This document shows positions 1 through 64,000 of a DNA stretch of 64,000 bases, piece by piece. Origin of the DNA: Odontocerum albicorne (Eukaryota; Arthropoda; Insecta; Trichoptera; Odontoceridae); assembly GCA_949825065.1 (NCBI GenBank), contig OX463844.1, forward strand, positions 30,220,033 through 30,284,032. The letters are read 5' to 3'. The notes under the pieces were generated by a model. It ran no database searches and was not told the origin of the DNA. It was given only the letters and a program-made list of their open reading frames with translations. Position 1 is the stretch's first letter; every line of letters begins with the position of its first letter. The position numbers and the translations under genes are program-made.

Positions 1-689
1 AGTATATTGTGCAGGAGCATGTGGGAGATTACCTATTTTTATACTTTCCATAAGTGCATGACTTTTTTATTGTTCTCATAACCTGATGTCGATGTTGATT
101 GTCGTTTCATTTCATAAGACTATAAATCTTAGAGCCATAATTAAAATTGTTGTTCCCTAAACAGAATCGGTTTAGGTTTCTTCATTTCGGGATATATAAT
201 ATGTAGGTATTTCCCCACACATCTCCACGCTCTTCTATTTTGGAATAGTTGTTTAAACCTCATTCTTACAATCCCCTCCCCCAACATCAAGGTTTGACAT
301 ATTAGAAACTGAAAAAATAATGGATTATATGATACACGCAAGACATCATGCCTTGTTTGATAGAATTTATGTTTTGACAGCTCTAATTTTATTGCATAAA
401 AATGGAGTTTATTTTAAAGGCCGCATCGATCGTAGATTAAATTAACAAATAAATAGTGTCGCGTGCTTTACAAGAATGTACATATTTGGAAAATCACAGG
501 CAATCATCGAGTTGTGTCTTGCAGCCATAAAAATGATTATTGATAGAAACATTTTACTTTAAATCAAAAATGTTCTTTAACCCTTAAATATGGTAGGAGA
601 CCATTACTTCGCATCACAACAGATACATTTTTAATGGTTTTAATTTCTTAAATATTTATTGGAAAATAATAAACAACGGAACTAGCTTC
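1..689. other. AT-rich sequence, no feature recognised
   Basis: I see no coding similarity, RNA gene or repeat structure here. Short open frames on the minus strand have no recognisable motif. Confidence 0.5.
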
Positions 690-1440
690 TCACTTTTTGG
701 GTATCATATTGAATTTTTGAACATAGATACCATCCTGCCATTCCCCTGATGGGGAAGGCAGAGAAGACAGAGCACCAAACTTTCTTATCTCGACACACAT
801 ATTTCCCCTCTGCATATCCATACACTTTCTCATACAGCTCCAACGATTTATCTGACTTCTTAAATGTTCATCTTTGAAAATATAATTCGCTTGATCTAAC
901 CATAATTTCCTTAATCTTCGTCTACTACGTCTTCTATATTTTTTCATTTGTTCTATATACCCAAATCATCTTAAAAGCTCTGCATCGTCTTACTCAATAC
1001 ATCAGCCTTAAGTTAACATTCATTCCTTCTTACTTAATTCCGTATTTTGTCATATATTGTCACCCTATACATTATTTTGAGTGAGACATTTCTACAGCAA
1101 TTAATCGACTCTTTTTAGTATTTTCCACGTCCAAGTTTCACTGTCATATATCAAAGATGGTACTTAAATACTGTTGTGGACTATCATTTTCACAGATTTT
1201 GATCCTCTCCGATTTGAGTGTATATGTTTAAGGGCCGCATTTTCTGTGTTTCCTTTCGCAACACGCATCCCTCGTAACTTTTCTATCATCCGAGAAATAC
1301 TACAGTGGTAGCAGATTTTTTCATACTGTTCTGATCTTTCATAACTCGTCTATACATCACATTTATTTTTTCTTTTACACTCTTCTACCACCATGACTTT
1401 AGATTTCACTAACTCAAATCTCAGATCTATCTCTTCAGAT
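690..1440 (-). pseudogene. LINE-A non-LTR retrotransposon, 3' fragment
   Basis: Read on the minus strand this shows the C-terminal tail shared by the LINE-A copies in this window. It runs through a stretch resembling KSKVMVVEE, a decayed equivalent of the VHNSILVPT-YGRETW block (about 1150-1190), and a basic tail with RKLWLDQ, RSCMRKCMD and a final LPSPSGEWQ (690-947). Such post-RT tails are known from insect non-LTR elements. Stops and frameshifts interrupt the reading, so the copy is dead and 5'-truncated. The clade is not resolved. Confidence 0.6.
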
Positions 1441-1649
1441 ATATCATACGATATACTTAATGTTTTTTTAATGGAGCTTTAACATATATTTAACAATCTC
1501 TTATTTTTTAATTATATATAAAAATAATCGAAAAAAGCTTAAGGATAATTTATTTATATGAACTAAAATAATGCGTTTTGATAATCACCAAGCAACATAA
1601 GAGAACAATATTCTGGAAAACGAAAGATCTAAGCTTTGTTCGACAATAA

Positions 1650-1965
1650 TAAGCAACCTCCGTGATCTAGTTAGTAAATCGCTTATCTTTCACCTGAGGG
1701 TTCCAGGTTTGACTACCGACGGTACCCAAACAAACAAAAAAAGATTCCAGTCTGGTAATTTTTTTGTCCTATAACAAAACAAACACGTACTAAAAATGTA
1801 CAGTAGTATTTCCAACATGTACAAAGACGTTCAGCGAGTGTTATGCCTACTCAGGTGGTTCTAAAACATGAAAGCCACATTAGTGGAACCGAAGATAATG
1901 TTATCTCCTGGTCAGGATCTTCAACTTGTGTACATCACCAACTTACATATGTAGAGGGAGTATCA
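1650..1965 (+). repeat. tRNA-derived SINE-like element, copy 1
   Basis: The left end looks like a tRNA: an A-box-like stretch GATCTAGTTAGTAAATCG is followed about 30 bp later by the B-box-like GGTTCCAGGTTTGACT. The body shares a CAGTAGTATTTCCAAC-type segment and an AAGATAATNTT...GGTCA...CTTCAAC segment with 45475-45800. A pol III promoter-like head on a shared non-tRNA body fits a SINE. Confidence 0.65.
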
Positions 1966-3279
1966 TTCAAATGAATGAAAAAATAAAATATTATTGATAC
2001 TTTATTGTAAACAATACAAATAAGGAGTTTATTGCTATATAACAAAATCTTCCAGCCAACCAGATAATGTTACTCATACACGTGTAAGTTGCTGAATGAA
2101 AGGTTACAACGTTATTTCCAAAAAAAAAGAAATATCTTAATGTACGTTACTAATACTTAAAACATTAATAAACAAATGAAAAAAAAACAGTGAAATCAGA
2201 ATGAAGATGGGAGGGTTAAAAAATGAGAGTGGTGGAAAAACAAATTTCTTCATTAAAAACGTGTGTAATATTTTATAAGTCGCTGTTTGAAGTAAGTTTA
2301 CAAGGGTGGGAGTCTTTCAGTATGAACAGTAAACTTACTCAATCAAAAATATCAACATACATGACAATTTTTTTTTATATAAGTAAATTAGTTTCTGAAA
2401 GTTGCATTATTTAAAATACATATTACTAAAAAAAGAATAGTTGAATTCGTAGGTTTAACAATGAGCTAATATATATTTTATATATTTTAAACGGAAATGC
2501 AGTCACTTAGTACAGATACGGGTAAAGACAAAGCTCGATGACAATTGCTAAAGCTCGATGTCAATTGTAGACCTATTGAAAAAATATACTTATACATATA
2601 CGAGTATAGTAAGAAAATTAAACATTTGGCCAAAATAAATCCCGACTAACAAGCGTTTCCTTTTTGTTTCATCCCTTCATTGCTAATATTGTCCAGATGT
2701 TTCAGACCATCGAAGCCTGAGGGGCTAGGGTCCACTTTCTGGGGGGGAAGTGTTATTTCATGTAGGAAAAATTATATAAACTGTCAACCATAAAAAGGCC
2801 GGACAATGGAGGAAAACAGGACGCTGATCGAATAGCTCCATAATACCGGATTACAATAAGGGACAATGGCATTTTTGAAATATGTAATATAAAAAAAACG
2901 ATTTTCGGTGGGGTCTGAGAGCACGTAAGATATAAATTTAATATAAAAATAGGACAATGAGTGATATATGATGCTTTTTAAAGATTTATTCACAACAAGA
3001 TCGAGGGTCTGCTATATATTAATGCGACAGTATAATTTTAAAATGTTTTATGAAACTTAAGGTTTAGTATTTTTAATATTTAGAAGCACTTTTAACATAT
3101 ATAAATATAAAGATGGATGATATTTGGGTGGTCATTGAAAAAAAAATTTAAAATCTATTTATTGGTATTATATGTTCTCAGACAGAGAAAAGGGGTAAGA
3201 AATATTAAATCGTGAGTAGCAATACGAAAAAAAAGAAATATAACGAAACCAAAATATGTAAAGATCTAAAAAAAAAATG
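1966..3279. other. AT-rich sequence with one small direct repeat
   Basis: A 22-bp motif, AAAGCTCGATGACAATTG, is repeated in tandem with one change at about 2530-2570. A TACGAGTA octamer is at 2599-2606. At 2045-2070 the sequence resembles, in reverse complement, the CTGGTTGGCTGGA tail motif of the second SINE-like family. No coding region recognised. Confidence 0.45.
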
Positions 3280-3720
3280 GTTCACAATAGTGTATTAGTG
3301 CCAACATTGATATATGGAAGGGAAACGTGGAGATGGGAGATAAATTAAAGGAGCCTAGTGAATGCAATTGAAATGCGTGCACTGAGAAAAATATAGGGGG
3401 TCTAGATGTATAACAGAATAAGAAACGAAATTATCAAGGATGAATATGAACTGATAACTGATGTGTTAGGTAGGGGGAAAAGGAGTACGTTGAGGTAGTT
3501 TCGATATGTTGAACAAATGACTGACAAAAGACTGATTAAACAAATTTACAATGCAACTGTGAGTGAGAGTCGTGGTATAGGACGACCGAGAAAAGTATGG
3601 TTGGAACAAATAAATTAAATCAAGGTAAAAGGGAAGATGAAGAGCAAGAGAAACAGAACGAATTGTATGAGAAAATGCATAGATATGGAGGAGGCGGTGA
3701 AAGTATTTGTATATTGTTTA
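3280..3720 (+). pseudogene. LINE-A non-LTR retrotransposon, 3' fragment
   Basis: Plus-strand reading gives MVHNSVLVPTLIYGRETW, then an IRNEIIKDEYELITDVL block, a degraded RW-GHVERM-like block and GRPRKVWLEQIN. This is the order seen in the post-RT domain of the other LINE-A copies. In-frame stops are present, so it is a dead 5'-truncated copy. Confidence 0.7.
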
Positions 3721-5169
3721 CATTTTTAAATGTTTCAGTATGTTTTGGATTCTTATTTAATTTGAAGTTGCTTTTATTTATCATGGCATAAAGGTCATGT
3801 CATCGATTGTATTAAAAACGCTTTATAAAATACTTTTATTAACATATTTTAGAAGTTGGAAAAAAAAACAAAACAATCAGTTAAGTATTTTCACTGAATT
3901 AAATTAAATATTACAAATTACGTTGGAAATATGGGATAATTACAACTGAATTTAAAAAAAACATGCAAAACGGATAAAGAATTCCTGAATATTGTATATA
4001 CATATTGTTAATCAGCATTAGAATAAACCTTTTCCAATTTCTTTTCCACTCCTTGATGTACATCATAAAATAACTTTAAAATTTTACATAAAAACCTTTT
4101 TCGCCAGAATAATACTGAAATGATTTTCAAACTACGAGTAAAAGGAAATAAAAAATTATAACCCGAATATCATTCAAAGCATGTTTCCTCAGATACAATA
4201 AAATGAAATATGTGAATGATACGCGTACGTTATATGGTTTCCCTACGTTTTTAGTTCGCTACCTCTGGTCAGAGTATATTAGCATGTTTTATATTTTGTT
4301 TCCATCGGATCCACAGTTTGGTACCCCTCCGTTGAGTCTCTTCCTTGCAATATCTCTGTAAGAATATCGTTCCCTGAACGATTGTTTAGCTACCACCCCT
4401 TTCCCCGTCAAACATCCTAGTGAGAAAATGGCGGCTTTTTTATACACATTTTACAAAATGGGACTATTGCCATATTGGAAAAACCATCATCATTTTTTCC
4501 CAACTGGTTCCCTATCCGCCCATCAAAGATGCTTTGTTAATAGGGTAACCATTTTACAACATGCTGTAAAGTACTTAACTTTTATAACAGAAACAATCTT
4601 CTTTTCGTGCTTGACTAACATGTAATATTTTATAGAAAATATTCTGTTTCCATGATTAAATTGTCACTCTCCAAAGTATATTACCATTGTTAAATTTTAT
4701 ACACTCATTTTATACTTTTGGCATCCTAAAAGAAGCTACGAATATATTTAATAAATTTGGTATTAAGTTAGTCGCCTAACGAAAAATTATGAAAGCCTAG
4801 TTAATGATCATCTTCCGATAAATACTCGTACGTTAGAGCGTAGTTGTAGAACAAAAAGTAATGACAGGAATTGGGTTCCGACCCCGCGTTCATGTATCAT
4901 TTCGGAGGAGGATCTTACAGCTTTTTGCACTTGTGATTTTGTGATATCACACCTTCAAATTTCAAAAAAATATCTAACCAGGTAGCCCTTTAACAGACAA
5001 GTCTTCACATTAACACATGAGTGAATGACTGATGCGGACGTTGTGTAACGAGGAATTGGTGGGCATGACATAGATATCTTTGTTCAAATTATGATATGAA
5101 TGGAGTTGCGAATGTGACAACAAAGAATCCAAAAGTATGTGGAAGAATTTAATTGCATAGTTTGGATAT
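3721..5169. other. AT-rich sequence, no gene recognised
   Basis: Only octamer footprints (4133-4140, 4823-4830) stand out. The open frame at 4428-4625 has no motif I recognise and is not proposed as a gene. Confidence 0.45.
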
Positions 5170-5420
5170 TTTAGTATTTAGGAAAAATATATGAAATTCT
5201 TGATTAAGAAATGAAATCACTTCGTCACTGGCCTTGCCTAATAAAGTTGTTATACTCGTATATATTCACAGAATGGTGAGGTTATGTTTTACCAAGTACT
5301 TGTAATATTCAATTCACATTTCCATTTAAACAATTTTAAATTATAAATGGTGTACTGTTAATATTTAAAAATACGTAAACAAAAAAAAATTAATAATGAT
5401 TTTGACATGAGGAAGAAAAT
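5170..5420. repeat. Interspersed repeat X, copy 1
   Basis: This segment (GAAATCACTTCGTCACTGGCC, then AATAAAGT and ATTCACAGAATGG) matches 23955-24080, 32590-32870 and 61297-61610. It differs by an ACTCGT insertion at 5253-5260. Terminal structure and class are unknown. Confidence 0.6.
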
Positions 5421-7715
5421 TTCTTGTTTATGAAAAACAATAAATAATGTTCAATAGTGATTTGGTTCTTATGTGATAGTTAATAACAAAACTTTCTTTT
5501 GGAGCTTTTTTTATAAATAAAACGTTGTCAATAAAATATCTTAAAATATGATATCAGTTTTAAATATTCAAGTATTTTACTTTATCCATAAAATACAAAA
5601 TTAATTAGATGACGATATACTTCCATTGAAAATATATTCAAAACGAAGGCAAGTACATGTCATAAGAAATAAATTCCATTTTTTTTTTTGTAAATTAGAT
5701 ATCAATCAAGGAATTACGGGAATTGGTGGAGCATAATCATAGACACCTGGTTGTTATATTTTCCTACCTATCTCAAATAGCCGTACAACTAGGTCGAATT
5801 TTAGATGACAGGATTTTTTTCGCCAAACTATTTGTCTCCTTCCAGTTTTAATATCTGGTCATAGGATCTAAGTCTTTTGGATAAGACTTACGAGATCTAA
5901 TAACTTTCTTTCATGTTTTTCTTGCTTGCATAATGACCTAAGTTGACTGTTTTGATTGAAATCTTCTAGCATGATATATTCATTCCCACTCTATTGCACT
6001 GATGTTATCGCAAACCTATTTATCATATCGCTGGTTAAAATAAGTTATTCCCTCTTTTGAATTTCTTCGTTACGAGTACATCTCAGTTTATACGATCCTT
6101 CTATCTGTTTTGTGTCTCAATTAATATTCTGAAAAGCATTTAGTTTGTAATAAAATGCACAGTAAAGGCAGAATATATGATAATGCTTATCACATTGTTA
6201 TAAAAGGAGGTCATAATGTTTTGATATCTGTTTGTTGTTTTTTTATTTACTGATATTATTAATATTGAAAACTTGTGAACTAACAACTCTTGGTGGAATT
6301 CCATAATTTAGAAAAAGGAAACGAAAAAATGTTTGATATTATCCCACTTAGTTTACTCCATGTACCGATTTTGCTTATCAAGTATTCATAGAAAGATTCA
6401 TTATTCTGTGAATACTCGTTGAGTGAAATCAATTCTATAAACTTTTTGTGCCATTTTGTATGAAAAACAATAAATCATATAGCGCTGTTTAGTAACAAAT
6501 TATTGAATGATGGATTCAAATAAAGTATATGATGAGGAGTTTATTGGTCATGATTTTGACGTAGTTGTTAAGATTATGATACGGTTGAAATTGAGTTTTA
6601 AGTGTGTGTAAAAATGTGAATGAAGAGTGTGAATGTTTTAGTATGTTATTTAGGACGAATATGTAAATTTGTGATTCTATATAATATATCCCCAAAATTT
6701 ATGGATTTTACATTGTTATATATTTGTTCTACACTGCTCCCTTCTTTATATATTTTTAAACATTTGAAATGATATATTATGAGCCATAAAAATATTAAAA
6801 AATAATATTTTAAGAGTGCCAATAAAGTCGGATGACTAACAGGTGGGAATAAAAACCAATCCAAATTATTGTGAGGAAAAAATAAAAATAAATTAATATA
6901 TCTCAAATATTTTCAAGGACCAGAAATTTTGCTCACACCACAAAGCATGCGAGTATACTCGTCACAAGTTACCAGACCAAGATCGTGGATGATCTGCGTC
7001 AAACGAGAAATATTATAACAAAGGTGGATCAGGTGTAGCGGGTGAATTGTTAAATAATCTTTATTGAAAACCTCCCCCTATACTATTGTCATTATAAAAA
7101 TGTGCACAAAAAATATTATTTTTATATAAAGCTCTACTGGTAATCAAGTATCATAGGATATAAGAGATCAATACAAACAAAAAATATATAAACATATTAC
7201 TTTCTCTTACTCCCAATCATTACCAAGTTAGTTATTATGGAAAAAGTAAGTTAAACATCACCTAAATAATTTGTACGTTATACGGTCAATTATAAAACCT
7301 CGCCCTAACTTCTCTGGCGTATATTCCAATTAGTACGTAATATAAGTAATATAACGATTATCGTATTTATTATGTATACAAGTACTGACAAAATACCTCA
7401 CCGCAATCCTCACTTAATTTTAAGCTTGCCAATAATCAAAATAGTTATTAATTTAAAAATGAAACCACAGTTTTCTGTCACAGTACTTCGTTATAAGCAA
7501 ATTGAATATTTAATTTTCAATATTTTCCAACTTTGTAACGATTGGGAACTGATATCAAATTTATATAAATTTGTTTAATTTTTTTCTATCACCATCTTAA
7601 ATATGTCTTGCCAAGTACCTGTTATTATAAACTATCAAGCATGGAATTAGACGTTATTTATTACATATTTTGTTATCTTTACATTTATAGACGCTAAATT
7701 CACATACTATCTATA
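5421..7715. other. AT-rich sequence, no gene recognised
   Basis: No coding similarity or repeat structure found. One octamer lies at 6071-6078. A short GCGCTGTTTAG motif at about 6482 also occurs near 14300 and 34285 and may be a fragment of a dispersed repeat. Confidence 0.4.
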
Positions 7716-7934
7716 TTGTATAATATCTTTAATTGTCCCGCCACAACCTCTTATTTCACCGAAAATTTTCAGCATCTTTCCGATTATGAACTTACGCTAC
7801 GCTCAAACAGAGATTGTTTATTGGCCTTCCCAGTTCACCGCGCTTGTTTTCTTAGACTCTGGAACCAGTTACAAACCAATGTTAAACTCATTCTATCTTT
7901 GGCATACTTTAAGAAGCCACTGAAAAACTCTTAA
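7716..7934 (+). pseudogene. LINE tail fragment (possible)
   Basis: The 72-residue frame contains FPVHRACFLRLWNQLQTN and LAYFKKPLKNS. This resembles the LWNSLP...SFKKxLK ending found at the C-terminus of many CR1/jockey-type LINE polyproteins. No RT core accompanies it. Assignment rests on this short motif only. Confidence 0.4.
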
Positions 7935-9799
7935 GTTTTAGTATATTTAAAAAATAATATATACACATATAATTATATGAGTGTGTACTCGTAGTATTTT
8001 TAATGTATATTTACGTTAGTAATAGGAGTATGTTTAAAATTTTAATTTAAGTAACTTATATGAGTGTGTAGTATTTTAATTTGCATAATTAATACTAATA
8101 TGTCATATTTTTAATATTAAATGTTATTCTCGTAAACAATACGAGTTGTTTAATCTGAAATTTATGAAAAAAACATTGAATTTTTCTTATTTGATTTAAA
8201 AGAGATCCATTTACTGTTTTTTAAACGTTTTCTTGTGTAGTAATAAACATGTACTATATTTAAAATTAGATACAAATATCATCGTGCTTAGTTCAACTTA
8301 GTTTTGGGGGAAATTTAGTTATAAGAACTTACTTATCGAAGCCTCCATTATCGAGAATATATTACCATCTAGCACCATTTATAAAATTTTAAATATTTGT
8401 ACCATATATGAAGGGTTATAATAAATCAAATTAAAATAGAGTACTACAATATTCGTGTGAAAAATGAGCAAGCTAATATTGTTAATGTCACATAGAGAGA
8501 AAAAATTATATTTAAAAAAATTGGTTGTTTAAATTTATGGAAAGTTTAATAAATGGTTTCCTGATAGCTGAGATTTTCTAGTTTGCGCTTTACACAACGA
8601 TATAACATAAAGCATAAAAAAACAAATAAATATGTACAGAAATGACAAAACATCATGTACTTAAAGTTCATGAAAAACCATTGAGAGTTTTAAGTGTACA
8701 AATAGATGATTTTCGTATTTCTCACTATCGGCAAATAGCTTTTGCGTTTAATTTGACACGCGATAGAGACGCAGGATTAAGAATATCACAACGCACTCTC
8801 AGCGACGATAGTATGTTTCCCAAAATCTGATTATAACTTCAATATAGGTCACTCGCACCTGACTCGCTATAAAGGGAATTCAATTTCATTGATGTTAACA
8901 TTTTTCTTCAGCGAAAAAATATAATTTTTTTTCTCTTCAAAGACAGGATTCGTTACATTTTTCACTCGGCGCCAGATGGTGTAAAAAATATTATATATCC
9001 TACCCCTAAATGATTCCTCCCGTCGCCGAGGAACAAAATGATTGATAACCTTTTTCCAAAGGACCATTTTAACTTTTGCCGAGTTTGTTCCCGACTAAAC
9101 ATACTATATCATGCCAAATTTGTCTCTTAATGTCGGTGCTACTTGTACATAGGCCCATCTTGTGTAATACCATAGAAGTGAGGTAATTAAAATTGCTTTA
9201 CCTGGATTTGCAGAAGAAATTTTTCTTACGTCTATAAATGAGGCATAAAAGATTCGTCATAAAACGATAGTAAAATGACGGTCGAGAGTCCCATGAATCT
9301 ACATTAAGATGTATTTAGTGTTCCTAAAATCGAATTGGCAGTTTAGAGCAATTTTCGACAAACTTTCATTTACTTGAAGACAAAACTCGGTAACAGCTAA
9401 TGATTACAATGTACTATTTATTTAAGTCATTCGTTTTCTGAGGAAACAATCCAGATATTAGAACATTTATTCTACCTCATATAGTTTCAAAGCTAAAAGC
9501 GGTGGTCCTGTGTATATCTTGGACCCTCCAAGTGCTCGTATACATAGATTAGTCGTTGAAAACATGTTTTTATGTCAACATTGGCATAGCGGTCACTCCT
9601 TAAAGATTAGTGTGTGCATCAAAAAAATATTGCGCATGTGCTAACTCTGTTAACCTGTTAACTCCAGATTTTCCTTGACAGGCTTCCTCCGGTTTGATTG
9701 ACAGTAAGATCTGAATGTTTTTTTTTCATTTTCTTTGCATTGTTTTTTATCGTATCTACTTAGGGTTCTGATTATTGTGAAAAAGGTTTCCTCCCCAGA
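7935..9799. other. Sequence without recognised gene
   Basis: Two short open frames (8642-8830 plus; 8867-9067 minus, rich in Arg/Lys) have no motif I recognise. A segment AGTTTGCGCTTTACACAACGA at about 8579 recurs near 43318, suggesting a small dispersed repeat. Confidence 0.4.
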
Positions 9800-10470
9800 T
9801 CCAAGAGGTTTTTCAAGATAAAAGGCAAGTAGCTGATAGATTAGTGACATCGTAAAGTAGCAGAATGGTCGCATTTCGCAGACACTTCTTATACGTCCGA
9901 AGTATATCTGTATATTGTCTAATATTCAGCCATTCAATATAGCGATGTTGCTTTGAGCACACCACTAACCTTACGCATTGCAGGATTGAGTGTACGTCCA
10001 CTTTTCTCGTGTGTGCTTTTCTTAAAGTCTGCACAGAAGTGTCATACTCTGCTGTAGAGTAAATTAATGCAACTATCCCTGTTCTCAATATGGTATCATT
10101 TTCTCCTGTAGGCCAGTCAACTTGTTAATTATATATACTCTGCTCTTTGTATTTTTGCAAGCGTCTTCAATATGCTTCTTATATACTTATATCAGCGTTC
10201 TATCCAAAGACACGCCTAGATATTCCAGATACTATTCATGCCCTACTGCTTTGCCTTTGAAAATGATGTTCAATTGTAAATTCACTTCATCATTATTTGA
10301 ATGGAATTCTGAGGACACAGTTGTTGATACATTAGGTTTAAATCGTCAATTTACAAAAAACGTCTCCATCTTTTTCAATTTATTGTTCGTTTGAAAAAGT
10401 TTTGAAAATGTATCTCTAAACAGCAATATAATGCCGTCATAAGTAAACTTTCTACCACAATTTTCTAGGA
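9800..10470 (-). pseudogene. Jockey-like non-LTR retrotransposon RT fragment
   Basis: The minus strand reads, in broken frames, TYDGIILLF (in place of the YADD-containing RT block), then FKRTI, NVSTTVSSEFHSNN, YLEYLGVSLDRT, and RTGIVALIYSTAEYDTSVQT with AHTRKVDV. These blocks in this order are the thumb and post-RT region of jockey-type insect LINEs. The YADD catalytic aspartates are degraded and there are several frameshifts and stops. Both ends are truncated. Confidence 0.75.
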
Positions 10471-10571
10471 AACCGTTGCAGCCAGGTTAAAAACGTTAGT
10501 GATATGAATACGTCAGACAGATCGTTGTTCAGGTAACCTATCGGTAGAATAAGATTAAATTTTTATTGAAA

Positions 10572-11170
10572 CTTTGAAGATTCTTTTTTTCGTGTTGGAT
10601 GGTTGGTTTTTGTTTTTCTAGCACCGTCTGTGTCTCCTCGCTGGATGGTGTTAATGTTAAAGCAAAAAAAAATCTGGTTTGACAGGTAAGGGTTTTTTAA
10701 TATGAGGAGATTGTGTTCCCCCTGAGAGGTCTCGCAGCCATTATACAGAAAGAAGTAAACTCTCGCCGTATTGGGAGAAAAGTACAAACCTGGCAATAAG
10801 GATTATATTTCCAGGTCATAAATTGTTACTAAAAAAAATTCAACGACTTCAAAATAAATAAACAAATATTTAGCGTTAGGATAGTTGTCCATGGCTAAAT
10901 ATTGGTGTAGGTAGATTATACATCAACCTTATCGAAAGTCAGTCCTTGAAACTTCTAGCTTGTAATTATTATTTTATAAAGAACAATTTACGACATGGAA
11001 ATAGAATCCTTATTGCCAGGTTGGTATTTTTCTCCCATTACGGAGAGAAAATATCAAAAATCCTCACCCATTACACCAAATAACTTTTTTCTTTATCCAG
11101 TGAAGAGATACAGACGGTACATCTTTATAAACAAAACTCACCCACCCAAATAATAAAAGGATCTTCAAAG
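10572..11170. repeat. Long imperfect inverted repeat, ~200-250-bp arms
   Basis: The left arm (10572-about 10830) begins CTTTGAAGATTC and contains ACCGTCTGTGTCTC and GGCAATAAGGATT. The right arm (about 10985-11170) carries the same landmarks in reverse complement (ATCCTTATTGCC, GAGATACAGACGGT, ATCTTCAAAG). About 150 bp of unrelated sequence separates them. The arms have diverged by substitutions and small indels. It is either a foldback/MITE-like element or two head-to-head copies of a ~230-bp repeat. No coding capacity. Confidence 0.8.
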
Positions 11171-12179
11171 CTCCAAAGAAAACGCCAGTCCACCTCACCA
11201 ATAGGCACTCCGTAACTTTATTAAAAAACGTTGTAATTGCAAAGACCAATTTCAAGAATTACAGGAAATCAATTTTCACATGTTTTGTAAATCTGTTTAC
11301 TTTGACAGCATAGCATAATGTATTTAAAAATTAGAATAATGATTCTGCATGTGTATATTTTCCTTCATTTTCACTTCACTTTCATGGTATTTTTCGTTTC
11401 ATTTTAAGCGTTAGGCAAATTATAGAATCGATAATTAAAACATACTATATTTCTGTTTTCTTCACTTTACCATCGTATATACACATAATATGGGGAGTCT
11501 TTGAGTTGATAATTATTGTTTACATTTTAATAAGAAGACTATTATGTTACATTTTCAATCATTACAGTAATGCATTATTTTTTTATTTAATATAACTTGT
11601 GCTAAACGCAATAAGACGGGGTTATTTTTCGTTACCCAGAGTCATTAGTTTAAAAATAAAAGTTGTGTTTTAATTTTACGAAAACAAAAAACTTGTTCTG
11701 TAAATAGGTTCGATGCATATCGAAATGTTACACTCTAATTTTTATATCAGCGTGCAATATATTCGATCAGTAGCATAGCGAGGGTCCCCTGCGTCAAGGA
11801 AAAAATGTTCCATCGGAATCAGGAATTAATGGTGATGATGGAAAAAAGCTCATTTTCAACAACTTAACATATTAAGGTGACTTGTTACAATAAAACACAT
11901 CAGTTTATCATGGAGATAATTCACAAGATAAAACATCATAATGAATGCGTTTTTCCTTCGTTCAAACGTATTTCAGAAATTTTAGCTTTATGGGGCCTTA
12001 TTATAATAACTCGTATCTAAATTAGGTGAAACATATAACTTCATATATTTTCAATTGAAAGTGTAGGAGCATATGATATGATAAGAAATATTTAGTTAAA
12101 GAAAAAAATATATTTCTACGCTTTGAATATCATTTAAGAGCACTAATAATAATAATAAAACGATAATTTATGTAGCACC
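11171..12179. other. AT-rich sequence with a possible hAT-like end
   Basis: At 11768-11800 a short GC-richer stretch, CAGTAGCATAGCGAGGG, resembles the CAGTGGCGTAACTAGG-type terminus seen at 14085 (reverse) and 51722. No partner end found. Nothing else recognised. Confidence 0.35.
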
Positions 12180-13480
12180 GTTTAGTAAGTAACCTCTCCT
12201 TAAGGGTATTATAACTGAGGATTCAAACTCACTCATAAACTTTGAACAAACCTTCCAAAAAGGGTTCTCTTCAAGTGCTTTTTAAAACTGCGCACGCCAC
12301 TCATACATCTGACAGTATGGGCAGACCATTCCAAACTACAGGACCAACAACGTCAAAAGCTCTTTCATAATACCCCGTCCTATTGGATTGATTCGGAACA
12401 ACCAATTTATTAGATGTAAAAGAAATTAGCCTCAAAGTTCTACTTTTCCTAGGAAAGACACATATTCGAAAGATACAATGGAGACATCCCATTAAGGGAC
12501 TTGAATACAAAGAGACAACGTTTGAAATAAATCAGTTCGCAACACTTAAGCCAGTGTAGACTTTAGAAGCGGAACAATATCGCAATATTTATAACTACCA
12601 TATAACAGTTATATTGAAATCAGACTATAGTCTAGAAATTTTTGAATCAGGCAAACCAGAATAAATAGAGTTACAATAATCCAGATGCGACACAAAAAAT
12701 TTATTAACAAGAGTTTTTATTTTCCTTGTTAGAAGACATCGACGTACACATTTTAACTATCTTATACAATAGGAATTAGAAGAAATTATATTATGTAACC
12801 AATTTATCTTTCAAAGGAAAGCTAACTATTAAGACAGACACCAAGAAATTTAATACTATCTTTTGGAAAAATACTAACACCCATGACTGATAAAGTATCT
12901 CCATCAAGAATGTGTTGTCTACGCGGTGAAGTCACTCAAATAAATTATATTGTACTTGGATTTCCTTTAAATTAATTTTTCGACATCCAGTTTGAAACGT
13001 TGAGAGTGCAATGAGAATGCAGAGGTATCTGATTTCAGAAAAAAATACTTGGATCACTAAATCTAAAAAAGCAAAGTATCATCAGCATAAACCAGAGACT
13101 CAAAACCCTCCGTAATAATGATATCACGTATATCATTAGTATAAAGAACAAAAAGCAGCGGCCTCAGTACCGACCCTTGTAGTACACCATACTTTTCAGT
13201 GTCCTAAGAAGATTCTTCTTGATTAATAACAACGAATCGCCTTCTATTTGACAGAAAAGATTCAACTCAGGTCCTTTGCTAGAGAATTTCATGATCGACA
13301 GTATCAAAGACTGCACTCATATCCAGAACAGTGTTTAAATCAATTAACCTCCCTTCTATTTCAGTTAACAAGTCTGACATCAGTCTTAAAATATTGGTCT
13401 CCGTAGAGTAATACTTTTTATTGCAGTGGAAAAATCCGACATCAGTATTAACATAACGGTCCCCGTAGCATAACTAGTAT
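12180..13480 (-). pseudogene. LINE-C non-LTR retrotransposon, RT to 3' end (copy 1)
   Basis: On the minus strand, from high to low coordinate, blocks of a CR1/Rex-type reverse transcriptase can be read: LDMSAVFDTVDHEIL (about 13290-13330, first catalytic Asp), GVLQGSVLRPLLFVLYTNDI, and VYADDTLLF with YADD at 13078-13089. The C-terminal tail (12301-12510) has RAFDVVGPVVWNGLPIL, a typical VxGPxLWNxLP ending. Stops and frameshifts break the frame. The region 13360-13460 looks locally duplicated (two SDISL/NIxxYxxTETxx-like stretches about 65-70 bp apart). It would have been an autonomous LINE polymerase and is now a fossil. Confidence 0.85.
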
Positions 13481-13899
13481 TTACAAAAATAATGTCAAGC
13501 AGCTGACTTATGCAACGTGACATTTTTAATCATCAATAAAATTGTTTTGGTGGATTCAATCAATAATAAAGTTAACCTTTAAGCTCATTTTACTGATTAA
13601 AGCATTGGATGCGCATTTGGTAATAAGGGGGGATTCTAATTGTCAAAGCAAAGCCTTTACAATAAGTTTTTTTTACGTACATCTTAAATTGCAACATTCC
13701 ATTTTATTTAAATTTTTCACATGAGCACATACTCGTTTATTGTGTACGTATACATATAACAAAATGAACGATGAATGCGCTCAATTGTGATATAAACTAA
13801 AAACAGTTTTAGTCAAAAAACTATTGCTTTAAAAATGTATCAGTACTTGTTTCATTGTTTTAAATTTCAAGTAGTTTTTATTGTTATGTTATTTCCATG
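13481..13899. other. AT-rich sequence, nothing recognised
   Basis: No repeat or coding similarity seen; the open frame at 13542-13724 has no recognisable motif. Confidence 0.4.
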
Positions 13900-14090
13900 G
13901 CCGAAGTGAGAACAAATACAAAAACAACAGACATTTTGGTTTTTTATAGAAAAATAGTCTGGCATTGCCAAATTAAGAAAAAAAACTTAAAAATATAAAT
14001 ATAAATAGTCCCTTACTTGCCACCGCTTAGCCCTGCGCCCAGGGACAACCTCTCCCCCTGCCCCTATCGTAACGCCACTGAATTTTGTTA
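13900..14090 (-). repeat. hAT-like nonautonomous element end (possible)
   Basis: The GC-rich block 14020-14082 reads on the minus strand as CAGTGGCGTTACGATAGGGG followed by GGGCGCAGGGCTAAG. It resembles the left end of the 51722 element (CAGGGGCATAACAATGGGC ... CCCCAGGCGCAACCC). Only one terminus is recognisable. Confidence 0.45.
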
Positions 14091-14289
14091 GCCAACATAC
14101 CCATCCAGTATGTTCCATTAGCGAAATGAATATTCTTATATACCTATCTACTTTGCTATTTTCCTTACAAGTCTAAAATTTTAAATTTCGCTTCACAAAT
14201 CAGAGACCTTTGTTTAATACGATCAACAACTGTTGATCAATATAAGCAAACTTTCAAACATTTTAATTGTAATATGATGATAAAAGATC

Positions 14290-15345
14290 AATTTATATAG
14301 CGCCGTTTAGAGAGGAAACTCTCTTCAAATACCCTCTAGCTTGGGACTCGAACCCACTATTATTGAAAGATTAAAAATATTATAAATTAAATATATATAA
14401 AATAATAGGAAGGTTGGGGCTGCGGCCATTAAATAAGGCACTTCCTCGCATTTGGATATGGTCCGAAAAATATATTTGGTAAGCAAATCGCAGAAAACTT
14501 ACTAAGGGAGGACGAACTACAAAGAAACTTTAGTAGATCTACCGATGTGTGATAGTAACACATTTCGCTTTAAATGCATGTATTTAGTGTTCATATACCA
14601 TCATAAATTTGAATAAGACCTCCCCAAAAGCGATTGTCTTCAAGTATTTTCTAAAGCTGCACACGTCACTCATATCTCTAACACGAATATACAGACAATT
14701 CCACGCAACAGAATCAATAATGGCAAAAGCTCTTTCATAAAATCGAAATCGATAGGCAAAAGCTCTATCATAGTCCGATCAATTTATTGAATAAAGAAGA
14801 AATCGATAGTCAAGTTCTACTCTCTGACACAGATTCAAAATACTCGTACACAATGGAGAGATCTCATTAAGGGATTTGCATACAAAGATATAAAGTTTGA
14901 AATCAATCCATTCGCAACCCTTGAGCTAGTGTAAACATTTTAGAGACGGAATAATATTACAATATTTAGGACTGCCATATATCAGCCTTGCAACTGCTTT
15001 TTAAACAAATTAGAGTCTTTGAATTTGCTAACCAGGCAAACCACAATAAAGAAAAAAGCAATAATCCAAACGCGACACAACAAATGAACAAATGAGTATT
15101 TTTATTTCCCTCATTGAAAGACATCAAAACGAGAACCCAAAGAATATATATAAACTACTCGTAATTTTCTATCGAAGAAAAGCTAACGATTACGAAAGAA
15201 CCCAAGAAGATTGACGCTATCTTTTGGAAAATTACTAGCACCGATAACTTATAAAGCATAGATTTAGTTTAATTTTTTTAAGCATCAAATTTGATATTTG
15301 GAGAATGTAATTAGAAGTATCATATTTCAGAATAAGTTTATTTTT
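14290..15345 (-). pseudogene. LINE-C 3' fragment (copy 2), interrupted by repeat Z
   Basis: Landmarks of the 12.2-kb copy recur in the same order: GCGCCGTTTAG (14300), AATAAGACCTCC, CTTCAAGT..CTAAAGCTGCACACG, TCACTCATAT, AAAGCTCTTTCATAA, CATTAAGGGATTTG, ACAAAGATATAAAG and TTTGAAATCAATCCATTCGCAAC. The coding sense is minus. About 240 bp absent from copy 1 (about 14352-14590) is inserted. No RT core remains. The two copies lie 1 kb apart in the same orientation. Confidence 0.7.
14345..14590. repeat. Interspersed repeat Z, copy 1
   Basis: This contains ACTCGAACCCACTATTATTG, GGCTGCGGCCATTAAATAAGG and CCTCGCATTTGGATATG. The same landmarks occur at 63860-64000. In reverse complement it carries a B-box-like GTGGGTTCGAGTCCCA, so a tRNA-derived SINE is possible but unproven. 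Confidence 0.5.
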
Positions 15346-15454
15346 GTGTAATTTATATAGAAAGCTAGTTTGATGTGGGCTGGCAGTAATTTTCTAAATT
15401 TGCAAATGACAGTTAAATATAAAATTTAAATTCCCTTATTAATTTAGTTGGATG

Positions 15455-15715
15455 ATATGTATAACCTTTTCCCCAGTATTAAATAGAACATATACGAGTA
15501 GAGTCAGAGTTTGGTGTGTGTAACCTAATCCCCAGCAAACCGATAGAGCAGACAAAGTAAGAGGTTGATGTGTGTAACGTTTTCCCCAGTATTAAATAGA
15601 ACATATAGAGTCAGAGTTTGGTGTGTGTAACCTTATCCACAGCAAACCGATAGAGCAGACAAAGTAAGAGGTTGGTGTGTGTAACGTTTTCCCCAGCATT
15701 CCGATAGAGAATGTA
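15455..15715. repeat. Tandem repeat, higher-order unit about 106-114 bp
   Basis: TTTTCCCCAG occurs at 15467, 15581 and 15687, alternating with a related TAATCCCCAG/TTATCCACAG half-unit followed by CAAACCGATAGAGCAGAC. This gives a dimeric unit of two ~57-bp monomers. Copy 1 has an extra 6 bp (TACGAGTA at 15493-15500) absent from copy 2. Confidence 0.85.
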
Positions 15716-15962
15716 ATTGAACTATGGGAAAAGTTTCTAATAAATGACGAAATGTAGATCCAAATATTATCCATTCAAAACTAATGTTAATTATTGAATA
15801 ATATTTTGAGCAAAATTTCTTTAGTTTAACTTATTAAATTTACGAATTCAAATACTTGAAATTTTAATTTCATATGTTATGGTATACAGGATAGTGCATT
15901 ACGACACAAGGAAAAAATTAAAAGAAATTGGAACATAAAGCATTTAAAGAAAAATAAATAAC

Positions 15963-16215
15963 CATAAATTCTAATTGTATATTCAGAATAAGTTACAATA
16001 GATAATCATAAATTCTTCTATAATTATATATTCATGTTCAGTACAAGTTGCAAACACAATTGTCTTAAAATAGATAATCATAAATTCTATTATAATTATA
16101 TATTCATGTTCAGTACAAGTTGCAAACACAATTGTCTTAAAATAGATAATCATAAATTCTACTATAATTATATATTCATGTTCAGTACAAGTTGCAAACA
16201 CAATTGTCATTTTAC
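15963..16215. repeat. 72-bp minisatellite, 3 good copies plus a degenerate one
   Basis: TTCATGTTCAGTACAAGTTG recurs at 16031, 16103 and 16175, a period of 72. A decayed unit precedes it from 15963. Because 72 is a multiple of three, repetitive open frames appear on both strands. They have no other support as genes. Confidence 0.95.
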
Positions 16216-16798
16216 AGTTGAATAGGGAAAATTCTACACCAAAAACTTAAATTCAAGTGACAGGCCTGTTTCGCTTTATAAAAACATTGCCAAACTATCA
16301 CTTTAATTTCAGTTTATTTATTGCACAGATTTTGTTCTCGTTTAAGTGTTAAATAATTTTGTTTAAAAATATTGATTTGTAAAACACTCCAGTCCGAATT
16401 TTTGGCCAAAGATCGCGGGGCTATCACAATCACAAATTCGTTATCCGCTATTTTGTCATTCAAAATTGAAGCATAACAAAATAGACGAAAACAAACACTC
16501 GTAATTTCAGTCAATTATGAAAATAAGTGACGTATGTCTTTAAGACCTTTCAGAAAAAACCACACATTGCAAAGAAAGTCTGCTTCAAATCGTAAATAAT
16601 AGCGTGGCCGTCGCAATGGATGTCATCATCAAAAGGATGACCTTGGGTGGTTTCTAATTACTGGATTTTCCGATTCCTTACTGGCCACAGGAATTTTAAC
16701 AGCAATTTATTTTCGTTTAATCTAACCCCTTCACCCTGTTGTAATTTACATGGTCACCCAGATCAATCACAGACTATATTTTGTGAAGTTGTGTAGAA
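16216..16798. other. No feature recognised
   Basis: Mixed-composition sequence between the minisatellite and the Tigger-like element. No motif, repeat or gene recognised. Confidence 0.4.
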
Positions 16799-18746
16799 CA
16801 CTTAGGCCTCGTATAACACGGGTTTATAAAACACTTTTTTGATATAACACGGTTAATGAATTGTGGCATATTTTTGTACAACACGCTTTATATAACACGG
16901 TTTCAAAAATAAATTAAAATTAATTAACATGTTTGATTTGGTACACCCATAGATCCACAGTTTTGGCAGGATCGTCTATCAGTAAGGAAAATACTGCGCG
17001 TACACGCTCAGTAATAATAGAAAAGTTAGAATGGGCTCTTATGACATAGATAGAAGACTGCAATGACAAAAACATACCTATAGACAGAAACATTATTCAA
17101 AAGAGAGCACTAAAACTTTATGATAATTTAAAAAGAACTGAACAATCGTCATCTGAAGATTAACAATCATTTCACAATTTTGCTGCTAGTAAAGGATGGT
17201 TTGAAAATTTTAAGAAGCGATTCTCACTACATAATATAAAAATTCGAGGAGAAATTGCGTCGGCTGCTATAAAATCTGTCAAAAAAATTACTTCGGAATT
17301 CGCCGAAATTATAAAAAATAAGGTCTACACACCAGACCAGATATTCAATGCTGATGAAACGGGATTGTACTGGAAAAAGATGCCCCATAGAACCTACATG
17401 TCAAAAAGCGAAAAATATGCGAAGGAATTCATCGTGGCGAAAGAAAGAATATCTTTACTTTTATGTTCTAATTCTTCCGGAGATTTTATAATGAAGCCTT
17501 TACATATTAATCGGTCTTTAAACCCGAGCACTGAAAGGATATGACAAAAGGAATTTGTCTGTTTATTGGAGAGCAAATAAAAAAGGCTGGACCACAGTTA
17601 TTATTTTTAAAGATATAAGGATTTCACAAATGTTTTATTCCTGGTGCAGAAACTTATATGAGAAAAAAAAATCTTGATTTTTTAATATTATTGATACTGG
17701 ACAATGCTCCAGGACATCCGCTCGATTTAAAATATCCAAATGTTGAAATATTATTTTTATCACCAAACACTACGTCTATAATACAGTCATTGGACCAAGA
17801 AATAATTTCAAAATTTAAAGAGTATTATATTCGTCGTACATTTGAAATAATATTAGATGATATCGATCAAGATGAGAATTTAACATTTATACAAGTTTGG
17901 AAAAAGTTCTATTCGAAATTGTGTCGATATGGTTTCTGCATCCGTTAAAGAAATAAAACAATCCACTTTAAATGCTTGCTGGAAAAAGCTGCGGCCAGAA
18001 GTATTCCCTGGAGAAAATTTTATACCACCAATAGAAGATGAATACCAAAAGACAATTAACATTTGTCGTGGTATTGGTGGAGAAGGATTTGAAGATTTTG
18101 ATATTCAAGATATCGAAGAAATATTGGAGGATCGTACATTGAACGAAGAAGAATTAGTCGAAATGTTGGATGAACCTACCATAATTAATGACTCAGAAAG
18201 CAGTTGCAGCGAAGTAGCCGCATGTTTCACATTAAAAACAATAAATGACGGCTTGGGATTGGCTGATAAATTAGAATTTTTTTTAATAGAAAATGATCCC
18301 ATAATGGAAAGAAGTTTGAAACTCAAGAGGGAATTAATTACAAGCTATTTTGCCCCCTTATCACGAAATACGTTAAGATTTATCCGCTAAAGGGAGTCAA
18401 TCGCTTATTACAGAATTTTTAATGGCTAATTCCAAAAATACTCCTGAGTCCTTCGATGGTGAAAACTTACAACCGATCTCGAAAAAGAGTCGAACAAGTA
18501 GAATTGTTAGTGATAGCGATGATAAATGAATGATCTATTATATGTATGTTATTAAAGTTTTTTCAATAAATATGTAAATGTATATTTTTTTTATTGTTTA
18601 ATAACAAAATAAAGGATATTAAAAAGTTTCGATATTTTTTGGAACGCAGACTATTTTTGTATGAACTTCAAACCTCGTATAACACGGATTTGTATTACCC
18701 GACGTTTTTGTGGAACCATATGACCGAGTTATACGAGGCCCAGGTG
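16799..18746 (+). mobile_element. pogo/Tigger-like DNA transposon, terminally complete
   Basis: The left end reads CACTTAGGCCTCGTATAACA. The right end in reverse complement reads CACCTGGGCCTCGTATAACT, giving inverted termini of about 23 bp. A TA follows at 18747-18748; on the left the flank reads AA, so the TA duplication is only half visible. Several subterminal copies of TATAACACGG lie at 16812-16821, 16843-16852 and 16891-16900, with another inside the right end at about 18678-18687. Such repeats are candidate transposase-binding sites. At about 1.95 kb it is near full Tigger length, but its gene is broken. Confidence 0.85.
16970..18529 (+). pseudogene. pogo/Tigger (jerky/CENP-B-like) transposase pseudogene
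   Basis: In order: an N-terminal stretch with SKENTARTRSVIIEKLEW; a Tc5/CENP-B-type HTH block GWFENFKKRFSLHNIKIRGE (about 17195-17255); NADETGLYWKKMPHR with the first catalytic Asp codon at 17353; LLILDNAPGHP with the second at 17700; and SPNTTSIIQSLDQ with the third at 17793. The last two Asp are separated by 30 residues, as in pogo-type DD30D enzymes. Then come STLNACWKKLRPE and GGEGFEDFDIQDIEEILED, typical of the Tigger C-terminus, and a basic-acidic tail KKSRTSR..SDSDDK ending at 18529. The catalytic residues survive, but stops (before 17061, at about 17161, 17541, 17578) and frameshifts near 17930 and 18385 split the frame in at least four places. Domesticated relatives exist in animals, but this copy shows no sign of that. 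Confidence 0.9.
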
Positions 18747-21189
18747 TATTTCAAAATAGGGAGGAGCTCCATGCAGCTATACTATACGTCGGACTACCTT
18801 CGGCCCGATTGGCTACTTTACACCTTGTGACGACCAGGGATAATTTTACAGCTTTCTCAAATATTCGTAAAAACATATAGACTCTCTCAATATTTAAGTT
18901 CTTCTGCAGTATAAATAAATAATATTTTTTATTTTTCCATTCATCATCTCTATCCGTGGTATCTGACCTTCAGTTAGTACTACCGCTATCCGTTTCACAT
19001 TTAGGTGGGCGCCAACAGATGAGCCCTCCCGCCAGAGACTCTCATCATAGTATAGTATACCTGTAACCATAACCAATATAACTCTTACCAATTTCCTTAC
19101 GAGTGTACGATCGCACTGTAAGGGAACCTTATTCTTAATCTATATGTATAAGGGTGTGGGCTGAAAAACATCCTCGCGGCTGGGCTTACCCTATATTGGT
19201 GGGGTGTATCTCGGCCGGGGGGATGTTATGAGATGAGCCCAGATCTTTTGATAGCTTCTCTCTTATATTTATCTTGAGAAATATATGCGATTTTGGAATG
19301 CATTTATATTATATTAGAGTATATACATACTATGTTGCTATCAATAAACATATACTCGTATTTATCTATTTATTCGTTCCTAGAGGCAGTGTGAGTGAAG
19401 GAGAGACAAAATGTCCTTGATGAAAAGTGTTAAGGTCCCCTGATGTTGCGTTAAAAAATCGGGGCTCATATTCGTGCCTCATAACGCTAAAATAGATATA
19501 TGTAGACTTATAATATTGTACACAATTACACGTCTTACTAAGCCTTTGTAACGTCCAATGAATGGCTCGTTTCTTATTTCTACAATGAGCTTAAACACTG
19601 AAAGATATTTTTAATTTAATCATTTGAAACCTTAAGTCGTCTGAAAATTTATTTTTTAAGATAAACTAATTTATAGTTACATTTTTAGCTCTAACAGTGA
19701 TGTCTCAAATCATCTAGTGTGGACAGATTGCCTATACAATATTAGTATTAAAAAAATATGTGTGGTTTGTTTCTACGCTAATCTCACGCAACAAAAAAAT
19801 TGTCAACATCATCTGTAGATGGCACCATTTAAATAATTTAATGCAATAATAAGAACATTATAATTGTGCAATGTTTTTATTTATTTTTGCATTTATGACA
19901 AAATATTCCATTTGCATAAAACAAACAATATGATACATATCAAATATAAAAAAAATCTCCAAGATGACGATTGTAGTACAATGCATCTCGCAGAGTAGAT
20001 TTTAATGCAATTAACATCGTTTTTAATTAACAGTTTTTTAGACGCATTTTTTCATATTGACTTATTATTCAGATTAAAGAATTTAATTAATTAAAAAATA
20101 AAAAGAAATAAACACAATCACTAGAAGTTTCTTTGAAAGTCGCTATCATCAAGATATTTACAATAAACGAGGGCATAATGTTACGACTACTAGTAGTATT
20201 TACTAGTAGTACGTAGTATTTAAAAATAAAATTCGGGTGGCTTATTATATATGTAAGGACGAGCGCGGCGCACCCGAGGTCTCCAAGCTGATCATTGCTT
20301 TATTTTCATAAACCCCAAGTGCAGTGACCTCCCCTATGCTTTCATCCCATCTAAATCCTAGTTTCACTAATTTATACCACTACTTTATGGTCACATTCGG
20401 GAGAATGAAAGGTTAAGCGAGACAATACTGACAGAAAATCTGAATATGCAGTACTGGTAAACAGCTCCCACAATCCCGTTTCAGGCGACCCAGCAACCAT
20501 GGAAAGAACACTCCATCATTGCTTGTAACAGTGAAGGAATTCCATCGTCTCCAGCGGCGGACTGACAATTGAAACGGAAAACCGGCTCATCACAATTACG
20601 AGTACTTATTTTACTCAAGAGATCTTTTTCGCAACACATCATCATGGACGATTAAAAAACCAGTAAGTTAAGGAATTTTGTTATCGGTTCATGAAATATT
20701 TTAACTTGAAAAAGGCCTTTCGTAGGATACGTGTATTGATGTATAAGTGATAATATGTTAAATATTTATGGGCTACAAAACGTACTTCTAGGCTGAGAAA
20801 TGCAAGTTAGACATCAACAGAACATAAAAGCAACATGACACGCAGTTATTACATAATTATAGTACATTTTACTAGCAATCGTAGCTACTCGCAATGTTTG
20901 AATGATTTTCCTCAAGTGTAAAACTCAGTAAATTAACGTGTTTCATTTCCATTTTCTCCTTTCCTCTCCACCATCCCTTCCTTTTATTTTGAATCCTCTT
21001 AACAGTTAACAAATTTGGTTTCATTATTTTTTTTTGTTTTCAGTGTCTACACTGGCCCCTTTTTCTACACTACCTGCTTTTTAAGCACCTGCTTCGGTAA
21101 AATCTTTGAAATTTTCCCCACAAAGGATTATAAAACTATAAATCAACTTGATTGAATAGGGTACTGACCCTATATTATTTTCCTAGTTA
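18747..21189. other. Region without recognised gene
   Basis: A GC-richer patch at 19140-19250 (CATCCTCGCGGCTGGGC, GTATCTCGGCCGGGGGG) and another at 20255-20285 stand out from the AT-rich background but match nothing I recognise. Octamers are at 19353-19360 and 20597-20604. Small ACTAGTAGTA repeats lie at about 20188-20215. Confidence 0.4.
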
Positions 21190-21600
21190 TTTCCACTGGT
21201 GTAAGCGGTAGGTTTTGTTATATGAAACGTTTTGGAAACCTGTGATCGCCCATCCGTATCATATGCCCGGTCCATCTTATTTTCAACTGTACAACTAAAT
21301 GTTCTTTATGTTTAAAGTTAAAGCATTGCAGCACCAAGACAAATGTGACACGATCACTCCGGTGGATTTGAAGAATGCGGCGAAAGAAATGCTGATGGAA
21401 TATTTCTGATCTCAGACCCATAGATAAGTGTAGGAACAGCAATGGTTTTGAAGACATACTCGTATATATTAGTAGATCTGTGCTGTAGAATACTCTGTAA
21501 TTTAGTTTTGCAACTACTGTTGGCGGGCTCCTTAGGCGACTCTTCAGTTCATCATCAAGAGAAGAATTCGATGCTAAGATGCTGCCCAAAATTTGTGAAG
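21190..21600 (-). pseudogene. LINE-D non-LTR retrotransposon C-terminal fragment
   Basis: The minus-strand frame carries a PLLFLHLSMG-like remnant of the P-LLYGSE block, then FHQHFFRRILQIHRSDRVT and KIRWTGHMIRMGDHRFPKR. This series (H-H-LR-IL-I-W-DR-TN, then LRWTGHxIRMxDxRxPK) is the C-terminal region of a distinct insect LINE family, different from LINE-A. The frame is partly open for 123 codons but has no RT core, so it is a truncated copy. An octamer interrupts it at 21457-21464. Confidence 0.75.
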
Positions 21601-22639
21601 TTAGGTGCGTTATCTAGTCACACACTCACTCACTCAAATATTGGATGGTTGTTATACCTTGTTTTCTACAGAACATTCTCAGTCAAAAAGTGGAGCTGTG
21701 CTGCGAAGTTTGTTTAAAGTGAATAAGCTGTTGCACACCAGCAAACTAACTGACTAGACCTCCATAAAGTAACTGCATACCGAGGTGAGACAATCAAAGC
21801 CACCGACATGTTGGGTGCCATGTGGATAAGAATGGAACTAAAAGAAAATTAATAACTCGAGGATTGAGGGTGGGACATAAATATATAGGGAAAGGAACCC
21901 CTTCTCCTTTATCCGGACTTGAAACCGGCGCCGTGAATCAATTCAAGAGGATAAAAGATAAACTTGCGTGATCTTAATCTACTCTGTTTTTTGTTTTATG
22001 TATTTTTATGTTTCATTTGGAATTGAACACTGAATATTTCGGCACATTTACGCATCGACTCACCACCGATTTGTTAAAATACAGGATTGAGCTATGCTTT
22101 TTCGCCATTGTATATAATTTTAATAAAATATGTAAAGGGTTTGATCGTGTTTTTTTATATATTAATGTTAAACATTTCATTACAAATTAATGGTAAACAT
22201 TTCAACCCATTTCAGAATAAAATTACCCGTCCCTCATTATATGTTATTCTAAGCTCGTGCCCTATAAGGTAGTGAAAAGAAAATCAATATAAAACAGGGT
22301 TTAAAAAAACAATCAACAAATACGATATGTTGTTTAATTCAATTCTGTGTGTTTACCCACCGTACAATATTTCCGTATAATTTATTCAACACATCTAGCC
22401 GTTATGTTGTAGCAGCAGAAAGAATTTATCCCATTACACATTCCGTTTTATTTTTCACTTTGCTTCGGAAATGTTAGAATTTTAAACTATATCATACTCA
22501 CGTAATATATATTCATTTTACGAAGTCTCGTTCTACAACGAAACATTTTTGCGAGTTCCGCGTATGGTAATAATAAACTATCAACCAGTGGCGTCGACTC
22601 GATATTTTCAAATCTCGAATAAAATTTTATTTTAAATGA
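21601..22639. other. No gene recognised
   Basis: AT-rich; open frames at 22008-22272 show no domain. CAGTGGCGTCGACTC at 22592 faintly resembles the hAT-like terminus but has no partner. Confidence 0.35.
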
Positions 22640-22960
22640 AATTACGCAGCAAAACTAGACGACCTCCATGCCCTAGATGCGGGTTCGATTTCTGTTGGAA
22701 CCCAGTTTAAATTTATAAAAAGGTTTTTAGTCTGATTTTCTCTTAAGATCTCATAAACATATTCCTGGTTGGCTGGAGGATATTGCCGCATGGCAGTAGT
22801 CCCACAAGGTTGTGTTGTATGTAAATGTTATGCATGATTCTCTATAGCTGCCAGGCGTGATTTATTAAACAATATTAGCGGGTTTAAGTACCAAGTTAGA
22901 GCGCTCTTGAGGAGAGTTTGCTCTCTAAATGGCGCTATATAAAATTGTCATTTAAATCGA
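22640..22960 (+). repeat. tRNA-derived SINE-like element, second family
   Basis: A B-box-like GCGGGTTCGATTTCTGTTGG (about 22679) is followed by AGTCTGATTTTCTC, CCTGGTTGGCTGGAGGATATTGCC and GGCAGTAGT. The same landmarks are seen in reverse complement at 57935-58130 and 29980-30150. The element ends near GGCGCTATATAAAATTGTCATT, resembling GCGCCGTTTAG-type junk motifs elsewhere. Confidence 0.6.
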
Positions 22961-23029
22961 ATGGAATGTTCGGATTAATAGGAGAGAATGTTTAAAAAAT
23001 CTTCAGTAGCTCGTTTATAATTCCTTTAT

Positions 23030-23350
23030 TTATTTGAAATTTCTAAATGGTCCTGACCTTCTTGACAAAAAAATACAAAAATTACAATTAAAAATCAATA
23101 TTGACGTACAATAAATGTTACATTGTACAAAAAGGGCAAACTCAAAACAAAACGAGACCAGTACGTTAAAAAAGCAAATATACACATGTATAATTTAATT
23201 GATTCACCCAGACACGAATAATTTCTTCACTTTACTCTTGTAAGAAATCAAAGTCAAATGAAAATCCATATATACACATACTACTTGCATTATATATGTA
23301 GTCTTGTAATACAGGCGTTAGTTAAATAATAAATTATAACTAGATCCTTT
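23030..23350. repeat. Interspersed repeat Y, copy 1
   Basis: This shares, in the same order with 31540-31845, AAAGGGCAAACTCA, TTAAAAAAGCAAATATACA, TTCTTCACTTTACT and GTAGTCTTGTAATACAGGCGTT. No inverted ends or coding sequence seen. Confidence 0.6.
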
Positions 23351-23954
23351 TTTATTAAAATATTTCGTACGGTAGCGCTGCAAAGAAAATAAACATAGCC
23401 TAACGACTTAGGTTAAGACAGCTATGGAGAGAAGTACAGTTGATCGCGAAAAATGAAGCGAATGGAAAAACAGTCGTATCAGTATTGAGTCCCGGCCCAT
23501 TCAGGATGATTGTGAAAAAGATGAATAAATTTATTGATAAAGTTCTTTGCTATTTTCATGTTGCAAGCTTAAATGTTATAATTTAATATTAATTTGATGG
23601 ATTGAAACACACAGAAATATTAAATTAATCTGCCATTTTAAATATTCTCTAAAGGCATTAAAATAATTAACTATTTTATTATGACATAAACATTTTACAA
23701 TATAATTTGGTTCATATGTTTTATTGTCATACACATTAAAAAATAGAACGTACTTGGTTAACATATTTTCAAGAACAAAAATTTATCGAATTTATAATAA
23801 AATCACATTCTTTCCCATTTTTATTATAAATACACAGAATTATTACAACTGTATAAACTAATTTAAAATATTTTTTGAAGTATAAAATCTGTTTTTGTTC
23901 TTCTTATAAAAACAAGATGTTTCAATGAGGTAACTTTCAAGTACAACATTATGA
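23351..23954. other. No feature recognised
   Basis: AT-rich sequence; open frames show no recognisable domain. Confidence 0.4.
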
Positions 23955-24080
23955 AATTTTTGATTAACAAATGAAACCACTTCGTCACAGACCTTGTCTA
24001 GTAAAGCGGTTCTTTAAATCCACAAAATGGAGGTTTCTAACATCATGTTTTTCATAAAAATTATGAAATTTTAAAATTGT
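23955..24080. repeat. Interspersed repeat X, copy 2 (partial)
   Basis: TTGATTAACAAATGAAACCACTTCGTCACAGACCTTG and AATCCACAAAATGGAGG are both landmarks of repeat X (see 61297-61610). The second half of the repeat is missing. Confidence 0.55.
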
Positions 24081-24439
24081 GTATTGTGAATTGTACAAAT
24101 ATAAAAATGATATACAAATTTATTAAGTTGTGCATTTCATGTGTGAACGATGCTCTTTTAAAAAATTCAGTAAAAAAATATGTATTGATTATACTTTGTC
24201 AAAACGTATTTTTACAGAAAAGAAAAATCTATATATCACATCCAGTTTTTGACACGTTATAATTTTTTTATCCAATCATCGCTTGGTGGCCACTATATGA
24301 ACATTTTTGTATGCTTTCCTATGAATCATCCAACAGTGATTTCCCATACCCACGTCCACGGTGCATCCTTGCAGTTCTTAAATACCCTGATGGAATCATT
24401 TATCCGTCTCATCACTCACTGCTATGAGATTTTCTACGA

Positions 24440-24575
24440 AGTAATAAAAGGAAATAGTAAGAAAAAAATAACTCAGAGAAAATTAAGCAGTTTGAGTAAC
24501 AGAAGAACATGTATGACGAAATATGTGGGTATGAAAGATGCAAAGCTCACTAAATTACTAATCAAACGGTGAATA
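24440..24575 (+). pseudogene. Possible LINE-A tail fragment
   Basis: The reading SNRRTCMTKYVGMKDAK resembles the RNRRSCMRKCMD..AK element of LINE-A tails at 690-947 (reverse) and 29310-29400 (reverse). Too short for certainty. Confidence 0.35.
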
Positions 24576-25458
24576 ATAGGTTGTTGCTCATTGCTTGCAC
24601 ATGTATGGACAGATTAACCGCCACTTTCAATAATCCTTTCCTCGGGGTGAGTTTTTATAATGAATCAACACTGTCACGTGGAGTAAGGATCAACATATCA
24701 AGTCCATGTAGTACAAGCTTTGTTGCTTATAGAAAATTAGGATACACTATTTATTTATCAGCTTTTTGGGATATATTTAGCCTACTTCTAATATTTTGTC
24801 CATTATTTTAATACCTCAACACTAATAAAGCAAACACTGTGAAGAACTAATGTTTGTCCCGATCACCAAGTTTCATTCCAAAGTAGAACTAATATATTTC
24901 TTCTTTCTCTTAAGTAAGACCTATGGTATGTTATAATCAACACTGCCTCTCTTGAGATGGTATCCCACGGATATCCTTCCATATTTTTTAAGGTCTTCCT
25001 AGAGGACGACTGTCAGCGAGTATTTCATTATTTGCCATTCAGAAAAATCTTGTATTATCCAACATTTTCCCATTTGTATTTCCAACGGTTATAACATCTT
25101 CAACTTCACATATTTTTCGAATATGAGATATCGGATGAGAAAAATTAAAACGATAAATTTACACCAAAAAAATGTTGCGTGATACAAAATAAATGTTCCA
25201 CATTTTAGAATTCTACGCCCAAAGATAGGAAGTAAGGTTCTAAAATTTCTAGCCATTTTTATGTTTGAAAATTTTAAAAACTCGCAAGGGACCAAGTCAA
25301 GGTACCAAAATTTAACTGTAACATCGCCTGAGCATGCAATGGGCGTGGCCAGCTGGTATCTGTCTACATATATTTTAAATTATTCAAGCCGGAAACTTTT
25401 GATTATGTAAAATAACAATTAATAGTTTTTCATCCATAATTTGGATATTATTTCGATT
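24576..25458. other. No feature recognised
   Basis: AT-rich, with short open frames lacking motifs. Confidence 0.4.
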
Positions 25459-26029
25459 TTTTATGTTTTAGTTATATTACGAAGCCGTTATATTATATTA
25501 CGTAGTGTTTGTAATCGACATAGTGATTTTATGTTTTAGTTATATTACGTACAAGCCGTTATATTATATTACGTAGTGTTTGTAATCGACATAGTGATTT
25601 TATGTTTTAGTTATATTACGTACAAGCCGTTATATTATATTACGTAGTGTTTGTAATCGACATAGTGATTTTATGTTTTAGTTATATTACGTACAAGCCG
25701 TTATATTATATTACGTAGTGTTTGTAATCGACATAGTGATTTTATGTTTTAGTTATATTACGTACAAGCCGTTATATTATATTACGTAGTGTTTGTAATC
25801 GACATAGTGATTTTATGTTTTAGTTATATTACGTACAAGCCGTTATATTATATTACGTAGTGTTTGTAATCGACATAGTGATTTTATGTTTTAGTTATAT
25901 TACGTACAAGCCGTTATATTATATTATGTAGTGTTTGTAATCGACATAGTGATTTTATGTTTTAGTTATATTACGTACAAGCCGTTATATTATATTACGT
26001 AGTGTTTGTAATCGACATTGTGATTTTAT
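25459..26029. repeat. 71-bp minisatellite, 8 copies, highly homogeneous
   Basis: CGTAGTGTTTG recurs at 25501, 25572, 25643, 25714, 25785, 25856, 25927 (T for C) and 25998, an exact 71-bp period. The first unit lacks a three-base TAC. Each unit contains TATATTACGTA twice, so it may itself derive from a shorter repeat. Near-identity between copies points to recent expansion or ongoing homogenisation. No open frame spans it. Confidence 0.97.
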
Positions 26030-27064
26030 TGAAAAGATAAATACATCTTTTCTTTGAAATACCTTTCTAAAAATAAAATAAAGAATCGAGAAACTACTTA
26101 CCAAGAGAAACTCGATGTTCTAACAAATTAAAGAAAGTTTGCGAAAAACCAAGGCACCGATTAACCAATAAAATAAAAACTCACCGTTGTTAATCAACTA
26201 CTCGAGGTCCAATCAGCGAAAAAAACTCGCCAGAGATCCAACTTCCGATCAAAGAAAATAGGTTACCAGTCTTGAATAACTAACTAACGTGTAAGTACCG
26301 CCACTGTCTTGTCTGCTTGGGGTGATCCAGCTGCCATTTTGATCTCGCATGCATATCATAGCATTTTTTCTCGAAAAACAGATGGTGTTGGAGGCTGATG
26401 CTTTTTGTTCGTTTCCCATTAATATTCCACGGTTCCCTCAACTATTCATTGCGTCTGGTAAAATCACAAGTTGAATATCCGCAGTTGAGGGAAATTTTGC
26501 GTCCAATTCCAAATATTCTGAGCGAACACGCGCAATCGGCCGTATTAAATTACATTTAAAAAAAACTTTATCGAATGCTTCGGAAATAAAACTCAGCCGC
26601 TTCTCAAAATAGCTGACCACTGCATGAACGTTTTTAAATTGTACTAGTGAATGTTTTTCGGGGATATTTTTAAAATCTGAAATTTTACGCCATATCTAAT
26701 GAATTAAAAATGTTATCAAGCATGTGAAAATATATTACGTTCATAATAATAAAAAAAAACAGATTTTTTTCGTTTCCTCTGTAGAAAAAAATCGAAATTA
26801 TAAGATAAGTAAATTAGAATGTGTAGACAGAACAATGTATTTTATTATATTGTATTTTCGTTGAATTATATCAGAAGCCGCAACCTTCGGCTTAGAAGAC
26901 AAATGTCTCATCAATTAATATATCAAAGTCTTCAGCAGAAGGTAGGATGCAGAATAAGAAATTACGGCACTAGGAAAGAAAGTAGATTGAAATAAGATGC
27001 AGTTTCTAAAATGAAGAAACAGCGTTGAAATGTTTCGGTCTCATAGAAAGAATGAATATCAAAA
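26030..27064. other. No gene recognised
   Basis: Mixed AT-rich sequence. A 60-residue open frame at 26438-26620 (minus) has no recognisable domain. Confidence 0.4.
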
Positions 27065-27320
27065 TATTTACAATTTTGTACGAGTAATATGCGAGGTGCG
27101 AGATGTTTGAGAAGGCCTAAAAAACGTAGCACGATCAAATTGATCAAATTCCAAATGAGTGAAAGGGATAAAAGTCTTTATAAAAGGAGAGTATGTGTGA
27201 AGAGGTATCTGGACGTAATAGAAACGAAATATGTGTGCCAGGAGACCTGTTTTCTCCCTCTCGGCTTGTTTTTATAGGAACATGACATGATGGTGATGAT
27301 GGTGATGAACTACTCAAGCA
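27065..27320 (+). pseudogene. Possible LINE-A tail fragment with simple-repeat end
   Basis: The reading RCLRRPKKRSTIKLIK then RRVCVKRYLDVIETKYVCQ resembles the basic tail of LINE-A (GRPRK-W then RRSCMRKCMD...VVC). It ends in a GATGGTGATGATGGTGATG run (27288-27308), as expected for LINEs ending in short tandem repeats. Weak similarity only. Confidence 0.4.
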
Positions 27321-28440
27321 GATTGCCAACTATGCAGCATAAGGTTATGAACAGCGACAGGTTCTCCACTACATTTGAAAATTTCAAAGGGGACTTTCAG
27401 AGAATACGAATTCTGTCAACACATGAGACACGACACTACATTTCAAAAACTTCTAGTTTCTTTGTGGTATACCTGAGTAAGTGTATATATTTCAACATTA
27501 TAAAGAAGTGCGAAGAACATCAAAAAATATTTATTGAAATTAAATCACAGTGACTAAAGTAAACTTGGACCATTTCAGCTTTCACATAATTTTACCCATT
27601 TAGCGAAAGCTTATATTGTGTGCTTACTCGAACAACTCCTAACATATGAGTTTTTTAGTGGAATATTTGATCAGGTGTTAATAATAGTTGGCTAACAAAA
27701 CATGTCGTATAAAATAATTACATGAATGTCATTTTCGCTGAAATTGTTAACATGATACAAGCGTTATTGTTATGTTATTTCATTGAAACATACTCCAGCT
27801 TTTGTTGTTTCAACATTTCTGTTGGAACAATATCAAGTGTGCCAAACGTTAGTATGTACAATAGACTTTATCTAACAGGGTAATGAACACAGTCGAGTGT
27901 TTTGACAATAAATAGTCGCTGGCGAGTATAATTACTGTTAGCCATTAGCAAAACTACCTTAAATGTTTATGAATAAGTAAGCATAGATATATTCAAAATG
28001 CCATATTCATCAATATATGCAATTTACGAGGACGAACAGATTGCATGAAGCATATTTAGCGTACAACACTTCAGTAAGCACATATTTGCATCCGATCAAA
28101 TCAGAGTTTCTGACAGCAACCGATGCGAAATTTCACGAAAAGCAAAAAAAAATTGTGTCCTTCATCGAAGAGTATATTTATTCGCTTTATAGTACAATGC
28201 TACTCCAATAGGGGTTTACAAAAAATATAGCAATGTAAATAACAAAAATAAAAGTTCGATATCATTTGAGTAGCGCTATTAAGTAGTACTATAGTAGCCG
28301 TAGACCGCAACGTTAGTAAGGTCTAAGTATTGACATATTGTATTTCTTTGAATACAATAAAACTATATTGACTAAACCTTTTACAATACCTACCCCACCT
28401 AAAAAACTTGAAGCCGATCCCTAGGCGACACTGAAAGATA
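27321..28440. other. No feature recognised
   Basis: AT-rich sequence. The open frames at 27287-27553 and 28017-28211 have no recognisable domain. Confidence 0.4.
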
Positions 28441-28442
28441 TA

Positions 28443-29086
28443 CAAGCGTTGATAAAAATAACGAGATTTTTTTAAATTTCGCGGACTACTTGTTTTTGAT
28501 TGAGCGCATCTTTTTTTCTCACGTTAGCGACATTGTATGTGATGTACATTTAAATTTTCAGTAATATTGGATAGGCAGTTTGTGTTTAAAGGCAAATATT
28601 TACGAAGCATTTTGGCACGTTTGCGATTTATCATTAAAAAATTACTGGACAACGTTTTTTTTACGGTTTTATGCAATTTGTGTGAGGTAATCTGAATAAA
28701 GTGCTAAAATTGGGGACAAACAACTCCTGGATTTTGCACCACGATAGTGTACCGGTTTACACTTTACTACTAATTTGTGATTTTTTTACCAAAACCAGAT
28801 ATGGCTTCCTGTGACTTTTTCCTTTTCCCGGAGATCCAGACATTCAAAGGATAACATTTTGCGACCATAAAGGAAATAAAAGCAAAATCGCTGGATGAGC
28901 TAAGGCTAAAGGCTATCCCAAAAAGCGCGTTCCACAAATGTTTCGAGGATTGGAAAAAATGTTGGCAAAAGTGTGTTTTATCCTATGGGGACTACTTTGA
29001 AGAGGACAATATTAATATTATATTAATGATTAAATAAATACTATTTGGTAAAAATGAAAATTCTTGTTATTATTTGACTAACCTCG
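28443..29086 (+). mobile_element. CGAG-terminated mariner-like element, internally deleted
   Basis: Flanked by TA (28441-28442 and 29087-29088). The right end in reverse complement starts CGAGGTTAGTCAAATAATAA; the left starts CAAGCGTTGATAAAAATAAC. The sequence after the left end, TTGTTTTTGATTGAGC-CATC, matches the reverse complement of the right end of the element at 44142-45384, so they are one family. A degenerate transposase 3' part remains: WILHHDS, PDMASCDFFLF (third catalytic Asp) and AIPKSAFHKCFEDWKKCWQK..GDYFEEDN. About half the expected 1.25 kb is missing. Confidence 0.85.
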
Positions 29087-29289
29087 TACAGCATTCCGCC
29101 TCACGAGAATGTTTGAGTAACAATGTTATGGCAGACTATATGTTTATATAAGGCACTTTAGAAGAGCAGAAAACTAAAATTCAAATCAAAGGTCTGAAAA
29201 TTAAACCAAAATTGGATAAACCAGATATAGAACTCGGGTTGCTAGATCTTTTAACCAGCACTCGAACTATTAGATAACATACCACATCA

Positions 29290-29850
29290 CGCCAGATCCC
29301 TTTTGGGATGGGCAGAGAGAACTGTATACACGCCTTTATCCATGCATACAACTCTCGCCTCGTTCCCATCCACACATCTCGTCATGCATGATCTCGTTTT
29401 TCTCATCCGTCTTACCTTTCTGATACTTCTTACCCTGACATCGCTTCTATAAATCAGTTTTGTTAATATTTCGTCATTCATTCGTTCCACGTGCCCAATC
29501 CAACTCAAAGTGCGATTCTAGATCTTACTCAACACATCAGTCTCAAGTTCACGTGCATCACTAATCACTTCATTCCGTATTCTGTTATTCATTGTTCCTC
29601 CGTGTATTCTTCTCAGTACATGCATTTCCATACCATTTGCTCTGCTCGTTTCAGTCTTTTTTACGTTCACGTTTCTCTCCCGTACGTCAACGTTGGTACT
29701 AAAATACTGTTGTGGACTACCTTAGCAAATTTTGATACTGTTTGGTTTGAGTGTATACTTTTAAGGGCATCATTGGCATTTTTCATGTCACTACATGCCG
29801 CTTGATATATCTCGTAACTCTTCTGTCGAGCAGCATATGCCATAGAACAG
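29290..29850 (-). pseudogene. LINE-A non-LTR retrotransposon, 3' fragment
   Basis: Minus-strand blocks, high to low: MKNANDALKSIHSNQTVSKFA, then VVHNSILVPTLTYGRETW, a TIFYSIRNEVISDARELETDVLSKI-like block, WIGHVERMNDEILTKLIYRSDV, and a basic tail RSCMTRCVDGNEARVVC. This is the cleanest view of the LINE-A post-RT region. Frameshifts separate the blocks. Confidence 0.8.
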
Positions 29851-29979
29851 CATTTACAGTGAAATATATGAATGTTGAATGAACAAAACGGAAGCTGTTT
29901 CTGAATAGAAAACTGCCTACCCCAAAAGGTACAATACATGGCGTAAAGCATCGTATTACATTTTCGTTATAAGAGATAT

Positions 29980-30150
29980 TCTGGTGAGCTTACTGCTTGA
30001 TGGCAATCTTTTCCAACTAACCAGAAACATGCTAAAGATGCTTAAATAAAAAGCGGACTAGAATTATTCATAAAACCTGGGTATCGACGGCAATCTAACT
30101 TGCAACCCGTGTTGAAAGAGAGGCGTCTTACCAGCGAAGGTCATCTATGG
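29980..30150 (-). repeat. tRNA-derived SINE-like element, second family (degenerate)
   Basis: The minus strand reads CGCTGGTAAGACGCCTC (A-box-like), ACACGGGTTGCAAGTTAGATTG (eroded B box), and later CTGGTTAGTTGGAAAAGATTGCC, the tail landmark of the copies at 22640 and 57935. Confidence 0.5.
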
Positions 30151-31008
30151 TGACAACTTACTAAGATATAGCTCACTAAGTATTGAAACACAGCTGGCAA
30201 TTTACTTTGTAGGAATAATTACATTTCCAATACGGATTCCAGATCTACGATAAAGAGGAAGAAACCTCTTTTTGACTTCATACCGTATATATGTGTATGT
30301 AACAAATACGAAATATTTTTTGACGGATTAAATTGTAATCCGTTCTATACGGGACGGTATTGCTTTCCACATAATCCTGCAAGAAACTTGCCAAATTATT
30401 TACTCCTCAGTCCTTAATCTCCGCTAAGTTCTCAGTCCATTTTGGTACGTAACATAGCACACTGACTTCTGAGTGGAGGAGGACGGATCCCAATTAGTCG
30501 AGTAGCTTCTAAGCCAGTCTGAATCCTTTAGGTCAATACTATTCCACCAAACAAGCCTAAAAGTTGGTTTTACTTCAGATTTTACTTGCGAGAAAGCAAA
30601 GAATACAAAGAGGTTCAGGGGAAACTCGACCGAACTAACTTTGCACTTGGTGTGTTTTAGACTTAATACCAAATGATCTCGTGTCGGTGGCTAGCTGAAG
30701 GTTACTGCTGTAGATTTATACTTATAGAAAGGACTTTATTTGTCACAGGTTTGTGAAGTTAGTATCAGGCATGAAAAGATTATTTGAAAAATAAAAGATA
30801 AAATCACCAGTATTTTAAATTATTGAGATATAAAATTACGTTCATGATTTTTCAGTTTTTTCAGACCAAACATCGTTAACATTGAGTAAAATTATATTTC
30901 ACAAGTTTCATTAGAGAATGGTGTATGTTTAAATGTTAAAGTTAGTACAATATTAAATTATTCAAAAAAATAGTCAACTCCTCATAACTAACTATGGATA
31001 TTCAAATT
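30151..31008. other. No gene recognised
   Basis: An 82-residue minus frame (30424-30672) has no domain I recognise. Otherwise AT-rich. Confidence 0.4.
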
Positions 31009-31165
31009 GATTAGCATGAATCGATAATGTATGACTTGTACAAGCAACATGACTTGATCATGTATGACTGATTAGCATGAGTTGATCATGTATGATTAGC
31101 ATGAGTTAATCAATTCGCATGATTCATTAGCATAAGTTAATCATGTATAACTTGTACAAGCAACT
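31009..31165. repeat. Imperfect short tandem repeats around TGATTAGCATGA
   Basis: Repeated GATTAGCATGA(A/G)T and (G/A)ATCATGTATGA words, with ACTTGTACAAGCAAC at both ends (about 31034 and 31147). This indicates local duplication of a ~110-bp segment with a degenerate interior. Confidence 0.7.
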
Positions 31166-31539
31166 GTCAGAGACTGATTATCAGAAAACATACCACGGAT
31201 AAACTAAGATAACTACTAAAGTAATTTGCCATGAGATCTGAAAGGGTTAAAAAGTATTTAGTGAAATTACAGTTTAAGGTGGCTATAATTCAGAGTTCAA
31301 GTAAGAAATATCCAGGTTCAAATAAATGCGCCATGGCTGAAGAACATTTGGCAATGGTTTAAATATTCAACTTTACTACTCTTATAGACAGTTATCAACA
31401 AGATAATGTTCAACAGCAATTCTTTGGCAATCTAGGAAGAAAGTGACCCAAATATAGGATAACATGACTTTTACCACATTGTAAGGTACAACGGAGTATA
31501 TAAACGAAATATTTCGATTTATTACATATTTATTTTTAT
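31166..31539. other. No feature recognised
   Basis: Nothing beyond AT-rich sequence seen. Confidence 0.4.
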
Positions 31540-31845
31540 GATCAAATGCCTTCTATTTATTTTGTATGGTTGAAAAACAATACAAAATAATAATATTGAC
31601 ATGTAAGTGGTATTATACAATAGAAAAAAGGCAAACCCAGTACAAGATGAACCCAACACAATAAAAAAGCAAACCCATATAATATAAATAATTCAATGAT
31701 GCAAGAACAGCTTCTTTACTTAACTGTTGTTGAAAGTCGAAGGCATACGTGTACGTGTATATGGTATATGCCACACTGATTGCCCAATTTGTAGTCTTGT
31801 AACACAGGCGTTGTACGAATACCTAATTATTAACTATATGATTGG
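31540..31845. repeat. Interspersed repeat Y, copy 2
   Basis: This shares AAAAGGCAAACCCAGTAC, AATAAAAAAGCAAACCCA, CTTCTTTACTT and GTAGTCTTGTAACACAGGCGTT with 23030-23350, in the same orientation and spacing. Confidence 0.6.
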
Positions 31846-32394
31846 GGAATAATACATTTTACTGGATGAACCCTTAAAATGTTTTATAGTACTATTGTTC
31901 TCTTCTTCTTTTTTCAGCTCGGGATAGGTGTCATAACAGCAATTATCAATTAGGTCGCAAATTATATATTTCGATGTTTTTATTAAACTGATAAATATGC
32001 TCTCATAAATTATAAGAAAGCTTTATTGTGTTCTTATCACCTCCATAACTATTTTTATCTTCTCTTTTTAGCTCGCTATTGCAGTCTCACCATCGCAGAT
32101 CTCAATTTGTCTTAATAACTGCACAACTCTTCCGCCTTCTCATAATTCTGTACTGGTCACTGTTCACACAACCGCTCTACTTCCGTGGTGGGAAGAGATC
32201 GCCACATGGGAATAAACTCGACAGCTTGTAATTTATAAAACGAAAGTTTAATACAACTCTTACAAATTCTTATAACAGCCTCCTACATATCCGAAAGGAT
32301 GATGTGAAGATGTTGAAAGCGCGGCAGGGAAATAACGTTGCCTACGCCCCTGATAATGAAATTTTCGGGTTTATCGCACGTAGAAAACCATATA
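31846..32394. other. No gene recognised
   Basis: Mixed sequence without recognised features. Confidence 0.4.
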
Positions 32395-32515
32395 TAAAAT
32401 TTACACGACTGAATATCTACCTTTTGTTTTCGATTGCCATCGGGAATCGAACCCGAAATCCCTCAATCGGACAATCGTTTTTCAATCTACGAGTATGATA
32501 AACTACGGAGGTTGC
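32395..32515 (-). repeat. tRNA-derived SINE head
   Basis: The minus strand reads GCAACCTCCGTAGTTTATCA, like the head of the 1650 SINE, then GATTTCGGGTTCGATTCCCGA, an excellent B box. An octamer footprint (32488-32495) splits the A-box region, so the copy could not now be transcribed normally. Confidence 0.6.
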
Positions 32516-32589
32516 AGGAGTGACAATATTTTACAAATATTTATTTTTTTCCTTACTCATATCTCTATGTAAAAAAACAAATATTCATA

Positions 32590-32870
32590 TATTGGCTGGT
32601 GAACTGGTGCTTTATATATCCACAAAATTATGGGTTATAGCCATTCATAATTTACTTTTACTCTTCAGTTCACATTTCCATTAAAATGTTTATTAATTGT
32701 AAATGTTATATTCTGGACACTAAAAAAGGCGTTAAATTGATTCTTATTTTTATTTGAAAATTGGACATTTCCTTTCTATGTAATGCCATGGTTACGAGCA
32801 TCAGAACTTACGCACGAGGCACGCGTCCGAGCGAAAACTTTTAATCCGAAACTAATGATGTTGGTGAATT
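32590..32870. repeat. Interspersed repeat X, copy 3
   Basis: ATATCCACAAAATTATGGGTT, TTCACATTTCCATTAAAATG, then CATGGTTACGAGCATCAGAA, GCACGAGGCACGCGTC and ACTTTTAATCCGAAAC match 61297-61610 along about 270 bp. Part of the left end is missing. Confidence 0.7.
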
Positions 32871-34614
32871 CCCAGCGAACTAGATTGCTTTGGCTGTGAT
32901 GGGGAGTAAACTTAGGGTGTATCACGAATCGAATACCTCTTCAAGCGTTGTGCCCTGCGGATACCTTTAAATCTTGTTGTTCTTTTTGGTCATTAAAATG
33001 GTTCAAGTTGAAATCGAATTAACATAACACTTTAAGCAAATACAATTCGAGAAAACTCGTTAAATTTTTTGGTTAAATAATTACATCAGAAGGCAGATTC
33101 CAGTGATTCGAATTAAGAATGTTATCTAGTAGGTGCTAATTTTAAACACCAAAGAATATATTTTACCCTCTTAATTTATTATATTTGGATTATTCACCCA
33201 CTTGAGATGTTTCCAGTCAGTAAACAATGATGAGTTGATTACAGTGAGAAAACTGAATGTGTAATCTCTGGCTATTATAATTTAACATAATACGAAATTT
33301 ATTTAATAACAATACTGATTTTATATCTTAATTCCATCAAGAATTATCTTAGCACTTGGCAAATCCAGGGAGACATTTATGTATTGAGCGTTCTCATATT
33401 CGTTGGCATTTGGTTATTCGTAAAAAGTTAAATTAATAAAGAACGTATTATTCAAATTTTCCTCGCTGAGGTCGCACATGTTAAAATTTAAAACTTTTAT
33501 CTTTATCAATTGTTCCTTTGTGGAAGAATGTTCAATACACATTCGACAAATCACTGATGTTGAATGTTGTCTAGAGATACTCGTACATAACTAAACCAAG
33601 GGCTAGATTGCACTTTTAGTAGCAATAGTTTATATTATTTTCCCTTTAAACTCGCAATTTTAATTGTACAGCAATGTAAATCATTCAAACTTGAAATTAT
33701 TTATATTAAAATAAATAGTTATGATAAAAATATTACTTTATTTGTCAACACGTACGAGTTCCTAAATTTTAACAACGTAGAATACTATAAACAAAAATCT
33801 GATTGTACGCGTATGTCTCTTGCGTGGTCGTTTTAAAAGTATTTTCAGGACTTAAGTGGTATTTCGAGTCTTTCGCTTGACACTTAACTGAATTCAATAC
33901 AAATTCCCATACGGTGTAAAGAAAAACTGTAATCCTCACGACTACCATCGCATCTATGGGGTATTAGGGAGGAAAGCAATTTTGAACAACCTTAAACAAG
34001 CCAAAGGATCTTGGCAGTGTAGATGTTAAATACGTTCGGTTTAATAGTGTGATTAAATTTCTGCTAATGGCAAAATTATTTTAGCCTGATAATTTTTAAC
34101 TATTTGTTTAAACAAAGGTTCACGAATACTTCTAAAATGACGAGTTTTATATAGTTATTTCTAGCACTTAAACCTGTTTGTTACATTATTCAGGATATTT
34201 TACCTCTAATTTAAGCGAGGGTAGTTATGAAACCTTCGTGTACTTTATGTTTGACCCACGATTACTTTGAGATTATTCATGTAGCGCTGTATAGGGTATT
34301 CTTGAATTTTCTATTCTTTCGATACGAACATCGCAATGTATTCTTCTTTGTTTTTTCCTGATAACATATTCGTTATATGTAAACTGACGAAGTGAATACG
34401 TTGAATTTGTTCGTCTGTGAAATGACTTTATCTTCGGCTCCATCAAGTGAACCTTTTCGATCCTTCGTCTCTGTTGAGCAAGGATTCAAAAAATCTCTGG
34501 AGAATTGACATCACTAGAGGTTCGTCGGTTGATACATGCCAAATCCCTCTAATTAGAGGTAAAATAATGCCATCACGCAGCATTTTTACTCAATTATTTT
34601 AACTAGAGACTTTC
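32871..34614. other. No gene recognised
   Basis: AT-rich unique-looking sequence; one octamer at 33578-33585. A GCGCTGTATAGGG word at 34287 resembles fragments near 6482 and 14300. Confidence 0.4.
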
Positions 34615-34675
34615 TTTGAAGAATCATCGGGAATCGATCCTAAATCTCTCGACTATAGTGTTCATTTAAGCTCAA
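34615..34675 (-). repeat. tRNA-like SINE head remnant
   Basis: The minus strand has a B-box-like GGATCGATTCCCGATGATT with an ACTATAGTCGAGAGATTTA stem region before it, much like the head at 32395-32515. No tail recognised. Confidence 0.35.
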
Positions 34676-36600
34676 TGAGTTGACAAGTAACAAAATCAGT
34701 TCTACATGAATTCTGCAAAAAGGAAAGACGTGAAGGAAGAACAATTTGAAAAGAGTGAGGAAGGAAGAATAAGAATGATAAGTGATGGATAAAACATTGA
34801 ATAAGAATGGATGAATATGAAAAATATATTGTTGGCTATAGCAAAAGACATCTGTAGCACAACAAAAGTTGGAAGAAAAAAAGTAATGCATGGTGGGATA
34901 AGAAAGTTAAGGAATGAAAGAAAGAAAAAAAAGAATATGGAGAGTATTTATCGAAGCAAAAAGAGGAAATACTGATGAAGCAATAAAAAGAAAGAGAACG
35001 TATAAAGAATGGAAATTTAAAACATAAAGTAAATCGATTTTGAGGAAAAGGAGAAGCTAATAGATGAAGAAGACAGAAAGTTGAGTATGAATGTTGAGGA
35101 AAATATTTTGGGAGAAGTATGTAAAATGCGAGCAAAAAATCAAAGATAAGAATGGAAGGATTTTATCACAAGAAGTAATGGTTCGAGATGGAATGAATAT
35201 TCAAAGAATTGTACGAGAGCGGTGATAGTATAATAGTAGAGACGACGTATGTGATTGAAATTAGTCTAGAAAAATTACAAATTGCTGTAAGAGACACGAA
35301 AAAAGGGGAAATATCAGATTGTAATGATAAAAATATAGAATTTATTCTGTGTAAGGGTAAGAGAATGGTCGAATGACTGAGAAAATATTTCAACAAATGT
35401 TATGTATCTGACTACATACCGAAAGAGTGAAGGAGTGTAACGGTTGTTCCATTATGTAAAAGTAAGGTTGTAAGAATTAAATGTTGAAGTTACAGAGCTA
35501 TTAGCTCACTGAGTGTAGTGAGTAAACATTTTTATAGAAAGGGTAAGAAGATGGAGTAAAAAGACAGTGTGGGATGCTCAGGATACCTTCTAAAGTTGAA
35601 GTGGATGCATGGATCTGATTTTCTCTTTACGCACGGTTGTAGATCAATGCATAAGATTGAATGATAAGAAGCAAACTATGCTAAATACTGAACGAATTTG
35701 GTATTGATTGTAAATTAATACGTGGTATTGGATAATTATATGCTGAAAGAAGAGCATGTATTAGAGAGGACGGTCCTTTGACTGAGTGGTTTAATATTTC
35801 AAAAAGGAAATATAAAAAATATAGCAAGGATGTGTTATGTCACCCTAGTTGTTTAATATTTCATAGTTTGATGTGTGAAGGAAAAACAGAGGTCAATGTA
35901 TGGCATTCTAATGTCGAATACGGATCGCTGTATGCTGGTGACATGGTAGTGTTAATGGAGAATAAATTACAGAGGATGATAAGGGAATTGCATTAGATAT
36001 GTAAAAGGAAAGATATAAGAATGAACATTGCGAAATCCAAAATCTTGATGTTCAAAAAGTATGAAAGGAAAAGTAAATGCGATATGCGTTAGGAATGAAA
36101 TATTAAAGTAATTTGAAGAATTCTGCTATTTGGGTAGTGTCTTCTAAGAAGATGGATGAGTTATGAGAGATATCGAACGCCGTGTAGTGATGAGAAAAAA
36201 ATTCAATAGGGCTAGAAAATATATATACGAAAACCGGACAGTATCAAAATCTTCCAAGATGATAGTCCACAACAGTATTTTAGTACCAACTTGGATGTAT
36301 GAGAGTTTTACGTGGACATGGAACAACCTGAAAAGTGACAATTAAATGCTGTAGAAATACATGCATTTAGAAGAGTGGAGGATGATAACGTATGATAAAA
36401 TACGAAATGAAGTATTAGGGATGAATGTGAACTTAAGGCTGATGTGTTGAGTAAGATGAATAGGAGCACTCAGAGATAGTTTGAGTACGTGGAACGAATG
36501 AAAGACTAACAAAACAAACTGACAAGTCTGTCCTCTCTGTCTGACTGTGAGACGGCACGATGGTATGTATGCGTTTAAATAAATAAGTATTTTTTTAAGG
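34640..36600 (+). pseudogene. LINE-A non-LTR retrotransposon, longest copy (linker, RT, C-terminus)
   Basis: Read in broken plus-strand frames: a lysine-rich WWDKKVKE..-KEYGEYLSKQK linker that normally joins endonuclease to RT; VTVVPLCKSK..SYRAISSLSVVSK (RT block); an eroded CVMSP-LFN block; LYAGDMVVLMENKLQRMIREL at about 35925-35990, where the catalytic YADD box has become YAGD (TAT GCT GGT GAC at 35931-35942); NIAKSKILMFKKYERKSKC; CYLGSVF-EDG..DIERRV; VHNSILVPTWMYE; and the RSTLR-FGHVERM-like tail near 36450. Both the missing first Asp of YADD and many stops show it is inactive. No endonuclease core is visible upstream, so it is 5'-truncated. Confidence 0.8.
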
Positions 36601-37305
36601 GTGAGGTGAAGCAATCAAGTAAAAATGATGTTAACACAACCCTCACATCTGCATCTAGGGAACCAAAGGGTGAAGTACAATAGGGGAAGCAGGCTATAAA
36701 TCACGATGAATGAATTACAACATAGTTTTTTTAGTAAATATGTCTTCAACATTCATCAATGAAATTCTATACATTATCCTTTTTTTCAGTCGCCCCTTTG
36801 TATGTTTATAAAATTTTCTAAATTACATTAATAGGAATACCGCTTTTTTAATTTTTTTTCTTTCTCTTTAGCATTTTAAAATCATGTGATCTAATTAACA
36901 AATTACTTGTACTCGTAATATTGTAATTTTGACGAAACCGGAGAAATTGAATCCGTTTGTAATTATATTTAAAGAGAAATTAATATGCATCTCTTCGAAG
37001 TAATTAATGTTGGATAATGAATACTCATTGAACATTGCGAAATGTTGCGATGAATCGTTGGCAAATTGTCAGAAGTGAAATATTTATTTTTTGCCTCCGA
37101 ACCAAACCGTTACATTAATTCATGCTAAATTTCTAAGTACCAGAAAATTTCAGTACATCGAAAAAAAGGTAACGAGTTGTTAAGTAATTTGCGATGATAT
37201 ACATGTAGTATGTTTTTCCAAAAGGTGGTTATACTCCTATAATTTCAGATTTATTATTTTTAAGGTTTAGGCCAGTACTACTAAAACTATTGTATGATCC
37301 CGGAC
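36601..37305. other. No feature recognised
   Basis: AT-rich; one octamer at 36910-36917. Confidence 0.4.
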
Positions 37306-37578
37306 CAGTGTTTCTCCGCGAACAGTATGTTACTGGATCACGCCGAGAGGAAATGACTCAACAAACAATAAGAATTATGCATTTAAAATGCATATTCAAT
37401 GTTATTTATTTTGTAATTCTATTTTTTCTTAATTATTAAGTTTAAAAATTTTAAAAATAAACGTTTGTACCCCGTTCTCTTCGTTTAAATTTTTTTAATT
37501 ACAAAAAAATACTTATTCATGATGGATATAAATAAAAAAAACTTTGGTCCATGAACATAGAAAGTTTGAAAAGCACTG
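37306..37578. mobile_element. hAT-like MITE (probable)
   Basis: The left end is CAGTGTTTCTCCGCGAAC. The right end in reverse complement is CAGTGCTTTTCAAACTTTC, followed by a TTCATGGACC stretch typical of hAT/Charlie-like termini. It is 273 bp with no coding capacity. The 8-bp flanks do not match, so the target duplication is lost or one end is misplaced. Confidence 0.5.
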
Positions 37579-39080
37579 ATTTAGATATTACGAACAATTT
37601 TTCTTTAACATGGTTCTAATTACGAGTTGGTGTTAACATCATTCAACCTTGTCATTGTATTTATAGTCAGACGACCTACGCAAGTCGTAGTAGAATGTTT
37701 GTCTACCATTTGAGGTTTGTATTTGACTTCCAATTTAGTTCAAACATAAGTAACTGGAGTATCCCATCTTAACAATGTCCTTTCAACAGATATCTTAGTA
37801 ATCGTCTTATTAAGTTCAACTGATTCATTGTATACAGTAAAAATACCAATAAAAACACTGAATACATTTTTCATCAAAAGTATACGTACATTTCAAACAT
37901 TTAGACTAAAAAGTATGTTAACGACTACCTGATTGTGACTACTCGACTTGCGAGAACGGCAATTGCGTCAATTTCTCAACATTCTATTAAAATGTTGACT
38001 TCCGGTTGAAGCTCCGGCGTGTTACCTGACTTTTGAAATAATTCCGGCACATAACAAATATTGTATACTAAAGTCGTTCCGGCACATAACAATTATTGTG
38101 TATGACAGTCGTTCTTAGATGTCACTAAAAAGATATTTATTTATTTCGTATTGAATTGAATGTATTTACTGCACTCACATATAATTTAATCGTTCACCAG
38201 TTGTTGACTTGCTTAATCTACTGAAATAATAGTTCAGCTGCACAGTTTTTTATTATATTTTGGTCAGTAATTTTATCTTCTAATTTAAATTAATGTGTTA
38301 GTGGCTATGCCAAGTTATGCAACATCTTTTCATATTCACTTTTAACAAGTCAATTCTAACAATAATGAAATACTGATGAATTTGCAAAATAACAATAAAT
38401 GAAACAAATCTCCATTTTATCTCCGCTACCGTTTCAATTCATTCCATGTATGGCAAAGCACAGAAAAAAATATTTCCTTAGATATATGTTATTAGTATGG
38501 GTTAAAAATGTAACATTTTTAAAATACTAAATAACAAAGTTCAGTAAAGGCACCTACTGTAGCTAAGTAGATGAAAATGCAAAAATAAACTTTATATTCT
38601 CGTATAGGCTTATGCTAGAGAAATTATTACAAGTGTAGTATTACGTTTGCGGCTTAAGTTCAATTGTTTTGAACCAAGTTGTAGTTTTTTTATATTGTTA
38701 ACCAAAATAATTTAATTCAATAATTTGATGTCACATGGTTTTAAATTTAATTAAGGTAACATTCATAAAATTTTATTTTCAAAAATAAGATGGTGAAAAC
38801 GTTCACTTTCAACATACGTTTGTTTTCAAAAACAATAAAACTATTTAATAGCAAAAATAAGTCAAGTTTCCCAATTACAATATATGCAAACATTTGCATA
38901 AAAAGCTAGGAAATATTTTGTAAAATTGGGCGTACACGTGCATTGAAATAATCATAACCCACATTCAACTTAATGTGAGATATTTGATGAAGACTAACGT
39001 CACGTTTTATTAGACATGGTTTATTATTCATTAAATTATATTCATCCCATTCCATATTTAAAAAAATATGTACATACTTC
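37579..39080. other. AT-rich sequence with a small duplication
   Basis: TTCCGGCACATAACAA is repeated 47 bp apart (about 38042 and 38089). No gene recognised. Confidence 0.45.
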
Positions 39081-39345
39081 AAAAATATTATTATTGAAAA
39101 GTCACTTAAATTAGTCTAGCTTTATAACGTCCCCAGTCTTAGAAGAAAAAAATATTATTGAAAAGTCACTTAAATTAGTCGTGCTTTATAACGTCCCCAG
39201 TCTTAGAAGAAAAAAATATTTTTGAAAAGTCACTTAAATTAGTCGTGCTTTATAACGTCCCCAGTCTTAGAAGAAAAAAATATTTTTGAAAAGTCACTTA
39301 AATTAGTCGTGCTTTATAACGTCCCCAGTCTTAGAAGAAAAAAAT
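39081..39345. repeat. 64-bp minisatellite, 4 copies
   Basis: TTTATAACGTCCCCAGTC recurs at 39121, 39185, 39249 and 39313, a 64-bp period. Copies 2-4 share GTCGTGC where copy 1 has GTCTAGC, so the array grew from its right side. Confidence 0.96.
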
Positions 39346-40172
39346 CATTAACTTTTGACAATGTGACATAAAATGTATCAATATCGAAGCAGTCCTATTC
39401 AGAAGAGTTAAAATCCTTTCAACAGGCATAGTGGCTGGGAGGTCCGTTATTGAGTGATAGATTGAGACCTCTGTTCTACATAACAACTTACAGAACGAAT
39501 ATCATGGCTAAACACTCAGTCACGCGTGGTATAGAGATATTGAACCAACTAAATGACACTGTTGATATATTCTCGGTACCGCCTAGCAGTATGAGAAGAA
39601 TCCTGGCTGATATTCTTCCTTACGAGTAAGCTAACGCTAGAAGCAGACCCTCTTTGTGTAACAGGAGAAATCCGTCCAAAGTGAATAAAAATTTAAAAAA
39701 TATAAAAATAGTTTCAAACGGTGCAGTCTACTGCGATTGATAGAAGCAATCGATGCTTATCTATATAGAAATGCTGGACAACTCACAACCTCTTAAACGA
39801 GCCGGACTATGTATACCAGGAGCCGAAGATTTCTTCGAACTATCAAGGAGTTATATCCAAGTATGCCTTGAAAAAACTGAATAGAATAAAGTCATGGATT
39901 GAACCAAACTCACTCGTTTCGAGATATTGCAGATTTTTTTCCTGAATGAACAAGTTTTGTGATCCAAATGCAAGCCTTGCTACGAACCAATTGAATGAAG
40001 AGCATTTAGAACAACGTTTAGCTTTCAAACTTAAAGATTCTCATCACAAATCTTCGAGTTTTGTAAAAGTATTTAATAGTTAAAATAATATAACTTTGCC
40101 ACCAAATTTATTTCATGAAACGATCTTTTATTAAATTACGCAACAAGAAAAACCTAGAGTATGTTCTTAGCA
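39346..40172. other. No gene recognised
   Basis: Somewhat less AT-rich than its surroundings (39420-39660, 39770-40030), which suggests an unrecognised repeat remnant. I could read no domain on either strand. Octamer at 39621-39628. Confidence 0.35.
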
Positions 40173-40480
40173 CGGTATAATATCAGTAAATTATAATATT
40201 ATTAATTATTATGATACTAAAATAATTACTCGTATATTAAACGTGTCAATTAAGCAGACTCAATCTATTTTTACTTAAATTAGATTATTATTTAAATACT
40301 GATTCATAAAAACTTCAGTGAAGCGGTATAATATCAGTAAATTATAATATTAATAATTATTATATTACTAAAATAATTACTCGTATAGTAATCGTGTCAA
40401 TTAAGCAGACTCAATCTAACATATTTTTACTTAAATCAGATTATTATTTAAATACTGTTTCATAAAAACTTCAGTGAAGA
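40173..40480. repeat. Direct tandem duplication, 151-bp unit
   Basis: CGGTATAATATCAGTAAATT begins at 40173 and 40324. Both copies continue through AATTACTCGTATA, GTGTCAATTAAGCAGACTC and ATAAAAACTTCAGTGAAG. Both copies carry the TACTCGTA octamer, so that insertion predates the duplication. Confidence 0.93.
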
Positions 40481-42121
40481 TTGACTAATAAACAGAAACT
40501 TTACTAATTGTGTTCTCCACTATACTTTCATAGATTCATATCCAACAATTGGGAAAACTAATTAGCAACTGGGCAAAAAATTATTACGTAAAATGGCGAA
40601 ATTTAAATTATTTCTTTTCAGTGATGATCAACTAGACGGCTTTTGGAAAGCTAACAAACTATAAAAGAATAAAAAAATTCACCGAAAGAGACATTCTTTC
40701 GATGAACGTCCCGGTCTGGGTTCATCCTTTAATGACATATCTCCAGAACGAAATTTCACAAACCAGTTTCGCACTTGCCGGTCAGTTATTGTCCCTTCAC
40801 CACTCTATATATTTTTTCGGATGTCTTCGTAGCATGTTTCCCCTACCTTAAACTCCCACAACATTACTTGACATGTGTGCATTTTCAATCCCCACATTTC
40901 ACTGACTTATAATTAATTATTTTAAGTGCGTAAGCTGTCACCACTGTCGTGATAAGACTGAGGGATACTTGTTTACTCCGAACAGGTTAAAACTTGTCAA
41001 GTATGATGGGAATTTTTCAGGATTATTATTCACCATATGATGTTCATGTCCCAACCAGCATAGTTTAGATATATTTTTGGTTCACACGATACTGGCATCC
41101 TGGTTTAATGCATATAGTTCTGCGTTATACCATAGCATATCTTCCATATCTTTCCCTCCTTGACTGGTCTGTAGATTCGACGGAGAACTTTTTCCTCATA
41201 AGACATCCAATGCCCTTTCATAACGGGCAGACAGGGTCATGGTTTTGGAGGCATATTATCTAAACTGCGATAAAGAATATCTATCAAGAATGATTTTGTA
41301 AAACTACAATGAAATAATCATTGATAAATAAAATTAAATAAAAATTACAAAAATATAAAAATATTTTTTTTTAAGTCGCGTTATAAATATGTTGACTACC
41401 ACTGAACGAATCAGTTTCATTCAAATAATCAAATTATTTTTCATGTTTTAGGCAATTATTTTTTGCAAATTAAAGTAAACTTTAGTGAGCTCTTTTTTTG
41501 GTTTCGTGCTGTTTTATTAGATCACCACTTAATGAGTAAATTGACTTCATCACCACTTAATGAGTAAAAGAAAACAGAATTTTCCTTATTTTATTAAAAC
41601 TCCAGATAAAATTATTGTATATTTTTTTGATTAAGCGAGCTAAAAAGTTTCTTGAATTTCAGTATTTTTTGCTTAGTTAAAATCGTCGTACTAAAGACAA
41701 GTTTTTTTTTGCATAAATATTAACATATTTTTTTAAATCGCTATTCTTGAATTAACGTTACTAAATAGTAATATTGCATAACAACCAATACTTCCACTTT
41801 GACAGTTCACATTTAATTTTCACTGAAAAATTGTTCAGTTGAGACATAGTATTTAATTTTCTTTTTGAGCATGGTCTGTTCCTTCAATCGGGTGACGGCA
41901 AGATCTTTCCTTGGTGTTCAAACGCATCATACATCATTCCACACACTATACTTCACTCGGCTCAAATTAGGAACGATTTTTTATGTTCAATCAGATACGT
42001 GTCATTCTATGATAAAAAAATAAAATAAAAACTAAAAAAAGGATTATTCACTAAAAAAATATTACTCGTCTGTCATCCCCATACGATTTCCATGCTTTGT
42101 CAAATCAACTTTTTTTTTATA
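40481..42121. other. No gene recognised
   Basis: AT-rich. ATCACCACTTAATGAGTAAA is present twice at about 41520-41570. No coding similarity found. Confidence 0.4.
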
Positions 42122-42123
42122 TA

Positions 42124-43065
42124 CTATGCGTATCCAGAAAGTAAGTGTACTGAGGCTCTCACGACCGGATGGATTTTATTTTCGACATGTTGGCTACACT
42201 TCCGTGTAGCCTGACCCTTCCCCTCCGCAACGAGACCAGTTCGAGGTCAGTACGTTGAGAAGTGTCGACGCGACAACACGTTTCGTGAAAAATGTCAATC
42301 CAATCTCCCGCCAAGTGCGAAATACGCGGCGTCATCCGTTATCTCGTTTGGAAGGGAAAACCTCCGGTTGAGGTTTATAATGAGGTGAAAACTGCATATG
42401 GTGATAAAGCTATGAATCGTACGAGTGTGTACAAGTGGTGTCGCGAGTTTAAAAACGGTCACGTCACACCTCTTCACCCTCCGCCAAAAAGTTCAAAACC
42501 ACAATTTCAGCCAAGAAAATTATGGCATCCGTGTTTTGGGACTGTCAAGGCATAATTTTAATTGAATATATGCCTCAAGGGGAGACCATCAACTCTGCAA
42601 GATACTGTGAGACCCTAAAAAAATTGCGGAGGGCGATTCAGAACAAGAAGAGAGGCATGCTGACAAAGGGAGTCTGCCTGCTGCACGACAATGCCAGACC
42701 ACACACGGCCAATGCCACGAAGGAACTGCTCGCCTCGTTTAAATGGGATGTCCTGAACCATCCCGCGCATTCCCCTGACCTAGCACCTTCAGATTACTAT
42801 CTTTTTACCTCCCTGAAGCTGCACATGGGTGGAAAAAGGTTTTCAACCGACGAGGAGGTAAAGGAGGAGGTGGAGAAGTGGACGGAGGGGTTGGCGGGAA
42901 ACTACTTCGAGGAAGGCATCAAAAAGTTGATACCCCGCTTCACCACCTGCATTGAGAGGGATGACGACTATGTCGAAAAATATTTTTTTTCGTAATTTTT
43001 TTGTTTAAATAAAAAAAATTGTAACCTACAAAAATTCAATACACTTACTTTCTGGATATGCCTCG
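42124..43065 (+). mobile_element. mariner element, internally deleted with intact ends
   Basis: TA duplications at 42122-42123 and 43066-43067 flank inverted ends. The shared part is TATCCAGAAAGTAAGTGTA (42131-42149; reverse complement at 43039-43057). The outermost bases differ (CTATGCG left, CGAGGCA right). It is 942 bp against about 1.3 kb for intact mariners. The base composition of the coding part is distinctly GC-richer than its surroundings, as expected of a younger insertion. It could move only if transposase were supplied in trans. Confidence 0.92.
42292..42995 (+). pseudogene. mariner transposase, central deletion and frame change
   Basis: The first frame (42292-42460) encodes the N-terminal HTH region with CEIRGVIRYLVWKGKPP and RTSVYKWCREFKNG. 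It then jumps straight to the block that normally follows the first catalytic Asp: in another frame RHTSSPSAKKFKTTISA leads into KKIMASVFWDCQG. The missing stretch, roughly 110-120 codons, includes the TGDETW block. From 42522 the frame is open to the stop at 42995 and has LLHDNARPH (Asp codon 42687) and SPDLAPSDYYLF (Asp codon 42792), exactly 34 residues apart as in DD34D mariners. It ends DDDYVEKYFFS. The cytosine-rich, undecayed 3' half suggests a recent loss of function. Confidence 0.93.
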
Positions 43066-43067
43066 TA

Positions 43068-44141
43068 TTATATTAATTTACTAAGTTTAAGATACGATCA
43101 TGGATATCGATAATAATTTTGAAACCAAAGCTGGTTGGTGGAAGAACTAGCATTAAAGCAATTAATTCGCCTGATATATTTACATAAAAGTATTAAAATA
43201 AAGTAAAAATATATGTTGTTAAAGGTCGTTAACATCTCCCAAAAAAAAAATTGTTTTTCAATACTTTGATGACAGTTATCAAATTTTACCTAATTTTTTA
43301 AACCGTAGGCTATCATAGTTTGCGCTTCGCACAACGATAAAAGCGTTTAGTATTTATGAATGAGTATCTTGAGGATTTGTTAAAAATTTCATTTTACTGT
43401 TTGTTGAGGGAATATCAAAATACTAAAAAATTTCAAATCCAATAGAAATCCAATCAAAGAAAAAAAAACATATCATAAATAAATTGTCATTTCCAAATTT
43501 AATCTGAACATATTACAAAATCTCATCTATTGCCATTAGTTAATGATCTTCAATACTGTTTTACAATCACATTGAAATCTATGATTTGAAACACTTATTA
43601 ATTTCAAAATTGAACATATTATCCTTAACCTTGAAGGAAATGACAGAGAGAAAACTTATCAAGGTATTGTTAGTTACCACAACAGTACGAATCGCGCCTC
43701 GCTCATTCGCACGCGATTTTTTCAAGTGCTTATTAATAGATTATCTTTCACATGCTTACACTGCAGTACAACAGTTGTGAACTATAGCGGTGGGTTATAT
43801 CATTTAGTGGTTCAAACAGGGAATACCACTGCGGGCCGTACTAACATTGGTTATAATACATTTTATTACACTTCTAAGAATAATTGATGCGCACCTTACT
43901 CGTATTAACGAAATATACGCAATTCAAATTCTTTAAAACCAACTCGCACATACATAAACAGAACCGCTAAAAATCATGTGGCCTGCAAACATAATACACT
44001 CCGTAATAATAACAACATACTGTATACACATTCCAAGCAAATGGTATGACTCTCAATACACAAAATTGATAAACACAACAAAAGACTGATATAGTTTAGT
44101 ATAAGTTTTGGCACAAGACGTATCTCTAAATTTTTAAAGTA
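43068..44141. other. No gene recognised
   Basis: AGTTTGCGCTTCGCACAACGA at 43318 matches the fragment near 8579. ACTGCGGGCCGTACTAAC at 43829 and CATGTGGCCTGCAAAC at 43976 resemble hAT-end words near 62240. Octamer at 43897-43904. Confidence 0.4.
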
Positions 44142-45384
44142 CGAGGTTTGATAAAAAATAACGAGAATTTACATTTTTATCAAAAAGTATTAATTTAATC
44201 ATAAAAAATAATATTGTCCCATTCAAAGTAGTTCCTATAGGATAAAATACACTTTTGTCAATGTTTTTTTTCCGATATGTAAACCATTTGTGGAATGTAC
44301 TTTTTGGGATAGCCTTAAGCTCACCCAGTGATTTAGCCCTTATCTCCTTTCAATGTTGCCCTTTCAATGTTATCTTCACCTTCGGGAACAGGAAAATGTC
44401 GCAGGGGGCCATATCTGGCGAATACGGTGGCTGTGGCATCACGACGGTGTTTGCGTATTAGAAATTCAGGAGTTGTTTGCCCACAATTTATATTTTTCTT
44501 CGGATTGCCTCACGCAAATGGCGTAAAACCTCAACGTAATACGAGTACAATACTCTTTATATACTCTATGGTCTAGCGGTTAGAACTAATAGTGGATTAT
44601 GCCGTTCTAATCGAAGAAAACTATAAGAGGAACCTAGACATTTGATCAAACTTAGCGTGCTTTTTTCGGTCTTAGCTCTTCAGGAAGCTTCCATTAGGAC
44701 GATTGAGCCCTTGTTTCAATGTCATGTTATACACCCTTGTTTCGTCACCTGTTTTGACGTGTTGAAGTAATCTGAGTCGTCAACGACTTCAGCCAACATT
44801 TGCTCAGCGATGTTTTGACGATGCTACTTTTGTTGAAAATTCAACAATTTTGGAACAAATTTGACTGCCACTCGTTTAATGCCGAAAACGTTAATAAAAG
44901 TTGATTCAAATAACTCGTATGAGATACTAACTTCCTCAGCATCCTCCCTTATGATGATTTGGTGATTACTAAGCGCAATATTCTTACTTTTTCCACATTT
45001 TCATCGGTGGTTGATGCGCCTGGACGCCCAACCCTCTTGTCATCTTTGACGTCTTCACAGCCCTCTTGAGAATGTTTTTAAGATTCATAAACCCTTGGTT
45101 TTAACATATCATTCTCGTCAAAAGCTTTTTCTAATATTTATATCACTTCACTGCACTTTATTCAACTTTTAATCCAATTTTTTGGTCCAGTCATTTTTAA
45201 AATGATAAAAATCACGAAGTGTTGTAAATACTTGCCTGTCAAACACAAACTACACATTCAATATGGCTGAAAAATGAAACATCCAACACAAATAGTGTCG
45301 TTAACGTGGAGAAAAAAGATGGGCTCAATCAAAAACAAACCACCGACGAAATTTTAATTTCTCCGTTTTTTTTATCAACCCTCG
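44142..45384 (-). mobile_element. CGAG-terminated mariner-like element, full length but degenerate
   Basis: TA at 44140-44141 and 45385-45386 flank ends CGAGGTTTGATAAAAAATAA and, in reverse complement, CGAGGGTTGATAAAAAAAAC. The length of 1243 bp is that of a complete mariner. The transposase reads on the minus strand: DVKDDKRVGRPGASTTDENV, VKFVPKLLNF, TGDETRVYNM (first Asp), LIVFFD-NGIIHY, YYVEVLRHLREAIRRK, then PPYSPDMAPCDIFLF (third Asp) and ELKAIPKSTFHKWF. The HHDNAPAH block with the second catalytic Asp is deleted, and there are many stops and frameshifts. Confidence 0.9.
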
Positions 45385-45474
45385 TATAGTTAAAATCTCA
45401 CAAACAAGTCTCTTTCTAGTATAGTATATAGAAACTACTCAAGAAAACATGATGTGAAATTATATTCAGAGTTT

Positions 45475-45800
45475 TGACAGTCTCCATGGCATTAGTGATT
45501 CGCTGGTCTTTCATCGGGGGGTTCTGGTTCGATTCCCAATCGTAATAAAAAAAACATAAGAAAATAAAACTATGGGTCTCGGTCTGGTTAAAAGTTCATC
45601 TAGTAACGATGCTGCGCGTCCTAGACGTGTGCGAGTACTGTTTCCTACCCGCGTGCAGTAGTATTTCCAACACGTACGATATCTAATTGTAATTAACTTG
45701 CCTTCTCGATTACTGAGTCCAAAGATAATATTGTACCCCGGTCACTCTCTTCAACATGTTCTCATCGTCAATTTGCAAACGTTTTGGGATACCACACGAA
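45475..45800 (+). repeat. tRNA-derived SINE-like element, copy 2
   Basis: CCATGGCATTAGTGATTCG (A-box-like) is followed by GGGGGGTTCTGGTTCGATTCCC, which holds a strong B box. The body shares GCAGTAGTATTTCCAAC and AAGATAATATTGTACCCCGGTCACTCTCTTCAAC-type blocks with 1650-1965. Confidence 0.7.
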
Positions 45801-46439
45801 TGAAAAATTATTATTATTTACCAAAGCAGCGTATTCTGATGATATGATGATGGTCAGAGTTTTATTTAATCCTTGATTCACTCGATGCTCCTAAATTTGA
45901 CCGCCCAAGTACAGAGCATAGATTTAACGAAGCCATTGACGGCGCTGGATGTCATAAAAGATTTTTTCAGAACCATAATATTTATTGATGACATATTTAC
46001 ATTACTTGCATATATTGATCGAGGCTTACGATATTTTTGATGCGTCATGTCCTGAGAATCAGCATACTCAAGATTGAGCTTAATTTTAAGGACCGACCGA
46101 CCTTGAAAATGTTGTCATTGTTTTAACATACTTTTGCGATCGTATCAATGAAATAAATTTTCAAAAACTTTTTTTATAAGTTAAACAATCCATCACATAT
46201 AAATATGGAAATTAAATATTTAATTATTGCGTTTAAACCATCTTGGTTTAGTGATAAGATTTTAAAAGAAATATCGAGAAAATTGTGAATATACTATTGT
46301 ATATTAATGATAAATTAAGAGAATCAAAATGAAACATTTTGACAGGAAGAGACGCATGAACAGAATTATTAAAAAACGTATTTGCACTATACATAACATA
46401 CTATATATGATACAAAGATCACTCAATGAACAAATGGTC
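45801..46439. other. No gene recognised
   Basis: AT-rich; nothing beyond short open frames. Confidence 0.4.
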
Positions 46440-46690
46440 AAGGGTTCCTCGCTCCCTTCGAATAGACACATTGCGCTATCTTTAACATGGATTTTGTTAT
46501 GGTAAGGCGAGATCAGGCAGTGCCCAGTCTCATTCTTTGTATGCGTGATGTCATTATTTTGGAGATGTTTATTTGGCGCCATAGCTTAACTAGAATAGTT
46601 AGTTGTATCTTCCAGTATGCATTGCGTGGCATTGTTCAAGTAATGGCTTCCTTTCCTTTTAAAATTATGAAAAAGAAGTACTAATTCTTT
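46440..46690 (-). pseudogene. Possible LINE C-terminal (post-RNase H) fragment
   Basis: The minus strand reads TGHCLISPYHNKIHVKDSAM then CLFEGSEEPL. This resembles the TGHCxLxxHLxKIGLxxSxxC--CGEEEET motif at the C-terminus of some insect jockey/R1-type polyproteins. Only one of the expected cysteine pairs is left. Confidence 0.45.
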
Positions 46691-48199
46691 GAAAAAAAGC
46701 AAGAAGCCTGTATCTTCTTTTGAAAAATATATATAGTAGAATTATCTATCTTATTAATTATTAATCTATCTTCTTTTAAAAAATATTTATAAGCAATATT
46801 TTTGCTTATTTGTAGTTAGAAATACACATAAGAATCTCGATATAAACAAAGAGGAAATCAAATTAGCTACCGTCATGAGGAAAAAATGAGCTCAATTAAA
46901 AAAAACTTTTTAACAAGATCGAAAAAAGTACAAAAATTGTGTTATTCATATTTGTTTCTCAAATAACTTTTGATCATTCAAAAATATCTAAATATTTGGG
47001 ATATCGATCAATTGCTGACGAATTCAAGACTCGAACCCATTCTTCCTAGTTTACATGCAAGTACACCTAACATAGTACTGCTAACAATATACACTTTTAC
47101 ATTACTTCTTTCTCACTTTTCTTTCACAACGATCAAATTCAAGAAATAAAAAAAACTGTCAGTCTGTATTAATCACACATCGTTGCAGAGAGGCCGGATT
47201 TCATATAAACTATAATGTTTCAGTCAGAAATGGATTCAGTAAAACGTTCAGACAGTTCAAATAAAATAATTGTATGTCAAGTATCATAGTTAACTTAAAT
47301 GGCAGACGACAATAACCTATATTACCATTCAGGGTGAATTATATTCTTTTTTTAGTCCGAATGATCCGGATCCAATTTTCGACAGAACGAAACTCCTGGA
47401 TTCGCAACAAAACATAGAAAGAAAATGTAATAAGGTGTGCAAGAAGATGAAGTAGAAATAGGTGAAGCACTTAGTCATTCAAATTCCCGATGGACATCCG
47501 AAGTAATCAGTTTTACCCAAGATGCAAAAAGAGGCTCAGAAAAGGATCCAAAGTACGCTGGATGCATGAAATCAGGAAGCATAGCAACTCACCATATCAC
47601 CAACGAGCACAAAGCCGAATTGATTGAAGTCAACTTAAGGAGACCTTTATCTAGCAGTGGATCGACCCATGTTGACAATTATGATAATGATATAAAAAAA
47701 TATATAATTAATTATATGCTCATTAGCCCACATTCATTACTTCGGTGTTGTCAAAAGCGTTATCTTTAGTTTACAAACTGAGAGAAATGTTTTGGAATTA
47801 AATTCCATTTAAACTACATGAAATATTATTATTACAATTATGTGTAATTAAAATCAAAAGTCATGTTACTAATAATTATACTGTCAAAATAATATAATAA
47901 ACACATAATTATTTTCTAATGCAAACGATGTGGAACGAATATCTAGTATTCGTACATATAATCCATTCATCTAATCACCGTGGTCATCCAGTATGTCCGA
48001 AAGTTTGCAATTATTTAATTTATTTATGAATTCATTAGTATATGGGAGATTTTTGAACAAATTACCGCAAAAAATGCACTTATATATGTAGATCATGAAA
48101 TATTTTTCTAACATTAATTGAAAGTCATCTAAATATAATATTATACAGTTAGAACGATCGGATGCCGGATAACGTTTATCAGAGGCAGATATACCATTA
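46691..48199. other. No gene recognised; possible tRNA-like head
   Basis: At 46995-47090 the minus strand has GTTAGCAGTACTATGTTAGG and, 40 bp on, a B-box-like GAATGGGTTCGAGTCTTG, so a SINE head is possible. The open frame 47437-47769 (110 codons) is the longest here. It shows no domain I recognise and its codon use is unremarkable; I do not propose it as a gene. Confidence 0.4.
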
Positions 48200-48470
48200 A
48201 GAAAATAATCTAGATATGATTTGGACACATGGAGAGAATGAATTGCGGAAAGTTTTATACAAATGTTTGTATCTGACATTAATGACAAACGAGAAAGGAA
48301 TAGAATAAGAAGATAGTTTCAGAGCTCTTAACGATGAGTATTATGAGAAATAGAAGAGTATGTATGACTAACTATATGTACACAAGGCAGGGTGTGCGTG
48401 AACAGAAAAGGGTAGAAATACGAGTATGTCATCTGTGCCTAACCCAAAAGGAACTTAGCACATGTAATTA
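48200..48470 (+). pseudogene. Possible LINE-A tail fragment
   Basis: GHMERMNCGKFYTNVCI, RNRIRR and RNRRVCMTNYMY follow each other in shifting frames, like the GHVERMN...RNRRSCM sequence of LINE-A. No RT core. Confidence 0.45.
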
Positions 48471-48537
48471 TGTATGTTTCATCTAAATAAATATATGGAT
48501 TCGTAGCATGAATATAGAACTGTTCGCGGCATGGATA

Positions 48538-49708
48538 CAGAACTGAATAGATAAAAAAATTATGTATTTTCTTATTATATGGATACAATATAGTCTCCTT
48601 CGGTAAACACAATCTTCTTCCATCTATTTAACAAATTTTTAATACCGTCAGACTAAAATTTAGTAGATTTGGATGCAAAATATTCCTCGATGTTTTTTTC
48701 ACTTATGAAGTGCGAAAAAAAATTTCAGCTACATAGTGTTGCATAAATCTAAATAAATGATAATCTGAAGGAGCCAAATCGGGACTATATGGTGGGTGAA
48801 GAATAGTTTTCCATCCAAGCTCCTTTATTTTATTTTCAGTCATCTTCGATGTATGGGGTCGATCGTTGTCGTGTTGCAATAAAATTGAATGTCGATTGAA
48901 AAAAGCAGGTATCTTTAGCCTTATAGCTTTATTCAATTTTTCGAGCTGGGCACAGTATACTTCACTGATAATTGTTTTACCGTAAGGAAGGACTCTTTTT
49001 TGCAGTTAGACCCGATCGGTTTTGCTACCTGCCCCTTTGAAAGCCATTGGCGTTTACGTCATTGGTTCGAATATAACCCCCACTTTTCGCCTCCGGTCAC
49101 TAAATGGTGTAAAAATGGAGTGTTTGTCTCTTTTTCGATTAAATCTTCACATATGCGCTTGCGTACCGCTTTGGTCTCATCCATTAGATCGTGCGGTACC
49201 CGTACGCCCTGCTTCACAATTTTGTCGATTTTTTTTCAGATGTCACACTAGATTTTAAGTACCCAAGCTTGTCAGCTAATTGTCGAATAGTCAGTGTTGA
49301 ATTTGATTCGATTTCTGTACGCAATACATCATCCACTTTCACTACTTTTTCACTTCGGTTATGGTTTTTTAGATTAAAATCACCACTTTAAAATTGTTTA
49401 AACCACTTTTGGCATTGCTTAACAATTATACATTCTCAAAATGTGTCGCTAATGTTTTTATTTGCAATTGTTGCATTATTTTTTCGACAGTATTCGTTCT
49501 CCGTGCAATATCGTATAAATTGTTCGTCAGGTATATAACTCTCCATCTTAACCCACGTTAAAAAAAAAACACTAAAATAACGTTCTCCAGATGTCAACTG
49601 ATGAAAAGAACACAAAACACGTATATTATGTTAGGACCAATAACTGGAACACAACTGATAGTCAAAAATCACCATGCAAAATACGTAATTTTCGTCCGAA
49701 CAACCTGA
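48538..49708 (-). mobile_element. mariner-like element with dead transposase
   Basis: The right end in reverse complement begins TCAGGTTGTTCGGACGAAAA and reaches ATTACGTATTTTG. The left end reads CAGAACTGAATAGATAAAAA then ATTATGTATTTTC. TA flanks both (48536-48537, 49709-49710). The left end has drifted more, so its exact border is less certain. It is about 1.17 kb. Confidence 0.8.
48703..49543 (-). pseudogene. mariner transposase pseudogene, first catalytic Asp changed to Gly
   Basis: The minus strand starts near 49543 with MESYIPDEQFIRYC, then WFKQF, VVKVDDVLRTEIES and STLTIRQLADKLG. Next is HHLVTGGEKWGLY, where mariners have TGDEKW: the Asp codon GAC has become GGC (plus-strand 49089-49091 GCC). 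RKRQWLSKGQ follows, then a 77-codon open stretch (48703-48936) with LLQHDNDRPHTSK and SPDLAPSDYHLF, 34 residues between the two Asp as in DD34D. Stops occur at four or more sites and the reading frame shifts. So the enzyme lost both its frame and one catalytic residue. Confidence 0.9.
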
Positions 49709-49710
49709 TA

Positions 49711-50385
49711 TTTATGTGCTTAAAAAACTGATTATTTTATTTTCAAATAATAAATAATACCTTATAACAGTAGTCTTAAATTTGCGGATCACACAAGACT
49801 CATTTTAATCTAAAATTATTCGTAATTTGAAAACAGCACAAGAGGTTGCCTAAAATATAGATTTGAGAGCAGATTTTTTCCCGTTTTTGACCCATCCTTA
49901 ATTTGAGTTCGATTCAAATACCTTTATGGAAATCGAGGTAAATAATATGGAAAGCAATGATTATATAAACTATGCAAAACAGCGGGCTTATAAGGCTTAT
50001 TTTAAAATAATAAATATTGACGCGTTTAAAATGAGTGCGGATTTAATTTAACTATTTTAATACTACATTCATTATTCATGATATACTAATTCGCTAAACC
50101 TTATTCAATTAACGCAGAATAGATCAGTTTGACACTGAACAGTTATCTCGAATTTGAAAAAAAAAATTAAATACAAATAAATACAAATCTTCTTGAGTCC
50201 GTCCCTGGGGTAAAAACTGGATTAATTTTTTTTAGTACACCTGATATGTTTTATCCGATTGTCATATACTCGTATTATATTGTTTTTAAATATAGGTCAT
50301 CATGAAAATCTCTTTTTTCTTTTTATATGCCTGTATATTGAACTCATTTTTTATATACACAAGTTTTCACACTTTTTTCATTGTA
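49711..50385. other. No feature recognised
   Basis: AT-rich; octamer at 50267-50274. Confidence 0.4.
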
Positions 50386-51321
50386 TAGGGTGGAGTAAAA
50401 TTAACTTTTCGTGTTGATTTATTTACAATTTTTAAATAAATTAAAGCTCTTTTTAAAGGAGTATTAAATAATTTTGGTTACGTGTTTAATTATTTATTTG
50501 ATCGTTTTTTTTTAATTATGTTGATTGAATGTTCGACTTCTGTGGCTTTACACAAATCGGCTCTTTTTTTCATCACTTTTTTTAAATATTTCAACCGGTA
50601 TGTTTTTTAGTTGGTCAAAAGTTTTTGGTTTATTCACGTACAATTTTTTATGACAATGTTAAAATAAGTCTGTAGCTGTGTTAAGTCATGTGATTTGGCA
50701 GGCCAAAGCAAATCATTAAAACGAAAATTTAACCGACCTGGAAAAAAGTATTTAAAATTCATATTATTTCTTTGACTGTGCGATTTTACGTCGTCCTGTT
50801 GAAACCGCATTATGTGCAGAACACTATTCTTCAATTTACGGCATTAAAAAGTCTTCAATCATTTGCCGATAATTTTCATCAGTAACTTTTGTTCATCCAT
50901 TTTCATTTTCAAAATAATAAGGTTCAATTACGTTTTCTTCAGAACGGGTGGTTCTCGGACTTCCTATACGACGAGAGTCTGAAGTCGTTTCATATTGTTA
51001 AAATCGATTTGCGAAAGTACAAATTGCATTCTTATCAGAATCTGGTTAATTACGATGTCTTATTCTATATTCTCATTGAGTTAGTACAACAAGCTGCGAC
51101 TATTTTTTAACAAACAAGTCGCAGTTTCTACACGATGTTGTGATGTGCGTCTACTCATGATTATTTATTTGCTGTTCTACTTTACAACTGAAATTTAAAA
51201 TATTTCAACCGGTATGTTTTTTAGTTGGTCAAAAGTTGGTCAAGAAAAAATATTACAGTAAATGTAAAAATTTAAAAATGGCAGCTCATTTCAATAGGAC
51301 AGATAAGATTTCCTCACCCTG
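50386..51321 (-). mobile_element. rosa-type (DD41D-like) mariner relic
   Basis: The left end is TAGGGTGGAGTAAAATTAAC with TA at 50384-50385. The right end in reverse complement is CAGGGTGAGGAAATCTTATC with TA at 51322-51323. The minus strand encodes, in broken frames, MSRRTSQHRVETATCLL, YYFENENG, VTDENYRQMIEDFLMP, then MRFQQDDVKSHSQ, FFPGRLNFRFNDLLWPAKSH and DLTQLQTYFN. FQQD is the second catalytic Asp. The third, expected in TPxD, is a Gln here (TQLQ). FQQDGA...WPARSPDLTPxD is known from DD41D mariners. About 0.94 kb, shortened. Confidence 0.82.
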
Positions 51322-51323
51322 TA

Positions 51324-51713
51324 AAAATGCAGTAGTTTATTAGATCAACTCTTTTAGGATAGTCAACATGATCGGTGTTTTTGGGTTGATTATGGAAACG
51401 ATATTTGATATATTTTTTTAGCAATTTCAAATCAATTAATTCAAATTAACTTAAGAATATTTCAAGTTTTATGCATAGCGAAAAAATAAATATCTCGATT
51501 ATAAAGCAACAAATGGATCAAATTACACATTAGTCATATCTTATCGTGTCACAACTAGACCTGCATTAATTGGTAATTTATGGGGAAAAAACAAGATACT
51601 TTTAAGCTGAAATAGCAAACAGGTTTACTTTCAGTTAGTATGGATATAAATCGTCATAGGGCTTGCCTAGTGAAGTATTTCACTATAAACAATTGTTTTT
51701 GTATTATTATGTA
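51324..51713. other. No feature recognised
   Basis: AT-rich spacer between two transposable elements. Confidence 0.4.
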
Positions 51714-51721
51714 CTTGTATT

Positions 51722-52253
51722 CAGGGGCATAACAATGGGCAAGCGACAAGGGCAGCAGCCCCAGGCGCAACCCGAATTGGGGCACAGAATTGAAGATTCG
51801 TTGACTGTGGGGAAAAAAAGACATTTTTTATGACGAGAATCAGTAACAATTTGATGTAGATAACCTCTGGATTATGAAACGTTTTTCAAAAGAATTCTTA
51901 CCTTCGAAAAAATCAAAGAAAGGGTACGTTAATAAATGTAGATATGTAATCAAGAAAATACTCAATCACTGAAAATATTGCATTACTATAACATATAGTT
52001 TTATATGTAAATTTTGGTTAGTGAATGTATATATTGAACATATAATACATTTTTTAAATTAATTTACATTATCTAATTATGTTAATAGTAACCGAACACT
52101 GTTGTCCATAATATCTGTAGGTATTTTACACTTGTGCATATCTACCTAAATGCATATTCAATGAAAAAATCCTATGAACGATACAAGTCTAATTCTTTGT
52201 AAGGGACACATTTTTTATCGCCTTTGGCACTAAAACACCTAGTTCCACCCCTT
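51722..52253. mobile_element. hAT-like nonautonomous element with 8-bp target repeats
   Basis: The left end is CAGGGGCATAACAATGGGC; the right end in reverse complement is AAGGGGTGGAACTAGGTG. The flanks are CTTGTATT (51714-51721) and CTTGTACA (52254-52261), an 8-bp direct repeat with two differences. An 8-bp duplication and a CAGNGG(C/T)-type terminus fit the hAT superfamily. It is 532 bp without coding capacity; the GC-rich block after the left end recurs in reverse at 14020-14082. Confidence 0.65.
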
Positions 52254-52261
52254 CTTGTACA

Positions 52262-53785
52262 CTGGGGTAAAAATTAAAATATGCAGGTGTATTTTCCTCT
52301 TGTTTCTGGATTGATTTATACGAAATGTTAGTTGAAGCTTTCTATAGATCACGTATTGAAAAGCAACAAATTCAAAGAATACTTTACCAGGTTAAGTTAA
52401 TTATACAATAGTATATTATGTTAATTACTATGATTCTGGATGGACGTCAACGAACGAAAATATCTACCATATGAGAAAGGCTTAGTTTAAAAATAGCACC
52501 ATTAATTTTAGCAAAAAATATTCGATATACCTACCCTCTAAAAATACGTCACATTACCAGCTTTTATATGCGTTCTTCATGGAAATTATTACTTTTCTCG
52601 ACAATTTACTTTAAATACTTGGCAATCATCGCTGTACGTTGCGTTTATCTAACTAAATATTTATTTTCTTACGGTTTTATTAAAGTTTTTAGAAATAAAT
52701 ATCGGATTTTTTGTATTGTATTAAACGCAGAAATGAATATTTATTCAATATTATAATTGAACGGATTTTCAAAAATAAAACTGGGTCCACAATTTATCAG
52801 AAAACGAAGCAAATTCCCTAGAGATGATAAATTTAAGCATTTCATTTTTATTCCCCTATTAAATTTTTTTTAAATCAAAGATGATGGCCTTCGTGAAAAA
52901 GATGACATTCGCGGTCCATTTGTTAAGATAAGTAAGTAAGGAGACAGGTGTCTTCCAATCCGAGAACGAGGGGTCTATTGTCGCCGATAATCGATTTAAA
53001 ATATATATTCAATGTGGTTTTCACCTAAGACCTCTTTAACATCAGTATAATTGATTGGAAAAGATGTATTAGTTGAAATAGTTATATAGTGTACAATTAA
53101 AGTGTTATTTAATACAAGAATAAAGGTGATCCATCTAGTGAATGATAAAATTTGGTTGCAATCTTGATCAGGAATATCCTATAAAATAAAGATCTATAAA
53201 GTGATCAATAAAGTGACAACCTCAGAGAAAATAATGTCGAAATGCAAGATGGAAAATCCAATACATTAAAAACGTGTCTCATAATTCCACAAGCGTGCTT
53301 GAAAAATGCGCTTAAATTGACATATAACAATTTTTAAATTATATTTTTAAGAATATTATTTTTTCGGATAAGTTTGATTTAGTCTTACATCGAGCTCAGT
53401 ATGACTTTTGAGGGGACAGCAATCATTTTTGTGAGGTTTTTTTAATTATATGCCCATAACATACGAGTACTGTGCATGCACGACTGACTACAGTAATTAC
53501 TTCATATTTGATATTTTTTGTCTTATAAATATTTTAATAGGTGATGTACTCGTAAAACATGAAAATTTACACCAAGTACAGTATAAAATTACTTTGTTTG
53601 TTTTTTTTTTCAATTTGAAGCATATTTTTATTGTATTTCATGTACTTGACTTTTTGTGGATCGTTTGATGGAATTGGTCGTTTTTAGCGAGCGTGTTAAT
53701 GACAAGATTTGAGTGATTTAAAAACAACCGTGAAAACGTTTAGCCTGTAAAACAATGTAATTTCCAACTACCAACAGTATGGTGT
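52262..53785. other. No gene recognised
   Basis: AT-rich, two octamers at 53462-53469 and 53547-53554. Open frames have no recognisable domain. Confidence 0.4.
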
Positions 53786-53846
53786 CGTATCACAGTCGGA
53801 GTTCCTGTATGTTGCGTACATATCATGGAACTCCGACTGACATACG
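53786..53846. repeat. Short perfect hairpin, 20-bp stem
   Basis: CAGTCGGAGTTCC (53793-53805) pairs exactly with GGAACTCCGACTG (53827-53839). Beyond a 2-nt mismatch, CGTAT pairs with ATACG. The 21-nt loop can itself partly pair. The size is in the range of a short pre-miRNA-like or MITE-remnant hairpin; nothing else supports either. Confidence 0.75.
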
Positions 53847-54049
53847 AATTACCTTCTTTTATTGTACATGATTTGTGTATTCTAGAAGATATTTTTGCGG
53901 TGCAGTATGTGCCCCAGATGGGAGTAGTGTATATAAATATAGATCTAACAATAACTTGTATTTACGGATAGTTTGCTGTTTCTGATCATTAAAGAACATA
54001 AGGCCACAAGAGAACCTTGAGTTTTTGAGTGATATTGCAAATGTGATAA

Positions 54050-54240
54050 CGGGGATTATTGAGGAAAGGGGAGCCAGAGAGTGGTATCTTATGAGAAGAG
54101 GCAGACCAAATGAAGACGTTAACAAGATCATATTTAAGCGCTGCTGGAGACAGATGATACGCCAAGTTCGAGACATATCAGAGAAGCAGGACGCTCTGCA
54201 TTAAGCATGCGATGAAGAAGAAGAAAGAAATATTACATAT
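54050..54240 (+). pseudogene. Possible LINE tail with GAA-rich end
   Basis: The reading RGRPNEDVNKIIFKRCWRQM then RQVRDISEKQDALH followed by a GATGAAGAAGAAGAAAG end resembles the GRPxxRW...-tail of LINE polyproteins with a simple-repeat 3' end. Weak; no other block visible. Confidence 0.3.
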
Positions 54241-55108
54241 ATATTGACTCCAGGTAAGCTCTTAAGTTTACACTAAAATATTTCATGTCTGAGTAACATA
54301 GCTATGTACTCGAACGTTGTATATTTTCCCCCGTTGTGCAAATGTATAACCTTTTTTAAATAGCTCAGACTACGAGTGCAATCTTGGTGAGTATGCGTTT
54401 TACTTATGTTACATGTTTCAAAACTTTAGTATCTACCGTCGAAAGTGTTCATCCTATAACCTAGACGTACTATATATTTATGTGGTACGTCATCAACGAG
54501 TCTGCCTTATAACTATACGAATAAACTAATTGGCATAAAAATATATTAAGTTTTCACGTCCATAAAAAGACGATATTCATTTCCTTAGTACTCGTATATC
54601 GTGCCATACTTAAGAAATCAGTTTCTGTGGCTACCTTAATTGATTAATTTAATGCGTAAAATATTTATTGAAAGAATTTTTTCAAATAATGTTGACAAGA
54701 ATCTATAATTTTTACTTTTGGTTAAAAAAACCACAGTGATCATTTTATTCGTATCGCCGACTCCGTTTACTCATTAGTAGTGTAAATAAAACTGTACAAT
54801 TAAAAATATTTAATGTGAATGCTTCCAGCTCGACTCTGTAAAGAGTATATTCGAAGAAATGCGTCGTCAGTAAGTGTCGGGGATGCCAATACATACTCTT
54901 CTCAGAAGCATTAGCACGGGTGCAGTGAATTGACGATACATACGTAACTTCAGTCTGTGTTATGCGATCTCACACCTTGCATTATCGGTAGTAAAGTGTC
55001 AAAAGTGTCTTATCAATCTTCATCGGGAGTACGTCAAGTTCTGTTTCACAATAAAGTATTATTATAATTTAATATATCCTTAATGGATTTTAAGTGAAAT
55101 TTTCAAAA
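54241..55108 (+). promoter_or_regulatory. Upstream region and probable 5' UTR of the UGT gene
   Basis: A TCAGT arthropod initiator-type word occurs at 54950-54954 (TTCAGTCTGT) and another at 54867-54871, without a TATA box at the proper distance. TCAGTAAGT at 54867-54875 could also be a donor site for an upstream UTR exon. The last 150 bases before the start are less AT-rich than the flank, as expected of a 5' UTR. The transcription start is not established. Confidence 0.3.
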
Positions 55109-55939
55109 ATGAAACATTTAATTTATTTAGCGTGTTTTTTAGTAGGAGTCCACAGCTACAAGATATTAGGACTCTTTCCTCATCCCGGGAAAAGTCATCA
55201 AGATGTTTTTGATCCTCTTTTAGTTGAGCTTGTAGAGAGAGGTCATAACCTGACGATCGTTTCTCATTTTGAACCCCCTTTGCAGCTAGATAGATGGACA
55301 CACATACCGATGGGTGTTTATTCGGATTTTCATAAAGAAGCTTTGGATATGACTATGTTCAGAGAGAGAATTTTCGGTATCGATAGGTTCTTCCACATAC
55401 GTGATTCCCAAATGCTCTTTAGTATAGCCCTTACCATGTGTGATGCATTAACTAAAATCCCCCAAATTCACGAGTACATAATTACTGGGGAGAAGTTTGA
55501 TTTGATACTTGTGGAGCAATTCACCAGTGACTGTGCCTTAGGGGTTGCGTATTTCTTCGATGCTCCAGTGGTCGCTTTACAATCTCATCCACCGATGCCT
55601 TGGACTCTGAGAAGGTTTGGTCAGCCGAACAATCCTTCATACATGCCATGCATATTCTTGAGACATGGACCTCATATGAACTTTTTGGAACGAATGGAAA
55701 ACACATTTTTTGACGTCGTGATCGCTATGCTTTATGAATACTCTGTGTTTATACCTGAGAGAGATATTGTGCAGAATAACCTCAACAGAACTATTCCTCC
55801 TCTATCTGAAATAGCGCAGAACACAAGTGCTATTTTGGTGAATACCCATTTTACTTCACACGGCGCCAAACCTTTAGTTCCCAGTGTAGTTGAAATTGGA
55901 GGAATGCACGTCAGAAAAACCTTAAAGCCTCTGAGCCAG
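55109..55939 (+). CDS. UDP-glycosyltransferase, exon 1 (N-terminal acceptor-binding half)
   Basis: Family members transfer glucose or another sugar from a UDP-sugar to small lipophilic acceptors inside the ER, in insects serving detoxification, pigment and hormone metabolism. Exon 1 encodes 277 residues. The ATG at 55109 sits in TCAAAAATG, a good insect context, and is followed by a signal peptide (residues 1-16, LIYLACFLVGVHS) and YKILGLFPHPGKSH. His30 corresponds to the family's catalytic base and Asp141 in FTSDCA to its activating partner. PPLSEIAQNTSAILVNTHF and IGGMHV are typical of insect UGTs. Possible N-glycosylation sites are Asn47, Asn226 and Asn238. An in-frame GTG five codons upstream is not the start. 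The exon ends CTGAGCCAG/GTAACT in phase 0; read-through would add eight codons to a stop at 55966. The frame is fully open with no sign of decay. The exact acceptor and UGT subfamily cannot be told. Confidence 0.95.
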
Positions 55940-56537
55940 GTAACTACTTTTTTATTTACTAACTAATAGCGTAGTTGGTAAGATTTCTATTTTCCGACCC
56001 GAGCATTGCAGGTCTCATTGCCATTGATAACTATTTTTGTCAAATAGGGCTCTAGTGTAATGGCCACTTAAGACCTCGTTAACATTATTTCTGGTCGGTT
56101 GAAAGAGATTGCAACATGGTAATAATCTCACCAGGCTATATATAATGTATACGGGGAAATAATAATACTAATAGGATTTGTGAACTTAAATTTTCTCAAT
56201 TATTAAATAATTTATCGTATTTATGTCAAAAAAAGTCATTATTCTTTTTCTATATTTTTAAATAGTTTTGTATATTCTACTCGATAAAAACTATCCAAAA
56301 GTCAAGTCAATAAATTCTAATTACTAAAATTTAAAATAACATTACTTTATTTGATCCTTGAGAGATGTTTAAGCGAATTAGAAGGTTCATAATATAAGCC
56401 AATTAGATGACAAAGTCACACTGAGTATACTATATATCATAAATGATAGAGATTTGATATACACATATTTTGTCCATTTGAGCTTAACTACTAATATAGA
56501 AATACTAAAAAAAAACTATTCAAATTAACGATTGCGC

Positions 56538-56727
56538 GGAGAAGTGTATGGCCAACAAATGAATGGTTGAAGTAAAATAGGCACTACGAGTAAGTGCCAA
56601 AAAAAAACAAGTATGCAGTTTCATTCTATGTGACATATAGAACGAAACTGCATCCTTAGTTTTTTTTGTTTTTTTTTTGGTACTTAGTGCCTATTTTACT
56701 TCAACCATTCAAATGTTCTCCGCCATA
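56538..56727. repeat. Foldback element / long hairpin
   Basis: GAATGGTTGAAGTAAAATAG (56561-56580) pairs with CTATTTTACTTCAACCATTC (56691-56710). Pairing continues through GGCACTA, a poly-A/poly-T stretch and GCAGTTTC(A/G)TTCT to a 9-nt self-complementary loop ATGTGACAT. Outer words CGGAGAA and TTCTCCG also pair if about 14 nt in the left flank are looped out. The stem is roughly 65-75 bp with few mismatches. The left arm has an extra CGAGTA (56587-56592). No coding capacity; probably a MITE. Confidence 0.92.
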
Positions 56728-57414
56728 AAAATACTTACAAGAGATAGGCGACTGCTTGGTAGGATATGGCCTTATGCATGTGTGTATAATTATTCCCAAA
56801 TCTCCACAAAAAATGTAAGTTTAGTTGAAGGATCTCAAAAAATATTGTAAGTTTAATAGAAGCATCTCAATAAATATTGTAAATAGTTGAAAGATCACAA
56901 TAAAACACATGTACCACTTAAGAAACAAACGTGTATTGGCACATTAATGCTTTAATATATTAAATATAGTATCACTATCGCAGGGATATACGAGTATATT
57001 ACGAGAAACTCATATCAAAATTAACGTATCATGGGGTTGCTGCCAAAAATGTACAAATTCAAATTATAGAAAATTGGAGTGTGAATATGTGTAAATAGTG
57101 TTTTACAACAATCTTCAATCGGTTTAATTTTGCAATACCTCCTGAAATCGATACAAAACTACTGGAGATATTTTTGTAGAAATCTCTCAAGTTCAATTTT
57201 TTAACGTTAACAAAAAATAACAATTTGAAATCAAATTGATGAGCTCTGACATCAAATTGAAATAAACATGTTTATAATGCAAACACCATTCGAATTATCT
57301 CACAGTTTCCCTGTCGGCGTAATTAGAGAACAGAACGCCAGACCTTCCCCCGCGAGACAGTTTTAAGAACATTCGTCATTTTGTTGCACTAATAAATTAC
57401 TTGTACCAATAAAT

Positions 57415-57835
57415 GCTGTAGAAACGCGTGAATTGAAAAGAATACATGGAGTGGCAATGTATGACAGAATACGGAATTAATGGATACGGGATGAATGGAT
57501 ACGGGATGAATGGATATGAGATGAATGTGAACTTAACGCTAATGTATTAAGTAAAACGAAGAAGTGTACATTGAGAGGGTTTAGGCATGTGGAACGAATG
57601 AATGAAGAAATGCTAACAAAACAGATATAGACAATAGTGCAAATGTGAGAAAAAACAAAGAAAAGTATGGTTGGATCAAGTGAATGATATTTTGAAAGAG
57701 GAAAACGTAAAAAGTCAGAGAAATCGTAGAAGTAACACGATAAGGTACTCGTATATGAAAGTAGAAGAGGCTAAGGATGTGTCGAGATAGGAAAGTATGG
57801 CACTCTATCCTCACTATCTACCCCGACAGAGAATT
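57415..57835 (+). pseudogene. LINE-A 3' fragment
   Basis: ELKRIHGVAMYDRIRN, then DECELNANVLSKTKKCTLRGF, HVERMNEEMLTKQI and a lysine-rich tail with NDILKEE. A 15-bp unit, GGATACGGGATGAAT, is expanded about three times at 57480-57525 inside the coding block. Dead copy, same sense as the UGT. Confidence 0.75.
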
Positions 57836-57934
57836 GACGGGATTGTTTATATAATATATAGTATATGCATCAATTGGGAATTTGAAAAAATACTTGATTC
57901 TATGTATTATTATTTTGTATAACAAGTTCCTAGT

Positions 57935-58130
57935 ATAGAGTTATACCTGATGGGTTATTGCAATATGGCAATCAATCTTTTCCAACCAACTATAAAGATG
58001 TTTAGTAGGTCTGAAAGGAAAATCTGACCGATTCCTTTTTAAAACAAAAAACCTTGACCACCAACATAAATCGAACCCGCAACCTCCAAATCGAAATACA
58101 AATCTTATCAACTAGGCCACAGAGTTCGTC
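57935..58130 (-). repeat. tRNA-derived SINE-like element, second family
   Basis: The minus strand reads TGTGGCCTAGTTGATAAGAT (clear A box), GGAGGTTGCGGGTTCGATTTA (clear B box, 31 bp on), then GGTCAGATTTTCC and TTGGTTGGAAAAGATTG. This is the best-preserved head of the family also at 22640 and 29980. Confidence 0.7.
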
Positions 58131-58406
58131 TTATTTGAGCATCTTTGAAAAATTTCTGTTGTTTATTATATATTAGAATCTAACAAAAATTTTAATCAAT
58201 ATATGCACGTATTTATTTTTAAAAATATGCCAAATCAAAGGAAGACAACATTTGAACGATAATTTTTATATTAAATATAATTTAAGAAGTAGATTTCTGA
58301 TATATCCAACTATTTATTTATTCTCACCATTAAAACAAAAATTTAAGAAAAATAGGTCATCGACATTTATTTTAATCGCAAATTAAATAAAAAATTATGC
58401 CAAATT

Positions 58407-59731
58407 CAGGGTGGGACATGATTGTTACTGTAAAAATACATTTAAATGTTTACAAAAATATATTTATGTAACTTTGAATTTTTTTGGTGAATTCAGTCAT
58501 TTGCATATTTTTTACATGTGTCTTTTTTTAAATAATTCGGTTTAAATTTTCCACGCACTCGTATTAACACAATGCCTTCCTCAAACGAAAACATTATTCA
58601 TTAAAGCTGTTAATATACGAGTAGCTTGGAGTATAACTTCAATAACGGCCCCGATTGATGTTTTCAGCTCATTCTTGTAGCGCAGCTTGGTTTTATACTC
58701 ATGTTTGCAATAACCCCATTAATATAAATCCAGAGCAATGAGATCTGGAAATATTTGAGGCTCTCGATTCGCACTGTTCTGTGAGGTTCTCTTCTCGCAA
58801 AATTTCTAACGCAAAAGGTCTTGGTATGTGTCAAGTGACTTTCATCTTGTTGAAACTATACAATTTTTAATGCAATCCATCGCCGGCGCTATACTGCGAA
58901 AAAAATCGCCAGCAAGTATAAATAATGCTCGTCGTTTACTATTATGGTAGCACCATTTCGTTAAAAAATATGTACCAATAATAATACAGTTTACCGATAT
59001 CGCATATGACACAGCGATTTGCTCTGGATGTAATTTTTGTTCCAGCAATTTTTGAAGTTTTCCATAGCTCAAATATGGCACTTTTATTTGTTAATATTGC
59101 CATTAAGGTCGAAATGGGCCTCATCCGACATAAACCACCAATCAATAAAGTTTTGACTTTTTTCGTTAATTGTAACAATTTTTGACGAAATTCTGGGCAA
59201 ATAGGCAGGTCTTGTGGATTTAGACTGTGTGGCAATTGAATCTTTCAAGATAATAAATTCAAGTATTGTGCAATAACATATATGGGACACACTAACGACA
59301 ACGTCCAATGCAAATTGCCCGGTTCAAATCGTTGGTTCATTTGAATGGCAACTGTGGCGATTTTATTCGTTGTCCGAGCGGTCCAGTCTCATTCTTAAGG
59401 CTTCCTTTGCACATTTCCTGTCTCGCTAAACTACTGCAAAAGCCGCATTATAATCCATGTGCTCGGAATACCTCGTCACATTATAATTCATCTACCCCAT
59501 CTTCCTTCATTTCTTAATGAAAGTTGTACAGAAATTGGGGAATTGGATTCAAAATACAGTTGAATCACTCTTATTCGTGCTACGTTTAAATATCTCTCCA
59601 TTATTCCAAATTTTATGTATTTTTAAAAAGTGAATTATTCACAAAACAAAAATTAAAAAAATAGAAAAGCTATTTAAATTTTATTTTTGTAGCAATTTAA
59701 ATTTATTTTTTAAGATTCAAACCCTACCCTA
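58407..59731 (-). mobile_element. rosa-type (DD41D-like) mariner, near full length, dead
   Basis: The minus strand reads, high to low: KDSIATQSKSTRPAYLPR, WWFMSDEAHFDLNGNINK (first catalytic Asp, about 59125), NCWNKNYIQSKSLCHMRY, FQQDESHLTHTKTF (second, about 58848), then PDLIALDLY-WGY (third, about 58735). Probable ends are CAGGGTGGGACATGATT at 58407 and, in reverse complement, TAGGGTAGGGTTTGAAT with TA at 59732-59733. The left TA is lost. At about 1.33 kb it has the size of a complete mariner. Stops and frameshifts are frequent. The transposase is certain; the ends are less so. Confidence 0.7.
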
Positions 59732-60054
59732 TATATTTATGTATTGACTTTGTAAGTTATGAACATTTTTCATTTATTATATATTTACTTTATGTTATTA
59801 ATATATCAGCATTTTAAATAAGGTAGTTATACAAGACATTTAATTTATTTATTAAAGTATTATGAAAGCGGAACTTGCTTCTTGACATTTATTTTATTTT
59901 AATACTAGTTATAACCCGTCAATAATGTCGGAAGTAAATAAAAAACTTCAATATATTTTGAAATATTTCTTTGAATTTAATTTGAAAGTCATTTTTTTTT
60001 AAAGAATACCCTTATACCCTTAAACATTAGGCGGAAAAAGTGTCAGTGTCGTTC

Positions 60055-60135
60055 AAAGTGAGTAGCACAGTGCGGAGTTCGAACCGACGACCTTCCGCAC
60101 GGAAGTCCAGTGCGTTACCGCGGCCATACACTTCT
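60055..60135 (-). repeat. tRNA-like sequence (SINE head or tRNA pseudogene)
   Basis: The minus strand reads TGGCCGCGGTAACGCACTGG (A-box-like), CTTCCGTGCGGAAGG (a strong anticodon-arm-like hairpin) and GTCGGTTCGAACTCCGC (B box and T arm). The acceptor ends do not pair, so it is not a functional tRNA. Confidence 0.55.
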
Positions 60136-60814
60136 TTGATAATATTTTTTTTGTGCTAGTTAGTGGATTTTCCAAAGAGTGTTCACTGACAAAGTGTTGG
60201 CTAACGTAATCATTTCATGAAGTTACAACTATCAAATTATATAAAATAAAATAAAGATGTCCTGAAACATGTTTTGAATATACCATTCCTTGGCATCCGC
60301 CATACGAATGGTGAAAATTATATATCTTGATCTCTATTTTATTTATAATACACAGTGACTGTTCCTGATGCAAATTATTCAATAAAGAAATTCATTCATT
60401 CGTACGGTACTCCTCAGCATATATACTCGTATATAGTTGTAACACAGACATGTTGAAAAGCGTGACCGTAGTCCATTAATCGCACGATATTTGCGATTTG
60501 TCGTCTTACTTGTCAGCAATGCTACCAGTCATGGAAAAGAGACACTAACCTTATCGATGAAATAAATCAAACTAAACTTTTGAAAGGGTGAAAGACAAAC
60601 GTCTTACCAACTAAGAGATGTAGGTCATAAATAAAATAACTCTAGTGTCATTGGACCCAATAATCGAGCCTCTGGTCTTAGAATACTGGAGTATGCACGG
60701 AACTCGCGGTTCGTCATTGCACGTGTTGATAACACTACCATCCGCAAAGAGACAACAACATTCGAACACGTAATCGGTGCATGCAAGTACTGTTACCTAA
60801 CAAACTCTTTTGAC

Positions 60815-61000
60815 TCAGACTCTTTTTTAATGTTTTTTTATGCTGATGACATGGTTATATTTAGGTAAAGGGATGAATAATAAAATAACTGAAGATTGTA
60901 CATAACGAGATGTACGAATATGGAGGAAGTGAAAGTCGTGTGCTTGGATAGAAAAGTTTAGAGGTCTATTATATCTGCCAACACCGCAAGGAACACGATA
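60815..61000 (+). pseudogene. LINE-A remnant: RT YADD box fused to C-terminal tail
   Basis: FYADDMVIF (TAT GCT GAT GAC at 60839-60850) is the intact catalytic box of a reverse transcriptase. Within 60 bp it passes to a LINE-A-type tail, NMEEVKVVCLDRKV, with the several hundred intervening base pairs missing. This is an internal-deletion relic. Confidence 0.65.
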
Positions 61001-61296
61001 TGATGATATGTACGAGTACATATCGGTATGTAAAATCCATAAAACTTCATATAAATATTTTGCTTTCTACAACTGTATGAATATTTTACTTTTTACAACT
61101 GTACGAGTATATCCTTATTCTTGCACATCTTTTAGGAAAATAATCTTGCTACCAGGACCTTGTGTTTCATCTATAGTGTGCTTGATAAGGTACAACACCT
61201 TGTACGCAATCAAATAACTGCCCACGTGAGTCGTCCGTCTACAGTATAATTTGATATAATCGATAGGATTATAGAAAATACAAGACAAATTTTATG

Positions 61297-61610
61297 AAAT
61301 TTGTAATTAAGTAACGAGACCACTTGCCTAATAAAGTGGTAAAGTTAATCCACAAAATGGTGGGTTTATGCATTTGTAATGTATTGTACTTGGACTATGC
61401 CATTAAACATTTTTATTCAAATATTTTGAATTATAAATATAATATACTGTGGGTAATAAAATAAAGTGGTCAATTGTTTCTGATTTTAACATGATTTTTT
61501 TTCACTTGAAAAATGCTCATTTCCCTTCACTTTAATGTCATGGTTACGAGCAACAGAATTCTCGCACAAGGCACGTATCTAAGTGAAGACTTTTTAATCT
61601 GAAACAAATT
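61297..61610. repeat. Interspersed repeat X, copy 4 (most complete)
   Basis: Runs from GACCACTTGCCTAATAAAGTGG through AATCCACAAAATGGTGG, CCATTAAACATTTTTATT and CATGGTTACGAGCAACAGAA to GCACAAGGCACG and TTTTTAATCTGAAAC, matching pieces at 5170, 23955 and 32590. About 310 bp. No inverted ends, RT or tRNA-like head seen. Confidence 0.7.
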
Positions 61611-62225
61611 ATGTTCTTAAATGTTGTATGGTGGATGGTAAAAAATACCTGTTTTGAATGAAAATGAATTAAACTTCAAGCTGAAATCTTAAAATTTCGT
61701 TTTTTTTCAGGAAATTCATGAATCAAATTTCTTTAAAATTATTTCCAGCCATAAAATGTCTAAATTCGTTATCGAACTAAAAACCACGCCATACATCATT
61801 TTTCCCTTAAACGACTACTATTATTTACTAATGAACGTAAAGTAAAAAATAATTTCCTATATAAATATATGCAACGAACATAACTCTCATCACCAAACAG
61901 AATTAAAATTGGCCAACATAAAAAAATACAACAAAGATTAATTTTATGTAAGCAATCAATTTATCAATTAAATATACCCTTGTTTGAAAGCTCATCTTTG
62001 TCTGTTTGAGACAAATAACTCGTACAATTGGTTAGGAATGTGAAAAGAAAATTACTCGTAAAACCGAGATATTCTAAAGCGGGAATTAGTAAAGCGATAA
62101 CTGTATCTTCGTTGGGTAAAGAAAATAGCGTTTTGGTTAGGAATCTCATTTACTATTATTTTTTTAGGAAATGTGGTTGGTAAGATCACAATCGACATAC
62201 TGTGTAATTTAAGTTTGATCTAAAT

Positions 62226-62310
62226 CAGGCATGGCAAACACGCTGCCCGCGGCCCGCATGTGGCCTGCTAACAATAAGTATGTGGCACGCCGCGACTTCT
62301 TGAAATAAAT
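62226..62310. mobile_element. hAT-like element end (fragment)
   Basis: CAGGCATGGCAAACACGCTGC followed by CGCGGCCCGCATGTGGCC is a GC-rich terminus of the kind seen in hAT/Charlie-like elements (CAGGGGTGGGCAAAC..GGCCCGCGGGCC). No partner end found before exon 2. Confidence 0.45.
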
Positions 62311-62547
62311 TTACTTTTGAAAATAAATATGTATTATGTTTAGATAAATTGTATAAAACATGTCCTACAAGATTTTTTTTCTCACAAATGTTATGTAAAA
62401 TTAGAAATCAAATTCATTTTGCTCTTAATTAACTACACATCAGTATAAATTGAAACATAATCAGAAAACTAAAACAAAACTAAGCGATCGAAAAATGGAA
62501 AGTACTGTGTTTTTTCTTTGTTTTAATTATTTTTAAATTTTGCTTAG

Positions 62548-62770
62548 GAAATTGAAAAATACATGAACGAGTCCGAACATGGTGTCATAATATTCAGTAT
62601 GGGATCAATGTTGAGGACATCGACAATAGCCCCAGAGAAAAGGGATGCTTTTGTCGACGCCTTCTCAAAACTTAAGCAAAATGTCATCTGGAAATGGGAA
62701 GGAGAGCCCATACCTGGACTCTCTAAGAACGTCTTGGTCCTCAGGTGGCTTCCTCAATTGGAGCTTTTAC
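62548..62770 (+). CDS. UDP-glycosyltransferase, exon 2 (start of UDP-sugar-binding half)
   Basis: This encodes residues 278-351 of the same protein, plus the first base of codon 352 (phase 1 donor TTAC/GTAAGT). EIEKYMNESEHGVIIFSMGS is the conserved link into the C-terminal Rossmann-like domain. KQNVIWKWEGE and LSKNVLVLRWLPQLELL follow; WLPQ opens the UGT signature, where Trp and Gln contact the uracil of UDP-sugar. The acceptor site is TTTTGCTTAG. The rest, about 170 residues with the HGGLLSTQEA-type sugar-binding part, the membrane anchor and the short cytoplasmic tail, must lie beyond 64000. The exon is open and conserved, so the gene looks functional as far as it can be seen. Confidence 0.95.
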
Positions 62771-63602
62771 GTAAGTAAAAATATTTCCACTTTTCATAAT
62801 TACATTAAACGTCAGAACTTTTTATTTTACGATTTATTTTTAAGACTGTTATGGCTCTATTCAGGTTACCTCGGCTCGCTTTTTCCTTAAACTATAATTT
62901 AATTTCATGTTTACTTAAAACATTAGCACTAAAGTCTCGGATAATACTGCTCGAGTAATTTTAAAATTTGGCGTTATCTTGGGAAATTCGTACGTTATTG
63001 TTATAAAATTTACACGAGAAATTTCTCTACTTTACTACTTGTTTTATGAAAAATAAATGACTGTCAAATTTGCGGCGTAATATTCTTTTATAAAATTTAA
63101 TTTGACTCTATATATAAGATTTGTACATGTTGTTTAGCATAATAATACTAATGAAAATAACTTGTAAAGCACCTTTTAGAGAGCAGACTTTCCTCACTAT
63201 TAAAATGAGTGAACACGCCCAAATTGCAATAACATACATTTTAAGAGTATATCATAATTTTTATTTCATAATAAAAAATGATCGTAAAATAATATTATTC
63301 GAAATAAATTAACCAAAATTGCTAAGCATATTATTCTGTTAAAAACCATGTCACGTTCCTCGACGAAATTCCACTAAAATATGGATATGAGATTTTTTAC
63401 TATCTGTTTTACGAGTGGAATAATTTGAATTTACAATTTCGCTTTTTGACTCCACTGGGAGTCATTTTTGAAAAATAAACTTCTTAATTTATGCGCCTCA
63501 GCAAATTTTGCATTACGGCTTTTTTGGTACGAGATTAAAACATAAACGTTTCCATCATTTTTATCTTCAAACCGTCCATACGTAAAGTTGTTTTATAATT
63601 AA

Positions 63603-63770
63603 CAAGGTCATGACTGTTGTCCTGTCGACATACTCGAATCTACATACGAGTATATATGATATACCACTACCTCCTATCCTTACACTCAAGGTCATGACTG
63701 TTGTCCTGTCGACATACTCGAATCTACATACGAGTATATATGATATACCACTACCTCCTATCCTTACACT
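63603..63770. repeat. 84-bp direct tandem duplication
   Basis: CAAGGTCATGACTGTTGTCC starts at 63603 and 63687, and the two units look identical. Each contains one TACGAGTA octamer (63645-63652, 63729-63736). The period is a multiple of three, giving repetitive but meaningless open frames on both strands. Confidence 0.95.
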
Positions 63771-63859
63771 CAACTTTTATTTTTTAATATTTTTAATCTT
63801 TTGATAAAATTGGATTCGAATCCCGAGTTACTGCATTATTGGGAGAGTATGTTTTCTTA

Positions 63860-64000
63860 ACGTTTCAACTCGCGATTTAAACCCACTTTTATTGATAGTT
63901 TAAAAATATTACAAAATAAATTTACGTTAGTTGATTGTGGCTACGGCCATTTAATAGGATAGTTTCCCGCATTTGCATATGTTTAGAAGAATATATTTGA
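63860..64000. repeat. Interspersed repeat Z, copy 2 (runs off the window)
   Basis: AACCCACTTTTATTGATAG, TGGCTACGGCCATTTAATAGG and CCCGCATTTGCATATG align with 14345-14480 at the same spacing. Confidence 0.55.

Follow-up and report, generated by a model that had tools for sequence, protein, structure and literature searches.

The octamer TACGAGTA, which reads TACTCGTA on the plus strand where it lies on the minus strand, is very probably an excision footprint left by a cut-and-paste transposon that belonged to the Tc1/mariner superfamily and had terminal inverted repeats starting with CGAG. Such an element would insert at TA, duplicating it and preferring ATATATAT as its target; its transposase would later excise it, leaving the four outermost bases behind, and end joining would close the break to give TA-CGAG-TA or TA-CTCG-TA. 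By this mechanism, an element would once have been present at each site and then have been cut out, and a long-lasting, highly excising family would have left some 350,000 scars genome-wide with few residents remaining.

Abundance and distribution of the octamer

The window, that is, the whole 64-kb stretch of DNA that was analysed, contains the following features.

2599..2606, plus strand, octamer TACGAGTA, probable footprint
4133..4140, plus strand, octamer TACGAGTA
4823..4830, minus strand, octamer (TACTCGTA on the plus strand)
5253..5260, minus strand, octamer; two paralogous copies have two bases instead (best: CT)
6071..6078, plus strand, octamer
7986..7993, minus strand, octamer
14841..14848, minus strand, octamer; two paralogous copies have two bases instead (best: TG)
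15156..15163, minus strand, octamer; diverged paralog near 12.8 kb, clear gap absent
15493..15500, plus strand, octamer; tandem copy has TA only
15606..15607, plus strand, empty site (TA), tandem-copy counterpart of octamer 15493
19353..19360, minus strand, octamer
20597..20604, plus strand, octamer
21457..21464, minus strand, octamer
27079..27086, plus strand, octamer
28441..29088, minus strand, copy of the CGAG-ended element, decayed and with an internal deletion, 75-80% identity in pieces
32488..32495, plus strand, octamer
33578..33585, minus strand, octamer
36910..36917, minus strand, octamer
39621..39628, plus strand, octamer; a single diverged paralog differs by +7 in net length, empty site not clean
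40227..40234, minus strand, octamer; tandem-duplicate pair with 40378, present in both copies
40378..40385, minus strand, octamer; tandem duplicate of 40227
43897..43904, minus strand, octamer
44140..45386, minus strand, mariner-like element, decayed, coordinates including the TA target duplication; coding pieces on the minus strand
44540..44547, plus strand, octamer within the resident element 44140-45386
48419..48426, plus strand, octamer
50267..50274, minus strand, octamer
53462..53469, plus strand, octamer
53547..53554, minus strand, octamer
54589..54596, minus strand, octamer
56585..56592, plus strand, octamer in one arm of inverted repeat 56554-56717
56685..56686, minus strand, empty site (TA) in the other inverted-repeat arm, counterpart of octamer 56585
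56989..56996, plus strand, octamer
57746..57753, minus strand, octamer; diverged LINE-like paralogs, the best-scored with CA instead, others of varying length
58616..58623, plus strand, octamer
60424..60431, minus strand, octamer; a single diverged paralog differs by +8 in net length
61011..61018, plus strand, octamer
61102..61109, plus strand, octamer
62053..62060, minus strand, octamer
63645..63652, plus strand, octamer; tandem-duplicate pair with 63729, identical 84-bp units
63729..63736, plus strand, octamer; tandem duplicate of 63645

A direct count gives 18 copies of TACGAGTA and 18 of TACTCGTA, so that all 36 positions listed in the preliminary description of this DNA were verified (36/36), with no further copies in the window; merging the duplicate pairs (40227/40378 and 63645/63729) leaves 34. 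That description had expected two or three copies by chance, which agrees with Markov models giving 2.2 (order 2) and 3.1 (order 3) for both strands together. When all TA-NNNN-TA words of the window are ranked, as it had proposed for the whole genome, the octamer comes second by raw count (36), after the A-rich TAAAAATA (55), and its observed/expected ratio is 16, far from the order-2 expectation. The copies are scattered, with gaps averaging 1.85 kb (CV 0.92) and a distribution that does not depart significantly from uniformity (p = 0.16); their flanks are mutually unrelated, tandem duplicates apart, and the sites spread beyond any single repeat family. No match to known RNA or tRNA features was found.

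The excess extends to the entire assembly of this insect, probably a caddisfly, in which 1,287,057,991 bases (1.287 Gb) contain 381,502 matches (190,753 + 190,749), compared with 30,151 (15,081 + 15,070) for the control, the octamer pattern read backwards. Furthermore, 19 regions of 10 kb picked by position alone hold 55 octamers vs 4.8 expected; these regions are not wholly independent, since one young repeat is present twice, at L019:565 and L023:606. At 563 per Mb, the window has about twice the genome mean density of 296 per Mb. The earlier suggestion was that an element had jumped many times here; the excess, however, belongs to the whole genome and not to this locality. Many octamers belong to arrays close to where contig C1 starts, and 4 of 72 octamer sites fall in arrays, which make up 7.9% of the 204 kb examined; the idea that scars drive the growth of tandem arrays is unsupported by these figures.

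The excess is also sharply confined to the exact word. Most of the 24 one-mismatch neighbours are close to their expected counts in the window, and after masking of four arrays their total in 204 kb is 155 vs 136-140 expected, as against 74 vs 5 for the octamer. The ten or so near-matches previously regarded as decayed footprints therefore represent at best a small, weak excess (in the window, TACGAGTG 6 vs 1.4, TACGAGTT 6 vs 2.5 and TACGAATA 9 vs 4.7 expected). In a decay model, the ratio of one-mismatch to exact excess is 0.22-0.27 with an error of 0.18, a value consistent with scars building up over some 6-8% of neutral divergence but too loose for dating. Other conceivable scar forms are not enriched: TACGATA, TACGTA, TACATA, TACCATA and TACAGTA are close to expected counts in the window, and the three-base form TACGATA occurs 24 times vs 25.3 expected in 190 kb. 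Mixed-repair scars, the enrichment of which would be expected because of the two central mismatches of annealed four-base overhangs, if these are repaired separately, are likewise not in excess in the same 190 kb (TACGCGTA 1 vs 1.1, TACTAGTA 1 vs 3.7). In the window, TACGAG lacking a following TA exceeds its expectation (31 vs 18.5), whereas CGAGTA stays close to it (18 vs 18.7); this asymmetry is unexplained and, like the missing mixed-repair scars, speaks against footprints.

Insertion at TA and target-site preference

The proposal that the octamer arose by insertion at TA is borne out by a spacer test: among nine dispersed loci for which a paralog lacks the octamer, eight have exactly two bases in its place, vs 15 of 1173 control loci with other TA-NNNN-TA words (762 of the 1173 have a spacer of 8), the controls being counted on both strands, so that many appear twice. 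The two-base spacers at these loci are TA (four times), TG (twice), CT and CA, and the spacer at the ninth locus is 7. Because related copies usually have two bases in its place, the octamer is a 6-bp insertion converting TA to TACGAGTA. An alignment-based version with a smaller sample gives a modal length difference of +6 at 7 of 11 loci vs 8 of 1087 controls, again counted on both strands with many appearing twice. In the spacer test, 49 octamer sites were scored and 40 were left out of the nine-locus count, namely 34 array sites (12 in L026, 17 in L027, 5 in L028) and 6 sites with an octamer-bearing paralog (L019:565, L023:606, 40227, 40378, 63645 and 63729).

Paralogous sites served here in place of the sister-species orthologues originally suggested, and TA-only alleles are present among them. 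The clearest pairs of octamer and empty site are 15493/15606 and 56585/56685 in the window, and further clear pairs are L022:3308 vs L019 and L021, and L019:9610 vs L020. In addition to the 8 of 9 loci, the 67-bp array L028 has the octamer in five units and TA only in its edge unit. Against the footprint reading, some octamers in diverged repeats show no clean gap (15156, 39621, 60424), and when TA-X-TA insertions between related sequences were all scanned without bias, in a small and strict comparison, CGAG did not stand out: it made up two of the nine six-base cases, level with CACA and CAAA, and was outnumbered by the five-base CAA, with 5.

Removal of the insert leaves flanks that read ATATATAT around TA, most strongly at -3/+3. 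A at -3 or T at +3 is found in 42 of 68 cases in the window (0.36 expected, p 2e-5) and in 75 of 110 in the 19 random 10-kb regions (0.36 expected, p 1.2e-11), compared with 0.347 for other TA-NNNN-TA words on the same measure; no preference is seen at -4 and -5 around the reconstituted TA. A Tc1-like palindromic AT preference of the reconstituted target is supported by these values, which indicate excision footprints independently of the spacer test. Passages of PMC7913693 give the ZB target as ATATATAT with central TA, as for Sleeping Beauty (SB) and Bari, and Tc1/mariner footprints as 2-4 bp.

Possible donors and other readings of the octamer

The search for TA-CGAG...CTCG-TA ends that the preliminary description had called for yielded, in about 240 kb, a single CGAG-ended pair, that of the decayed resident element 44140-45386, whose ends read TA-CGAGG(G/T)TTGATAAAAAA and are 17/20 identical; no intact CGAG-ended element was seen in the same 240 kb. 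One fragment of this element matches the catalytic motif of a mariner protein in the window (11/16, E 3e-7), four of its coding fragments have no Pfam match, and one has no PDB match. Octamer 44540 sits within it. Overall, the octamers combine a short insert between duplicated TA, related sites with TA only, a ATATATAT preference around the reconstituted TA, and an insert identical to the terminus of a resident element, namely this one decayed copy in about 240 kb.

The donor family may have been a Minos-like Tc1 or a CGAGG-ended mariner. Minos ends start with CGAG, and a Minos-like Tc1 element, now rare or lost, is a quite possible donor, if short of a probable one. Minos has a characteristic 6-bp footprint in Drosophila according to passages of PMC3386967, a size corresponding to CGAG plus TA and to the octamer scar, and four-base scars together with a ATATATAT preference fit Tc1-like elements as described in passages of PMC7913693; the letters of the Minos scar, however, were not found in the literature passages. 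No Tc1-type catalytic motif was detected by a motif scan of six-frame translations of 234 kb, and the sole CGAG-ended resident found is mariner-like, with no match to Minos transposase. Because a mariner-like element with TA-CGAGG ends lies in the window, CGAG ends do not prove Minos; nor are they Minos-specific, since the mariner Hsmar2 has an inverted repeat starting TA-CGAGGGGTCTTC, i.e., TA-CGAGGGG ends, in passages of PMC3770610.

It is equally possible, and again short of probable, that the donor was a CGAGG-ended, Hsmar2-like mariner of which 44140-45386 is an old relative. The resident has CGAG after TA in its terminal repeats, TA duplications, and a second decayed copy in the window. 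However, both copies are far more decayed than the octamers. The known mariner Mos1 leaves three-base footprints, and the lack of TACGATA enrichment noted above counts against a mariner only if the family behaves like Mos1. Hsmar2 excision is reported as non-canonical in PMC3770610. Because element 44140-45386 is old, it need not itself be the donor.

It is very unlikely that the octamer is a functional motif, such as a protein-binding site, maintained by selection. Its extreme sharpness and genome-wide density would fit this, but it behaves as an indel and not as a tuned sequence, relatives having TA in its place; its flanks resemble a transposase target; it occurs within decayed transposons and tandem arrays; and one-base variants are scarcer than a binding site would allow. 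Programmed or frequent somatic excision, with the germ line keeping the elements and the assembly reflecting body cells, would account for both sharp octamers and absent residents and yet is highly improbable. Octamers are copied within short tandem units in the 45, 50 and 67 bp arrays (L026-L028) and in the pairs 40227/40378 and 63645/63729, and therefore the scar itself is inherited; heritable octamers, copied in tandem arrays, are shown directly. Finally, although a few octamers are tandem duplicates and many lie in the arrays near the start of contig C1, chance, base composition or placement in one repeat family is rejected by the roughly 16-fold excess over Markov expectation, its repetition in 19 dispersed regions, the otherwise unrelated flanks, and the 4/72 array sites.

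Implications and comparison with known systems

It counts against excision footprints that a transposon of which hardly any residents remain would have left so extreme a number of scars. Under a neutral model, fixing 350,000 scars over 10 million generations would take scar-forming excisions at a rate of about 0.035 per gamete per generation, which is feasible but demanding. One lineage might have persisted for a long time as a few copies, excising far faster than drift fixes them, and so be recorded almost solely by its heritable footprints, about 350,000 of them, with very few residents; in a bolder form, the machinery would often insert at TA no more than the element's outer end, the 6-bp unit itself spreading. 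We consider this scenario rather unlikely.

Footprints have been described for single excisions in laboratory crosses. No report of scar footprints at such a scale was found in the literature searched, and among the matches listed for the octamer, as judged from titles and the starts of abstracts, none concerned such a motif. One scar type as the most over-represented octamer would make a normally erased cut-and-paste history countable, and excision rate, target preference, repair outcome and age would become measurable from sequence alone. It would also show a transposon shaping a genome by hundreds of thousands of 6-bp insertions nearly absent from repeat annotation, and ranking of TA-NNNN-TA words would offer a simple test for vanished transposons in other genomes.

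As here, scars at DNA-transposon excision sites in rice have been catalogued from genome sequence, but according to passages of PMC4423477 only 8 of 94 excisions there were clean, most having deletions or filler, whereas the clean form is very frequent here, in a count that is blind to deletion or filler outcomes. Hsmar2-like mariners have CGAGGG after TA, and the resident element has CGAGG ends; reconstructed Hsmar2 gives non-canonical footprints, and the passages of PMC3770610 do not describe genome-wide scars. Sleeping Beauty, Frog Prince and ZB resemble the octamers in TA insertion, a ATATATAT target and a short scar between duplicated TA (passages of PMC7913693, PMC3878927 and PMC2874221), and differ in that their scars are up to three bases plus TA (C(A/T)GTA for the first two), as opposed to CGAG plus TA. 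Minos, a Tc1-family element of Drosophila hydei, shares with the octamers a 6-bp scar at TA (passages of PMC3386967), although the examined part of this genome yielded no Minos-like element. Minos scars come from laboratory remobilisation, whereas here the octamers of a single wild-type genome exceed the control by about 350,000 copies.

Abundance and distribution of the octamer

All 36 copies of the octamer TACGAGTA (reverse complement TACTCGTA) located in the preliminary description are present, and no further copy occurs in the window, where 2.2 (order 2 Markov) or 3.1 (order 3) would be expected. Because its variants with one changed base lie near background level, the octamer is a sharp word, and the sequence around its sites in the window is otherwise unrelated from site to site, two tandem-duplicate pairs excepted. 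Searches of the window for tRNA genes and against Rfam gave no match. As a separate observation in the window, TACGAG lacking a following TA exceeds expectation (31 vs 18.5) and CGAGTA lacking a preceding TA does not (18 vs 18.7), an unexplained asymmetry.

Across the whole assembly (1.287 Gb, 1241 contigs; window at C9:30220033-30284032, C9 being a contig), the octamer matches 190,753 times forward and 190,749 times in reverse, against 15,081 and 15,070 matches for the same word read backwards, an excess of ~351,000. In 19 random regions of 10 kb, picked by position only, 55 octamers were found vs 4.8 expected, and since the count per region ranges from 0 to 8 with a variance/mean of 1.5, the excess is dispersed and not due to a few arrays. 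One TA-NNNN-TA word, TAGGTATA, outranks the octamer in these regions (78 vs 8.1), 60 of the 78 copies belonging to a single array in the sampled region L011. The octamer excess is genuine.

Arrays with the octamer in every unit also exist. Regions L026, L027, L028 and L029, sampled from the first 75 kb of contig C1, hold dense short tandem arrays with the octamer in almost all units, some units of the L029 array carrying two. A 71-bp tandem array in the window (25459-26029; eight copies, 98% matches between neighbours) is without it.

Insertion, target sites and inheritance

The octamer is an insertion relative to related copies. When the flank-to-flank distance was taken in octamer-free relatives of octamer-bearing repeats, within 257 kb of DNA, this spacer was exactly 2 bases at eight of nine dispersed octamer loci and 7 bases at the other, whereas control words (other TA-NNNN-TA octamers in the same DNA) gave a spacer of 2 at 15/1173 and of 8 at 762/1173. 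The spacer bases at the eight loci are TA in four, and TG, TG, CT and CA in diverged relatives. By alignment, the length difference is +6 at 7/11 octamer loci vs 8/1087 controls, the remaining four giving +7, +7, +8 and -1. Of the two copies that make up the tandem repeat at 15450-15700 (107-bp unit), the filled one has the sequence ACATA-TACGAGTA-GAGTC (hyphens added for legibility) and the empty one a bare TA; in the inverted repeat at 56554-56717 the insert is present in one arm only; and in the L028 array of 67-bp units the octamer stands in five units, the edge unit being empty. The octamers at L022:3308, compared with two relatives, and L019:9610, both outside the window, are likewise among the clearest cases. 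Relatives of the octamer at 57746 differ in length (+6 in 4/11), and the octamer at 15156 showed no clear gap against its relative.

The octamers are also located at transposase-like targets. With the 6-bp insert removed and positions counted from the reconstituted TA, there is a strong preference for A at -3 / T at +3, found in 42/68 cases in the window and 75/110 in the random regions (expected 0.36 in both), and in 0.347 of control words. Positions -1 (61/110, p 6e-5) and -2 (53/110, p 0.009) also follow A and T in the random regions, where -4 and -5 do not depart from expectation. Because the control comprised all TA sites in the same DNA, AT background is excluded as the cause of this preference. 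The resulting consensus is ATATATAT, the target given for ZB and described as similar to those of SB and Bari in PMC7913693.

Furthermore, the octamers are inherited. They were duplicated along with short tandem units in L026, L027 and L028, and the duplicate pair 40227/40378 carries the octamer in both copies despite several percent divergence; purely somatic excision is disfavoured by this.

Overall, the reading of the octamers as transposon excision footprints is well supported. Counting against it are the lack of enrichment of mixed-repair scars in the random regions, an unbiased insertion scan between related sequences that did not single out CGAG, the one-sided excess of TACGAG lacking its second TA in the window, and the lack of a young resident element or donor transposase in the DNA examined. 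The preliminary description had proposed Minos-like footprints; the footprint core is well supported by the 2-base spacers and target preference, and an identification as Minos is not established.

Resident elements and the donor

An end-pair scan of ~240 kb for TA-CGAG...CTCG-TA ends found one element, at 44140-45386.

Transposon-related and coding features in the window
44140-45386: CGAG-ended element, 1247 bp including the TA pair; terminal repeats 17/20 identical; many stops
28441-29088: second, decayed copy of the CGAG-ended element
42131-43058: internally deleted mariner; terminal repeats TCCAGAAAGTAAGTGTA near-perfect (19/20)
48706-49005, - strand: fragment of a different, second mariner transposase; Transposase_1 slightly under the Pfam cut-off
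17164-18387: open pieces similar to a pogo/Tigger-type transposase; weak HTH_Tnp_Tc5 match under cut-off
55109-55963: UDP-glycosyltransferase exon (Pfam UDPGT), the sole clear host gene piece seen

As a yardstick, six further end words were scanned for in the same way; each produced between 0 and 2 pairs, one of these pairs being perfect (CAGT ends, in the sampled region L023). The mariner at 42131-43058 retains long open transposase pieces matching Pfam HTH_48 and Transposase_1. Among named proteins, one from the caddisfly Arctopsyche grandis comes closest to the UDP-glycosyltransferase exon (50% identity); two sequences without a name reach 59% and 56%. Judged by this single gene, the DNA is that of an insect, probably a caddisfly.

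The scale of the octamers and the near-absence of resident elements, with one CGAG-ended pair in ~240 kb, are the new aspects; no description of a comparable genome-wide octamer was found in the literature searched. Four coding fragments of the CGAG-ended element had no Pfam match and one had no PDB match. One fragment aligns with the mariner protein of 48706-49005 (11/16 residues of the catalytic motif, E 3e-7) and does not match Minos transposase (E 0.07).

The ends of Minos begin with CGAG. Such ends are found in mariners as well, since the terminal repeats of human Hsmar2 start TA-CGAGGGG (PMC3770610). Minos and mariner are evenly balanced as candidate donors of the octamer: the resident CGAG-ended element points to a mariner, and the 6-bp scar length points to Minos (PMC3386967).
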